DNA of 64,000 nt from Antitrichia curtipendula (lineage: Eukaryota; Streptophyta; Bryopsida; Hypnales; Leucodontaceae). The DNA lies in the NCBI GenBank assembly GCA_951230915.1, contig OX579637.1:28024001-28088000 (forward strand). The letters run 5' to 3'. A model generated the notes under the pieces. The model did not search any database. It was not told where the DNA came from and saw nothing but the letters and a program-made list of their open reading frames with translations. This document shows positions 1 through 64,000 of this stretch, piece after piece (positions within the stretch are counted from its first letter, which is position 1; every line of letters starts with the position of its first letter). The position numbers were made by a program, and so were the translations under genes.

Positions 1-2100
1 GAAGCCACTATATATTCATTTTTTTTAGTGCTAGACCCTATGGATCTAACACGGTGCGCCTTTCACCAATTTTTTTAAGTGCTAGACCATATGGATGTAG
101 CACACAAAGGCGTTCACTAATTTTCCTTTTTTTTTAAGTGTTAGATCACATTCATCTAACTCAGAAGGCCTTTTACTATTATAATTTTTTTTTAAGTGCT
201 ACACCACATGGATGTAACCCATTTAGTGTTTCACTATTTTTCATTTTTTTTAGTGCTACATCATAAGGATCTAACACAGAAAGCCTTTTACTTTTTTTCA
301 GTTTTCTAACTACTAGATCCAATGGATCTAACACAGAAGGCCATTCACTATTTTTCGTTTTTTTAAAGTGCTAGACCATATGGATGTAACACGGAAAGCT
401 TTTCAATCTTTTTCATTTTTTGAAGTGCTAGATGAAATGGATGTAGCACATTTATCAATTCACTCACTTTTTTTAAAAAGTGCTAAACAACATGGATGTA
501 GCTGAACTCTAATGTTTCACTATTTTGAATTGTTTTTAAGTGCTACATCCTATGGATCTAGCACATTTAGCATTTCACCATTTTTCTCACATTTTTTTTA
601 AGTGCTAGGCCATAGGGATCTAACACGGAACCCCTTTCACTATTTTTCATTTTTGTTAAGTGCTAGCCCCTACGTATGTTACACGGAAAGCCTTCCACTA
701 TTTTTTATTTTATTAAAGTGCTAGATCATATGGATCTAGCACAATAGCCTTTTACTAGAGGCCTGCAATCTAGCACATTTTAGCTTCACTATTTTTTTTT
801 TTTTTTCAAGTGCTAGACCAAAGGGATCAAACACGGAAAGCCTTTCTATATTTTTAATTTGTTTAAGTGGTAGCCCCTATGGATCTAATACAAAAACCCT
901 TTCAGTATTTTCCATTTTTTTTAAGTGCTACATTTTATGGATTTAGCACAAAAAGCATTTCAGTACTTTTCATTTTGTTTAAGTTCTCCATCATATGGCT
1001 TTAGCACATATATTTCACTATTTTTTCTTTGTGTTTTGTTGATAGCCCATATGTATGTGACACAAAAAGCCTTTCAACATTTTTCTTTTATTTAAGTGGT
1101 ACATCATTTGGATGTAACACAAAAAGCATTTCAATATTTTTCATTATTTTGAACATTATATAGATCTAACACGACAAGCCTATCACGGATTTTCATTTTG
1201 GTTAAGTGGTACATCATATGGATCTATCCTAATAGCGTTTCACTATTTTTCATTTCTTGTAAGTGCTACATCCTATGGATCTAACACAAAAAGTATTTTT
1301 GTATTTTTCATTTTTTTAAAGTGCTGGATCATATGGATCTAGCAAAATAGCATTTCAAGAACACACAAAGCCTTTCACTAATCAAATTTTTTTGATGGAA
1401 CACTCCCCCAAAAGGGAAAATACTAAAAGCGGGTGTTTGTAAAATGCAAATTCCCATATGATCTGTCACTTAAAAAAGTTTGAAATAGTTCGAGGCTGTC
1501 CGTGCTAGATCCATAGGATCTCGCACTAAAAAAAATTCATAATACCGTGAAAGGCTTTCTATGAAACATCCAAATGATGTAGCGCTTAAAATAAAATTTG
1601 GAATAGTGATCGGCTTTGTGTGTTAGATCCATATGGTGTACCTCTTAAAAAGAATTAGAAATAGTGAAATTAGAATTATTAAGATCCATACAATTTAGCA
1701 CCAACGGAAACAATTGGGTATTGAAAGGCTTTGTGTGTTAGATCCATTGGGTCTAGCACCTAAAAAAATGATAAATATTGAAAGGCTTTCCGTGTTAGAT
1801 CCATATGATGTAGCACTTAAAGATAATAAAAATAATGAAACACTATATGGGCTACATCCATGTGGTGTAGCACTTAAAAAAATTTATAATAGTGAAAGGC
1901 CTTTTGTGTTAGATGAATATGATCTAATACTTAAGAAAAAATGAAAATTAGTGAACGCCTTTGTGTACTACATCCATACGGTTTAGGACTTACTAAGAAA
2001 TTTTTAAGTGCTATATCATATGGATCTAACACAGAAAGCGTTTCACTATTTTTCATTTTTGTTAAATGCTACATCATAAGGATCTAACACCTATTAAAGC
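1..2100. repeat. Hairpin satellite array, about 60-bp unit, with an inverted block
   Basis: Roughly thirty diverged copies of a 57-75 bp unit fill this stretch. Each unit holds a palindrome of the form GTGCTAGATC-atatg-GATCTAGCAC, followed by a pyrimidine-rich tail ('cactatttttcattttttt'). The orientation is constant from 1 to about 1385, is reversed from about 1420 to 1985 (tails become purine-rich, 'gtgaaaggc'), then returns to the first orientation. Short open frames inside it repeat with the unit and are not genes. The function is unknown; it could be a satellite or the subterminal array of a larger transposon. Confidence 0.85.
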
Positions 2101-2800
2101 CTTCTACTTTTATAAATTGTTGTCCCTTTTTCTTTTTTCTTTAAACTTTGAAGATGAAGGGCTTGCCCTTCAATCTTTGCATTAATTTTGTTGGTTCTTT
2201 TACATTCTGTAATTGAAGGTGAAGGACATTTCCTTGAGCCTTTAGAAACGCCCAATTTTTTCCCCCTTCCCTTTTACCCTAAACCTTTCAAGCTCAAGGG
2301 GTTGCCCTTGAAGGTTGACATGGAATATTGTTTATTTACATTCCATTACTAAAGGTGAAAGGCTTTTCACTGAGCCTTTACATTTTTATTTGATTTTGTT
2401 CTTCCTTTGATGTTTTACACTTTAGTGACAAGGGGTTGCCCTTGAAGCTTTACATATGCTTATGTTTTACCTTTAAAGGTAAAGAACTTGTCCTCAAAAT
2501 CCTACATTTATTTATTTAGTTTTACTTTCCATATTTGAACGTGAAGATCTTTTCATTCAGCTCTACATTTTTATTTTATTTTATTTTATCGTTTTCAGTT
2601 TTGTCCTATAAAGCTAAAGTGCTTGTCTTCAAGCTTTTATTTCTACCAGTGTTTTTTCTTTTAGGTTTTTTCTTTTCTAGTGAATGGCTTGTCCTTCAAA
2701 CTTTTAACGTAAATTTTTTTTCTTTTTCCTTTCCCTTCTATGATTTTTCTTTCTAGCTCAAGAGCTTGTTCCTAAACCTTTAAGGTCTAGAGCTTTGCAT
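2101..2800. repeat. Second diverged hairpin array, about 65-bp unit
   Basis: About ten degenerate units spaced 60-75 bp carry an inverted repeat such as TGAAGGGCTTGCCCTTCAA (near 2150), with related versions near 2225, 2290, 2355, 2435, 2475, 2540, 2610, 2675 and 2760. Between the hairpins the DNA is T-rich. It directly follows the first array but has a different palindrome. No coding content is seen. Confidence 0.6.
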
Positions 2801-3429
2801 TTGAATATTTTTTGTTAATCTCATACTTTATTATGTCAAACATTGTTATGATTGGATTCCCATGGTTGTACTTTACATGGTCTACGGTATTCCTTTATAA
2901 ATTCTTGGTTTTACTTTTTTTTTTCTTCTTCCCATATTCTGTAGTTTACAATCTTATACAACATTTTCCTTTACTATTTCTTTTTTTGAATTGTGAATTT
3001 CTTTTCTAACGTCGGGAAGTCCTATTCTGGTGTTCCTTAATCTTTGTAATCGTTTGCATTGACTGAAATTGAAGGCACTAAACCGTGCTATTCCTACGAA
3101 ACACTGCCACGAAACACAGGTGGTGAGGCAGAAAATAAGGGGATGCCTACATATGCGGGCATGCATGGGGGCATGGCCATGCATGCGGGTCACTAGCCCA
3201 TCATACCCGTGAACTTTCCTGAATGCAGCAAGAACATTGCAGGAGAAACACTACGATTTTCCTCGGGCAGTTTCTACCAAGATCTCGGGAAAAAACAGCG
3301 CGTGGTTCATTTATAATGGGGAGCACCTGAAAATAGGCCAGCAAGGGATACCAACTGCCAGACTGCTGCAGCAGGGAGCCAGTCTAGTAAATTGCCGCTT
3401 TCTAAAGGGTGAGAAATAGTGGTCCCCAT
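2801..3429. other. No gene recognised
   Basis: AT-rich to about 3010, then more balanced in composition. Only short open frames with no recognisable protein features are present. I see no RNA gene or transposon end here. Confidence 0.5.
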
Positions 3430-4068
3430 ATTTGAGGGTGTTTACAACTTACACAACTTTCTTCAAGTCACTTTCAAAGTGGAATTCTATGACATTAGAT
3501 GTGGGAGGCCACTAAACTACAGGTCCAATTTAATTCCAATTCTTTTATTATTCACGTGAGGGTGGATTCAATGCTACACATAAATTAAATATTCTCGTGC
3601 ATTCTAATACTTGAGGGTGTTTACAACTTATACAACTTTCTTCAAGTCACTTTCAAAGTGGAATTCTTTGTCATTAGATGTGGGTCGTCATTGAACCACG
3701 GGTCCGGTTTAGCTCCTATTTTTTTTTTAATTCAGGAGAGGGTGGATTGAATGCTATGCACAAATTAAGTATTTTTGTGCATTCTCATACTTGAGGGTGT
3801 TTACAACTTACACAATGTTCTTCAAGTCACTTTCAAAGTGGAATTCTATGACATAAGATGTGAGAGGCCACTAAACTACAGGTCCAATTTAATTCAGATT
3901 CTTTTATTATTCACGTGAAAGTGGTTTCAATGCTACGCAGAATTTAAATATTCTTGTGCATTCGAATACTTGAGGGTGTTTACAACTTACACAACTTTCT
4001 TCAAGTCACTTTCAAAGTGGAATTCTACGGCATTAGATGTGGGAGGCCACTAAATTACGGGTCCTTAT
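3430..4068. repeat. 180-bp tandem repeat, about 3.5 copies
   Basis: The segment beginning TTGAGGGTGTTTACAACTTA recurs at about 3431, 3609, 3789 and 3968 (spacings about 180, 180 and 179 bp). The copies are highly similar along most of the unit, including AAGTCACTTTCAAAGTGGAA, itself an inverted repeat. The last copy is cut short near 4068. The period is in the range of plant satellite monomers. Confidence 0.88.
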
Positions 4069-4135
4069 TAACATATTTGTACATGCACATCGAGAATACC
4101 TCAAACAAAGCAAGAATGAAATCAAAGAATAATCT

Positions 4136-5953
4136 TACAATCTGCATGAAGCCTCCCCACTGTCTGTAACAAAAGTGCCAGAAAGCGAGCCATAGCTAGA
4201 GGTGATGAATCCCAATTTCGGTTGCCACTCCGGATGAATGCCACTAATTTTGAATGGCATTGAATCAAATGTCTGCCACTGCTTACGAAGTCGCATCCTT
4301 ATACTGCTTACAGAGTTTTTGATGCTGATCTTGAAGATCCGAACAAATGTCTGCTTTTGTATGCTTCTCCATGGATTGCGTCCAATGAAATAAACAAGTA
4401 CGTTTTCGATTGACCATAGGTTGTGCGGAATCACCACCCCCATAAACAATTATCATTGCATTCCAATTTGCCATAAAACCTTTGAAATAAGGCAGTGGAA
4501 TTCCATGCCTTTCCATAACCGCATTCAAATTTGTCCAAAAAAAAATTTGCGCTGTACTATCCTCTGATTGCATGTCACAGACAACGATTGTCATGACCTT
4601 GCAGTAAATGGGATTGTATAAGTGACATCCTATAGTTGTCCAGTCTTTCACTCGTTTGACATGATCAAACATGATCCAAGAATTTTGAAGGTCACCGCCT
4701 TGTTGCATTTGTTCCACCAGATCAACACCACTTCCCGATCCAACCTCGGACATTTTAAAAATGAAGACCTTGTCCAAATCCGAGCCCTGAACAGGAAACA
4801 TGTTGTCTTGAACATAAGCCCAATTGCTGCAACCGCGTAGCTTCAGAATGCTATCCATTACACCGAATCTCCTAAAATACTTGAAGGTGGTGACTTCGTT
4901 TTGAATGCTTGGAGAACTCATGAACTTGCACTTCTCTATACTTGGCACAAGTTCATCCATTCCAAGATTCACTGATGGTGCTCTCTCCGGCCGCAGAAGC
5001 ATCCCCCCCAAAAATACCTTGCTTGCCTCCAAAATAATAGAAGAGTTCGTCCCAGAAGGGTTCTTCTCCACTTGATCCGAAATGAGATTCCGAGTTCTCT
5101 CTTTCGATGCACGATAGTCTCCGTCTTTCACAGGATGATTATGAAATCCGAGGTGAACACATGCTTGCTGCGTCCCCGACATTCCAATTACGTAATATAT
5201 CTTAGCAGAACAAGTAGGAATACATATGGGGACCTCACAACAAATTTTGCATGAAATGGTTGAACCAGCAGGAGGGATAGGACCGACCTCAAAAGCTACA
5301 AGAGAACATCCATCCCATTTTGTTTCGTTTGAGAGTGCCACACGGTGCTTACGTGATAGATAATCGCAATTGCCATTTCCACAACGAAGGTGCCCAACAC
5401 AAGCTAATAACCAAAATGTCAACCCATCTCCATTTTTTATGTTAGTCGTATGCAAGTTGGACCAAACGTGACCGTCATAGCGTCTCTCCATCCCGCTTAG
5501 AAGCTTCGCCTGACATTGCTGACCGGACTCGCCGAACGCCGGTAACTCAAATATGATATCACCATTAAACACTGGAGGGACAAAGTCGACTTGTACTGGA
5601 ATAGAATCGTAATCTATCTTCTTCAACTGATTCCGTGACCCTTTCGTGTGGCACAACTTTCAAAGGCATGAAATAATGAATATCCTCGATCCACTTGTAG
5701 AGGTATTCAGCAACGTTGCATGAGATACAGAAGACGGTGTTGCGAATGGACGGCAAGGAGATGGCATCTGTTTCCGAACATTGCACGGCGGTGACAAGTT
5801 GTCTGATTCGTCACTGTCAATTAAAATAACATCAACTCCAGGCTCTATTTTCACTCGTGATGTAAGGGGCGTCTGATACGAACTAGTCGATGACAATTTC
5901 AGCAAAACCTCACCATTAGACGAGCCACCAATAGCCAAGGGTAGGCCATACAC
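4136..5953 (-). pseudogene. MULE-like transposase with GCM/WRKY-type zinc cluster, broken
   Basis: The longest frame (4283-5656, about 457 codons) starts with a zinc-cluster-like stretch (RYDGHVWSNLHTTNIKNG, then CVGHLRCGNGNCDY, with Cys spacing like the GCM/WRKY fold). A central region follows, then a MULE-transposase-like part: FDHVKRVKDWTTIGCHLY, VMTIVVCDMQSED, FKGFMANWNAMIIVYG and RTCLFHWTQSMEKH. An upstream piece (5660-5953) carries VDVILIDSDESD, a candidate SUMO-interaction motif. The pieces lie in different frames: one shift near 5600 and one near 4283, after which the 3' end continues to about 4136 (KQWQTFDSMPFKISG). It is therefore a decayed cut-and-paste transposase gene or a domesticated relative. 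The zinc-cluster-plus-MULE assignment rests on remembered family patterns. Confidence 0.72.
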
Positions 5954-7904
5954 TACATACGAACCCAGCTTTAGATGCCATATGCTAGGGATATTGTCTT
6001 GGATAGGCTCCTAGACTAGTGTATGGGACAGTTTGCCGGTGGTACTATCAAAAATTTCCTCGTCAATGTGCATTGAGGTATCAGAAAAGCGAAAACAAAT
6101 ACTCAAACGCAATGCACACACGACCGCAAATCCCATGTCCTTAACTGGAAAAGAAATTGGAACCGCATCTCCTAGTGTCCGCACAAGTGCCATTGAATTG
6201 CGTAAACCGACTTCACTCATCGCAAGTGCACAAGAGAAGTATCACAAAGCATATCAGTGAATGACACAAGAATCACTAACAAGAGCAAGAGATGGAACAT
6301 TCGCAAAGGTCTGGACATTGAGAGAGTCGCCATATTGAATCCGTCCCTATTAAAGGACGCCCAAGCTGATAAAGACCCCCACCTACTTAGTACTCGTCAT
6401 TTGAAGGTGACCAATTTCTTCCCACCATAATCCCGGACAATGCAAATTATGGCAATTGACATAGAAAATCCAGGCATATATCCAATCGCCAATCCAGCAA
6501 ACATAATCAGTAACAAAAAACAATTTATGAGAATAGGTATCATTCATAATTCTATAGGAAGAATACTTATATTTCAAAATACAAATATTATATCCAGATG
6601 GTATGCAATACAGTGTATACTTCCAAAAACACTCGAACTATGAAGTCCAGCAATCATTGACAACCGTCAGGAAATTGACACTACTACTCACTGAATATGT
6701 CTTCATAAAATACAGCCAATCGTATACAAAGAATTGTTAATGATTATTAAATTCTCATCGGAATAAGTGGTTGATCATTTACAACTAGCACAATACCTCT
6801 CCTATTTGATATTAAATGCACGGTATCCAACCGAAGCCGGCCCTCCCAGGGTGGTTAGCTACAGTACGTCCAACGGAAAAAAAATCCCTAGAATGGAAGG
6901 ATCCCAAATTAATCATTGTATCATCAATCTCCAAGACCAATGGGTATTTTATAAATTATAAAAGACGTAGGACATTTGCAATAATCTCAGTAGCACATCT
7001 TGAACAATTAAGAAGAAGTCTAAATTAGCCTCACCCATAACCGTCACTGTAACCATAATCGTCACTTCCAAAATAGTGGAAAATTTTGGGAAGTCAATCT
7101 CAAGATGTTATACGAAAGTGCTTTGGAATTCAAATTCTATTATGAATCAGGTTCATTCGGTTGTTGGCTATCCATTAATACACAGAATGTAAAGAACCCC
7201 TTAGTTGGATGGTCATGGGTAAGGGTACCCCAGTCGAAGGATTTTGTAATAGTGAACTTCCTAAACCGAATCCCTCCAGTGTACTCAGCTTTACCTTCTA
7301 GAGCTGGTAGTCATATTTATTAATCAAAATGAATATGGAATTGTAATTCATGAATTCAGCACGAAAATCAAGAGCGAGTACAAAATCATCGAATGACTCA
7401 ATGACAACAACACCCTCCGACTCCGAACATTGCTTAAAAGTGGACTTAGGTTAAGAGGGGCTAGTCACCTGATACATGTCAAATAGCGAAATGGGTTTTG
7501 AACGGACAAACTGCTGAACGCACCATAAGGAGAATTACAATGTCTGGTTTTGGGATAAACCCATAGCGCTCAATTTTGATCTATAAATTCAAGATAGTCC
7601 TAAATAATTAGGATTCAAGGAATTTCGACTCCTCGAATGTATGTAAGGATTTGCTACTTTGCTACAGACTAAAAAGACATATTAAGAGAATTCATGAATG
7701 AAAAAATTGTACAGGACAATAACCACAACTTGAACTGTCAGAATCTCAAGAAATAATATTAGAACATTCCCTAATAAAATCTCACTCAATCTTCTGAATC
7801 CAAATGAGTGACAATTGTGAAAATTGTCAGGACTATTTGCCCAGTTCCAGTTTTAGTTCACTATTATTCATATTGACATGATCCGGTCTCATCCAGGATC
7901 ACCA
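5954..7904. other. No gene recognised
   Basis: About 2 kb of mixed-composition DNA with only short open frames. A frame at 6011-6220 (minus) could be an upstream exon of the broken transposase, but nothing identifies it. No transposon ends or tandem repeats were seen. Confidence 0.45.
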
Positions 7905-8120
7905 GGTGGATGACACCCCCCGATCCCCCGTCGGAGATCCATCTCGCTTTGCTGGTGACGTCGCCCTTCACAACGGCTACCTAATCCGGCCGGTTCCAAA
8001 CAGCACCAACCCCGGAGATCGCCCATCTTCACCCGCCGAAGAAGAAACACCTCGATCATACGATCAGGTTGTCTTGCCTCCGTGGAATAATCTCATACCG
8101 CGCTTGCTTCACTATACTGT
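7905..8120 (+). other. GC-rich leader segment, possible 5' exon of gene D
   Basis: A sharply GC-richer island with an open frame containing DDTPRSPVGDPSRF and a donor-like CT|GTATGT near 8119. It lies just upstream of the probable first coding exon of gene D. Genes A, B and the DUF7869-like gene have comparable GC-rich islands upstream of their leader introns, so I read it as a promoter/leader exon region. Whether it is translated is unknown. Confidence 0.4.
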
Positions 8121-8479
8121 ATGTTCTTTTCCAGCTTTTCAAATTGTCAATTCCTTACAACACATTATATAGGATAACTTAGTCAATGCTTGCGGTTGTG
8201 TCATCAAGAATTTTCAAGCTTCTATTCGGGTGGATTCTTTGGCAGATCAACATGGAGATTCAGCGACCAAACCTCAGGCCACGCCGAAACAAGCAAGGAG
8301 CGGAAAACACAGAATCGGCAGTGCGACCACCGCCAGTGGTATGTTCTTCAATTTCACAGATTAGGGTTTAAGTGCGAGTATTGATCATACTGACTTAACC
8401 AGACAGCCGTAGAAAGTACAATGCAGCGACGTGATTCACTAGTGAGTGATCACAAAATTGGTGTCAATGAGGGTGTGTC

Positions 8480-9090
8480 AACGAGGGTGCGTTGATGCGG
8501 CTATGCATACGGTGAATGGTGTGCCCTCCAGTCTCGGGACCGAGAGGGTCACTGGTGGGTCTCACGCTATGCTCGGTGATCCCAACCAGTGTACGGGCGA
8601 ATGTTCATTGTGTTCGCTCAGTACTAATTTCTGGACAGGATATTCTGCATTCAATTATAAGTCTTGTTGTCGGAAGCACTTCCTTTTTCGTGTGACTGCC
8701 TTGTTACGCGTATTGGCTTCTCGGCTGTGCATACGGCTTTAAGTGTGCCCCCTAGTCTCGGAACCGAGAGGGTCACTGGTGGGTCTCACGCTATGCTCGG
8801 TGATCCCAACCAGTGGACGGGCGGGTGTTCATAAAACCTCTTAGTACTAAATTCTGGAAAGGATATTCTACATTCAATTGTAAGTCTTATTGTCGGAAGC
8901 ACTTCCTTTTTCGTGTGACTGCCTTGTGATGCGTATTGGCTCTGCGGCTGTGCATACGGCTTAGGGTGTGCCCCCTAGTCTCGGAACCGAGAGGGTCACT
9001 GGTGGGTCTCACGCTATGCTCGGTAATTGCAACAAGTGACCGGGCGGGTGTTCATAAAACCGCTTAGTACTAAGTTATGGATAGGATAAT
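8480..9090. repeat. 223-bp tandem repeat carrying CTCG...CGAG palindromes in gene D's first intron
   Basis: About 2.5 copies of a 223-bp unit. Each contains the palindrome TCTCGGAACCGAGA (8756, 8979) or TCTCGGGACCGAGA (8532). The repeat lies between the probable first coding exon (donor 8339) and the next exon (acceptor about 9130), the same relative place as the palindrome arrays of genes A and B. The half-site CTCG/CGAG is shared with those arrays, but the spacer is 4 nt instead of 3. Confidence 0.75.
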
Positions 9091-9756
9091 TGGATTCATG
9101 TTTTCATCTATACCTGATTGGTGGGGTACAGCTTGAGAGTGGTGCTGGACATGGAGGTCAACCCAATGATGAATCGGGAGTCCAGGAGATTGCTGCTCAA
9201 GGGGAGGCTGACGATTCACATTTACTTATTCGACAAGAAGCTGACCCACAAGCAACTCTCGTCGACTTGGAGATCCCACTTCCAGCCCCGGGATAGACGG
9301 TAGGCGACCTAATGAATCTGGATCCAGAAATTGTAGTCAACTCTGACTGTCGCGATATGGACGCTGTTTGGTCTACACTCGATTCAGCTTGCAGTTCATT
9401 AGGAAGTTGTTCACTAGCCATGTCAACATCTGAGTCCAGTTTCAAGTATTGCACTTGTGACAAAGAGGGTGTAGACTCCGATGTCATGTCTGATGATGAT
9501 ATCTTCATATTATGTTGCGGGATATATAGATCCCCGTCCCAGCCTTGCCCATGCTCCACTTCTTAGGAACTTTTCGAGTGAGGATAAATTATAGTAAATG
9601 GCTTGACCAACTATGAACAGGGCTCATTTCTATTGTCCCATGCTCCACAATCAAGGTATTGCAACTTTAATGAATGAACTGTGAATTCGTATTGCCTATT
9701 TTGATTGTTGGATATTTCAATAGGACTAGGGGAAATGGATCCATCCTGCTCGGGAG

Positions 9757-10999
9757 GTGGAGGTAATATCCAATGATCTAAATCCCCATCAGCTCGACAT
9801 CAAGGGAGATGATTCGGGGGACGATCACATCCCTGGAGTGGAAGCAGGGTTTAAGGAGGAGGACATTTGTCGGGTTCAAACATTTGACACAGTTATAGTC
9901 ATTAACAGTTTGAAGATGACATCTGATGAGAACTCCTGCATGAAGATACCTCTGTGTAGGTTGGTGCCAATGCCTATGGTGCACCCGACGCTTTCGTGTG
10001 ACTTGACTCACCTTGACAACCTATTTTCACGCGGCTATGATGAAGGGGCACAAGTATTTTATGTGACATACTCTGATGAGACAGGAAACACGGCAATCTT
10101 TAGTGACGCCGAGAAGAAAGAGTGGGGCCCAATATGAAACTCAGTGAATGACTCTTTCAACGCGCGGCTCTTCTCAATTTTGTCTGTTAAGCATTTGGTG
10201 GATTACAAATTCTTCGTCTGCGACGGAAATCACAAACGAATTGCTTGGATGAACCACATTCAAAGGCTGCATAGCCATGATCCCGCTTGGCATGTATGCG
10301 TGGACTCCATTGTCCTTGACACTAGAGACCGCATTGGGGTGGCGATGCAGGCAATGCATGACATCAATATGTAAGAGAATCCAATCATTCATTCATGTAC
10401 TCATACTGGTGTAACAACATTGAGTTTCTCTTATTGGTTTCATTTTTTTGTGTTTTATCAGTTATTTACACTCTACATTATGTGGATTCATAGGATCACA
10501 GAGAACTCCCACGTAGAAACCAATCTCGTGCATACCCTCTACCGGGTTTAGAAGTACGGAGTTATGGACCACGATAAGTTCCAGGAGTTATTGACAGAGG
10601 AAGAGGTAAAGATATGCAAGACGCACACGCAGACAACCTGGTATACTATGCCGTTACTTATATCCACTGGATTCATTTTTAAGGTACGCAGTATCCTTCT
10701 ATTACCTTTTATATGTTTCATTTCATGAAAGCTTCATCTTGTTCCTAGGAATTCTTATCATATACAGACTCATTTGTGCCTGCCATGTTGCCATCCAGCA
10801 AGAGATTAGTGCCGTTGCTGATGTAGCGATTCGCAAACTGAAGGAAGACAATCAAGAGGTCGAAGTCTCCAGGGAGGCAATTGCAGCGACTATGAGAGCT
10901 GCAATTAAGGACTCAACCGATCGGCATTACAAGAAACTTTCCAAAATTGTCGCGGTTGCTAATCTGGCGCTTACCCCTGACTAGTTGAAGGAGATAAGG
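9757..10999 (+). pseudogene. ParB/sulfiredoxin-like module of gene D
   Basis: After an acidic lead, the frame reads LCRLVPMPMVHPTL, then LDNLFSRGYDEGAQVFYVTY, and then FFVCDGNHKRIAWM. The last matches the ParB/Srx-fold signature (hydrophobic strand, D-G-x-H-R/K, then A). Exons about 10492-10683 and 10785-10999 continue with helical text (QEISAVADVAIRKLKED, TDRHYKKLSKIVAVANLALT). In-frame stops: TGA at 10135, TAG at 10549 and TAG at 10982; the last falls in TPD-stop-LKEIR where Gln fits well. In bacteria this fold binds CTP or acts as a nuclease-like module in DNA partitioning, and it is sometimes fused to DNA methylases. Its role here is unknown. The module ends exactly at the insertion point of the 3.94-kb element. 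Confidence 0.58.
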
Positions 11000-13900
11000 T
11001 GTCGTAGCACAAGGAAGCACAAATCCTACTTTTAGGTGTTTTGAACAACAAAACACCCAAGATGACCCGTGTATCGTTCCCAAAGGACTATAACTCGTAG
11101 TTTCCTCAAAATTATCGGAATGGGATCCGGAACCACAAACCAAGACAAAGAGGATCCGGAACGGAAACCCGAAAACACCCTCTTTGACACCCGTACTCCA
11201 AAATTACTGTATCTTCTATCTCATACAATTTCATACCACTTTACTAGACATAGAGGAGTGTCATCATCCTGTGCCTCTCCTTGTCTATAGTAACCACTTA
11301 TTTCCCTGGGATGCGAATGCAGAACCGGAAGGAGTGTCCAAGCCCTGTTCCTCTTCCAAATCCGGATCTGTACCCTGGACTTTTAGTAACCGAAACTTTT
11401 AGTAGAAGTTTAACCTCTTATCCGGAGGATTCCGCTCTTATATTTAGGAAGGAAGCGTAAATCCTACCCCTCAATTGATTATAGTGACTGAAGTCTCACT
11501 CAAAAGAAACATAAAACAAACACAAAACAAACACCAAAGCCTGGATGCGGATTCTTCCTCACAACTGGTCTGGACATCACTCCCCACCAGTAGGTCACTC
11601 AGGAAACCTCCACCTTCCTCTCTTACTACAACGATAGACTTATCCGGATAGAATTCCAAGGGTCGTATTTTTGGTACTTTGATAACTAAGGGATCCTGAC
11701 AATCTTCCTGTTCCTGTCTTCCGGATTCAGCAGGACCTCTCGGACGTCAGCCAACGCTCACCTCCACTCTCGGAAGATTTATCCAACCTAAGAACGGCTA
11801 TCCTGCTCAGAAGACATCCAAGGAACTTCAACAACCAGAATTTATCCTAGTACACAATAGGTTTACCAACCAAATTCAAAGACTCTCAGAACCGGATCCA
11901 GACAGAATCCGAGGGTAACTCTTCTCAAGTTTCCACCACCAAGCCGCTTGAACTAGCCGTGGTCAAAGCACCGCCTAACCCCTCACACAAGACCGAAACT
12001 TTTCAGACCAGTACTCAATGGAGTTGAAATCCAAACTCTCTTTGCAAGATAGAATATGAAAAACAAGAATATGAAACTGCCCGGAGTTGGAACTAATTCC
12101 CAACCCCTAAATAACAAACTGAAGGAAAACCCTAAAGGTCCCCAGAAATCTCAAAACAGGACCAGAGAATGACAAGCGTCATTCCCTATCCACTAACCGT
12201 TGACTTTCCTATCATCTTCCCCTTTCCGCAAAAAGTGGATCTCAGATCCGAAATTCCCGGAAAAGAAGAAGTCTAGGTGCATCCTCCTAGAAAGCACCTC
12301 ACAAGTTGCTTTCTACCTACTTCCAACTCTGGTTTTCATCTAACTTCCTATAATCCTTCTTTAAATCATTTCCTTCCTACTTTGGAAGCCGCTTTCTATC
12401 TACTTCCTAAGCCGTTTCGGGGAAGATTCCTCCTGTTTGATTGATCCTCTCTGAGCTGGCTGTTTCCTGCTTGCTGGTGGTTTCCTCTTTGCTGCCATCT
12501 TACCCTTTGATGGTGTTGGAGTCTTCCCCTTGAAGCTCGCTGGAGAGATCAGCAATGGCTATGACTCCTCTTTGGATCGAGATTCCGGATGAGACTCTGA
12601 TCCGGAATCGGATCGCGACTGGCTTTCCTCCTTCTTGGAATTACTCGGAGTCTCATCTTCCTCCGAATGGTGACTCTCTGAAGACACCTCCCTGGCCCTC
12701 TTTGGCGTAATCTTCCTCTTTTTTAAGCTGGAGGTATGAGAAGAGGGTTTAGAACCCTTACCCTTCGGTGTTTCTAAGTCGGATTCTGACTTCCGGGTGC
12801 CTTCCTTCGATCCGGATCCATGTGCAGACCCTTGCCTCTGTCTTGGCCTTAGAGGAATCCTTCGTTGGTGTCTTCTTCTCCACTTCTCTTTTCTTTGGAG
12901 GAAACATGATCTGAGCTTGCCGAATCGGCGTCGTCTTTTTCCTCGTTTCTACCCTTGTCTTCCTCTCTGAACCCGGAAGATATCCGGCCTATTGGAGGGC
13001 TTCGCGGATCTTGTACATGAACTTTTCGACTGCATCCGAGTACTCCGCCAAAACCATGACTGCCTTGGCTGCTGCTTCCGTACCAGCCTTGTGGATTTCC
13101 TCATCATAAAGCCGAGCTTTGTTTAACACATCCCCGGAATGGGATACAAAACTCCGTACCCTCTTTAGGGTCTCATCAGACTCAGTTGACAGTTCTCTCG
13201 CTTCCTTACTCTTTTCCAAACTCTTTTCTAACTGCCGGTGAAGATCCTCATTCCTCTCAGCCAGCTCCTTCACTTGAGTTTCCCACTTCCGGGCATCACT
13301 ATCCCGGATCAGACCCTCTACTTTCTCTACTAGCTCAGACACCTTGATCCCACCAAGCAGTCCACATACCTTTCTCACTGCGCCTCTCTCCGTGTCTAGC
13401 TCTTCCCGGATCACCTCTAGATCCAAAATAACCCTCCCCAGTGGATCCTCTCTCTGGACTTCCGAATCCGGAGTGTTCATTCTATCCCTCTGGGGTCCTT
13501 TCTCCTTAAAAGAGGCTGGGATCCGCTCTGACACTGTCTTCCGTTCGGAAGACCCTTTCTTCCTCTCGGATGAACCCCTCCCGGATTCCTCATCCGGTCC
13601 TCTCATCTTCTCTCTTTCCTCACTCTCTCGGGGTGGAGTTATGTTCAGTTTCACTAAGGTGGCTGTTGCCTTGTAAAGGGTCCTCTCAGAGTTCCTTAGC
13701 GTACCTAGGTAATCATACAAGTGGAAGAGGAAAGGCCCAATTGGGGTTGCCTTCGTGTTTCCTAAAGAAATGACCATTTTCCCGACCAGGTCCTTCACTA
13801 TTCCTGCCCAGAATATTTTCCTCTCTCCACTCAACGCTCCGAAGATCGTATTAGCCCAAGTGACTGTAATCCGGTTTGGACGTTCCGGATACAGTATTGG

Positions 13901-14941
13901 GACTACAAACTCCAGCATCTTCCTTTCTCTCCCTATCTTGCAATCGGCTACTGCGTAGCCGTCCTTAGCATGGGGAGGATTAGAAAATTTACCTTCCGCG
14001 AACTTGCCCGTCCGCGAAGCCATCCTTTCTCCCGGACGCAGAAAGTCATACACCTTCTTCCACGTCTCAATCGTCCACTTTCCGGGCAGAGCACAATTTG
14101 TCTTCACCCACTCGTTCAACTGTCTGCTCAGCAATTCCTGGATCATCTCCTCACTCTTCAAACTCCATGGGCGACTAAGAAACCTCGCTACTCCGATTTG
14201 ACTGAGATCCTCCTCCAACTGTTTCCTCTCTCTCTCATCCTTCGGAATGGCAGGAAAGATGTTCTTGATCTTAAGCGCCCCAGATCCACTGCCTTCCGCC
14301 TTCACCATCTCTCCCTCAGAGATCTATCTCCCTCTACAAACCTCGCACAGTCCCTTAGAAACTACAAGCGATTGGATCATTTCTCCCTACCGGATCCGGA
14401 AACTCTGGTCTCGCTTTCCCCTCACTCCTTTACACTCCCAAACAACTCTAAGCGCTCGAGGGGTGCTGCAAACATCAGAACAAGAAAGGAGAGTGGAATT
14501 CCTGACCCTTGGATCATCTTCCTCTACTTTGTTCCTAACCATTTAGGTTTCTCGTTTTCGCCGTAATCTTGGGAGGATCTGACTGTTGAACGGTCATACC
14601 TAATTTTTGGTAGAGCCGTTGGATTCAAGAAATGCTCTACTGGCTTTCGAAAGGTCCCGCAGCCTCTTCCGGTACGTGTCTGCATTCGATCTCATCATTT
14701 TGAGATATTCCCGGGTACTAATCCGGATCCTCTTCCGGTTCCGGTTCCCGATAAAAAGAGGAAGTCTTAACTTCCTGTTAACATAATTATCTCTCCACTA
14801 CTACACCTATTGTAAGGGAATGTTAATCTCGATAAGATTCTTGGTTTACACCTCACTAAACCAAAAAAAATGTACCAATACTAATTCATTCCCCCATCTC
14901 TCTAGGTAATTAGGCTAATTTCCACATTTTGGTCTACGACA
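11000..14941 (-). mobile_element. Gag-like retroelement copy 1, 3942 bp, inserted in gene D
   Basis: The element begins TGTCGTAG and ends CTACGACA, and is flanked by the 5-bp duplication TAAGG (10995-10999 and 14942-14946). Its only coding region is a long minus-strand frame (12989-14308, continuing after a stop into a Lys/Arg-rich tail to about 12400). The left third matches the 3' noncoding region of the copies at 22016-25415 and 40722-44291 and of the fragment at 46560. I found no reverse transcriptase, integrase, zinc knuckle or obvious long direct terminal repeats. TG...CA ends with 5-bp duplications fit an integrase-made insertion, so a gag-only (TR-GAG-like) or heavily diverged LTR element is the best guess. 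Confidence 0.75.
12989..14308 (-). CDS. Retroelement gag-like protein, copy 1 (439 codons open)
   Basis: Starts MVKAEGSGSG; the same MVKAE start is seen in the copy at 43638. A conserved N-terminal domain (about residues 30-235) includes RFLSRPWSLKSEEMIQELL, KDGYAVADC, MLEFVVPILYPERPNRITV, ANTIFGALSGER and PIGPFLFHLYDYLG. A Ser/Glu/Arg-rich linker and a strongly charged coiled coil (about 290-390) follow. A TAG at 12986 is followed in frame by a basic stretch (TRKKTTPIRQ), so the original protein was probably longer. The conserved domain recurs in the two other copies. I read it as a plant retroelement gag-like protein, but no zinc knuckle is present and the family name is uncertain. Confidence 0.62.
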   Translation of the reverse strand: MVKAEGSGSGALKIKNIFPAIPKDERERKQLEEDLSQIGVARFLSRPWSLKSEEMIQELLSRQLNEWVKTNCALPGKWTIETWKKVYDFLRPGERMASRTGKFAEGKFSNPPHAKDGYAVADCKIGRERKMLEFVVPILYPERPNRITVTWANTIFGALSGERKIFWAGIVKDLVGKMVISLGNTKATPIGPFLFHLYDYLGTLRNSERTLYKATATLVKLNITPPRESEEREKMRGPDEESGRGSSERKKGSSERKTVSERIPASFKEKGPQRDRMNTPDSEVQREDPLGRVILDLEVIREELDTERGAVRKVCGLLGGIKVSELVEKVEGLIRDSDARKWETQVKELAERNEDLHRQLEKSLEKSKEARELSTESDETLKRVRSFVSHSGDVLNKARLYDEEIHKAGTEAAAKAVMVLAEYSDAVEKFMYKIREALQ

Positions 14942-15061
14942 TAAGGGATTGGTAATTTTCTCGTCCTCGTTTTGTATTTTAATCTCATTTCCAGTTGTTG
15001 ATGTTATTTGCCTCTGTTGTCTTGCAGATAGAGAGGCACTGGAGCTAGAATGCAGTTCTTG

Positions 15062-17672
15062 AGTTGACTCTAGAGAAGTTGCAGATGATTGCGACCGCCA
15101 CCGTGGACCCGAGACATAAGGTCAAATGGCTCAAGTGGATGAATGCCAACACTCACACCAGAGAAGCTAGACGATTCCCCACACGTCCTGTGAATGAAAA
15201 AAAGTTGGACCTCTTTTTGGCGAAGGCTTCTTACTACGCGGGAGTGAGTTTCTTTCCTTATTTTTGTATCTACTGTCGATATACAACCTGCCTGTGTTCT
15301 TATTACACTGTTGTACATCATATTGCCAGTGAATACAAATTTTCTATGATATACCTAGTCTGACTTTCACATTGGTTTTTGAGCTAGAAGAGGCAGCAGA
15401 GATGTTTGACTCCATCACTCAGACTGATAGCATTCCAATTGACATAGACGTACCTGGTGAGCCGGAGTCAATTGCAGATTACTTGGAGGCGTGGCGAATG
15501 AAGCTTTGGGACCAAGCCTACACTGGGGTATTCAAGGGCACAGATGCTTTCAAGAAATCAGACAACTTTCTGTTATACAGGGGAACCCACCTCATAGTGA
15601 AGAGATTGATTTACAGGTTCTACTCTGAGTCTCTAAACCAATAGTTACTGTGTTTTGGTTCCTAGTTGTTGTTTTTAATCCATCGAGTATTGATTTTTTC
15701 TATGTGGATTAGTCTGGTTGATAAACTGATTATAACCATTATTAGTGTGCTTCTGAATTAGAGCAATTTCATATTACCTATCTATTCACAAACTAATGGA
15801 CGTATCTCATGATGAGTGCAGATACTTCAAGTTCGAGTTGTATGGGAAGAAAGCCATCAAGAAAGAGCACTTGCCCTCATTTCTCACTACTTGGTTGGAC
15901 GGTCGTCAACCGATTGTATGTTCTCTACCACACAGTTGCAGAAATGGACAAGTCCTCATTTGCAGACTTGTCCTTGGTATCTTGAATGTAACTTTGGCAT
16001 TACACCACCGGAGGAAGAGGCTCTCTTTCAGATCCTCAAGGATTCCATGGTAACTGACGCAGAGTTTGACGAGTTCGCCGGTTTGGATCCTGAGGCCAAG
16101 GCCAAGACAATCAAAAAGCGAGAGATTTCTGACTGAAAAAAGGTGGATAAACTGGTAGAGGCCAAGAAGAAGTTTGAGGAAAACAAGAAGAAGGCCAAGG
16201 AAAACATGAAGAAGTGTCAACTTGATAAAGAGCAAGAGAAGGACAAGAAGAAGCGTCGGTTACAAAAGGATGAGACCCCAGCGGCCGAACCAGCTACAAG
16301 TGCAGCGGACGTCAACATTTCGTCATCCGGATTCTCCCTTACACAGGAGCGCTTGGTACAAGGTATGACACTGACGGCTAGGAATGTGAACCCCGTGCTT
16401 GATATCGATGAATGCATATTGAACATGGCACTAGGAGGTCTTGAGATGGGATCAAAGGCCTTCCAAGACGTTGAGGCCTTCTTAGCTATGGTAATATTTT
16501 CAAAACTTGATTGCATTTTATTCGATTGCGCAACTACATGGTCCCAATTTTGATTTCTTATGTAACACAAACATGATTCCTCTACCGACGTAGCCATAAC
16601 AAATAACTAATTTAGATTTCAACTCAAAATAAATGTACTGTTCTAATTCAGTCTTCAATGCTCGATGAATGCAGCAATCTAGTGACAAGGATCGCTCCTT
16701 TAACGGAATCAGTGGAACAGAGGCAGCTGTGGACTTCATGTTTGTTGATGTGCCGGAGAGACTCCATGTTCCTACCATCTCATGTGCATCTGTTCCAGTC
16801 CCGAATTGGAATGACTTCCGATTGGACTACTTGGTTCCTGTCTTTGATTTCGCTCATCAGTACCTTCATGACATTACCGCACTTTTCTTAATTTATCCCG
16901 CGTCGTCTACTGCACACCAAAGCCACATTTTTGGATGCAGCCAGGAATACGATTTCCGCATTTTGGAGACATATTTTGGGATTAATCATCTCCACTTGAC
17001 ATCAGCCGCAGACCCAAAGAAAACAGTAATCTTCGATAAATTCACTTGAATGTATATTACTAAATTTTGCACCACTATCCAAGATATTAACCTCATTGTT
17101 ATTGCAGACTCAGAGGTTCTCGATCTCTCTACTTGTAAGAAAGTCAGGGCCAAAGATCAGGTCAGACTTCCCGTTCCAATTTGTCCCGTCCCAGGACAAG
17201 GTGGAAGTGAACCTTGCTATGGACGACATCCTCTGCAACTTGGTTTTCAAAGAGGATGTGACGATGAATGGTGACATGCCATGGCGTGGTCCGCAGGAAA
17301 AGGGATGTGAGTGCATGCAGATGCTCATTGAGGCTGCGACTACACCAGGAGACGTTGTTGTTGACTATACGGCTTCCACAGGTTTGATTCTACTTTTTAC
17401 AGTGATATTGTTAACCGCAATGTACAATTTTCTTTCGAATGTAAACTTGATCTTTGCTTTGCTTGTTATGCAGGTTCCTCCATTCGAGCTTGCCGTGCTA
17501 CGCAACGTCATATACTAGGTTTTGAGGAAGATAAGGACATCTTTGATGCCCTTATTGCTCCGATACATCGGAAGGCTGTGATTCTTGAGTCGGAGCTTGC
17601 AATGCCCGATCCTGAACTTGGAGACCGTGATGACGAGGAAGTCATCATCCAAAAGGTCCAAAAGACACTTTG
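15062..17672 (+). pseudogene. Methyltransferase-like module of gene D
   Basis: Exons resume after the insertion (TLEKLQMIATATVDP). They continue through linker exons, a Lys/Glu-rich segment (KFEENKKKAKENMKK, about 16150-16260) and a SAM-methyltransferase-like fold in beta-class order. A motif-IV-like strand comes first (AAVDFMFVDVPE, about 16725; DVPE where active enzymes have [DN]PP[YFW]). Then come DYLVPVFDFAHQYL, PWRGPQEKG and finally the AdoMet-binding strand (TPGDVVVDYTASTG at about 17340-17380, continued after an intron by SSIRACRATQRHILGFEEDKDIFDAL). The glycine motif is good; the catalytic motif is altered, so activity is doubtful. TGA at 16134 and a frame change near 15920 break it. 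Order and motifs fit N6-adenine or N4-cytosine DNA methylases. Confidence 0.62.
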
Positions 17673-18023
17673 ATTCAGTAAGTAAGTCGGCTTGAAAACT
17701 CAGTGGTTTAGACATGTTGCTTTTGTTTTGACTTAAGGTCTTCTAACATGTTGTTTCTCATTCCTGTAAGGAAGGCCAAGAAGTGACTTCTGCCAAGACT
17801 GTCCCTTTTTTTGCTCATCCACTTTTTTTTCCAAGCCCACCAATCCTTTGTGCTCCCTCCGTATGCAAAGGCTTCATCTCAGGATTTTGTTGCATGTCAA
17901 GCACGGTCACATTCAAGGGCCCGACTCATGAATCCTCGGGTTCTAAAGTTTGTAGATGATGTTGCATACAAATTAGATGTGCAGACTTTTGATAGTGAGG
18001 GTAGTTCCTCTTTCGCACTTTAG

Positions 18024-19495
18024 CTACCACAAAGATTTATGAAAGGCTATTGTACGTTTCTAATTGTAGCATTCGGCTTACTATATTATTATGGTATTGC
18101 ATACTAGCATCTATTTACTTCCACGGTGGTCATATGAGAATCTCTAATTAGACCTTCTCTATGCACATCAGTTTCTCACCCTTTCACTAGGCTTTTAGTT
18201 CGGATGCCATGTTCGCGTGGCAGGGTGGTCTGCTATGCCAACCTCGTCTGCCGACAACAATGGGCTGCATTGCCTGCCACGCGTGTCTATTAACCCAGTC
18301 TGTCCTACCTTCTTTGCTTGTCGGTTATATAATACTACAGTCCTAAAACTGCGGGGCTCTGAGGCCAGACTGCATTGTCTGCTAGAACGTTTGACGTTCA
18401 CGGTGCGTTGCCTTGCTTGACCCGTCGGGCAGGCAGGACTGCCCTACGTAAGATGCTTGCCGGCCATTGTGGTCTGCAATGCCTAAAACCGCGTGGCTGT
18501 CTATTGTAGCGTCCCACAATGCCCTCTGGAACAAAGCATGGCGTCTTGTTTGTCCTCACATTTGTCTGCAAAGGAAATGGTCGCCGGCGTGGGGTATCTT
18601 GTCTAACACGCAAGTGTATTGGGAGCAGGGGCCGTTTTATATGCCATGTTAGATGATTAGTATGTGAAGATTCTCGAGCAATGATCCTAGCATTGCAGAA
18701 TACGATTACCCTCTTCGTGTCAGTTGTCATGCATTTTTCTCAGCCATGTTGTGTATTTGTCTACTAACCGCATTGAAGTTTTGCATTTTGAACCCATTGA
18801 TTAATCATTACTAGCAAAGTCTTAGTCTTCCTGGATAAAGAATAGCCTTCCCTCGGACTTGTTGGTCTTTAGATTAAACAGGCACAAAATTCATTAGTTC
18901 AATTGTGTTAGTACGCGATTACATTTTTGGCGTGAAGAAAGTGCATGCGGACTGTCAAGTAGTGGGTGAACTCATAAGAATCAACAAAAATGTGATTATA
19001 TGTACATTCATATCATACTTGTTATCATGTCATCTCAGATTGGGAAGAAGATGGCGAGGATTATGGTACCGACGGTCCCGACGGTCCACGATTACGGTAC
19101 CGACGGTCCACCTCCGTCTGCAGCACGTCATAGGTCTTTTGGGTAGACTGCGAAGAAGTTCAAATACTCAAGACAAGATATCTGATTAGATGTGTTCATG
19201 GAAAAGGTCCATACAGTAATGGACCCATCAAACCCTTGTTGAAATGGGTTCTCTGTCAAATCGATGAATGTGTTGCCATTCACACAATTATTATTTTGAA
19301 CAGATATTGAATTTCAGTTTTGTTGCATTGTATCAACCTTCATGAGTTTGATTATCCCTTCAGGTTGCTTCTACTTCCATCCGTCCCAAGTTCATCTTCT
19401 TGTACTTACTCTCCATCTGACAACTCGTTAAGGGGTGGCCACTCCATCTCAATTCAAACTTTTTAGCACCTAAAACAGCCCCAAGCCAAACTCTG
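18024..19495. other. No gene recognised; short GC-rich repeats
   Basis: Between about 18200 and 18660 are GC-rich segments with recurring words (TGGTCTGC(A/T)ATGCC at about 18226 and 18469). At 19060-19112 GGTACCGACGGTCC is repeated with GACGGTCC variants. The rest is unremarkable. No coding region could be supported. Confidence 0.45.
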
Positions 19496-19499
19496 GGGT

Positions 19500-19890
19500 G
19501 CCCTCTCTAACCCCGAGTAGACATGCCTAAACCCGTGTGCTCCAAGCAAAGTACTGACCACCTTCTCTTCCTTGGATTAGCCTGTAGGGCCCCTTCTGTG
19601 CCCCGGGGCAGCCTTCAAGCACTTATGGGGCCCCGGAACAGACTGCGGTCCGCCCTCTTTGCCCGATGTAGACTTCAGGGCACCCTCTATATCCCAGGGC
19701 ACCCTGGGGGAAACTTTGGGGTGCCCATTGTGCCCCTTCGGCCTCACAAGGTGCCCCGGGGCAGACTTCAGGGCACCCTCCATATCCCAGGGCACCCTGG
19801 GGGAAACTTTGGGGTGCCCACTATGCCCCTTCGGCCTCACAAGAAGCCCCAAGGCAGACTTCAGCATGACCTGTGTGCTCCATGATAGAG
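19500..19890. repeat. GC-rich 92-bp tandem repeat
   Basis: The unit starting GACTTCAGGGCACCCTC occurs at 19671 and 19763 and begins again at about 19857, with a more diverged copy upstream near 19600. It contains CCAGGGCACCCTGGGG, an inverted repeat. Because the unit is not a multiple of three, open frames on both strands (for example to 20149, minus) reflect the repeat and are not accepted as genes. Confidence 0.75.
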
Positions 19891-20911
19891 TAGAGGGCAC
19901 CCACTCTCCCGTAAGGAAAAGTGCGGGCTGTCTTGTTTGCAATTCAGTTATGCATGCTGCATGGTAAGTTGTACTTCTGAGGACCTCATTATATTGATGC
20001 AATTCAATTTTGTTTGTCTGTCCCACTTTCTTTTGGATGAAGATGGTACCATGATTCCTAAACTTTGAAGATCCGAAACAGTGTTCTCTTAAACGTAGAA
20101 AAGTAGCTTTATCCATTACTCCAAGGTTGCCTAAACTATAGAACTCCACAATTCAAGAAGAACTTCCTTCTCCTGAAGTGGACCCTAAAGCATGCTTCCG
20201 TCATCACTTGAGCCCTAAAATTGGTTTCAAATCTAAACCACAAGCTTTCTATTTGTTTACTATTCTTTAAATGCCATATTTAACTACTTTTGGACTTCGT
20301 CCATCAGGAGATTTCCCGATGTCATAGATATCTAAAATCTGAACTTGTTGTACATTTTTCAAACCACCTAGTCCAAAATCTATATCATTTCTAGATTCAT
20401 ATAATGTGGATGGAAAAGTGACTATATTTAGGAATTTTTATCATATACTTTCATTCCATTCTGTGACACTAAACCTTCCGAAACTTTCCTCCATTTTTTG
20501 GGCCACCTTTCATCCTTTTCTTTGAACCCCATGCAGTCCACTAAACCATTTCTATTCAACCATTTTGTTGAATAAACTTTTTCAATTTTATCCATTCATT
20601 CTCATGAATTTTTGGCCAAAATTCATCCAGTTATTCAGCAGTCTATAATCACTTTTCCATCCACATTTCATCCACTTTTCTATCTATTTTTTTCCACTTT
20701 TTCAACCATTTTTATCTATTTTTTCATCCACTTTTCTTTCATTTTTTAATCCATTTTTCATCCTTTCTTTATCTACTTTTTCATCCACTTTATCATCCAC
20801 TTTTTCATCCAATCTCATAAAGTTCTTCCCAATTTTTTTATAAAATATTTTACTTCTACTTTTATGGCTCCCTGCTCATCAATTCCCGCTTCCCGCTCGC
20901 TGCTCGCTGCT
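19891..20911. other. No gene; pyrimidine-rich low-complexity tract
   Basis: From about 20560 to 20820 the sequence is built of variants of CCACTTTTTCAT (TTTTTCATCCAC and similar), a degenerate simple repeat. Next to gene A's end (20880-20915) is a short GCTCGCTGCTCGCTGCT repeat. Gene A's remaining 3' exons (with the AdoMet-binding strand) are not found here, so they seem to be lost. Confidence 0.5.
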
Positions 20912-22004
20912 CTACGCTCGCATACCAGCATTCCCCTTCCTTTTAGGAACGTCTCCAATGCGTTTGAAAGCAGAGGGAAAATACTTCGCAAAACGCACTA
21001 AGTACGTTGCCCCAAAGGAGGATGTCCAAATGTAACTCCACGTATCCACTTTGACATCCTTGTCACCAGCAATCCACAGCCAAACTTTCGGATCTGTCGA
21101 CTCTTCCACAGCGTCCTCTTTAAGAATGCCCATGAACTTCTCAAAGTATGTCGCCGACTTCTCCTTGTTGATGATGCCCGAGATGTTTCTAAAGTCTATA
21201 ATTGCCAAATTGATTCTAGACTTTACAGATTCGTTCCAAACATTCAAGTCCTAGTCGTCCAACTCGTCATCCTTCATCTCAAAGGGCCGGTAGAACGCCC
21301 TAGCCTCTGGTTTGATGAACTTCCCCTTGCTCTCCATGAAGACTTTAAAAAACTCCTGCGCCACTGGTGACAATTCCTCGACGGTCTTCTTTTTGTTGCA
21401 TGGCATCTTGGCCTGAGAGAAAAAGGATTTTCCAAGACCTATAAGAAGCATGTTCTTTGTCGCCTTGGTGGCGTTGTACTTATGCTTGAAGGCCTTCCGA
21501 GCACTCCTCCTGTAATTCACGTCGTTATCAAACAATTTTAGTTTGTCGTCAAGGTAGTGCAGCTGCCTTCCTTTTCGTCCTCTCGAGCCCCTCCTTCGGA
21601 ATGTAGCAGTCAAAGAGAACGGACCTTGGGGCCCTCCTTGTGACCTTGGGGTGCGGTGCCTTGCGGTTTAGGGTCCTGCTGAGAAGATGTAGGGCGAGCC
21701 TCATCAGGTCACCCTCAATGATGTTCCCAATCCACTTGAAGAACTCCCGGGTCATGACACCGTCTTTCTCCGAGTTCCATCCTTTTGTATGCTTGATCGC
21801 AATTGTGGAATCCGGGTCAATGAGCTCTCCCTGAGAATGATTAGAAATGACCTCAGTCTAGAGGTCATAGACATCCTGTGATGCTGTAATGAGCTTTATC
21901 TTGTTGTGGATGTCAATGTCTCTCTAGTTCATCTTGCCCAAATATCCCTGGTTCTTCTTGATGTCAATCATGGCAAACCTGAGCTTGATCGCATTCTTGA
22001 ATTC
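20912..22004 (-). pseudogene. Middle and methyltransferase-like exons of gene A
   Basis: The frames read EFKNAIKLRFAMIDIKKN, GELIDPDSTIAIKHTKGW, REFFKWIGNI, LNRKAPHPKV, then SVKSRINLAIIDFRN and PKVWLWIAGDKDVKVDTW. They align with gene B (GEIIDPVTLTLLKDMKG, NREFFKQCGWF, PNRKAFHPKV, VNLAVLDIRE, PNVWLFLLDNKEELKVAT). The LAIIDFRN strand occupies the methylase motif-IV place but lacks the PP dipeptide. TAGs lie at 21924, 21858 (Trp in gene B) and 21251, and the frame changes near 21600. Truncated at the 3' side. Confidence 0.65.
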
Positions 22005-22290
22005 CTGATAAGTAGTGTGACGTTATATAACATCCGGAAACTAAAATTAATGTATAGGATAGAAGCAAATAGGAGGAGAACTTTGAAATTCTTGCATAGG
22101 TATAGAAGTTTAGACGCTAGAGACCTAAATTAGAAAAGATTCCTTTCGTAGGAACGGTAAAACAATAATTAGGTTAACACAGTGTTCCGGAACCAATAGC
22201 CGGAAGGCTGGAAGTTCCGGATCGTATGGGGTTCCGGCTAGGGAACTTACGGGAACTCCACCGGGTCGGGAACTTAGGGTTTCCCTCCGC

Positions 22291-22297
22291 TATATAA
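22291..22297 (+). promoter_or_regulatory. TATA box of the gag-like element
   Basis: TATATAA in the context CCGCTATATAAACCC, about 147 bp upstream of the ATG at 22438. Spacing and context fit a plant Pol II core promoter, with transcription probably starting about 30 bp downstream. Confidence 0.6.
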
Positions 22298-22437
22298 ACC
22301 CAACCGCCATTCTCATTCGGTCTCTTTTCTTTGCGATTCTTTGCAAGTGCGTTTAGTAAGTGAAAGAGTGGTGAGATAGGATCGCGGTTGGAAGTGGAAG
22401 TGAGGTCGGTGCAACCTGAGTCCGGAAGACTGTCAGG

Positions 22438-24344
22438 ATGACGGAAACCCCCGTCCGGAAACCGGCGGTGACCGCCCGGAGTGTCAGTCCAATAATTCCG
22501 TTCAATCCTGATCGTCATAGGGAGTTGAAGGAGGATTTAGAGGTCATGGGCTGTATCGGATTCTTACACCGCCCGTGGGACTTGAAGAGTGAGAGAATGA
22601 TTGAGTAACTCCTTTGCGGAGTTCCCAATCAGTATGAATTGACGGTGAGGGGCCGCCCGAGAGCTTGGACTCAAGAACTCTGGGCCGGAACATATTTTGC
22701 CGTTGATAGGGGACTCGGATGGGCGGGATGGACGGAGAAGTTTGCGGCGGAAAGGTTCCAGAACTTTGCCGACCCAAAAGAGGGATACGCGGCAACCGAT
22801 TTTGTCTTTGCCCGGGATCAGCAACTCTTAGAGTTTCTGATTTCCATCCTGTATCCGGAGAAACCTAGTCGGGTGACCATCACGGTGGCGAATACCATTT
22901 TTGGAGCTTTAGGAAATAGGATAAACCCGCCCCCAAGACCCGTGAACTGGGGCGGACTTATCCACACAATTGTGGATAAGTTAGCGAATGGGATTGCAGG
23001 ACGGAAGTCCAGTCCCATTAGCCCTTACCTTTTTCACATATACCACCGGATGGAGACCCTGAGCGAGCCGAAGCAGCTCATGTACTAGAAAGGGGAAAAT
23101 TCCTCAAGTACGGACTGAAGCCGGAAGCTGAGCCGGAGGAGCCAGAGTCAGAGGAAGAGGAGATTGCGGAGGAGACGTAGATCACTCCTGAGAAGGCCGG
23201 ACCCAGCAGACGGAAGTCCACCGATCGGGCTTCGTGAGGAAAACAAGTGGCAGAAGGTTCCGTCCAACCGAAAAGTCCAAACCCGGATACAAATCCGGTC
23301 GAGAACGCCATACATTGGTTGCGAACGACGAGGACATTGAACGACCGGATGGCGGCAATTCTCCAAGACGTCTGCAATACGTTAGGAGTAAATGACGAGA
23401 GGGAGATCTTAGCCGCCATCGCACGGAGACCTAAATCGGAAGAAGACAAGGTCCTGTACACCCAGATCCGGACTCTTCAGGAGGAACGGAACCAATTCCG
23501 GAACCAGCACCAGTGATCGGAACACGAGATGCACATCGCGAACCGGAAGGCGACGGAGGCAATGGCTCTAGTGCGGAAGTTGGGAGACCGAGTCGACCTT
23601 CCAGCCAGTACCATCTCGAGGGCCCAACTCTAGAACTCCCAGATGGTGGCCTAAGGACACATCACCGGAATGAAGGTGGTACTCATACTGACAAATTTCG
23701 AGGCCCGGATGGAGGGAGTGCTCAAGGAGATGCGGCAGCTTATCGGGAGCCTCAACCCGAACCTGCTTGACCAAGCGATGTTTGCGGATCTTCCGAGAGG
23801 AGAGTTCCAAGAAACTCCAGGCGCCGGAACTTTGACGGAGAAGAAGAATCCGGGAATCCAGACTCGTGTGGTGACTTATCCGGAAGTCACTACACCGAAG
23901 GACGCGGGCACGCAAACCACCGTGATCGAGGAGGCATCCGAAAGGCAGGCGGTGGTAAACCTGTTTCCGCCTCTCCAGTTGACGGAGACGGAAGCTAAGG
24001 CCATAGTAGCAGCAAGTGTCAGAAACCCAGCCCGGACCGATCTGGATAGGTTTTTGCACATGCGAAACACTCCTCCGTCAGCAAATCCGGACAACACCGT
24101 CATCAATTTGACGGAGACGAAGTCGACGCGGCAAAGGCAAACGAGGTTTGAAGAGCCGGTGGAGATCGAGGAGATGGAAGAGGAATCCGCCGAGTCTCAC
24201 TCCCAATCTGAAGAAATGGATTCGGATCCGCCTCAGATCCAAACTCGGTCCGCAACGAAGAGGACTCCACCAAAAGCGACTACCCGAAAGCCAACTCCTG
24301 CGAATCTTAGGGCCGGGCCATCGACGAAGAAACCCCGCAAATGA
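22438..24344 (+). pseudogene. Retroelement gag-like protein, copy 3 (broken)
   Basis: ATG at 22438 (MTETPVRKPAVTAR). The N-terminal domain matches copies 1 and 2: FLHRPWDLKSERMIE, KEGYAATDF, LEFLISILYPEKPSRVTI, ANTIFGALG and PISPYLFHIYHRM. TAA at 22606 interrupts it where the other copies read through. A TAG and frame shift occur near 23086, another frame change near 23515, and a final frame (about 23670-24344) ends in a very basic tail (TKKPRK). The overall plan is conserved domain, acidic linker, helical part and basic C-terminus of nuclear-localisation type. Confidence 0.62.
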
Positions 24345-25453
24345 CTAGTGCGGATTGTTGCCTTGGTAGTTAGGATTTTGTCTTATTAGTTATTTTTGAA
24401 ACGGGTAACCCGGACTGTGGGCCCCTAGTTCCGGACCTTTAGGATTTTAACGGCTTTCCGTTTTAGCCGGAACGGTTATTAGGACCGTTAGCCGGATTTC
24501 TAGTTGGCCGCTGGCCGGGTTTTATGTGGGCCTTTTTGGCCACTTTTTGATTGTTTTAAAGGGCAGGCCGGCTTGTTGCCCTGTCATTCCCTTTCTTGTC
24601 ATTTAATCGGAGCTTACCGGAGATCAGCTTGATCACTCTTTTGCGCATTGCGTTTATGATTAAGTTGCATTCTGGTTCGTGAGTGAGAGTGTACAAGAGG
24701 GAGTCTGGATTCTTTGATTGACGGATACATATGCTGTGACGGAAGAGCCTTAGACGTGTGAAAGAGGAGTTGTGCGTGGTGCCTTTAATTTGCTGGAACG
24801 GCGATCCGGTGGAAGCCTGTTACGGGTGAGGGTGCAAGTCCGAAAGTCCAGGGAGGATTCCGTGCGGAGATAAGCAACCGCCAGAGGAATTATTCCAGCC
24901 ATCGGAAGGTCTGCCAACCTCCGGAGCAGTCGAGAGCTAAGAAGTCAGCACTACAATCCGGAAAGTCTAGATCTGTTGTGGTAGTAAGGTGGATCTATCA
25001 AGACCTTGTGTGACCAACTTTCCGGATAAGTCATCCGGAAGGTTGTGAGGGTACGGATTTCTACCTTTGCTATTACGGTATAATTCTTGGGTGTTTGTTT
25101 TGGTTATTACGGATAGAGAGTGTGAATTAGGAATAGTGAGTCCCTGCCCCCTGAGGGTGAAACAAGGGTATCTAAAACCAGTTACTTAGAGAGTCGGAAC
25201 CGGATTCCGGAAGAGGACGGATCCGGACTAGAATCCGGAAAATACTAGTTTCCGGAAGATAGCGATAGATTGTACAGATTGCTTGGGGTGTTTTGAAAGT
25301 GATCCGGATACCCAAAACTTGCAGCAACATAGTAGAATTCCCTGGGACGATAACTCGTGTCATCTTACCACATTTTTGTGTTAAAGATACGTACGTGCTA
25401 ATTACGCGTGCGACAAGTAGATCCAACACATGCACATGACGTTAGTGCGATTG

Positions 25454-25534
25454 CTTAACTTGACTCGAGTTAGAATGTTGAACAGCATGCAGGGAACATG
25501 ACAAGATTGCAAGCTTAACTCGACTGGAGTTAAT
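25454..25534. promoter_or_regulatory. Two A-type palindromes in gene A's module-joining intron
   Basis: Sites at 25454-25474 (core CTTG-ACT-CGAG) and 25514-25534 (core CTCG-ACT-GGAG), both with TTAA-type outer arms, lie in the intron that joins the ParB-like and methyltransferase-like modules. One begins 14 bp inside the donor at 25548. Gene B has two palindromes in the matching intron. Confidence 0.6.
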
Positions 25535-25548
25535 GACTAGTAACATAC

Positions 25549-26985
25549 GAGGAAAAGTGACGCATTTGTTGCGTCCACTCTCGTCTTGGGCACAGACTTG
25601 GCCATCTTCCTGAGCTCCATGGGCTCCCTCCGTGGCACAGGGCTTCCCATACTCGTCCACATGAACCGTGAAGCCAGTATGTTTGCCGCCTAGGTTGGCA
25701 TGAAGTTCTGAAAATGGTTCACACGGTTGTAGTATGCAAAAAATTTCCGTATGATACTGTCCTCCCTGTTCCACATGACGAAGCATTCCCACACCTTGTA
25801 CTTGTCCATCTTGTCCTGGAGAAATGAGGTCTATCAGCTAGATTCTCTTGGAGGCCTCCACACAGTGCTGCTCGTTCACCATCCAAAACTTCCTAGCCTT
25901 TATTTCCTCAAACGTTTGCAACTTTTCTTTATATTTTGAAGATAGGCGCAAAGGGTCATTTTCTTGTCAAGGTCAAGAATGTTGATGAGGAAGTTCACCA
26001 TTTTTTTGATGCCCGGGTCTTCCTATTCCCGGATATTTAGATTTTGTGACAGCTTCTCCAGTTGATCGATTGGAATCAGGAATTTCTCCCCAATCTTTGT
26101 GATGTACGAGTTAGTGCAGACCGACCAGTAATCTGCATATGATTTGCATGCCTCCTTGTAGTCTATTTTGTGAACACTTCCGCCAAGATCCTGGAGGATG
26201 TTCACAATCTCTGACGCCATGCTGTTCTCCGGCACTAGAAGGTTCTTGAAAACTGGCTTCTTCCCTCTATTCTTTGGTGCCGTTGGAGGAGTCATCGCGG
26301 GATCCCCCCAACTATACTTCTTTGTTTGCTTGAGTTGCATGTGACTGCGACCAGTCTCAGGAGTTGCTATGGCAAGGGGACCCTGGCTGCCACTATGACT
26401 ACTGTAGACTGTTATCAGAGAAATGGGCTGCATTCTCTGAGCCTTATTCTCGAGGGTGGCCTTCATGTGGTTGAAGTCCTTAATCAAGGCGTTCACCTTA
26501 GATGCTAGCGTCATAGAGGTAAGCGGCCCCCCTCTTTGGGCTTTCCACTGATTTTTCTTTAGGTGCTGCTCGATGTCTTTCTGCAGTTCCTGGTAGTCCG
26601 TGTTGTTAAGGGACTTGTAGTACGTAGACACGGAGAAATGTATTTTCCGGCTGTTCACTACGTACGAGAAGTAGTACTCTTCTTCTTGCTCGGGGTTCAT
26701 GGTTTTGCAGCACACAAATATTAGGCCACCGGGACCGGTGATGACCTCGCGTACAACCTCAATCAATGTCACCGGTAGGTTATTTTCGACCTTCTTGTAC
26801 TTTGTCCTGAATGACAGATTCTTATTCATCGGCACCAGGACAAGAGTCCAGTACTCCACCTCCATCGGGTCCTTCCACTCCCGGAACTCGCCAAGCATGT
26901 CGGCGTCACTGTAGTCGTCTTTGTCTTTGTAAAGGATTTGGAATCTCTTTAAGTAAACCTCGAGACTACTGATCTGGTCCTCCAT
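25549..26985 (-). pseudogene. N-terminal domain and ParB-like module of gene A
   Basis: A 320-codon open frame (26023-26985) has an N-terminal domain (VEYWTLVLVPMNKN, YYFSYVVNSRKIHFSV, LKKNQWKAQRGG) and enters the ParB-like fold at GEKFLIPIDQLEKL. Beyond a TAG at 26023 and a frame change it continues FWMVNEQHCVEASKRI, TAG (25838), then a third frame with IIRKFFAYYNRVNHFQNF, MPT, TAG (25690), AANILASRFMW. The N-E-Q-H motif aligns with gene B (I-N-G-stop-H) and with D-G-N-H of gene D. The TAG at 25838 aligns with Gln in gene B, and the TAG at 25690 aligns with a TAG in gene B at a probable Trp. Confidence 0.65.
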
Positions 26986-27012
26986 GCTTGCAGCGAAACA
27001 ACACCGGAACCG

Positions 27013-27687
27013 TTTAACTCGAGCCGAGTTAAGCTACATGAGGACGTGATACGGTCACTACATGGGGACAATCTTCTTGTATGTTCAATTATTTCTTGTT
27101 CTGTTGTGGTGGTTTATCTCAAACCGAGTTAAACTAGTTAGGACTGTCTGTCGACATCGTCCTCTTCTTCTACATGTCCTATATTCACATTCCGTACTTT
27201 AGCACAAGGAGATTTACGTCCTCACGGCATGTCCCGTTGTTGTTTATCTCGGACCGAGTTAAAAGGTCTGTGTTTCTGGTTCTCTGTAGCCTTTGTCGTG
27301 TTTGTGGTGTATACTTGTCTATTTCTTAATGCGTACTCGTCATGAGTATCCGGACAGAACACTGGGTCGTCTACATTGGGAGGGGTACATTTTAACTCGC
27401 TTCGAGTTGAATATATTTACTAGGACATGTTTTTGTTAGTCGTTTGATTGTGTTGTGTTGTCTTACTTGTTTAATTTGGTTTGAGTTAAGGTTGTTAGTT
27501 AGGAAGCTGTTTCCTTCAGTATTCGTTGGGGTGGTTTCGTGTTTGGTTTTTGTGTGTTCAAGAGTCATTTAATTCGGGTTGAATTAAAATTGGCTCACGT
27601 CTTGACGTATTTTAACTTGACTCGAGTTGAAATGTCAATCCAAGGGCCTCTGATTAAGTTTAAACATACATTGCATCGAGTTAAAAC
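27013..27687. promoter_or_regulatory. A-type palindrome array in gene A's leader intron (8 sites)
   Basis: Seven clear sites and one weak site of the form TTTAACTCG, 3 nt, reverse complement: 27013, 27113, 27243, 27391, 27470, 27568 and 27611, with a half-site near 27671. The site at 27014-27032 has perfect 8-bp arms around AGC. The array ends about 28 bp upstream of gene A's ATG and the acceptor-like GCTGCAAG, so it probably lies in a leader intron. Spacing is irregular (50-150 bp), unlike a satellite, and the sequence between sites is not repeated. Confidence 0.8.
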
Positions 27688-27789
27688 ATATATTGCAAAG
27701 ACCAAGAAAAACATTGTTGTTCAGCTCAATTGTAACCTTGTACTAACAACCAAAGACATGAGATATTTTTTGAATCAAACATCATCTTA

Positions 27790-28080
27790 ATGCAACAAAA
27801 AGCAAGATCCTACAACAACTACAAAAACAAGAACGAAAACAGAATCAGAAACAGAATCCACAAAAACAACAAAAACATAAACGAAAACAACAAGAACAGC
27901 GAGATCTACAACAAGAACAACGACATCTAGAGCAAGATCAATTAGATCTACAACAAAAACTTGAAAGAGAAACAGAAACAACAAAAACATAAACATAAAT
28001 AAAAACAACAAAAACATCAAGATCTGCAATACGAACAACGACATCTACAGCGAGAAATCTGACAGGAAAGACTCCTACTG
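27790..28080. repeat. Purine-rich low-complexity tract
   Basis: A and AAC-rich sequence on the plus strand (ACAACAAAAACA-type words), with AGATCTACAACAA repeated at about 27902 and 27944 and ACGACATCTA repeated near 27921 and 28035. The open Leu/Val/Phe-rich frame on the minus strand is a by-product of the composition. Confidence 0.65.
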
Positions 28081-28640
28081 CATTCAACAAACCCTAGAAA
28101 CCCAAGTGCAAGCCGAATGCAAGCCGAAACTTGAATACAAAGCAGTTGACCTCTACTAAAATTCGAATGCAAACTTGAATGCAAACCCGAATGCAAGCAG
28201 TTGAGAGAAAGTTTGAAATGGAGAAATGCAAAAGATCAAACTCACCAACAAAAGATGATCGTTGCTTGAATTTGCCGCCGCTGCCTCCAAAGCATGCACC
28301 GATGCACACACACACAAAACACGCCCACAAAACAACGCTCAGGAAAACAAGGGTTGCTCCAAAAACGCTGAAGATTGCTTCAAAAAATCGCTCCACCAAT
28401 GCTCAAAAACTACTCCAAGACGCGTCCACGCGGAAGAAAAACAAAACAAGCCCACGGGGAAGCAGAATCGGGGAGAAAATCAACAACAACAATTGGGAAG
28501 AAAATCAAACCACAACGAAGCAAAACCAAAGCAAAACCAAGGAAAACCAAGCGGGAATGAAGCGGAAGAAAATCGGGAGAGATGACCCCTACGCCACGCC
28601 GCCAAGCCCTGGCCCCTAAAACCGTGGTCCTCAAGTCATG
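28081..28640 (-). other. GC-rich leader region of gene A, possible promoter/5' exon
   Basis: GC rises sharply between about 28260 and 28625 (GCCGCCGCTGCC, CGCCACGCCGCCAAGCC) between the palindrome array and the AT-rich spacer. The matching position in element B (55690-56380) is also GC-rich. I infer the promoter and untranslated first exon of gene A, but no TATA box stands out. Confidence 0.35.
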
Positions 28641-29951
28641 GCCCTAAAATTGTGGCCCCATAATCATGGAATTTATTTTTCCTTTCTTTTGATTTGAAAA
28701 AAATTGACGTGGAATCTAACACAAGTGGTTTGTAATGTTCAAAGCATTTTTGAATTCCTTATGAATTTCTAAGTAATTGTACCATAGGAATGTATTTATG
28801 ATTCTAGGCCTTGTAAAACCCATACACATCCAGTTTGAAAATAAATATGACTTGTCTAAAAACAAGCAGTGTAAAATTCAAAAAGCAATACATTCAAGGG
28901 ACCTAAATGTGATCCTTACTAAACTTAAACAAACCCTAAATTTGTTTAACAATTGTGAAAAAAACAATTGGCTTAATTATACTCTTATACTAGTGGTAAT
29001 TCATTTTAGACCACTTACTATCCATTTTAGAGCTCTCTACCTGATTGTTTAAAGAAGATGGTTGCAATAATCTTTAAATGACAAGCTCATAAACTTAGAA
29101 ATCATTTGTTTTGTCACATGCTAAAGTCTTGGAATAAAATCATTTAAAAGCAAAGTTTTAAAATTTTAATTAGAGTTCCTCAATGACTATTTACTATTCC
29201 ACTGTTTCATTCTAGTATATTTGAGGTTCATTCTCAAGAGCCCTTAACATTAAAAAAACAAGAATTACAAAGGATACCCTTGCACAAAATCTTGAAAGCA
29301 AAATCACAATCATTCATTTTCAAAATTGAATTTTTGATACTAAAACTAGAATCCAACAATAATTTTATAAATGTAGAAACTATAAAAGATAATAACCTGG
29401 TTAATTTTATTTAGCTTCAAAGTATTGTAAATAATAGAATTTGGTGTCCTAGAGATTCATGAGCTAACAAAAAGTTTGGAAAAAAATAACATAATAAAAA
29501 TTCCATTATATTCTTTCTTTAACCCTTAAAGGACCAATGAGCCCTCTTTGATGTATGCTAGTTATCATAACCTATGTGGGAAGCTTTTTTTCATGTCATT
29601 CTATAAAATATTACATTCAAAGGTTATATGTTTCTTATTTCAATATCAAAATGGGCAACAAAAAATTTGTTATAAAAAATAGATTAATATTTGTTTTTGG
29701 AGATTGTATAGATGAATACCTACTAAAATACTGTATATTTGAACCATTTAATTCAACACTCACTTGACCCTAAACCTTATTATTTGAATGAGTTCATAAA
29801 AAGATCTCATATTGGATTTATTAAATCACACCTAAAATAATAGCATTTACCTGCTTCAAATATGAATTTTGAATTAATTTTAGATCCTACATAAATACGT
29901 ACATAACCAAAAGATTAAGAACAAAAGTTTTATGTTTTAAATTTTAAGTGT

Positions 29952-29982
<31 letters not shown>

Positions 29983-32900
29983 GTATGTATATATATCAAA
30001 TACATGTTTATTTATATCAAGTATATACTTGCTTTAAATTTAATTTTTGAATTAATTTTAGACCCTAAATCTACAAATAACAAAGAAATAAGACATTAAA
30101 AATGAAAGCTTTATCTTTTTAAATGGTTATATATATATAGAACAATATCATGTACTTTTATTAAATATGAGATTTGAATTAATTTTAGATCCTACTTCTA
30201 TATAGAACTAAGAGATTACAAATAAAAAATAAAAAAATTAATGTACCTTTTGCATATAGTAAATGTTTTATATACATATGTAGTTGTTTATAAATTCATT
30301 ATATGTTTTCAATTTTTTTTGGTCTTGGAGGGTGTCAATTCGAAGAAAGAGTCATCCAGGTCACGTTTAAATTTGAATGTGTAATCCTTTAACGACAGAC
30401 TTATAACCTTGGAAATCATTTGTTTTGTCATCGCCTCGAGCGAATTCTTGGATTACAATAATTTAAAAGCAATGTTTGCAAGTCAAACCACTACAGATGG
30501 TTTTTCCTTTTCACACGAAATTGAGAAGATGAATAGTTACATTTTTGTCCTACCAGGGGACATTTTGTCATTGATCAGCAATAAAAAGGTACTCCACGAC
30601 ATGTATGGCATAAGCCACTAATCCTTCACAAGAGTAGAAGTCCATATAGGGCCTCCCATTTTGTGGAGCACTTCTGAAGAATTCTAAGGATTAAAAAATA
30701 CCACAACAAAAGACTACCGAATTTCCTTCTAAGGAAATTTTTTATTTGATTGTATGGCAACAAAAATGGTGCCACTTGAAGTATTACAATTGTTTTCCTT
30801 ACAGTCGTATAGACTTATATTTAAAATTATGAAATGAATCTACCAAAATTGAAGTATGAAGTGAAATTGAAAGAAAGGTTATTTTGTCAATTTTCTTTCC
30901 GTCGAGACAACTAAAAGCCATATTATGTAATAACTGAGCAATATGCGGAATAAAAACTTTGTGCCTTGTCTAAAGTGTTTGGGTTTAAGGTTGTGCAATT
31001 CTGAAGACCATTGACAAGGACTACAAAGTAAAGACACATAAATTAATTTATAAATGTCTACAATTAAATAAATAAAAAATAAGATCTATAAAATTTCTTT
31101 TAAAAAACGTTTAATAGAATTCCGATACATCAACATACAAAAATCCATCCTGAACTTCTTCCAATAAAGCCAATTTTAGTTAAATAATGAACGAACTATG
31201 TATTTCAGCCTTTCTAAGGTTTGTACATATTATTTATTAAAGAAATGGGTATCTCTTGATTTGCAAAATTAATAGTGAATTCGTACTTTCAATCAAGCAT
31301 TCCAAATTCTAATATTCAAATTTATTCATTTTTGGTGAATAAATTACTAAAGTTATTTTTTAACATACTACATTTTTGAAATCAATTGATAATGATTTTT
31401 TTTAATTCAATTGCATAGATATGTAGACATATAGATTTCAAACTACTCTGAACCTTCTAAAGTAATAAAGAAATGAGCAATAAAGTGTTGTGCCTTTGGA
31501 AAGTCTCATATGCCCCAACTATGAAGAAATGAATAACTCTATGTAAGAACTTTAAATTTTTTCAAGATATCTCTAAATCTCTAAATTTCTCAAAATAATT
31601 GTATCATCATGCTCAAGTGTTATGAAATCAGGTACCATGAAAAGGACTAATAGAAAAATCAAATTACAACTAAAGATATCTTTTAAAATTCCAAATTCAG
31701 TTATTATCATGCCAACATCAACATTTTTGTAGAGAAAATTGTGAAACTTTTCTTAAGACACTCATCAGAGGGAAGCTATGCATATGGTTGTTTTGTACTA
31801 TGTGTGTAAGCACTATAATTAAGAAGATTCTTCACCAATGTTTGTCAATGAATTATCATATATTATCATGAATTTTAAACTAAAAATATCAGCAGAAACA
31901 AGAATATAGTCTCTTGAAATTGAAATTTGTTGTGCTCATTAATTTGCATTTACATAGGGCTGCTATGATAATTCTGTTGAACAAAACAAAACAATTCAAA
32001 TACAACTTGTACAAACACATATGAAGAAGTCATTCCATGATGGCAAGTGTTTACGAAATGTATGTCTTCATTAAATTTTAAACACTTGTGTTCCAATTTT
32101 AGAACCTTATGCATGTAATGCACAAGATATTTGCATTCAAAGGGTTTAGGTTAAAATAGTTTTATTGCAACTTGCTTGATTAAAGTTTTTGCCTTTGGAT
32201 ATTTTGAATTTCAAATTTCTGTACTTTTGATGTTGGTTTTCAGAAATTTTAGTTGAGTAGTCTAGTTTAGAATCTAAGAAAAGAATTTCAAGGAAGAACA
32301 CTAAATTATTTGGATTCAAGGTATTAGAAGATTGTTAAGTACAAATACATTTAAAATTCAAGAAAAAACTAAAACATCCATAACTCTAAGATGGAATTGA
32401 AATACAAGAATCTCAACGGTCAAATGGTTCTACCAAGCAAAACTAACCCTATGCATGAATTTGTTTTTGTAATTGTAAAAAAAACATTGACAAAAGAATC
32501 ATATAAGTTATTTTTTGAAAAAGATTCCTATATTGTGCTGCCTTCCAACCTCCACTTTGGGCTCATTGTGCTAAGTATAACCTTTGGTCCATGTCATTGA
32601 TTCAAATAAAAAGTATATATCCATGAAGCATTGGACATCTTTAAAAAGGTTAAAAAAAAATTCAATACAAATTCACTTGAAACAATAGTAATGTATTTGG
32701 ACTCAACTTATTCTTCACAGGCCGGAACAAAAAATCCTTTTGGAGGTGAAGACCCAGGGCCATTTCTTACTTCACCTTAAAACCCATGTGTTGAAAGTTT
32801 TGCAATTAATGTACAAACCAAGCTCAAACAAGTACTACAACTTGTGAGTATGTTGAAGACTTCAATTTCAAAACCAAATTAAATTGTATGCAAATGTGTT

Positions 32901-35399
32901 TTGTTTTGAGAATGTCATGTATTGTTGAGCATGGGCCATTTGCGTATTACTTTCTTATTTTTTTGAAAAACCCATAACAACAATAATTGAACTATTGTAC
33001 AAACAAAGCACCAAAAAAATTGGTAATATAGAAGTGAATTACTTATGGTTTTAGAAGTTCATTCTCTACTTAAAAGCCATGTGTATAAAAAAAACTTTAC
33101 ATGCTCACTTGTTTCTCCAACTAGTAATTGTGGGGACATGTCTTACAAAAATTATTAAAATTTTGAGAGCAAAATACTAAGTGAAAATCCTCTTCATATC
33201 CAAATAAGTCAGTATGTCAAACTTTGTGGCATAAGGGAGTAACCTTCATTTACATTCAATCACAGATTAAATTGATTTAGTACATTCAAATGAATGGTTC
33301 ATTTGATGGCCTTCACATGAACTTAAATCAATCAATATTTGTCCTTCATGTGAGCATGCGTTAATCAAGTTCAATTATTCATGATTAATTATGAGAGGTA
33401 CAAATTCTTACAAATGACTAATGTATCCCATGCTATCATGAATTCACGTAAGAGTATAGAAAATAAGTTGTTGCAACTCAAAGAGTTCTGTAGCAGCCAA
33501 TAAATATTTAATTCACAATACCTACACTTATGAATGATCAAAGTAGGGTAATGAAAATCCTAATTTGGTAAATAATTAGGCATGCTACACGTAAGGAAAA
33601 AATTCTTTTGCAAAAAACCTTTTCACTATACAATATATACATGTACATTATAACAATGTGTTTCATAAAAAAATTGAATTCAATTCAATAATAAAACAGA
33701 CTAAGCGACTAAATCATATGACAAGGATGAATACAATAAAATTCTACAGAAGTGAGTACTTTTACGAATTGTTTTTTAGAGAGCACAAAATAGTTATTAT
33801 ATAATTTTTAAAGTTCCAATGATTTAGAGAATACACACAACATGCAATGTATTCTTCAAAGAGAATTAAAATAAACAAAGCATTTACAGTGAGTATCCTA
33901 AAGCTGGAAAAAAATTGGATTTTCATCTCCACATCTTTAGTTCTTTGTATTTGTTGTAAATTTGTCTTGGAAGTGCATGGTGAGCATTTATAAAACGTTC
34001 ATCCATAAAAATAGTTTGTAGAAGTTTTTTCTTTTTCATGTATACATATTTCCTTAGAAGAAAAATTCAAGGGCAAAACAAATAGATCATGCTTAAATAT
34101 GAACATCATATTTTCAATATGCTCCTCAGTGAATAGACTTCTGCTACAACCCCCACACCTTCATTAACTAAATTTTTCTAGCTTTGCATCTTTCTATCTA
34201 AAAACATTTGCACTATTGTTTTTGGATTTTATATTAATCTTCTATGTTGAAGAAATGATCTAGTGAAAAAAAATCTATCACAAAATTTAATTTCCACTCA
34301 TGAAAAAAATACTAAGTATAAGTACACTCAAGATTGATCCCTCAATTAAATAATGAACAAATCTAACATGGAATTGAAACATGGTAATTTTAATGGTAAG
34401 GTTGTTCTAGCAAACAAAATTAACCTTCCCTAACCTTTTTTCATTAATTTTTAAAAATTTAAATTAAAAAATGGATTTTAGAAAGTATATCTTGAAGAAG
34501 ATGCTTCAATATTGTTAAAATTGACATTATCCATAACATCCTCATCTGTAGTCCAAAAATAATGAATAAAAGGTTCTTATGTAAGCAAAAAGATGATCTT
34601 TGAGATTAAAATATAAAAAAACAAAAACTCAAGTTCATTTATTCTATATTTTGGGATGCCCGTGGTTTTTTTTTTTAGACTCATTGTCATTGTGGCATAC
34701 CTTTGCTTCCATGTCTCCTACTGAAATAAGAACTATCTTTCTAGAAAATGAATCGCATTTCCTATCTTCAAAAGCAGTTTTACAAAACCATGCAAAAATT
34801 CGAGATTATATGAGCATACCCAAAATCTAAAGAGCCCCCTTTAACTAGGAGCTTTTTGGACTTTAGAGATTAATGGACCCTAAACTTCTTGAGAATTAGT
34901 TGTATAGTCCACCTTAGACATGCCAAATGCAAGAATGGGCACACATGTATTCAAGTTTTGATGGAAATATGTCCATTTGGGCATTTTCAAACTAAATTTC
35001 TTTGAACAAACCTGACCTGTGTGGACCACCCCTAAATCCTAAAATCCTAAATACCGTGCAAATGTTAAGGAATTCTCAAGTCTCTATGAATTTGAAAGTT
35101 CAAAAACTACTCCCCCCTTGTGGCAATGGCACGTTGCACACCATTCATTTTTTGGAAAACACTTTTGGAAATAGAACCCTAAACCCTAAACTCCAAACCC
35201 TAAATAATGTTACATATTGTAATTTTTCCTTTGTAACTAAAAGTTTGGAAATGGTTACCAACTTTTTAGTTAAAAATTTGAAATGTTATATCACTAATGG
35301 GGATTTATAAATCCTCTTAGTGTGTATTTAAGGAATAGTATACTATAATTTTGGTTTTGTTAATTTATGGTACACTAGTGGTTTTTATTAACACTGTGT
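28641..35399. other. AT-rich spacer without genes
   Basis: Nearly 7 kb of strongly AT-rich DNA with no open frame above about 100 codons and no recognisable protein, RNA gene or transposon end. It holds internal duplication (the stretch around AAATCATTTGTTTTGTCA at about 29100 and 30412) and telomere-like AAACCCTAAA words near 35178-35205. ACCTGACCTGTGTGGACCACC near 35010 recurs near 37189. It separates the two divergent genes of element A. The matching spacer in element B is 56.4-62.3 kb. Confidence 0.55.
29952..29997. repeat. TA/TATG microsatellite
   Basis: An uninterrupted (TA)n run of about 24 bp followed by TATG-interrupted TA repeats. A simple sequence repeat within the AT-rich spacer. 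Confidence 0.9.
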
Positions 35400-35990
35400 G
35401 GTGTTATTACTTGATAGGGATGGCTGCTTCTTCTTCACAGGTCCCTTATACTTGCATTTCAATATTCTATAATTTGTCTGTACTTTGAGTTTTGTTGATA
35501 GTTTATTGACTTTAACAGTGATAACAAACTGCTTGTGGACTGTAGACACCTTGTTTGCGATTAACACTACATTGTTGTGTTGTATTTTTCATAGGGACAA
35601 GTGAGGCCCACAGCTTTGGTGAATATCTTATCATGGAGGCTCTTCCAAGACATTGGCAAATTATTAGTATTTTGGGGGATTATCCCAATCATGATTTTTC
35701 TGTTTACATAATTTGGTGACTTAATTTGTGACTTAGCTAATGATAATTTAGCAAGTACTATTTGCTAATTTAGATAGGTACTTAGAAGGATTCTTGCTAG
35801 TGATCTCAGTGTAGTATACTACACTTTTTAAAAACAGAAGTTATAATTTGTGTTCTAATCTATAACTTATGGACTTGATTTGAGGTTGCAACTACCTAAC
35901 TATTACTTCTAATAGTCAAACTGATGTAATGTCTCTCTTAGGATTCGTAGGAAAAGCCCTGTGAAAGAGATGTTCCACCCACCTTTCCGG
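35400..35990 (+). other. Conserved noncoding block, element A copy
   Basis: Shares ordered similarity with 62280-62920: GATGGCTGCTTC...CACAGGTC, ATAACAAACT.., GGACTGTAGACACCTTG, AAGTGAGGCCCACA, TTCCAAGAC.TTGGCAA, and GATGTTCCACCCACCT. There is no long open frame. GT/AG-like junctions (CACAG|GT, ATAG|GG) might suit a spliced noncoding RNA. It lies on the spacer side of the second leader in both elements. The function is unknown. Confidence 0.55.
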
Positions 35991-37166
35991 CACTATAAGA
36001 AAAGCCCGTTTTCGGTGTCATTAGCAAAAAACAGAACTTATTTCCGACGATGTCAGTACGTTTTTGGTGATGTTTAGCAACAAATGTGTCGTGTTTTTTC
36101 AAACGTCAGATGTTCCAAAAAACATGTACGTGTTTTGTAGAAAACATGTATGTGTTTTGCAAAAAATGCGACCATGTCATAGTGGACGGCTATGTTTGTG
36201 ACATTGTCAACTGCGATATGGCCATGTTTTTATAAAATGTCGCATACAACATAAACTGCCACGTCAGCAAGTAGATTTAGAGAAGGGCATCCACGTGGCA
36301 TATTTTAGAAAAAAATAAATGGATGGACGGATGGACGTTGAGCTGGACGTCGAGTTGGATGTCTCAAACAACGTAGGCTAATTATTCCATATTGTTTGTC
36401 TCAAAATGGACGAATTTTTTAGCAACGGGCAGCCACGTGGCATATTTTGGAAAAAAAAGAAATGATGGATGGATGGACGTCAGGTTGGACATCTCAAACA
36501 ACGTTGGCTATTTATCCCATATTGTTTGTCACAGCATGGACAAAGAATGGGTATGAATATGACCCTTCAAATGTTCATTTAATGTAATTTTTCCACCAAA
36601 ATAAAATTGATGGTAAATGGGTAAGTTTTTTTACTTTTTGATGAATTCTACATTTTTTTTGTTGTTTATTTTTATTTTTTAATTTATATTAACCAATTAT
36701 TTTTTGAAAAAATGGATTGGATGAAAAAAATAGTATGGATGAAAAAAACGAGATGGATGAAAAATTATTTTGGATGAAAAATGTCAGATTCACTGACCTC
36801 CATGTCATCCACCATGTCAGACACGGTCAAGTGAAAAAGTTTTTTCAGGGGTCCACCTCATGGTCCATGTCACCAATGCCTTGGATGAAAAAGTGAACCA
36901 CGTGGTCCTACTTGCCCTTGAGCCGCTCACGTGGAGCCGACCTGTCATCCACGTGCCCTCTTTTGGTGACTCTCCAAGACCTTGTTTTGTAGGACGTCAC
37001 AAAAAAATAAGCTGAAATTGGTCGCGTTTTTTCAGATTTCAGGACGTTTTTTGCCCGTCAGCTATAACGGATTTTAGGTGACATCAACGCTGACTATGTG
37101 CACGTCAAAGAAAACATGCGGCCGCGTTTTTTGTGATGTTTAAAAAAACGCGGGTTTCTTATAGTG
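35991..37166. mobile_element. Non-autonomous CACTA-type element, 1176 bp
   Basis: Ends are CACTATAAGAAA at the left and its exact inverse TTTCTTATAGTG at the right, flanked by the 3-bp duplication CGG (35988-35990, 37167-37169). CACTA termini with 3-bp duplications define the CACTA (En/Spm) superfamily. No transposase is encoded. Inside, a roughly 170-bp segment is tandemly duplicated (GCCACGTGGCATATTTT at about 36291 and 36431), and GACGTTTTTT-type words recur near both ends as in CACTA subterminal regions. The related block at 62880-62925 shows the uninterrupted site (CACCTACTCGGGTTGCCTAA). Confidence 0.88.
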
Positions 37167-37169
37167 CGG

Positions 37170-38183
37170 GTTTCCTAAACCCTGAAAACCTGACCTGTGT
37201 GGACCACCTACTTTCCTCAGATTCCTTCATTTTCTTTTATGGAGGCAAAACTAGGCTTACCTTTTACTTAGAATAGTCTCCGAGAATAGGACTTTTCTCG
37301 CGCACTTAAAAAGCTGTACACATTGACAAAATTATTCGGCAGCTACTGTACTTGGAAGATTCCAGGTCGTGAGCATTGAATACTTACAACTGCCAAGGCC
37401 AAAAAGTGTTTCCTCAGTTCTATTCGGGGATGAGAAGGGTCGTTTGAAAATCCTGCGAATAGTTCCTTGGCTTACTTTCCCTCCTTCGCCATAATTTTGG
37501 CCGTCTACCGAAAAGTTGTTTCTTCTCCACCGAAGTGTCAAAGAATTCGTCTCCCATTATTGCAGTCCGTTGTCATAGTTTTGCTTCAATTTTTGCAGTA
37601 CGACTCACTTGCGCGCTTTGTAATCTCAGTTCAGTAGGTCTTTCGGGTTTGAATATATTTGCATTCTTATCCGTTGCAAGAGTTTCTGCTGTTCTTGTAC
37701 TTCCCGACATTCTGGTCCTGGTATACCTTTGTTTTCTCACTACACTTTCACTGCAGTGGACGTTGTATTCTCAGTCACAATCGATCGTCATGTGCTCTGT
37801 AGATTTTGAATGTGTATTTTTTTTCAGTCAGTTCACTTGAGCACTCCGATACTTTAATGTGCAGAACGAAGTGTTTGTGTCACAAAGGTTTTCAAGTTCT
37901 ATTGTCCTTAGACACAGGATTTTATGAGTCCGTAGTGTAGTGTCTGTGATGCTCATGATTTCCTATCTTCTTCGATCTAGAAATTTGTTTTTTGCGACGC
38001 TTTTGAGTACGGGAGCATGCTTCCAAGAACATTGCCGCAATTATTGGGATGCAGTTAAATATTATCCAGACCATGACCTCCGCAAAATGCAAGACATCAT
38101 TTCACTTGATCCGAATTAAAGTAGCGAAAGTCCACCCAAATAGAAGAACTGAAGCCACGACTTAACACCACAAAAGCATTACA
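37170..38183 (+). other. Leader region upstream of the DUF7869-like gene
   Basis: GC content rises at about 37260-37830. The region lies between the AT-rich spacer and the second palindrome array. No convincing protein is encoded (a 101-codon frame at 37535-37840 is not recognised). By symmetry with gene A I infer the promoter and first exon of the rightward gene. Confidence 0.35.
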
Positions 38184-39212
38184 TTTAACTCAAGCCGAGT
38201 TAAATGTAAACTATCTTCCGGAGAATGCAAGGAGGACCTCTAATCTGATGAAATACATTTCAACAATTTTAACTCGACCCGAATTGAAGTGGCTCGTGTA
38301 CGCGTCCCGTAGATCCGTGTCTGCCGGACAGAGTTTATTGTCCGGGTGTACCTTGTTCCTGCTCTCCAAATGTTTTAATTCAGTCCGAGTTAAAGTTGTA
38401 GAGTAGCATCTTACACTAATAGTCGCAAAATCATTTCCTTCAACTCGACTCAAGTTAAAAATTTCTACTGTTATGATATACGTCGACGGTTGGTTGGTTT
38501 GTATGCTTTCAATGTACATAGTCGAGACTTATAATCAAAAATAGGCTATAAGACGGTAAATTTTCCATTTTCTTGAGTTGGATCCGTATTGAATTTGATG
38601 TTCAATATGGGTGGTGGATCATTGTTGCTTTAACTTTCCTTTGTTATTTGATATTCTGTTTCCACAAATTTAGTTCACCTGTGTGTAGTTTATTGGAGGC
38701 GAGATATGATTCCGCATTTGTCCCGGCTGTGTTTAATATCTTGGGGCGTTTTAGCCTTGGGATAAACTATATCGTCTCGTCCTAGAAGATTCTATTTTGT
38801 ATTTGCGGTGCTAATCTTGATTGGGGACTGGCATTGTACTGTTATTTGTGAAAGTTGCTCTTCTCGATTTTAAGCACATGTTCTGTCAAGGTGTGATGGT
38901 AATTGTTGTTCTAATACAATCATGTGGAACTAGATTGGTTACTGTAATTCTACCATTCTACCTTTCTACACGTTAGTCATTAATTCCTACACATCAGTGA
39001 GTCATTTAAGCTCGACTCAAGTTAGTCTAACTACTTTGCGTATTGGCATTGAAACCTCCGCAGTAGCTGATGTTCAGTATCATTTGTTTTGCAATGCAAT
39101 GATTTGCAGTCTTAAATTAGGAGTTTCTTCTTGATTTCATAGAGATATCGTGGGTTATGGATGTATAGAGACTTGTTTTCTATTGAGTAAATTTAACTTG
39201 CCTCGAGTTGAA
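38184..39212. promoter_or_regulatory. A-type palindrome array upstream of the DUF7869-like gene (6 sites)
   Basis: Sites matching the same 21-bp A-type pattern as upstream of gene A: 38184 (TTTAACTCA...CCGAGTTAAA), 38268, 38374, 38439, 39005 and 39192. A doubtful site lies near 38572. The last ends 76 bp before the ATG at 39288, and an acceptor-like TTGTTGTCGCAAG lies between. It is therefore the leader-intron counterpart of the array at 27.0-27.7 kb, on the other gene of the divergent pair. Confidence 0.8.
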
Positions 39213-42200
39213 TGTGTTGTTATCTGTGTTTACTAAATTGATCTCCTCTGACCTCTTGGACCGTCGTATTTTGTTGTCGCAAGAACAATGAATGTCTTCG
39301 GAGAACTTGTTCACAATTACGCCTCCGATGAAGGGGAGGTGGAGAATACAATAGTGTAGGACATTCCCAATCCGGAATGTGCTGGTATTTTGAGACGATT
39401 GTAGAGCACTAAGATTGTAATCCTGAACAATGAAAATGAGGTGGCTGTAGCTGAGGGCATCTGTCACAGTGTTGATTCCAATCACATTCTGGGTAGTAAT
39501 GGTCCTTTAGGAGATTCTCTTATGGCAGTTCACATCTCCAAATCCTTAAAACCGGACAAGGTTCCGGATGACTGCAAATACTCACTTTGTGCTTGGCCCA
39601 TTGACCGGGTCTTTCTGAATGGGGCAAGCCTAAAGGATCAAGACGTTAGAGACAAGTATAATTGTCGACAGGCCGGGCCTTCGCGGCCATCTTCGTCCAC
39701 TGTGAGACTATACACAAGTGTTGTGAGGAATCCTCTGGCCCCTCAATCCTCTTTGAGGGCCAACGATATACTCACTCAAGAATCGATTAATTTTGTATTG
39801 AGCAAGGTGTGTTGTCTGAGCAATTGTGTCCAATCTTTTCCTAGAGAGAAGATTCGAGCTTTGCGTGAAAGTATGTACTACAAGATAACATTCGAGTTTC
39901 GTTACCACATGAAGTTGGATGTGCACCGGCAAGTCCACTATAATGCTCAGAGTAAGAGGGTGGTCACTCTAGAAGGGATTGATATTTGCATATTTGCATG
40001 GCGGCATATTGCATGCGTCTCGAAATCCACCTTCCATTGTTTTCAAACATATGCTGCTAGGGGTGATCAAGCTCAACCGCATGGGAATTTGGGGACATAA
40101 AGGGCTAGGAAGCATACACTTCCTTCTGGAGTGAAGGTGGTTTCTAAGGTTTTGACAGCCACTTTTACATGGAAAGAGACACTTCCGGAGGTGAACGTAG
40201 CAAATGTTGTGTTTGGGTTGAAAGAGGTCTCCACCTCAAATATCAGCAAAATACAAAAATTGAACTTCCCTGAGTATTATGTGAAAAAGCCGGGAGATAA
40301 TTTTGCTCGGGTGCGTTGATTGTGATAGATATCATGCTCAGAGAAGGACGGCTCCAATTGGATTACAACAGAAATGGGATCATCTATTGGAAAAACATAA
40401 TGCATGTGCTTGGGCTCATCGAGATAATTATTACGCAAACCGATATAGGTGAAGTGCCTACCCTTACAAATGCTTAACCATCATGCATGACAAAATGGAT
40501 CATGCAAAAACGGCATCTCCAGTATTCTCCCTCAAGAGCAAGCAACTTGATGGACTCACAAAGTTGCCGATATCAATGACCGGAATGATTGCTCATGGAC
40601 ACGGTGATGTACGTTATGCGCACTACGGTAGCAAAGCTCTTGCGAGACCTAGAACTCCCTCCAAAGTATTCTTCTTAGGAATTGTTTGTTGGATCAAGCT
40701 CTGCTCCTCTATTTGAAGCGGTGTCGTAGCACAAGAAAGTAAAATCCCTCCAGTAGACGTTCCAAAGTACTTAAAACGCCTTTAAGATGACTCATGTATC
40801 ATTCCCACAAAGATCAAGTAGCTTCTATAGTGATGACCGGAACAGGATGTGGAAGTTACCACAACCACAAGTGAATCGGATTCTAGACCGGAAAGCTAGA
40901 AATACCTACATGCTTACTTTCCATCCGGTTGGACTATCCTACAGTAATCTTTATCCGCACAACAACAGCAAGGAAGGGTCCTAAACAATATACCATTCTC
41001 TTGTTCAATAATAACACTCTGACTCTAGGATACAGAACCGAAAATCAAAAGAAGTGTTGTTATTTTGTACCTCTTCCTAATTTTGCTTCCAATTCCTCAA
41101 ACGTAGTAATCGATTTAGAAGTTTAGCCTCTCTAACAGAGGGTTCCGCACATTGTTATTAAAGAAGGCTGCGTGAGTTCCTACCCTTCAAGCTTTATAGT
41201 AATAGAAGTTCCACTCAAAAACAAATAACAAAAGACAAAAATAAATGGGACTTCAGTTTCTCCTCACAACTAACCCTGATGCTAATCCGGACTTAGCAGG
41301 TCACTCAGGAGACCCTTACAATCTCCACATTACTACAACAACAGATTCCCCCGACCCAAGTCCCTAGACGAAGATGTTACTCCCGGAAACCGGATACAAG
41401 AAATATTTGGGGACTAATTATCTTCTCTAAATCTGCAAACACAGCTACCCACACAAAGCAATGGTTCTAGCATCACCAGCATACCAACACCCAACCAAGG
41501 ATCAAGTTCAACTCAGCCAAATGGAGTGGAAATTTGATTAGCAATGGAAATGAAAAGAACACAAGTATGAAAAAACGTCTTGGCCTATCCGGGCTTGAAA
41601 CTAACTTCAGCCCTACTAAATACTTGCCCAAGAAAATCCTAAAGGTTCCTTGAAAAATCCTAAACTAAAGACCAAAGAATGACACGCGTCATTCCCTATC
41701 CACTAACAGTTGACTTACTAACATGGGGCAGATTCCACAAAAAGTGGATCTCAGATCCAAGAAATCCGGATCCAGCTGACCAGGTTCATCCAACCGGAAA
41801 GTAACTACAAAGTTGCTTCCTACCTATCAAAAACTTGAGTTTTCACCTACTCTTTTGCTTTTCCTCCTAAAAATCCTCTACCTACTTCTTTAGCCGCTTG
41901 GATGGTGTTGGTAATGCCTTGGTTGTACCCTTCCTTGCTAGCTGCTGGCTACTACCAGAGGACTTACTTCCCTTGATAATTTTTTCTTTAGAAAGAGTCA
42001 AGAGTTTATCTTTTTTCTTTCCGCACACAAGTTTCGGTTCCGGTTCCTCTTCTTGCTCTTCGGACTATTCCCCTTCTTCTAACTCACTCTCCTCCTTCTC
42101 CGTGTTTTCTGGCGACTCATCTTCCTCTGATTCGAGATCAACTAATGGTGACGCCTCCCTACTTCGCTTGGTTGTTGATTTCCGCTAGGTCGGGGCTGGC

Positions 42201-42751
42201 TTTGATAACTAATCGGAAAGTGTGCTCTGTGGAGTGCCCAGGTCAGGTGTCAAAGTTTTACTTTGACTGCGGGTTTGGGATCCGGGCAATAACCCCTTTC
42301 CGGTTTCTGCATCAATCCTCAGCTTGGAGTGGTTGATTGGCATGGTCTTCTCTTCAGCGCTCCTCTTAGGCTTCTGGTCTGATGATCCCCGAGATGGTGT
42401 GGCCAAGGTAGGAATTTCTTTCTACGCCTTTTCTTTGACCTTTGTCGGTTCCGATTCTAGATCTTGACTGAATTTCTCCATATCTTCTCTCAACTTAAAC
42501 AAAGTACGTTCCATCTTCTCATGAAAGGACACCAAGACTGAAACGAACTTGGGCCCCATTTGGGATCCTTCCTAGAGAACCTCAGCATCGAAAAATTCAG
42601 CTTTGTTTACTACATCGCTCGGATTCCCAACAAACTTCTGGATCCGCCTAAGGGTGTCCAAGGTTTCATCCGGGAGCTGACTACTCTCACTCTCAGACTT
42701 TTTCCCTACATTTTCTTGCAAATCCTTTACTTGACCGGTTAGGCTAGCTAT

Positions 42752-43638
42752 CTAGTCCTTTAACTTTCGGGTCACCTCCTTGTCACTTATTGCTCTCTCC
42801 CGGATGCCCTTCAGTTCATTTATGACACCCTCAAGAGAGTCAATGGCCTCTGCCCAAACCGGATCCTTACTAGTCACTTCTCCAACTTTCCCTTTTACTT
42901 TCCTTTGGGAAACCTCATGTTCCCCTTCCGGTTCTAACTCATCTACTGATGTTCCTCTCTTCTCCTCCGATTCCGGTTCTAGACTAATATCATATTGCAA
43001 CATTACATCCGCAGACTTGTATACTGTAACCTCCTTTCCACTCAATAGATCAAAGTGCTGATAAAGATGGAAGAGAAAGGGAGAGAGACCAGAGGTCTTG
43101 GACTTGCCGACCACTGCAACCATCTTGGTCACTACTTTTTTTAATACTAAACCCCAACTCACTTCCCTCTCTCCAGTCAGAGCACCAAAAATCGTATTTG
43201 CTATGGTAATGGTGACCTGGGTAGGACGCTCCAAATTCAAGATCGGAACCAAAAACTCCAAAACTCTCCTATGCCTTAAGTTTGTACAATCCATCACTGC
43301 ATATCCGTCCTTGGGGTTGATAGGGTTACAGAACTTATCATTAGCAAACTTATCCATTCTTTTGGCCATGCCTTCCCCCTCGGGAAAATTATACACCTCT
43401 CCCCATATCTCCGGAGTCCAACCGGTTGGCTGCACTTGGATTGTCTTCTCCCACTCGCTTGACTGATCTGCGAGAAGCTCCCCCACCATCTCTTCATTCT
43501 TCAAGTTCCAGGGCTTCTTCATGAAACCATCAAATTCTCTCGTAAGAGCACTTTCTCCTTCAGATTCTTAGGCAGTCCGGGCGTCACTGTCCGGAGTGTG
43601 ACTAAAAGCGGCTCCTCACTCACCTCAGCCTTCACCAT
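42752..43638 (-). pseudogene. Retroelement gag-like protein, copy 2 (broken)
   Basis: A start MVKAE at 43638 matches copy 1, but the frame shifts near 43530. The main frame (42752-43522) reads PWNLKNEEMVGELL, KDGYAVMDC, VLEFLVPILNLERPTQVTI, ANTIFGALTGEREV and GLSPFLFHLYQHF, followed by an acidic linker and the beginning of the helical region. Further downstream pieces on the minus strand (to about 41900) are Ser/Glu/Lys-rich but out of frame. Confidence 0.6.
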
Positions 43639-44146
43639 GGCTCTCAAAACAACTTGGAGTAGATCCTAGACGCATAGATCCCTCGTCCTCTTAGACAGTT
43701 CTTTCACACTACTGCTCCGTCTTTAAGAAACAGGCAGTCTAACCTCCGTTTTAATCGGAACCGGAATCTAAAACTCACACTCCTCCTTGCTCCAATTGCT
43801 ACCCTTTTTTGAGAACAATCACACATAGGAGAAAACAACAGGATGGAAGAGATGGAGTGAGAAAGCTGTTGCCAAATCCTTTCTTTTTTGTTTCCGCATC
43901 CGGCTCTCCTACCGTTGGATATGACCGGTTTTTGGAAATAGTTTCCATTTAACGGCTCTCCTATTTACCCGGTAGTGATTGTTAGCTCCCGATTTCTACT
44001 TCTAATATCGGCTTGGCAATACCCAAATACTTGAGAATCTTGTTTAGGATTTCTCAGTGGTTTTCGGTTTCCGGTCTAAGATGGAAATAATAAAGATCCG
44101 TCTTAATCATTTTATCTCATTAAAGAGATGCTATGGTTGCTAAAAT

Positions 44147-44212
44147 CTAAAAAATCTAAAAATCTAATAATCTAAAAATCTAATAAATTATCTAATTCTA
44201 CCATACAAACAA
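44147..44212. repeat. AAATCT simple repeat
   Basis: Tandem variants of AAATCTA (AAAATCTAAAAAATCTAAAA...) near the right end of the copy-2 element. Simple low-complexity sequence. Confidence 0.8.
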
Positions 44213-45571
44213 TGAAAAAAATATAGAAATTAAATGTCTCTTACTTAATTCTATTACAATGTAATAGATTTTGGTATTTTGGGTTCCCACAAGCGATGTT
44301 GAAGGGAGCTGAAATTTGCAAGTCATCACTCCGCCCCGCACCCAAAGTTCCTATTGTAGGAACTCCTCTTCTTCCGTTTCTGAATGTACAAATGGATAAC
44401 GCCACAAGCAACAACAAAAACCGTTATGTCTTTGCGTTCTGGTCCCTTTTTGTTGCAAAGAAGATCTTTCGGGAGGTGTATGTGAGTTTCATATTAAACG
44501 ATCACACACATGACGACATCGATGCCTTATTTGGGAGATGGAGCATGCAGTTGAAGAAAGAAAGTTTTCCAACCATTCCCGCCCTAATGAAGTCCTTCAT
44601 GGATGTGAATTTTGTTCCTACAATTCCTCATTTGATTGAGGAGGTACCAGATTTTAAAGCCTTTATAGAAAGCTTCATTTGGAAGGGGACAAAGCACTTG
44701 TTGGCCACACCAAGGCGCAACAATTCAAGTTCTATTTAAACTCAGCTAGTGTTCTGATTATGAAGTATAAGAGGTATTGTACGGATAGTGACTAGCTTCC
44801 AAAAGAAGGGGGTATCAAATTGTAGCAAGAAGACTCAGAAGGACGAAGCCTATGGCCTCGTGGAGAGCTAGTGCTTGTTGCCCGCGGGGTGTAGATGACA
44901 TTTCCAAAGGAATATCCGGATTCATCAAATATTGGGAGGCTTTGTGCAACAAAGATGGAAGTGGCAAGTATAGAAGATGTTCTAAACACTTGGTGTTCTA
45001 TTGGCGGGCAATAAAAGCATGCTTGTTGGAACCTATTGAACCATTTGAGGCATTGAAAGATGGCTTTTGGCCTTCCACCCAAGTCAAAGTGATCGAGGAG
45101 GACGAACTTGATGACAACGGCGAAGTTCTTGAAGACTTTGCTGAGGATGATGTCTTTGTAGGGCAACGTCGTGATCGCCTGTTGCTATCTTTCCGTGTAG
45201 GGCGTGATGTTGGGAAAGATTTTTTTATTGCCCTTCAACTTGCTGATGGTGGTTTGAAGCCTGTATGGATTGCTAGAGCTTTATCTGATCCTTCCTCTAA
45301 TCTGGAACATCCGAATTGTATCCTCATTCAGTACTTTCGCCCCGTGATACAAGGACAAAATGTTCAAGAATTTTACACTGGTTGGGATTCTGCCAAAAGA
45401 TTGCGTTGGAAAGTGGACGAGACCCAAGAATCGGTATGGGAAAACACGAATTCTTTGATCACGGCATGGAAGCCGAAGGTCAAAAAGGACACAATAGAAT
45501 GTGTCCTTAAAATTCCTGCGGCTCAAATTGATGTCATCAATGGAAGTTTGTCTGTATACAATTCTAATTGA

Positions 45572-46166
45572 CCAAGTACGGGATTTTATGAAGAGACTTA
45601 ATAGTATTTGAAGATAAGTTTTATAGTTTGTGTCTATGATAATGGTATTGTATAGCCATAGACAATTTTATATTATTCTATAGCGCGTGTGTAGGGTAGA
45701 TGGTGTGGATTGTATTATGATTGGATCTTATAGATATGTATTAGAACTACTTCTATATTTTTGGTGTAGTCACTTGTGCAGCAAGTGCATTTAATATTAA
45801 TAATACATAATATATAATATATAATATATAATATTAATAATACATAATATATAATATATAATATTAATAATACATAATATATAATATATAATATTAATAA
45901 TACATAATATATAATATATAATATTAATAATACATAATATATGTATGATTATATTATATTTGTGATATTTTTTATGTTGGCGTCATTTTATTATTAATTC
46001 ACTTTCAGTGTAATTCATGGTATTTTAAAAATACAATGCGAGTTCAAAAAATTTGATAGTGGGTAAGACCACTTTTTGTTTTTTGAACATGTAAAGCACT
46101 TGTCACAATTTTTGATAGGGGGCCAGTTGGTTGTTATAACTTTCCTGCCTTCAAAGTTCACTGAGC
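45572..46166. repeat. AT tandem repeat downstream of the DUF7869-like gene
   Basis: At about 45795-45945 a roughly 37-45 bp unit made of ATTAATAATACATAATAT and ATATAATAT words is repeated four to five times. The rest of this stretch is AT-rich and without genes. It may include the right end of element A, but no end signature was found. Confidence 0.7.
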
Positions 46167-46286
46167 AACACCAAGCCATGTATATCTCATAGCTACTCGA
46201 ACGAATTCATTGGGAATCGAACTTGGACCACCTGAGTGAGATACGTAGCCTCTTACAACCAACTAATCAACTCATGACTTGGTGTT
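46167..46286 (-). repeat. tRNA-like sequence enclosed by 14-bp inverted repeats
   Basis: AACACCAAGCCATG (46167-46180) and CATGACTTGGTGTT (46273-46286) are inverted repeats with one mismatch. On the minus strand the inside resembles tRNA internal promoters: an A-box-like TTAGTTGGTTG and a B-box-like AAGTTCGATTCCC (46211-46223). It could be a tRNA-derived SINE head, a tRNA relic or a small foldback element. I cannot fold a standard cloverleaf, so I do not call a functional tRNA. Confidence 0.5.
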
Positions 46287-46559
46287 TAGTAAGGACCATT
46301 CATCACATTTATATGGAAAATGACTATTACCACCTTAATCAAGAATGTATCCGGGACACCCAAATTACGTCATTTTAATGGAAATTGTAACTAACAACTA
46401 GAAAACCAAGCTTCCACAACTTCAATGTACCAAAACTTTAATTCAATTTTTGAAGTTTAGAAATGTATAATATTATTTTGGGAGGTCTTCAATCTCCCAA
46501 AATAATAAATATGATGTTACATCCGGAAGTGAATAATGGACAATAAGTTAGGATCGCTT

Positions 46560-46860
46560 AGTTCACTAGTCCCCAGATTCTGCCTTAGGAACTGGAATGG
46601 GTTAGGTCTGTTGCTGTAGTAAGGTGGGGATTGTAGGGATTTCTTGTGTGACCTGCTAGTCCGGATTAGTTTTCGGAATTGCTATGAAGGAGTACTTACA
46701 TCCGATTGTGTTGGCCTTTTTGTTATTTTACTTAAAGTGAATCTTCAGTCACTTTAAACTTTAGAAGGGTAGGACTTAATGCATCCTTCCTTAATTCAAT
46801 GAGCGCATCCCTTTGATATAGAGGTTAAACTTCCTGTTAAGTTATCCTACAAGGCCTTAT
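46560..46860 (+). mobile_element. Fragment of the gag-like element family (3' end)
   Basis: GTCTGTTGCTGTAGTAAGG, then TTGTGTGACCTGCTAGTCCGG, then GAAGGGTAGGACTTA match the corresponding 3' noncoding parts of copy 2 (reverse complement of about 41130-41340) and copy 3 (about 24970-25030). No coding part remains. This is a fourth trace of the family. Confidence 0.65.
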
Positions 46861-47424
46861 TCGTTTATCTGAGACGAAGTGGTCATTTTGAGACTTTGAA
46901 AAATAAGTGTGAAGCACTATTAAAATAAAAGTTTTTGAACCCAATGATAAATGCCTTTGCAATGCAATCTAAAAGACTTGAACATGTCAGCCCCTGTAAT
47001 AATTCAAACATGGAAGTCTACATGCAACAATACGGAAAAAAACTTGAGTCGTAATTTCACATGATGTGAAGCAAAATCAGTTCCACAAAATACTTTCAAG
47101 TGATTTTAAATACTGTATGTTTGATTTACTCCAAACGTTGGTTGCCGAAAGAAACGGCAACTCATACACTTGATGATTTCCATATTTACTGAAGTATGAA
47201 ACTATATGATTTCCTAGACTTTGTGTAGAGACTTTCTGTACAGTAGAGAGCACTCCCGTACTCGAACAAAATAGTACCCCGTTATCTACCATGCTATTAA
47301 TAGTAATATGGAAACAAAATCCAAGCGCTTCGGAAACCTGTATTTAAGCCTAGGCATCACTATTGCCTGTACAATTACTCTTGACCGCTTCTATAGCTTT
47401 TAGCTTTGCTAGGCCTCTAAATAT
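46861..47424. other. No gene recognised
   Basis: AT-rich, with a 71-codon minus-strand frame that has no recognisable features. No repeat or element end was identified. Confidence 0.4.
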
Positions 47425-47940
47425 ATCCTCGCGTCAAGAATGATGTTGCTGTCGAATTTCAGGTTTGCAGGCACCGCGTAACCCAAGGCTTTGAGATCCA
47501 CCATCTTTGCGCTCTAGATTGCGGACATATTGAGGGCGCCCGTAAGTACATAGAGATCTGGTCCCGCGAGGCGGCAGCGATGGCAGCGACGCATGAACAT
47601 TGGCTATGTACGGTTTAGGAGTTCCGGTAGATTTGGAGTCCGCAGATCGTCGATTTTCTTTAGAAATGCGTTGACGAAAGAGAGTGTCGGCGGACGAAGC
47701 TCGTCTATGTTGTGTATACTTCGGTGCCAGAGGCACCCTTTTGTGGAGCGGATGAAAGGGTTTAGGGTCCGCCAACATCAATGACAATGTCCTGGCTTGA
47801 CCCTCCATCAGCGACGTTGAAGGAATAGTATCCTCGAGGCAAGGATATCCTGGAGCCTCGTGCGTTGCCAGGTCAAATTTTCGATTGGTACCTCCATCCG
47901 TCCGATGCCCCGAGGAGAATGAACCTGTTCGCCTCGACGA
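47425..47940. promoter_or_regulatory. B-type palindromes at the left side of element B
   Basis: ATCCTCGAGGCAAGGAT at 47831-47847, a half-conserved site at 47924-47940 (TTCGCCTCGACGAT), and a degenerate one at 47425-47441 (ATCCTCGCGTCAAGAAT). The 47924 site begins 7 bp inside a donor-like GTGAGT (47947, minus strand), the same donor-near placement as in genes A and B. Confidence 0.55.
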
Positions 47941-48294
47941 TACTCACTTGAGTGGCAAAGAGGAGCTGATGGGAGTCCTCGGAGGTCCACGGCTAGGGGG
48001 ACTGTCGACAACGCCGTCCTCGATGTTTCCCTTCGAGTAGTCTATGGCAGCGGATGCCGCATCTGCTGTAAAACGCAACATGTATGGCTTGGAACGCGGA
48101 GCCGTATCGCAGCTCCCGTTCTCGGAATTCGATCTCGGCGACACCATTTTTAGAGATCTAGAAAAGAGGCTCTTTGTTAGCCTTGTCATTCTCTGCCTTT
48201 TCTTCGGTTTAAACAGTTGAACCTCTTCGAACTCCAGCAACTGTCCAATCCACGAAGCCACCCACATTACTCCCCCGTGGAAGAACAAATTCAT
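47434..48294 (-). CDS. Unrecognised small gene, probably two exons
   Basis: A frame at 47948-48294 (FKPKKRQRMTRLTKSLFSRS, then RSKPYMLRFTADAASAAIDY and PPSRGPPRTP) ends at a donor-like GTGAGT (47947). After an intron with B-type palindromes a second frame (47434-47808) reads HKRVPLAPKYTQHRRASSAD and KPYIANVHASLPSLPPRG. Both are basic and Ser/Pro-rich without a recognisable fold. Composition and the lack of stops over 115 and 124 codons suggest coding, but this is weak. It lies directly downstream of the FCP1-like relic on the same strand. Confidence 0.35.
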
Positions 48295-48479
48295 GCAGAA
48301 AGTGGATTTAAATCAAAAGAGTAGTACACGCATGCACAACGACTCCCAAATCACAAATCCAGAAATACGTGTTAAAAACGATGCAAATATATTATTCATA
48401 TAAAAAAGTAGTGTCATTTACAACAAAAATACATTACAAGAGAGCATTCCCAAATGTTAAGCGAATCTAGGTGGGGAGT

Positions 48480-49391
48480 CTACTTCCTACACTTGGGAGG
48501 CTCTATGACTACTCCTATGCCCGAAAGTTCGTAGCGGCACTCCATGACCTTCGCAGACACTTTTATTCCGTCGACGATATCTTTGACATTCCAGTCATCG
48601 GCGTCCAGCGGATTGCAGCCAATCCGGTTTTCCGCGACGTACTCCCGTAAATGTCCGGGCGGGCAATGCGAATCTAGGCATCGCAGCCAAGGCAGAAGTA
48701 CCTTCAAGAGAACGTTGTCTCGATGCTTACTGTGGGTCCACGTTCCTAGGAAAATGGCATTCCCATTCTCATTGCAGATACTCTTGATGGGAGAGTCGTC
48801 AATGAGAATGGTATTGTCGGCACTAAAAGACGTGCTACCACTCGGGTTCTTGAAGAGGGCCTCCGAAAGATCTTTTAGACAGAGCATTTGATGACCCTTA
48901 TAAAAGAACTTCCCCAGAGCGACCTCTATTTTGGTGCAGTGATCCTGACTCAAGATATCGTAAGGCGGTCTGCACCCACTGAACAAGTGTCCCGCAATGC
49001 CTTCGGCATTGCACTTGATCATAGTGGTCCAGACGACAATCCTATCTGCAATTTCAGAAACCTCCCGCAGGAATTCCCCTACATCCTATCGAGCGAATAC
49101 CGCCTTGGGCTCGACTATTGTGGGATTCCTGTGGCAGAGAACTTTCTCTTCGACTCGGTATGGTTTGAATTTGTCCCCATACGACTGCATGGCGCTATGA
49201 CAAAGCACGCCGTTCAGGTCGAAGACAATGATTAGCCACTTCCTCCGCGGCGAAGGAAGTGGCGGGGGCAGATTCCATGGCACAATCTCTCTTCCGCCCT
49301 CCGATTCTGCTTGATCTATGTAAGACAACAAAGAATTGGAGTTACTTGGTGAAATGCAGAAGTGGGAGAGCCAGTAAGCGGACTTTTGCAT
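48480..49391 (-). pseudogene. FCP1-like (NLI-interacting factor-type) HAD phosphatase relic
   Basis: A coding stretch of about 300 codons, with the exon likely starting after ACATAG near 49316. HAD motif I appears as IIVFDLNGVLCH, then TAG at 49086 inside the conserved segment AR-stop-DVGEFLREVSEIADR, then VVWTTM (motif II region) and DNTILIDDSPIKSICNENG (motif III region, D-D-S-P), ending at 48480. FCP1/SCP-type phosphatases act on phosphoserine in, for example, the RNA polymerase II tail; they use D-x-D in motif I. Here the second Asp is Asn, as in several plant FCP1-like proteins, so catalysis is uncertain. It follows gene B in the same direction. Confidence 0.7.
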
Positions 49392-49798
49392 TGAATTCCA
49401 TTAAGCAAATGCGGTTCCCCGTTAGGGAACGCTTTCACAGCCAACGGACGGTGCACGCTTTCAAATTTGACAAACTGAGCAACCAAAACATGCACAGTCG
49501 CATTCAATTAGACCCAAGAAGCAATCCATGTGTAAAAATTTGCATATTTTATTTACATAGATAACATGATACACTTAGAAGAAATCGAACTATAGCCGAC
49601 CCAACCGAGCACTCATGCGTGAAGACAATGCTACACTAGACTATACAATAGACGCCACAGATGGGCACGTTGTTCGCGCCAACAAATCAAGGAGTGGCCA
49701 CGCCATCCTGTCAAGCAGCATGCATAAAATGAGATTCAACACTTACTTTAGAAACGTGATGCCAGTAGAGTATGACGACCACCAATAATCTCTCTGAC
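49392..49798. other. No gene recognised between gene B and the FCP1-like relic
   Basis: About 400 bp. May contain upstream exon or intron sequence of the FCP1-like gene, but nothing specific could be identified. Confidence 0.4.
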
Positions 49799-51397
49799 TC
49801 AATTGAATCCATAAGGGTCAGACGGATGTACCTGTGTTGATTCAGGCACTTGTGGATTCCCGTCAACCCCCGCTGCCATCGTCGTGCGCCCTGCTTCTCT
49901 CCCCTCTACGACATTGCGACGAATTTCATCGTCGCTAGCCTCGTAATCCACCTTCTCTTCGTCCACGGACATTGGAGAAGGCATCGACTCGAAGGACGTC
50001 CCACAGGCTGGTACGTCTGCAGCATTGGCCGCTGCGCCAATTGCCTCCCCAACATCATGGGCATCCTTGAGTCGAGGATGAGGCTCCACCTTGTCTCTCT
50101 TCAAGCCCGGCTTCGAGACGTCCATGGCAACATATGTTTTCACCTCGAAGGCTCCGTCCTGTGGAGAAGGGACACTTGGTAGTTGGGATGCAGGGGTGCA
50201 CGCCACCACATCGACATGCACAAGCGGAACAACGTGAACCTCCATATCCTCGCCTCAACAATAAGGGAGCCCTGACATTAGTACTTGCACCTGCTTAACG
50301 ACAGGTGCTGCGGTTGACAGCACAGGGACCTGCGGTGCCGGATGTTGGGAAGAATCCAGAGTATGCGCTGGCGGCTGGGTCGGTTGCATTTGCGCAATAA
50401 GTTGCTTCATTTGAGTCTGCAGCTCCAGGTATTGTGCCTGGGACTCTTCCTTGATTCTTTGAATCTCCTCTTTGGTCTTCGTCCTGCTCTCCACTACCTC
50501 CTTGAGTTCCTTTTTAAGGTCCTCCTTCTCCTTTCTTCGGAGCAATCTCCTCTGCCGTTTCTCCACGTCTTTCTGCCAGAAGTCCTTCTCAATCTTCACA
50601 ACTGATCCAGATGGTAGAACGAGAGGCTTCATCTCTTTCACCCGGGGGATGCCTTCGTCGTCTTTGGAGTCGTCGTCTGAAGAATGGGGACAATCAATGT
50701 CATCGTCGTCACTGAGGACTACAAGGCCTTCTTCGGCGGACCTTGGAATTTGAGGTACCTGAGCTGGTTGGGAACTCTCGATGACAACATCCTCAGGTCC
50801 GACATCGAAAGGTCCAACATTGGAAGGTCCTACTTCGGAAGGTCCATGTCCAGAAACATCGTTCATTGGCACATCTTTGTCCAAATGGTTTTCCTGAACC
50901 CTCAATTCTTCTTTGCGCTGCCTCTCGAATTCTGTGTCCGTTTCGTAGTCTCCCTCATTTTCTCCAACAGGTGTGTCTAGGGGAACAAAAGCGCCAGTTG
51001 CAGCTGACTCAGACTCAGCCTCGCCAACAGCCGCGAGTGGTGGAACATTTCCGACGGAAGAGACCATCCATGTATGAATTTGAAGTGTGTTAGTTCCAAA
51101 CTCATCGATGCCCTCCAGTCTAGGATCAGAAGATACATGAGAACCCACCGTCTGTCCCTCCCGACTTGCAAACATTGGGACAGCTACCGGTGATTCCAAT
51201 ACCATTGGTGGAGATGGTGGTGAGTCAAAATGCACCACGACAACTTCACGGCCTTGTGGTTTTTCATACAACAACAAGTACGGTGAATTCGAGAACATAA
51301 AATCTCTCTTACCAATCTTGCTTGCCAAATACAAAATTTGCTGATACGGCTTCACGTCAGTCTTGTCCACAAGTCCGTAGAAAAACGCATCGAACAT
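49799..51397 (-). CDS. C-terminal region of gene B: acidic, coiled-coil
   Basis: The first residues (MFDAFFYGLVDKT) continue the methyltransferase-like fold, matching IFDALIAPIHRK of gene D. A long disordered acidic/Ser/Pro segment follows, with a repeated Val-Gly-Pro pattern (GPSEVGPSNVGPFDVGPEDV). Then come GLVVLSDDDDID (a textbook-like SUMO-interaction motif), SSDDDSKDDEG and a Lys/Arg/Glu-rich coiled coil (KRQRRLLRRKEKEDLKKELK). TGA at 50255 lies inside a B-type palindrome and could be a decayed CGA. The same frame then continues to 49799 (VDEEKVDYEASDDE, ending DPYGFN). Neither SUMO binding nor oligomerisation is shown. Confidence 0.55.
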
Positions 51398-51472
51398 TTG
51401 AAATCAAATGATAACACATGTTCAGTTTAATCTTTTGTATTCTTCTAAAGGAAATTTCTGCAAACAACCACT

Positions 51473-51489
51473 ATCCTCGCCTCGACGAT
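51473..51489. promoter_or_regulatory. B-type palindrome in a second intron of gene B
   Basis: ATCCTCGCCTCGACGAT in the intron starting at the donor at 51557, which splits the AdoMet-binding strand from the following helix. A further copy, ATCCTCGCCTCAACAAT, lies at 50246-50262 in the coding tail. Confidence 0.65.
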
Positions 51490-51557
51490 AGTAGCAAAAC
51501 AAATTATCAAAACATACAATAGTATGTTTCGGAAACGAAATGTATAATACAACTTAC

Positions 51558-52885
51558 CTTGGCTGCAAGCATAAATTTCGCTCCGGAGAAGACTTCTAAG
51601 ACATTCTCTTCCGGTCTCGCAAAGGCTTGGAGAATATCCAGGTAGAACTCTATACAAAGCTCTGTTGGCTCTATTCTCCACTTCGCCTCAGTATTTCTTG
51701 CGGGATCTTGATAGTATACAAAGTTGGCAGGCGTTGAGTACATATCCTTCATCAACGGTTGAGATGAAGTTGCAAACTCGTTATCTTTCTTGAAGAGAAA
51801 GAGCAATGGCACATCAGGAGCAATCCCCCGGTTCGTGACATTGTTAAGCATTTCTGCTTTACACGGTACGTACGTGGACACGACGTACTCATATTGATGG
51901 AGCTTAAGAGCAACGAAAGCTGTTGCAACTTTTAGTTCCTCTTTGTTATCAAGGAGGAACAGCCAGACATTGGGCTCGAACATTCTCGGCTCCATCTTCT
52001 GATACAGCAGGTATAGAAAGGGGTCGATGCCACTAGCGACAGTCGTAGCAGTTGCTCTCGACGTCTCTCTGATGTCAAGAACTGCAAGATTCACTTGTCA
52101 AGGCTGATACTTGTAATGTGAGCTCGTCACGAACGCCTTCTGAGAAATGTCCAGCCCTCTGATTTGAACCTCTCCTACAGGTTACGGAAGTTGGTTTTCA
52201 ACTTCATGAACCGGGTGAACATGTACAAAGCCTCCGGATGGAGCTTCTCTAAATCCTTAGCACAACATGTAAAAGCATCATTCCTTAGACGCTTCACAAA
52301 GTACGCGGGTATCGGGAGGGTGATCAACATATCCCACGTGGCCGATGTAAACCTGTGTCTCGCCTTCCACGACCTCCATGTCTCGTCTATCATGTTCTCA
52401 TTAACGTTGTGGAACACCAGAGAGGGCTTGACGGCCATCAGATCTTGCAGAATGATCTTCTTCTTCCTCCTCTCCACCCAGTCCTGTTGTGGAATATTGT
52501 CGGGCACTAGAATTTTAGTCTTCGAGAGCGAAACCTTTGGATGGAACGCCTTCCGGTTAGGCGTTTCACCGAGCAAGTGCTGTGCGAAGTCCTTGTAGTC
52601 AAGGTCTGTGAACCAGCCACACTGTTTGAAAAACTCTCTGTTCAGCGACATTGATTTTATTTTAAATCCTTTCATGTCCTTGAGAAGAGTCAAGGTCACA
52701 GGATCAATGATTTCGCCTGCCGCGTGCTTTGTAAGAAATCTTTCCCAGTAAGCCCACAAAGGATCTGGCAGCGTGATGATCTGGATCTCATTTTTCAGAT
52801 CCGCGGTTCCACCTACTTGGGCACCATCTTTGTCCGGATTAATATTTTGAAAACGCTCAACGACTGCGTCAGTGAAACTTTGCAA
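51558..52885 (-). pseudogene. Middle and methyltransferase-like exons of gene B
   Basis: The 236-codon frame (52175-52885) has EIQIITLPDPLWAYWERF, GEIIDPVTLTLLKDMKG and PNRKAFHPKVSLSKT, and aligns with gene A. The next frame has VNLAVLDIRE (motif-IV place, no PP dipeptide), PNVWLFLLDNKEELKVAT, KWRIEPTELCIEFYLDIL and RPEENVLEVFSGAKFMLAAK. The last has the same place as the AdoMet-binding strand of gene D, but the second glycine position is changed (SGAKF for STGSS). A donor AAG|GTAAGT follows. TAG at 52175, TGA at 52098 and a frame change separate the two frames. Confidence 0.62.
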
Positions 52886-52938
52886 TCAAAACAAAAAGGT
52901 ATTAGCAATGACACGACAAACTCACTTGTGCGCGAGGC

Positions 52939-53064
52939 ATCCTCGACTCGACGATACAGAACTACTCATATTCAAGCATGACAATTCAGCTTCAATTTGC
53001 AGAGGACTTCCACAGGCCGAACCGATATAAAACTTGACGACAACATCATCGTCGACTCGACGAT
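52939..53064. promoter_or_regulatory. Two B-type palindromes in gene B's module-joining intron
   Basis: ATCGTCGACTCGACGAT at 53048-53064 (a perfect 17-bp palindrome apart from its centre, 22 bp inside the donor) and ATCCTCGACTCGACGAT at 52939-52955. The intron between the ParB-like and methyltransferase-like modules runs from 53086 to about 52887. Confidence 0.72.
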
Positions 53065-53085
53065 ACAAGGAAACCGTACTGCATA

Positions 53086-54526
53086 CCTTATAGTTTTCAA
53101 GACTGTAGACAGCTTTATTCAAACGTCTTGCATTCTCTCCTATCTTCTCTGCTGGGCGTTTGTATGTTACCCAGATGTTGCGGCAGGCAATGATCTGGTT
53201 GCCCTACGTTGGTTGGGCATGGTTGAGATGATTCGTGCAGTTGTAGAATTTTGATATATTCCGGAGTTTCGTATGGTCTAGGGACTAGACAATCAGGGCA
53301 TTCCAGTGCTTGAGTTCGTTTTTTTGCTCCTCTCCACAACCGAATACTTGAAGCTCTTTTGAAGCCGTAATACTGTGCTACCCGTTGATAATCATGAAGT
53401 TGTTGTCCTTAATGTCATCCCATTTTTGTGGTTTCTTCATGAGCAACTGATTCTTCTTGTTGACCGGTGTCAGACAAACAATTTGTTGGTGCTTGATGTC
53501 GATAAGCTGGACTAGCTCGTTCTTCACTGCCTCAGTGATGTCTTTTTGCAGTGTCCGAATAACGAACTGGTCACTTGCAATAAGACATTTGTCGATGTTC
53601 ACGGGGATCGGATTTTGGTTAAACAGAAAGCAGTCTTGATGCTCGGCCCAGAACTTAGACTGAATCGTTGCGAATCTCTCAAAATCTGGGATGTCCACTG
53701 CAGATGCCCCAACTCCTTCTAAAAGACTTGTCAAAGCTAATCCTGAGCTTCCTGCTCCAATAGCTAGACCTGTCAGACTTTTCTTTCTTTTACGGCTTGA
53801 CTCGGTTCCAACAGATTGCGAAGCAGTTCTTTTCTGAGGCTCCGATGGCGTCTGACCAGGCCTTTTTGCTCTTGTTTCAGACGCTTTCTGTGTTGGGTAT
53901 TCATTTCCAGGAGGCACGGACGCTGAACTTCTCTGTTGCGCTGCTGTTCGACCAACGTTGGGCTGCGTCTCAACATTCTCCAGTGCGTAGCGGTCAAGTG
54001 TCTGAAATATCAGGCGTAACCTGGATGCATTGGACCTGGCAGTGCTGTCCTTCCAAGGAACATAGCCCATGTTGTCGAACTCTTCATTCAAGGACTCCAT
54101 CTACGAACCTTCAAGAAATGTCATGAGGTTGGCCAAGTCAAATTTCCCGTGACCAAAGTCGACGTTTATAACTATAGAGTGACAATGGCTTCTATTTTTT
54201 CCATTGTCATCCACTTCATGGAGGCCAATAACCACGTAGTTGCTTTGGTGATCTTCGATGACCGTGACCTTCTCCTTTAAGTTCCATGTCATGTAGTTTG
54301 TTTTACCCTGGATTCTATATCTTAGGTAAACGTAGTTCTTCCACCGATTTACTCCAAACGTCCAAGTCTGGATGTGCTCTTTGAATTCCAAAAGCGTTCC
54401 GAATGTGTCTTCCATTTCACCAATAAATGGTTCATCGTTTAACGAATTCACGAAGGACTGAAGATGGTGTTGTGTTTGGGAGTAGTCGTAGTCGTCGGCC
54501 TTCTCCATTCCTTCCTTATCTGTCAA
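53086..54526 (-). pseudogene. N-terminal domain and ParB-like module of gene B
   Basis: An N-terminal domain (EHIQTWTFGVNRWKNYVYL, NYVVIGLHEVDDNG, HSIVINVDFGHGKFDL) is followed, past TAG 54101, by a disordered basic region (SSRKRKKS). The ParB-like fold follows: NPIPVNIDKCLIASDQF, LIDIKHQQIVCLTPV, NNFMIING, TAG 53378, HSITASKELQVF, TAG 53285, SLDHTKLRNISKFYNCTNHL, TAG 53204, GNQIIACRNIWVTYKRP, ending at the donor GTATGC. The I-N-G-(Q)-H signature and the order of blocks match genes A and D. The two later TAGs fall where Trp is expected from gene A and family memory. Confidence 0.65.
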
Positions 54527-54597
54527 AAGAGATGCACTTGTTTAGTTGAGAAATTTCTTCTATTTATTATAGACTATTTTGTTCCTTTGGTGACGGG

Positions 54598-55287
54598 ATC
54601 GTCGACTCGAGGATATAGAGTCTATTTACGCGGGGTACAATTTTCTCTCATCTATATTCGGTAATCACATTGTGTTATCTCACGATTGAGAGCAGTAATT
54701 CATTATGGATACTCTTTCAATGGAGATTCTATTGTAATACTTTTTTGAGTAGTTATTTTTCTATTTAGCATGAGGTTATTTTTGCTAGTCTTGTTTGTCT
54801 CATGGGTTTCCTGTTTCTGTTTATTTAGGTGACTCATTGTCTTAAGAACTGTTTGCATTTGGCTAGGGGACAATTGACAAGGCATTTCATTTCTTCTGGT
54901 GAGTGCTTATCCTCAAGTCGAGGATCGTTTTTGTTACTATCCTCGAGTCGAGGATGGATCTTTGATTCTATTCTATATTCTCAAGGTGATATCTGCGTCA
55001 GGGACTACGTTTTATTTTACTTGTTTTCTTGAACTATCGTCGAGTCAAGGATGGGTTGGTGTTTTTTGTACATTATTTCCCGGAAATGAAGTGCTATATA
55101 TACTTTGAAATGTTTTCATCTAAGGGGTCTAGTTCTAGAGACAACATCCTCGACTCGAGGATGTCCTCATAGTGTTGTTTTTTATTGGTATATCCTCGCC
55201 TCGAGGATATCGTCTAAGTTAGACGATACATCCTCGTGGCGACTGTAGGAAGCGTCAAGGGAGAATGTCTATCCTCGAGGCGAGGAT
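54598..55287. promoter_or_regulatory. B-type palindrome array in gene B's leader intron (8 or more sites)
   Basis: 17-bp sites at 54598, 54909, 54939, 55036, 55146 (ATCCTCGACTCGAGGAT, perfect arms), 55192, 55230 (weak) and 55271. A variant 19-bp palindrome, ATCGTCTAAGTTAGACGAT, lies at 55209-55227. The array spans 690 bp and begins about 70 bp before gene B's first main exon, matching the 675-bp, 8-site array of gene A in size and place. The core is CTCG, 3 nt, CGAG in both, but the arms are ATC/GAT here. Confidence 0.82.
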
Positions 55288-55299
55288 AGTAGGTTTTGG

Positions 55300-56400
55300 G
55301 CTGAATATTCTGAACCCTAAATACGATAACACCTTAAACCCTAATTTAGGATCTTAAACCCTAATATTGATTTACAAATAAGCATACCTGGTATATGATA
55401 GTTGTTCTGGACTCCTCACAGTCTTTTGAAGATCTAAAACAAAAATCCAACCTGAAATTCAAGGTGAGTAAGCTTCAGTAATTTGCAAAAATATAAATTC
55501 TAATGACTCTAATGAATTTCAATTCATAAAACCCTTCTTGCATGACTGGAGAAGCATAAACCCGATTGTCACATGAGTGTACAACTTGACCAAACACTTC
55601 TAAGTAAACTAATTCCAGAAACAGAAGAATGTGACCAAGCTTCATCACTGAACTACCTTCATACAGAAAACTACAACAACAAACTGAGGAGGCATACCCG
55701 GTAATTCAAGTAATTCGCAGTCGCCAAATTCGCTTGGGCCTGAATCCTCGGAGATCGCAGGTTGCCTCGTAGCCACCTCTCACCTCGAAGGTCCTATCGC
55801 CGAAGCCTCTGAATCCTTACACCGCAACACGCATGAAATCAAAATTCGCACCACCGCGCACTCACAGCATTCGCACCACAGCAAATTCGCACACAAATTC
55901 TCACAACAAATTTGCAACACCTCGCACTCCGTCACGGGGAATTCAAGGCTTTATGAGCTGATCCCCTGTCTCCTACCTCCCGCCTCGCAGGTCGCCTCGC
56001 AGGTAATGTCTTCCTAAACCCTTACGGAACACCCTCACGCCCTCCCGCACTCACAACATCCTCGCACTCGCACACACAGCAGCTCCACACACTCCAGCAC
56101 TCTACGCACTCGCACTGTAGCACTCCACACACAACAGGTCGCAAACACGAAACCCTAAACATCCTAAACACGCACTCCACACACGACACAACATACATGG
56201 CACGACACACACGAGGAGGGAGAGAATGGGATTTCGGCAGAGTCCCCTCCCCGCGGCGTAAGGAGGGAGACGATGGTCCAAGGCTACGCCGAACCTCCAC
56301 CGTAGGCTCGGTAAGTGCCGGGGCTGCTACCTCTAGGTCCGGGTCCAGAGCCGAACCTGCGGTTTGGGAAGTAAGGTAGATCTCCCATTTCCGATCACTT
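55300..56400 (-). other. GC-rich leader region of gene B, possible promoter/5' exon
   Basis: After AAACCCTAA-like words (55312-55362) and AT-rich DNA, GC rises at about 55690-56380 (CCTCGCAGGTCGCCTCGCAGG, then CACTC/CACAC-rich sequence). Position and composition match the leader of gene A. A 92-codon Cys-rich minus-strand frame at 56022-56300 comes from the CACAC-type composition and is not accepted. Confidence 0.35.
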
Positions 56401-59400
56401 AAGCATAAAAATGACCTTTAGTGATCATGTGTGATTGAGCAATGGTAGAGGAGAAAAATTTCTCCAACAAGGAAATAGGAATAAGAAAGATTGTCATTTT
56501 TTGGTAGTTTTTCATCACGTGTAGAATTAGTAAAAATTAAAGAAGTGAAAAAGTCAAGGTTTCCTATTTCTGATTAATAGGCAAGCCCATTTTTTATCAA
56601 TGGCAACTTTATTAGGTGCCATTGTGTTATTCATTACAGAAGAATCAAATAAGATTCAAATGACCTATAAAGCTATGGTTACAGATGGATCAGTCTATTG
56701 ATTGAAAATGGGAGGGTGATCGAAAAGATGGTGGCTACCTTAACGAGGCTTGGCAACTCTAGGTCTATGTGAGTCCCAACTTCTTCACCTAAGACTTAGA
56801 ATTTAGTTTTTGGATTTCTTATATGTTTTGAGTGTAGTGAGTGTAGTTTTAGATGTTAAAAGACCTGAAGAATGTGTTAGATCAATTCAGTGTTGCACAT
56901 ACCAATACAGCCCCTAGTCACTCTATACTTAGTTTTTCCTAAATACACCTGAATCCCGCATGTAAATAGGATAGAAACCCACATACTGAAAATAGTAAGC
57001 GTGTTAGTAGAAATTGTTTGTTTGTCTGTACCTATTTGTGCAATGAGACACAAATTAGCTAAAATGGTCCGCGGAAATCTTATGAGAACCATAATGTAAG
57101 AAACTCTAAGGTAAGAACTTGTACACGTTCAAGTTTTTTGTTTAAAATTACCAAAATTGGCAATTTGAAAAAAATAGTTAAGCAATTCTTCTTGGATTAA
57201 TTTTTGTGAATTGTTTTTCAAATTGAAATTTCAGCTTTCTAGTTTCATTTGTTTTTTTATCTTTGCAGTTTGTGTTACTTATTCGATCACTATTGTTTAA
57301 CTAGGCTTCTTTACATAAACAATTCCAAATCAATTTATCTTAAATTACATTCAAGCTCAATATTTTCATTTTTTAAGTAACTTACCTTAAATGAAAAGAA
57401 ACCCTGAAATCAAAAAAATGTATTTCTGTTAATGTAATGAATTCCTCTGTTCTTCACTCCTACAACCTTTCTTACTCTAAATCCAATTTTTCAACTGAAA
57501 GCAATGGAATGGTTCTCATTTGCACATCAATTTACCATCTCTAGAAATTCAAAATTTCAATGGTAGACATTTTTATTTCTTATGTCATTTTCATGATCTG
57601 AGGAGTGATATGTTTTTTTGGAATTAGTGCAAGTCAAGTACTTAATTGTTTTGTATGCATTATTAAATGTAAGAAAAAAAACATATAAATGTGTTCATAA
57701 GCCCCCCATGATGGTTATCGTATTTGTTTACAAGTTCCACACATTCTTTTTTGCACCAATTTCATATGGAATCCATGACTTTTTATTTTATTGCCCCATA
57801 AAGTGTGAAGCATGCTTTTTTTTTTTTAAGTTCACGTACAAACGTAAAAACAAAAGTCCATGAATTGAATATTTTTTTGGATCTTAGAAGAAAGAGTGAT
57901 TACTACTTTCACAAGGTTTTTTTTAAATGGCCTACACTAATTTTCTGAAAAGAATACATTTTGAAAATCTTTCATTTCACGCAAAAAGGTACGCGAAAAT
58001 TATTATTTCAAGTTTTAAATACTTAAATCAACATGGGGGACTAATCAACACATTCATATTTTTTTTTTGCCTTCCAAATAGTCCATGCAAGGGAAGAAAG
58101 TTGGCCTATATTAATTCCCGTAAATGAAATCATTCATGTAAATCTTATGTTTCACGTAAAAAGGTACCCTAAAATTACACACACGTCAAGTTCTAAATAC
58201 TTAATGTAATCAATGAATAGGTTGTTTAAATGATTTCACATACTAATAGAGAAATATTTATTGTTGACGCCTTGTAATCTAAGTTTTGTTACTTCTACAA
58301 ATACCCAAAGAAGTAGTATAGGGGTTCAAAGTCTTGGAAATAGTCAAATAGTCTAATGTTTTGTGACTAGGGTCACTTGTATTTAAGATGGGAATGAGAT
58401 TTACTATAATATTTCACAAACGTCAATGAATCATACATTCACTCTTATGCCCATTTCGTATAATTTGGTTGCCAATCCGTTAATTAATGCTATGGACGCA
58501 GGAAATGCCGTCTCATTCTTTTCTAATGTGCTATGGTCATTTATAATTATATATATAGAGATATACATACAAATTCTTTAATTACTGGTTATTGTCTTTT
58601 AGCAAATCAATTTGACCAGTCCCTATTTATCTACCTTAATTACTAGATTACAATGAGTAACAAAACAGTCTCAATTCATTGGCAATTTGTCTTTAACTAA
58701 ATGCAAGAGGAAGGACTGTGTAATGCAACTCCATTCAGTTTCTTCAGGCACAACTCAAACAATTTGTTAGAAAGCAAAGATCTCAATGACTAAGGAACTC
58801 CCAATTAGTGAATTTGGTGACTCATCATGCTTAAGTCAATTGGACTCCTTCCATCGACTTTACAACTTTTCAATACTATAACATCACGAAGTCAATTTGT
58901 TCATAGTCATTTTTTTATTTGTTAATTAATTAAAACATAATGGTTATCAGCTTTACATTCGGTAATCTTGTACCAGATTTGATTAGCTTCACAGTACTTA
59001 GACAATTTGTCTCTGCTAATACACTTATCGCTACTGTTAGAAGAACTATAGTGATTAGTCTATAAATTGCCTTTCTCTTTGAAAGTGAATTTATACAATT
59101 ACTTTAATCCAAAATTTCATCTTTACACCATTTCATTTAACTTACAACATTAATCAAGACTAATTCTTATATTTGAAGATTACTTACCAGATGAAGGCTT
59201 GAATCTTGAACTGCACAATTTGTTTAGCAAATGGAAGAGGTAAGTTATCACCAACCTCAAATACCTTAACCTCTAAGTGCCTAAGCCTTTCCAAGTGTGT
59301 TCTTCCTATGAAAAAAGAGCATGGACTTATAGTTAGCCCCAATGATGCAAATTGTGTTTTTTTCACAATGTAGCCTTACAAATGTTTAGAGAGCTACCTT

Positions 59401-62279
59401 ATTAGTATGAATACCAGTTTTGGGTGCAAAATTGCATAGGAGTTGTGAAATCATAACAAAGAGAAATGTATGTTTTCTATTTTTAGTATGCTGGCCCTCC
59501 CCACAATGTTTGAGAAATTTGCAAATAAATATTTGTGGGGATTGGAGGTGACATTAACAACTACAAATTATGTTAGCACACTGAAATACCCTTTCAAAAA
59601 TCTTAATTTCACATGAAAAGCTATCAAACTCATTACACAATCCACCTTGCAATTGTTGAAATGCTATTTTTTTTATAAGTAGACATCGCAAATAACTCCA
59701 AATCAACGCTTGCATGTTTAAATTTTCAACGGTGAAAATCATGAAAACACTTTACTCTTTCCATTGGGACTATTTTCAAAGCAAATGGATAAGTACAACT
59801 TTTTAGATCTCAATGGAAGTGAAGTTGGCAAGCTTTGTTCAAAGCAAGGAAATCAATTAAAATTTGCAAACTTTACTCTTCCACTAATGATACATACATG
59901 CCTTTGAGGACCTCTCAAAAATCAAATATTTATCTTTTTTAGTGAAAAATAAAAGTTTCCAATAGTTAACCTTCAATACTGCCATTGAAATTTTTTAGCC
60001 GGTCAAAGGAATTTAACTGCCCTTACCCAAATGAGCCTGAAATTTTGCAACCACCATATTTGGTCGCTCAGGCAGTAAGGGGTTAATTGTAGACTGAAGA
60101 TCCAGCAAATCACTTTGTCAATTTGTCGGACTAGCTTCTAAAACCGCAACCGCTCAGATAAAAGAGTGTCCATCAATTTGATCTTCAGCAATTCCACGCA
60201 TAGGGTTTAGGGTACAGACAATTCACAAACAATCAAGTTGGCAAAAACAATTAAGGTAAACCTGCCTATGCCAGGCAAAATAACTAATTTGTCATGTGGC
60301 CATTACAAAAAAAATCCTTTTTTTTTCTTCATACAAAGACAAATCTGAGAAATGAAGGAAGTAATTGGAATTTTATTTTCTGGAGAAACTAAGTATGAAT
60401 TAGTTCTGAACTGTTCTGCCCAATTGGTCTAAAAGAATCTGTAGACTACCCCAAATCAGCAAAAAGTGTTTCTATAATGGTCATCTTACCACCTAAAGCA
60501 ATCACCAGATTTTGTAACATGGCCATGACATGAAGGAATAAAAAAAATAACTTTCTATGACAAGTTTACACTAGAAAGGTGTAAGTGTCCTATAACAGTC
60601 AACCCTGTCTAGAAATCATTTAATATGGTATTTGAATTGAGAGTTTTGGACAATAGAAACCTGAGTGTAGCCTTTATTAAACAATACTCAAAACTATAGG
60701 TTCAGATCACAGTTCAATAAAAAATAAATAGGGGGGCAAAAAATCACTTGAACACACATCGTTAGTTATAGATACACTAAGTGATCTCCGTGTGATTAAT
60801 TTTAACACAATAAAAAAAAAAGAATCCAATCACTAGATTTCAAATACGCCAAACAAACATCCATTGTTGCAAACAATTTGCAACAGACAATTTGTATATT
60901 AAGCTTGAAAAATAGTTTTGTATGAATATGTGCAACAACTGGACAAGCTAAGACTAGCAAAAAACTGAGAGAGAGGCAAGAGAATTTTCTAACTATTTAA
61001 CTTCGGCTCCAAAAATGATTCAAAAGCTCCAAGGCACTAAGTCAATTTGCCCCTCTTCTAATCCTGACCATTTGCCTCCTTTACAATCTGTTCACAATAT
61101 CAAATTGCCTCTAACACTTTGTCGGCTTTAGATGGTCAAATAACCTTCATACGTATATTCTGGTGACCCTGTATTTGAGTTATGCTTAGTGCACAAACTA
61201 TTGTAGAAAACCAATTAGGCGGCATACACTTCCCAAATTTTCAAATAATTGATAATTCCTACGAAATTTTTTTTTTTCAGTTGCTCTTTCTATTCTTATT
61301 GTTTTTTTAAATAGATCTTTCTATGTCACTAATCAGTGTAGAAATATAACCGAAAGCCCTAAAATTTAAATTAACCTATGTACCCTAAATCCTAAATCCT
61401 ACACCCTAAAACCTCAGTCTTGGTACATTTTGTTTTTTGCTTTTTCTAAAGAAAAGGGATGTTCTCACTTCTTTAGGATACTGCTATATTTATGAAGATA
61501 TTGTTACCTTTATAAATATATTATGCTAATGGCCTAAGCAATATAATGGACTATTTAGTATATTTAAATGGTATGAAAATTGAGGCTACTAAATTATATC
61601 TTTTAAAGCCTAGTATCTTGTATGCCCCTCCCACCCTCCCATCTTTCTTGATATTTTATAAAAATTACTCTAAACTTGTTTCAATTGTTGAGGTTTGGTT
61701 GAAGCTTTTTTTAGGCTCAATCAGTTAGATGAGTTGATGGCATTGTATGACTTGACTTGCCATTAGCTTGAATTTAACATGACCATGTTAAAATGACGAT
61801 TTTACATCACATGGCTCAACCATGCTATACCATGGAGTTTTTTCAAGTGGTCCTAATTTAATCATGGATTTTATGATTTAAAGCTAGGATAACTACATTA
61901 GGTGGAGTCTAGTACAAGTTGGTTGACTTGACTGGCTTCTTTCCTCTTATTGGTTGTACATTAAGCGGTGAGTATAATTTCACTTGACTAACTTGACATT
62001 ATGACAGTTGGTAAATGTGAATTTGAATTAGTGGTCCAGGTTCTTTTCATAGGTGGGAGGATTTGAATCCACCAATGGGATTGCCTTCTAGAACAAGTTT
62101 GACTTGACTAAAGCCTGTTTCCCTCCAATTTAGCTATCTTGGGGCCCAAGGCATAGACTACTCTGAGCCATGGCTGAACCAAGCCATGGTTGGAGTCTAT
62201 AATATAAAGAGATGGCTAAATCTATTCTGGTACCAGCACAATTTGGTGTTTTGGCTAGTTTCCACAAGTAATTTAGCAA
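56401..62279. other. AT-rich spacer without genes, element B
   Basis: Nearly 6 kb of AT-rich DNA with only short open frames (none above 81 codons) and no recognised protein or RNA gene. Telomere-like words occur near 61380-61412 (CCTAAATCCTAAATCC). It occupies the place of the 28.6-35.4 kb spacer of element A. Confidence 0.55.
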
Positions 62280-62920
62280 GGCTTACAGGTGTTTGAAGTG
62301 TGGTGATCAGAGATGGCGTTTTCACAGGTCTTTCTGTGATGCACAATTTGTTAGACTGGGAGTTGTTGGCCATTTTTCTTGTGTGATATTTTGAGCTTTA
62401 CTGGTTTTGTTTTTTCTATTTGTAATTGCAATAACAAACTATTGTGGGCTGTAGACACCTTGCATGCGGCAACTAACCTCATTTTGTGATGTTGGATGTC
62501 ATGGGTGCAGGTGAGGTCCACAACCTCTTTGGTTAATTCACCAAGTAGACAGCTTATTCCAAGACTATGGCAACTTTTCTTTTGATTAGGGGTTCTAAGT
62601 CACTGTACTTGCAGGATTTAGATGGTGGCTTGATTTTTTAGTTGATTGTCACCTGACATTTGATTCTATTAAGAATCTTACTATGTTATGGTCCTAATTT
62701 GATCTATATTGGTTTATTTAAATAAATTTGTGCATTAGTTAACTGAGAAACTTTGAGATGATTTGATGGTATCTGTGACTTGATGGCTTGATATGAGGGG
62801 CCTCTGTCTTGTTTGTTAGATTTTGGAATATATGAGTCCTGTAAAGTTTATGATTGTTTTGAAATTAATAGGATGGGCCTTGTATGAGGATGTCCCTCCC
62901 ACCTACTCGGGTTGCCTAAA
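62280..62920 (+). other. Conserved noncoding block, element B copy
   Basis: Matches 35400-35990 in order: GATGGCG..TTCACAGGTC, AATAACAAACTATTG, GGGCTGTAGACACCTTG, AGGTGAGGTCCACAAC, TATTCCAAGAC and GATGTCCCTCCCACCTACTC. It lacks the CACTA-type insertion seen in element A and so shows the empty site. No open frame. Confidence 0.55.
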
Positions 62921-63115
62921 CCTTAAACCCTAAATCCGATTGAATACTTATCATGTGTAGGAATAAGCGTAAATCCTGAACCCTGAACCCTAGAATCCTA
63001 TAGAATGAGAAAAGAGTAACTCTAAACCCTAAAATTCACCTTCAAAATAGAATCCAGGTACTCTCAAATCTGAACTCTAAACTGTAACTGCAATTGCAAC
63101 TATAAACCCTAAACC
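62918..63115. repeat. Degenerate telomere-like tract
   Basis: Several AAACCCTAAA, CTGAACCCTGAACCCTAG and CTATAAACCCTAAACCC words within 200 bp, interrupted by other sequence. Short interstitial plant-type telomere motifs like these are common near plant promoters (telo boxes). Confidence 0.6.
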
Positions 63116-63968
63116 CTTAAGCTTTCATTCAATAAATCAACCATAAAAAATACTAGAAAATGAATCTTCAGTTCCACCCATTGAAAGTTACGTGGATAGC
63201 GGGAAATTATTCCAATTCCATAAAATCTGACCTCTAGTTGCACAAGAAGACAAGTGATTGCACTAATAGCCGGCGAGTATATCAAGACTTTGATTTTCTG
63301 GGTTTGGTACTAATGGAGCCGCATTCTGCATGGCCTAATTCTAACAAAAAGTGGTCCAGCAAGTGGGAATAAAGCAATGTCAGAGAAAGTGGATTCTTAA
63401 TAATCCGTACATTTGGAGCGAATTTGAATTTTCAGAATTTGGTGCCCATATTTTCCCGCCCTTCACCCTCCGATAGGTTCGTTGTGTCTCCCCGTCCCCT
63501 TCAAGCCGGATTTCCCCTTGCTTCTCCTCTGCAGCAACGTCAATTCTTCTCGTCGCGTTTCAGATGATTTTGTAGAGTTTCCGCTGAATGCTTTGCCAAC
63601 TTCTTCCAGAATTTTTTTTATGACCATGCTGCGGACTTCTTGAGAGTGAAGTGAGTAACCGGAGCAGGTGCGCTCGCTTGCCGTAGTTGCTGGAGATTAT
63701 TCTTTGTAGACATAACGTACTTTTGGTATTGACTACTTTGCGCATATAGTTCTGTAGGTGGTTTTGTACGTTTGATGCCCTCTACTATCTTCAAGGATCG
63801 TGTTCTTCTGCTGAAAAGAATAGTGAAATATAGGATCCTCATTCATTAATGTTGTACAAGGGGATGTTCTACTTCAGTCTGACTTCCGTAACGTTGAAGT
63901 ACGCAGTGTCCGATATGTACGCCGTTTTTTACGGAATTTTCATTTAATGCATATTCGATGAACAGTAC
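63116..63968 (+). other. GC-richer region, expected leader of element B's rightward gene
   Basis: GC rises at about 63450-63690 just before a B-type palindrome at the window edge, as at 37.3-37.9 kb in element A. No protein is recognised in its short frames. By symmetry the promoter and first exon of a DUF7869-like gene may lie here. Confidence 0.3.
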
Positions 63969-63985
63969 ATCCTCGTGTCGACGAT
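63969..63985. promoter_or_regulatory. First B-type palindrome of a second array at the window edge
   Basis: ATCCTCGTGTCGACGAT, 8.7 kb from the main B array. In element A the distance between the two arrays is 10.5 kb, or 9.3 kb without the CACTA-type insertion. Confidence 0.65.
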
Positions 63986-64000
63986 AAGGATAGACCGTAG

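Follow-up and report, generated by a model that had tools for sequence, protein, structure and literature searches.

VANDAL transposons are Mutator-like. In the portions of the literature available to us, the nearest published relatives of the system described below are VANC anti-silencing in Arabidopsis and the ParB-like proteins that algal transposons encode. According to the available part of the account, the motifs of VANC families differ from one another and are found in introns and upstream regions; those named are 8-9 bases long, and VANC21 motifs are arrayed in one orientation (PMC5735166). The accessible sections on algal giant transposons describe ParB-like and DNA methyltransferase accessory proteins, and report that Sola1-1_Ec32, a 21.5 kb transposon of Ectocarpus, encodes its ParB-like protein on the strand opposite the transposase (PMC12477816). 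The ParB and Noc sites, parS (TGTTTCACGTGAAACA) and NBS (TATTTCCCGGGAAATA), are spacerless and, in the excerpt at hand, differ at two half-site positions (PMC7383237).

A stretch of 64,000 nt from the 400 Mb genome of the moss Antitrichia curtipendula (contig OX579637.1), referred to as the window, was analysed. It contains two related giant DNA transposons with a common gene order, a remnant (element A) and an element that continues past the window (element B). Each has its own type of palindrome, and a three-base block of the palindrome tracks the clade of an element-encoded protein, X; the elements, the sites, their placement and this tracking are what the analysis shows. Sequence comparison supports a joint change of palindrome type and X lineage, resembling a co-evolving lock and key.

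Layout of the two elements

Full-length members of the element A family measure ~22 kb; the reference, copy c1, lies in the same genome at C1:2265251-2287354. Features of element A are as follows.

20938..46518, no strand: element A remnant, without its left part (blastn against full copy c1; right terminal repeat)
20938..22016, minus: exon region of protein Y (blastn; an intron joins Y to X in other copies)
25454-25474 and 25514-25534, plus: pair of A-type palindromes within the intron between X and Y (intron read from c1 and c4)
25535..26022, minus: degraded C-terminal part of X, with the predicted ParB fold (blastn matches to c1 and c2; relatives show an NGQH motif)
26023..26985, minus: N-terminal part of X, a ParB-like protein (ORF; homologues)
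27013..27631, plus: A-type palindromes upstream of X, at 27013, 27113, 27243, 27391, 27568 and 27611
38100..39212, plus: A-type palindromes upstream of the transposase, at 38100, 38184, 38268, 38374, 38439 and 39192
39405..45568, plus: transposase region (ORFs; Pfam on the L026 copy; blastn), broken by the insertion at 40725-44290
46487..46518, minus: right terminal inverted repeat, AACATCATATTTATTATTTTGGGAG read inwards

A further A-type palindrome upstream of X, at 27470, has four mismatches. The remnant carries at least three insertions (~22017-25429, 35205-37173 and 40725-44290) and the N-terminal part of its X contains a stop codon. Element B in full extends from 46851 to ~69107 (22.3 kb, target duplication CTAC), its terminal repeats and flanks having been read by eye.

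46851..64000, no strand: in-window part of element B (terminal repeats and flanks; window extension L031)
46851..46875, plus: left terminal inverted repeat, AAGGCCTTATTCGTTTATCTGAGAC
47425..53064, plus: B-type palindromes at 47425, 47830, 50063, 50246, 51473, 52939 and 53048
48483..49085, minus: NIF/FCP1-like phosphatase domain (PF03031, E 2.9e-9)
50258..51403, minus: protein D, coiled/disordered (ORF; position in the gene order matches A and B-clade copy b1)
51510..52885, minus: protein Y, two pieces with a broken frame (identity to A's Y; alignment)
53381..54526, minus: protein X, ParB-like, in pieces 53381-54100 and 54104-54526
54598..55287, plus: B-type palindromes upstream of X, at 54598, 54909, 54939, 55036, 55146, 55192, 55230 and 55271
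63969..63985, plus: B-type palindrome that opens the cluster found upstream of B's transposase

The last of these clusters comprises 12 B-type sites between 63969 and 65337, 11 of which (64023-65337) lie outside the window. The NGQH motif of B's X is interrupted by a stop just downstream of the two X pieces, and the Y segment at 52178-52885 is 31% identical to A's Y.

The transposase of c1, a 793-residue ORF, has DUF7869 (PF25273, E 1.2e-43) as its only Pfam match, with no match to a Mutator-like transposase; a 115-residue transposase piece stayed below threshold against Transposase_23 of TNP1/EN/SPM (E 0.13, 12.5 bits, cut-off 21). The moss elements end in AACA or AAGG with target duplications of 4 bp, rather than in CACTA with 3 bp, and the 4-bp duplication is one that we take to fit Sola. 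No Pfam match to a DNA methyltransferase, which is fused in transposons of the Sola1-1_Ec32 type, was found in the 18 ORFs scanned, a scan that may miss small exons.

The palindromes and their arms

The sequence-only reading had proposed two palindrome families with one 11-bp core and arms swapped as blocks. The core CTCG-NNN-CGAG is indeed common to both, and the element-specific part proved to be mainly the three bases beside it, TAA in A and ATC in B. With up to three mismatches, A-type TTTAACTCGNNNCGAGTTAAA occurs at 14 window sites (0.05 expected from shuffles), rising to 15 with four, and B-type ATCCTCGNNNCGAGGAT at 16 (1.38 expected), 15 of them within 47425-55287 and one at 63969; the earlier counts of about 15 and about 16 therefore stand. 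Genome-wide, with each palindrome counted on both strands, exact CTCGNNNCGAGTTAAA gave 381 forward and 382 reverse matches, compared with 2 and 8 for the reversed-pattern control, and exact ATCCTCGNNNCGAGGAT gave 466/466 compared with 0/0, all positions among the matches listed being on contig C1.

The window copies are worn. Exact 11-bp cores number only seven (three A, four B). No perfect 21-mer occurs among the 14 A sites, and perfect 17-mers make up four of the 16 B sites. An exact core is absent from the first 20.9 kb of the window, with only 0.08 expected there. At the 15 A sites, 12 of 60 CpG-position bases are off consensus, 11 by C>T or G>A, compared with 1/60 at the same sites in c1, a decay that only suggests past methylation.

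None of 88 exact cores from nine elements pairs an intact A arm with an intact B arm, in agreement with the absence of mixing noted earlier. No A-type site was found in b1 or element B at four mismatches, and no B-type site in c1-c5 at two. The description of the sites as single and irregularly spaced is accurate for the window but fails elsewhere, where tandem arrays occur (42-bp in one B subfamily, 72-bp in A-type short elements).

Protein X and its clades

X is predicted to adopt the CTPase-domain fold of the bacterial partition protein ParB: in VIA-align the top 13 rows all go to ParB, Noc, KorB or PadC, placing ParB-family proteins above other users of the fold. The best Foldseek match had E 1.2e-3, none reaching 0.001, with target TM-scores of only 0.32-0.45 in the first 18 rows. 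Pfam ParB models matched 0/28 X members at E up to 1, and ParB-like PHROG matches were weak (E 0.019 for one member, 0.042 for two), other PHROG matches ranking better. A ParB-like protein in each element, as first claimed, is upheld at the level of predicted fold and not by Pfam. ParB proteins have the CTP-binding motifs GERRxRA, a nucleotide motif, and ENxQR. In alignment A3, NGQHxxxA is invariant in nine rows and, by by-eye placement, stands where GERRxRA is expected, so CTP use by X appears doubtful. Pfam gave no match above cut-off for X, Y or D, and no DNA-binding domain was identified. X is apparently spliced to Y, the intron boundaries being read from c1 and c4, and Y is conserved in all three X clades described below. 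A's X piece in the window is 52% identical to c4, a copy of clade A, and the middle piece of B's X is 35% identical to b1 compared with 24% to c4; X of A and B are ~21% identical (c4 versus b1).

The tree of 28 X sequences took 22 of 32 P proteins and six locus sequences, 14 rows being unlabelled and c1 and c3 being near-copies; P0125, P0142, P0143 and P0146-P0152 were omitted as short or redundant, and three window pieces because the window proteins are too broken. A single change accounts for each of the arm labels, A (6 rows), B (6) and C (2), with support of 100/99, 100/100 and 100/100, although for the two rows of C 24/500 label shuffles were as low. Together the three labels need two changes, the minimum, a value as low as in 0/200 shuffles; leaving the doubtful P0121 unlabelled did not alter the result (1/200). 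Group C comes from a protein-led search, blind to sites, which found two contigs (L034/L035) of a third X clade with the same core and a third block, CAG; its arm is also among the top-ranked palindromes in an arm-blind scan. The core thereby extends to three clades and two host sources. Arm type follows X clade in five of six further same-genome loci (L056-L061), the sixth showing no X gene; these loci, c1-c5 and the solitary-site loci were all picked by site type on contig C1, and the protein-led route yielded only L034/L035 and the P proteins.

In the P proteins, intron read-through gave B-type peptides at no mismatch in P0131, P0132 and P0133 and at one in P0130 and P0135, and A-type peptides at one in P0126, which fits C equally (one), and P0128. 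P0121 reads as C at no mismatch and A at one, and was labelled A in one tree run and unlabelled in the other; P0144 was left unlabelled, its B fit resting on a less telling peptide. Since shuffled proteins (20 rounds of 32) matched B 44 times, A 3 times and C 5 times, a single B match at one mismatch is weak. B-like peptides at one mismatch also occur inside clade-A P0126 and P0128, and away from the tail in P0130 and P0131.

A common A variant with block CAA (19/102 half-sites) differs from the C block at a single base, which makes the separation of A from C less sharp than that of A from B. Among individual sites, the B site at 65145 has a broken second arm, and a loose rule called this arm A, as it did one arm, a base off C, of a C site in L034. 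The B-site locus L028 holds a lone 16-base A-like end (one mismatch, at 1807) without a partner.

In the tree, the further loci and the protein-found contigs with their third arm, arm type tracks the ParB-like clade. The refuting outcome named with the earlier reading, arm type failing to follow the protein clade, did not arise where it was checked, and the reading as co-evolving protein-site pairs, with X as the putative binder, is supported. The transposase, terminal repeats and other element genes go with site type as well, so linkage alone does not prove the ParB-like protein to be the reader.

Possible roles of X-Y and comparison with known systems

Our leading proposal, a tentative one that we place just short of evenly balanced, is that the ParB-fold X(-Y) of a transposon would use the palindromes of that transposon as its cognate operator or parS-like loading site, and would protect or activate its own family. 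We infer that X, apparently spliced to Y, would read CTCG-NNN-CGAG with the flanking block (mainly TAA, ATC or CAG) at promoters and introns of element genes and in short non-autonomous derivatives. X-Y would load there, perhaps spreading along DNA like bacterial ParB and possibly using an NTP, and loading would hold its family's DNA accessible in the face of host silencing, so that it can be expressed and mobilised. Joint change of block and protein would free each family from the proteins of its relatives. For the proposal speak the clade tracking, the placement of 63/67 sites (five elements; one site moved) outside coding intervals drawn by the analyst from ORFs, the constraint on core and arms between c1 and c2, the matching short elements described next and the VANC precedent; against it stand the linkage of all element genes, the Foldseek, Pfam and PHROG results, NGQHxxxA in place of the nucleotide motif, the sites kept by gene-less elements and the CAA variant. 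A bolder version, which seems rather doubtful, has a eukaryotic transposon lineage recruiting a nucleotide-gated DNA clamp of ParB type for self-recognition: the clamp would slide over the element from parS-like palindromes in promoters and introns to exclude silencing machinery, and families would split by swaps of three site bases and the protein interface.

The main rival, in our view unlikely, is a transposition cofactor: X-Y on the palindromes would join element ends or recruit transposase, as TnpA does on Spm/En subterminal repeats. Solitary sites lie inside short gene-less elements with matching ends in 14/15 A and 8/16 B cases examined (shuffled control 0/100), and non-autonomous elements of 253-436 bp retain terminal repeats and one to three palindromes of matching type; gene-less elements that keep sites suit a transposition role equally well. 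Spm, in the available text, requires TnpA and subterminal repeats for transposition, and the repeats vary by family (PMC2613891). Against this, the outermost sites of full copy c1 are ~3.0 kb and ~3.7 kb from its ends, and the sites occupy gene promoters and introns rather than places next to the terminal repeats.

Plain autoregulation, with X-Y as a KorB-like repressor or activator of the element's two transcription units, is quite unlikely. The densest clusters, directly upstream of X and of the transposase, agree with autoregulation, but promoter control does not need sites in introns or in gene-less short elements. We regard as very unlikely that another element protein (the transposase N-terminus, Y or D) reads the sites while the ParB-like domain does something else; the element genes are all linked, so clade correlation cannot separate them, and Y is conserved throughout the three clades, yet ParB-family proteins are known to read such palindromes and the fold match favours them. 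That the palindromes are functionless passengers is barely credible: they do sit in repeated elements whose copies share ancestry, but the core persists across clades as divergent as A and B, and between c1 and c2 differences fall at 8/152 core and 16/184 arm positions versus 18/57 in the free centre and 446/1884 in flanks, a comparison of sites motif-detected in both copies that favours conserved arms and core.

If the leading proposal of cognate sites for X-Y is true, one transposon lineage would offer a natural series of three protein-site pairs with a common core and mainly a three-base block differing. It would become testable how selfish elements distinguish self from near-kin and how protein and site shift specificity jointly; ParB-type biology would reach a land plant, beyond bacteria and algal transposons, with candidate sites in hand, and the pairs may supply orthogonal DNA marks.

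Unlike the Mutator-like VANDALs, the moss elements have a DUF7869 transposase and target duplications of 4 bp. The likeness to VANDAL/VANC, in the available parts of the accounts, lies in an element-encoded family-specific protein, motifs repeated in upstream regions and introns, motif and protein differing together between related families, and tandem motif growth (PMC5735166, PMC10398659). With TnpA of Spm/En the moss system shares, on the text available, an element-encoded and here putative DNA-binding protein and multiple family-specific repeats in non-autonomous derivatives, whereas the full moss element has sites that are not subterminal, ends that are not CACTA, a 4-bp rather than 3-bp duplication, and DUF7869 (PMC2613891). 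As in Sola1-1_Ec32, the ParB-like protein is encoded opposite to the transposase; the moss elements have a NIF phosphatase instead of a methyltransferase match (18 ORFs), and they have candidate sites where the accessible part of the Sola1-1_Ec32 account mentions no cognate DNA site (PMC12477816). As in ParB-parS and Noc-NBS, in the available excerpt, related ParB-fold proteins accompany related palindromes in which most bases are common and few differ, but in the moss the centre of three bases is free, and site types are set apart mainly by three neighbouring positions (PMC7383237). No ParA was noticed in passing in the moss elements. The moss palindromes also resemble those of the ParB/Noc family in lying near the gene of their putative binder, X.

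Organization of elements A and B

Three long copies of element A on contig C1 (c1, c2 and c3) can be aligned along their length, with gaps; their 4-bp target duplications, read by eye, are AATA, CCAT and ACTT, respectively. The window (C5:28024001-28088000) holds a remnant of element A and, 333 bp beyond its end, the start of element B.

Extents and termini of the elements
C1:2265251-2287354: copy c1 of element A, some 22.1 kb long; its inverted repeat is imperfect and spans about 36 bp
Window 20938-46518: element A remnant, with interruptions at about 22017-25429, 35205-37173 and 40725-44290
Window 46851 to about 69107: element B, read across the window and its extension (L031), with inverted repeat AAGGCCTTATT and duplication CTAC

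Gene order is identical in A and B, with X (predicted ParB-like fold), Y, D (coiled or disordered) and a NIF-type phosphatase on one strand and the transposase on the opposite strand at the far end. Y of A and Y of B are 31% identical. In c1 and in a further copy, c4, donor and acceptor sequences lie between X and Y, the intron there holds palindromes, and X and Y look like a single spliced gene. The transposase of c1 matches DUF7869 (Pfam, E 1.2e-43), and the best named proteins among the 120 matches listed for the element A transposase are from Ceratodon (69% identity) and Physcomitrium (64%), on which ground the host is taken to be a moss; the B transposase copy in L031 was recognized by eye from its reading frames. 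The phosphatase matches PF03031 (Pfam, E 2.4e-17 in A and 2.9e-9 in B). This NIF/FCP1-like domain, of the CTD phosphatase type, accompanies the transposons at 48483-49085 and L025:1719-2675 and would be of interest as an aid to escape from silencing if RNA polymerase II is its substrate.

ORFs at 12992-14323, 22609-23085 and 42755-43567 have a common stretch like DGYA-..VPILYPE(R/K)P..(I/V)T(I/V)-ANTIFGAL and, with repeats at 10998-12261 and 40720-41770, look by eye like members of a single retroelement family, of which two have inserted into element A. Window positions 1-2112 are an array of ~57-58 bp units, 23 copies falling in one register family and one block being inverted.

Abundance, arms and placement of the palindromes

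The palindromes that the sequence-only reading had reported in both elements proved to be real, with 14 A-type sites in the window against 0.05 expected and 16 B-type sites against 1.38. Across the 400 Mb genome, exact matches (forward/reverse strand) numbered 381/382 for the A type against 2/8 in the reversed control, and 466/466 for the B type against 0/0, so that both families are far beyond chance. In one B-type subfamily, promoter sites fall largely on a 21-bp lattice (L032:7656-7971, L059:1112-1653 and L060:783-1098), with gaps of 21, 42, 63 and 84 bp plus one exception of 205. The lattice apparently arose when a 42-bp unit expanded in tandem, and its spacing of two helical turns could favor cooperative binding on one face.

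That reading had also described element-specific arms. The types do differ, but the difference is mainly a three-base block between a common outer T and the common core, CTCGNNNCGAG. Among distinct sites with an exact core (51 A, 30 B and 15 of a third type, C), the positions adjoining the core were TAA in 68/102 A half-sites (CAA in another 19/102), ATC in 54/60 B half-sites and CAG in 26/30 C half-sites, and T stood at -4 in 96%, 87% and 100%, respectively; the arms therefore reduce mainly to this block. With CAG only one base away from the CAA variant of type A, type C stands nearer to A than B does. Of 88 exact cores in nine elements, 48 had two A arms, 13 two B and 13 two C, and in the other 14 at least one arm departed from its rule.

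Of the 19 sites in copy c1, none falls in the middle (9.2-18.6 kb); they precede X and the transposase, follow D or sit within the X-Y and Y-D introns. With coding intervals drawn by hand, 63/67 sites in c1, c4, b1 (a further B-family element) and the third-clade loci L034 and L035 lie outside them. The initial tally was 62/67 because an interval drawn too long had placed c1 site 8480 in coding sequence; the X frame has its first ATG at 8452, with the site upstream. All four sites that remain in coding sequence belong to b1; the reading frame of D contains three of them and a further frame the fourth. The three in D (L033:2763-3006, or b1 12763-13006), of B type, translate to YPRGEDN-like peptides and so may be kept at two levels.

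Between c1 and c2, differences amounted to 5.3% in the core, 8.7% in the arms, 31.6% in the free centre and 23.7% in the flanks, in a comparison of sites motif-matched in both copies that is biased toward conserved core and arms. A sites in the window have lost 12/60 CpG bases (1/60 in c1), 11 of them by the transitions that methylation of C would produce, and the window copy of element A therefore looks silenced and decaying.

Correspondence between block and protein clade

Arm type follows the clade of X, as had been proposed, in a third clade reached from the protein, in a tree of X and in further loci picked for their sites. When bacterial genome contigs were scanned from the protein side with alignment A4, 40 stretches matched, and two of these encode a relative: L034 (CADCWO010000269.1) and L035 (CADCWO010000243.1), filed in a Synechococcales (cyanobacterial) metagenome assembly. 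Because of their split genes and gene order these look like misplaced moss contigs, and they are likely moss DNA contaminating the assembly. X of L034 is 30% identical to that of c4 (A) and 23% to that of b1 (B). An arm-blind scan of both loci found ATTCAG-CTCG-NNN-CGAG-CTGAAT among the longest palindromes, beside a few unrelated ones, and these C-type sites lie before X, in introns and after D.

In the tree of 28 X sequences the labels A, B and C fall on three clades, which holds with P0121 unlabelled. Six additional loci were selected by the type of their sites: two A-site loci hold an A-clade X (L058, 51% identical to c4; L061, 53% identical to the window piece), three B-site loci hold a B-clade X, and L057 has no X within the fetched part. 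Intron read-through peptides were concordant (P0126 and P0128 for A; P0130-P0133 and P0135 for B), to be read against shuffled proteins that gave 44 B, 3 A and 5 C matches in 20 rounds of 32, a lone one-mismatch B match being weak.

Short elements and possible roles of the sites

Solitary sites often lie in short gene-less elements. In a first set, read by eye, six of seven A loci were elements of 290-436 bp with A ends and 4-bp duplications, the seventh (L018) adjoining an X gene (L061); one of four B loci (L027) was a B-ended element of 255 bp flanked by the duplication AAGG, and the other three had many B sites and no B ends. For 20 additional sites, a search for inverted repeats flanked by 4-bp duplications, blind to end sequence, matched 8/8 A sites (AACA ends) and 7/12 B sites (AAGG ends), against 0/100 shuffled loci with a pair. 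A looser centre gave 16/20, the sixteenth being left out of the totals of 14/15 A and 8/16 B loci. Paired ends of the other family occurred at none of the solitary-site loci examined. A lone, partnerless 16-base A-like end with one mismatch lies near B-type sites at L028:1807. The palindrome is thus within the small sequence set retained by hitch-hikers.

As the putative binder of the sites, X-Y would give self-specific protection or activation of its own element, a reading that we hold tentatively, at a little under an even chance. That palindromes and X-Y form a transposition cofactor system is unlikely, and autoregulation by X-Y is more doubtful still.

ParB-like accessory proteins in transposons are already known. 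The literature searched, with most subscription papers outside it, yielded no cognate palindromes for such proteins, no moss version of them and no mention of 'DUF7869'. In the accessible text of two papers, one on Physcomitrium transposons names other families (PMC7466625), and the other mentions a viral ParB-like CTPase in the context of Asgard archaea (PMC8813620). Self-specific protection or activation by X-Y would resemble bacterial parS loading in the predicted ParB fold and the palindromes. The closest likeness known to us is VANC anti-silencing, as described in the accessible part of PMC5735166, which shares sites in promoter and introns, co-change of motif and protein, and family-specific hitch-hikers.
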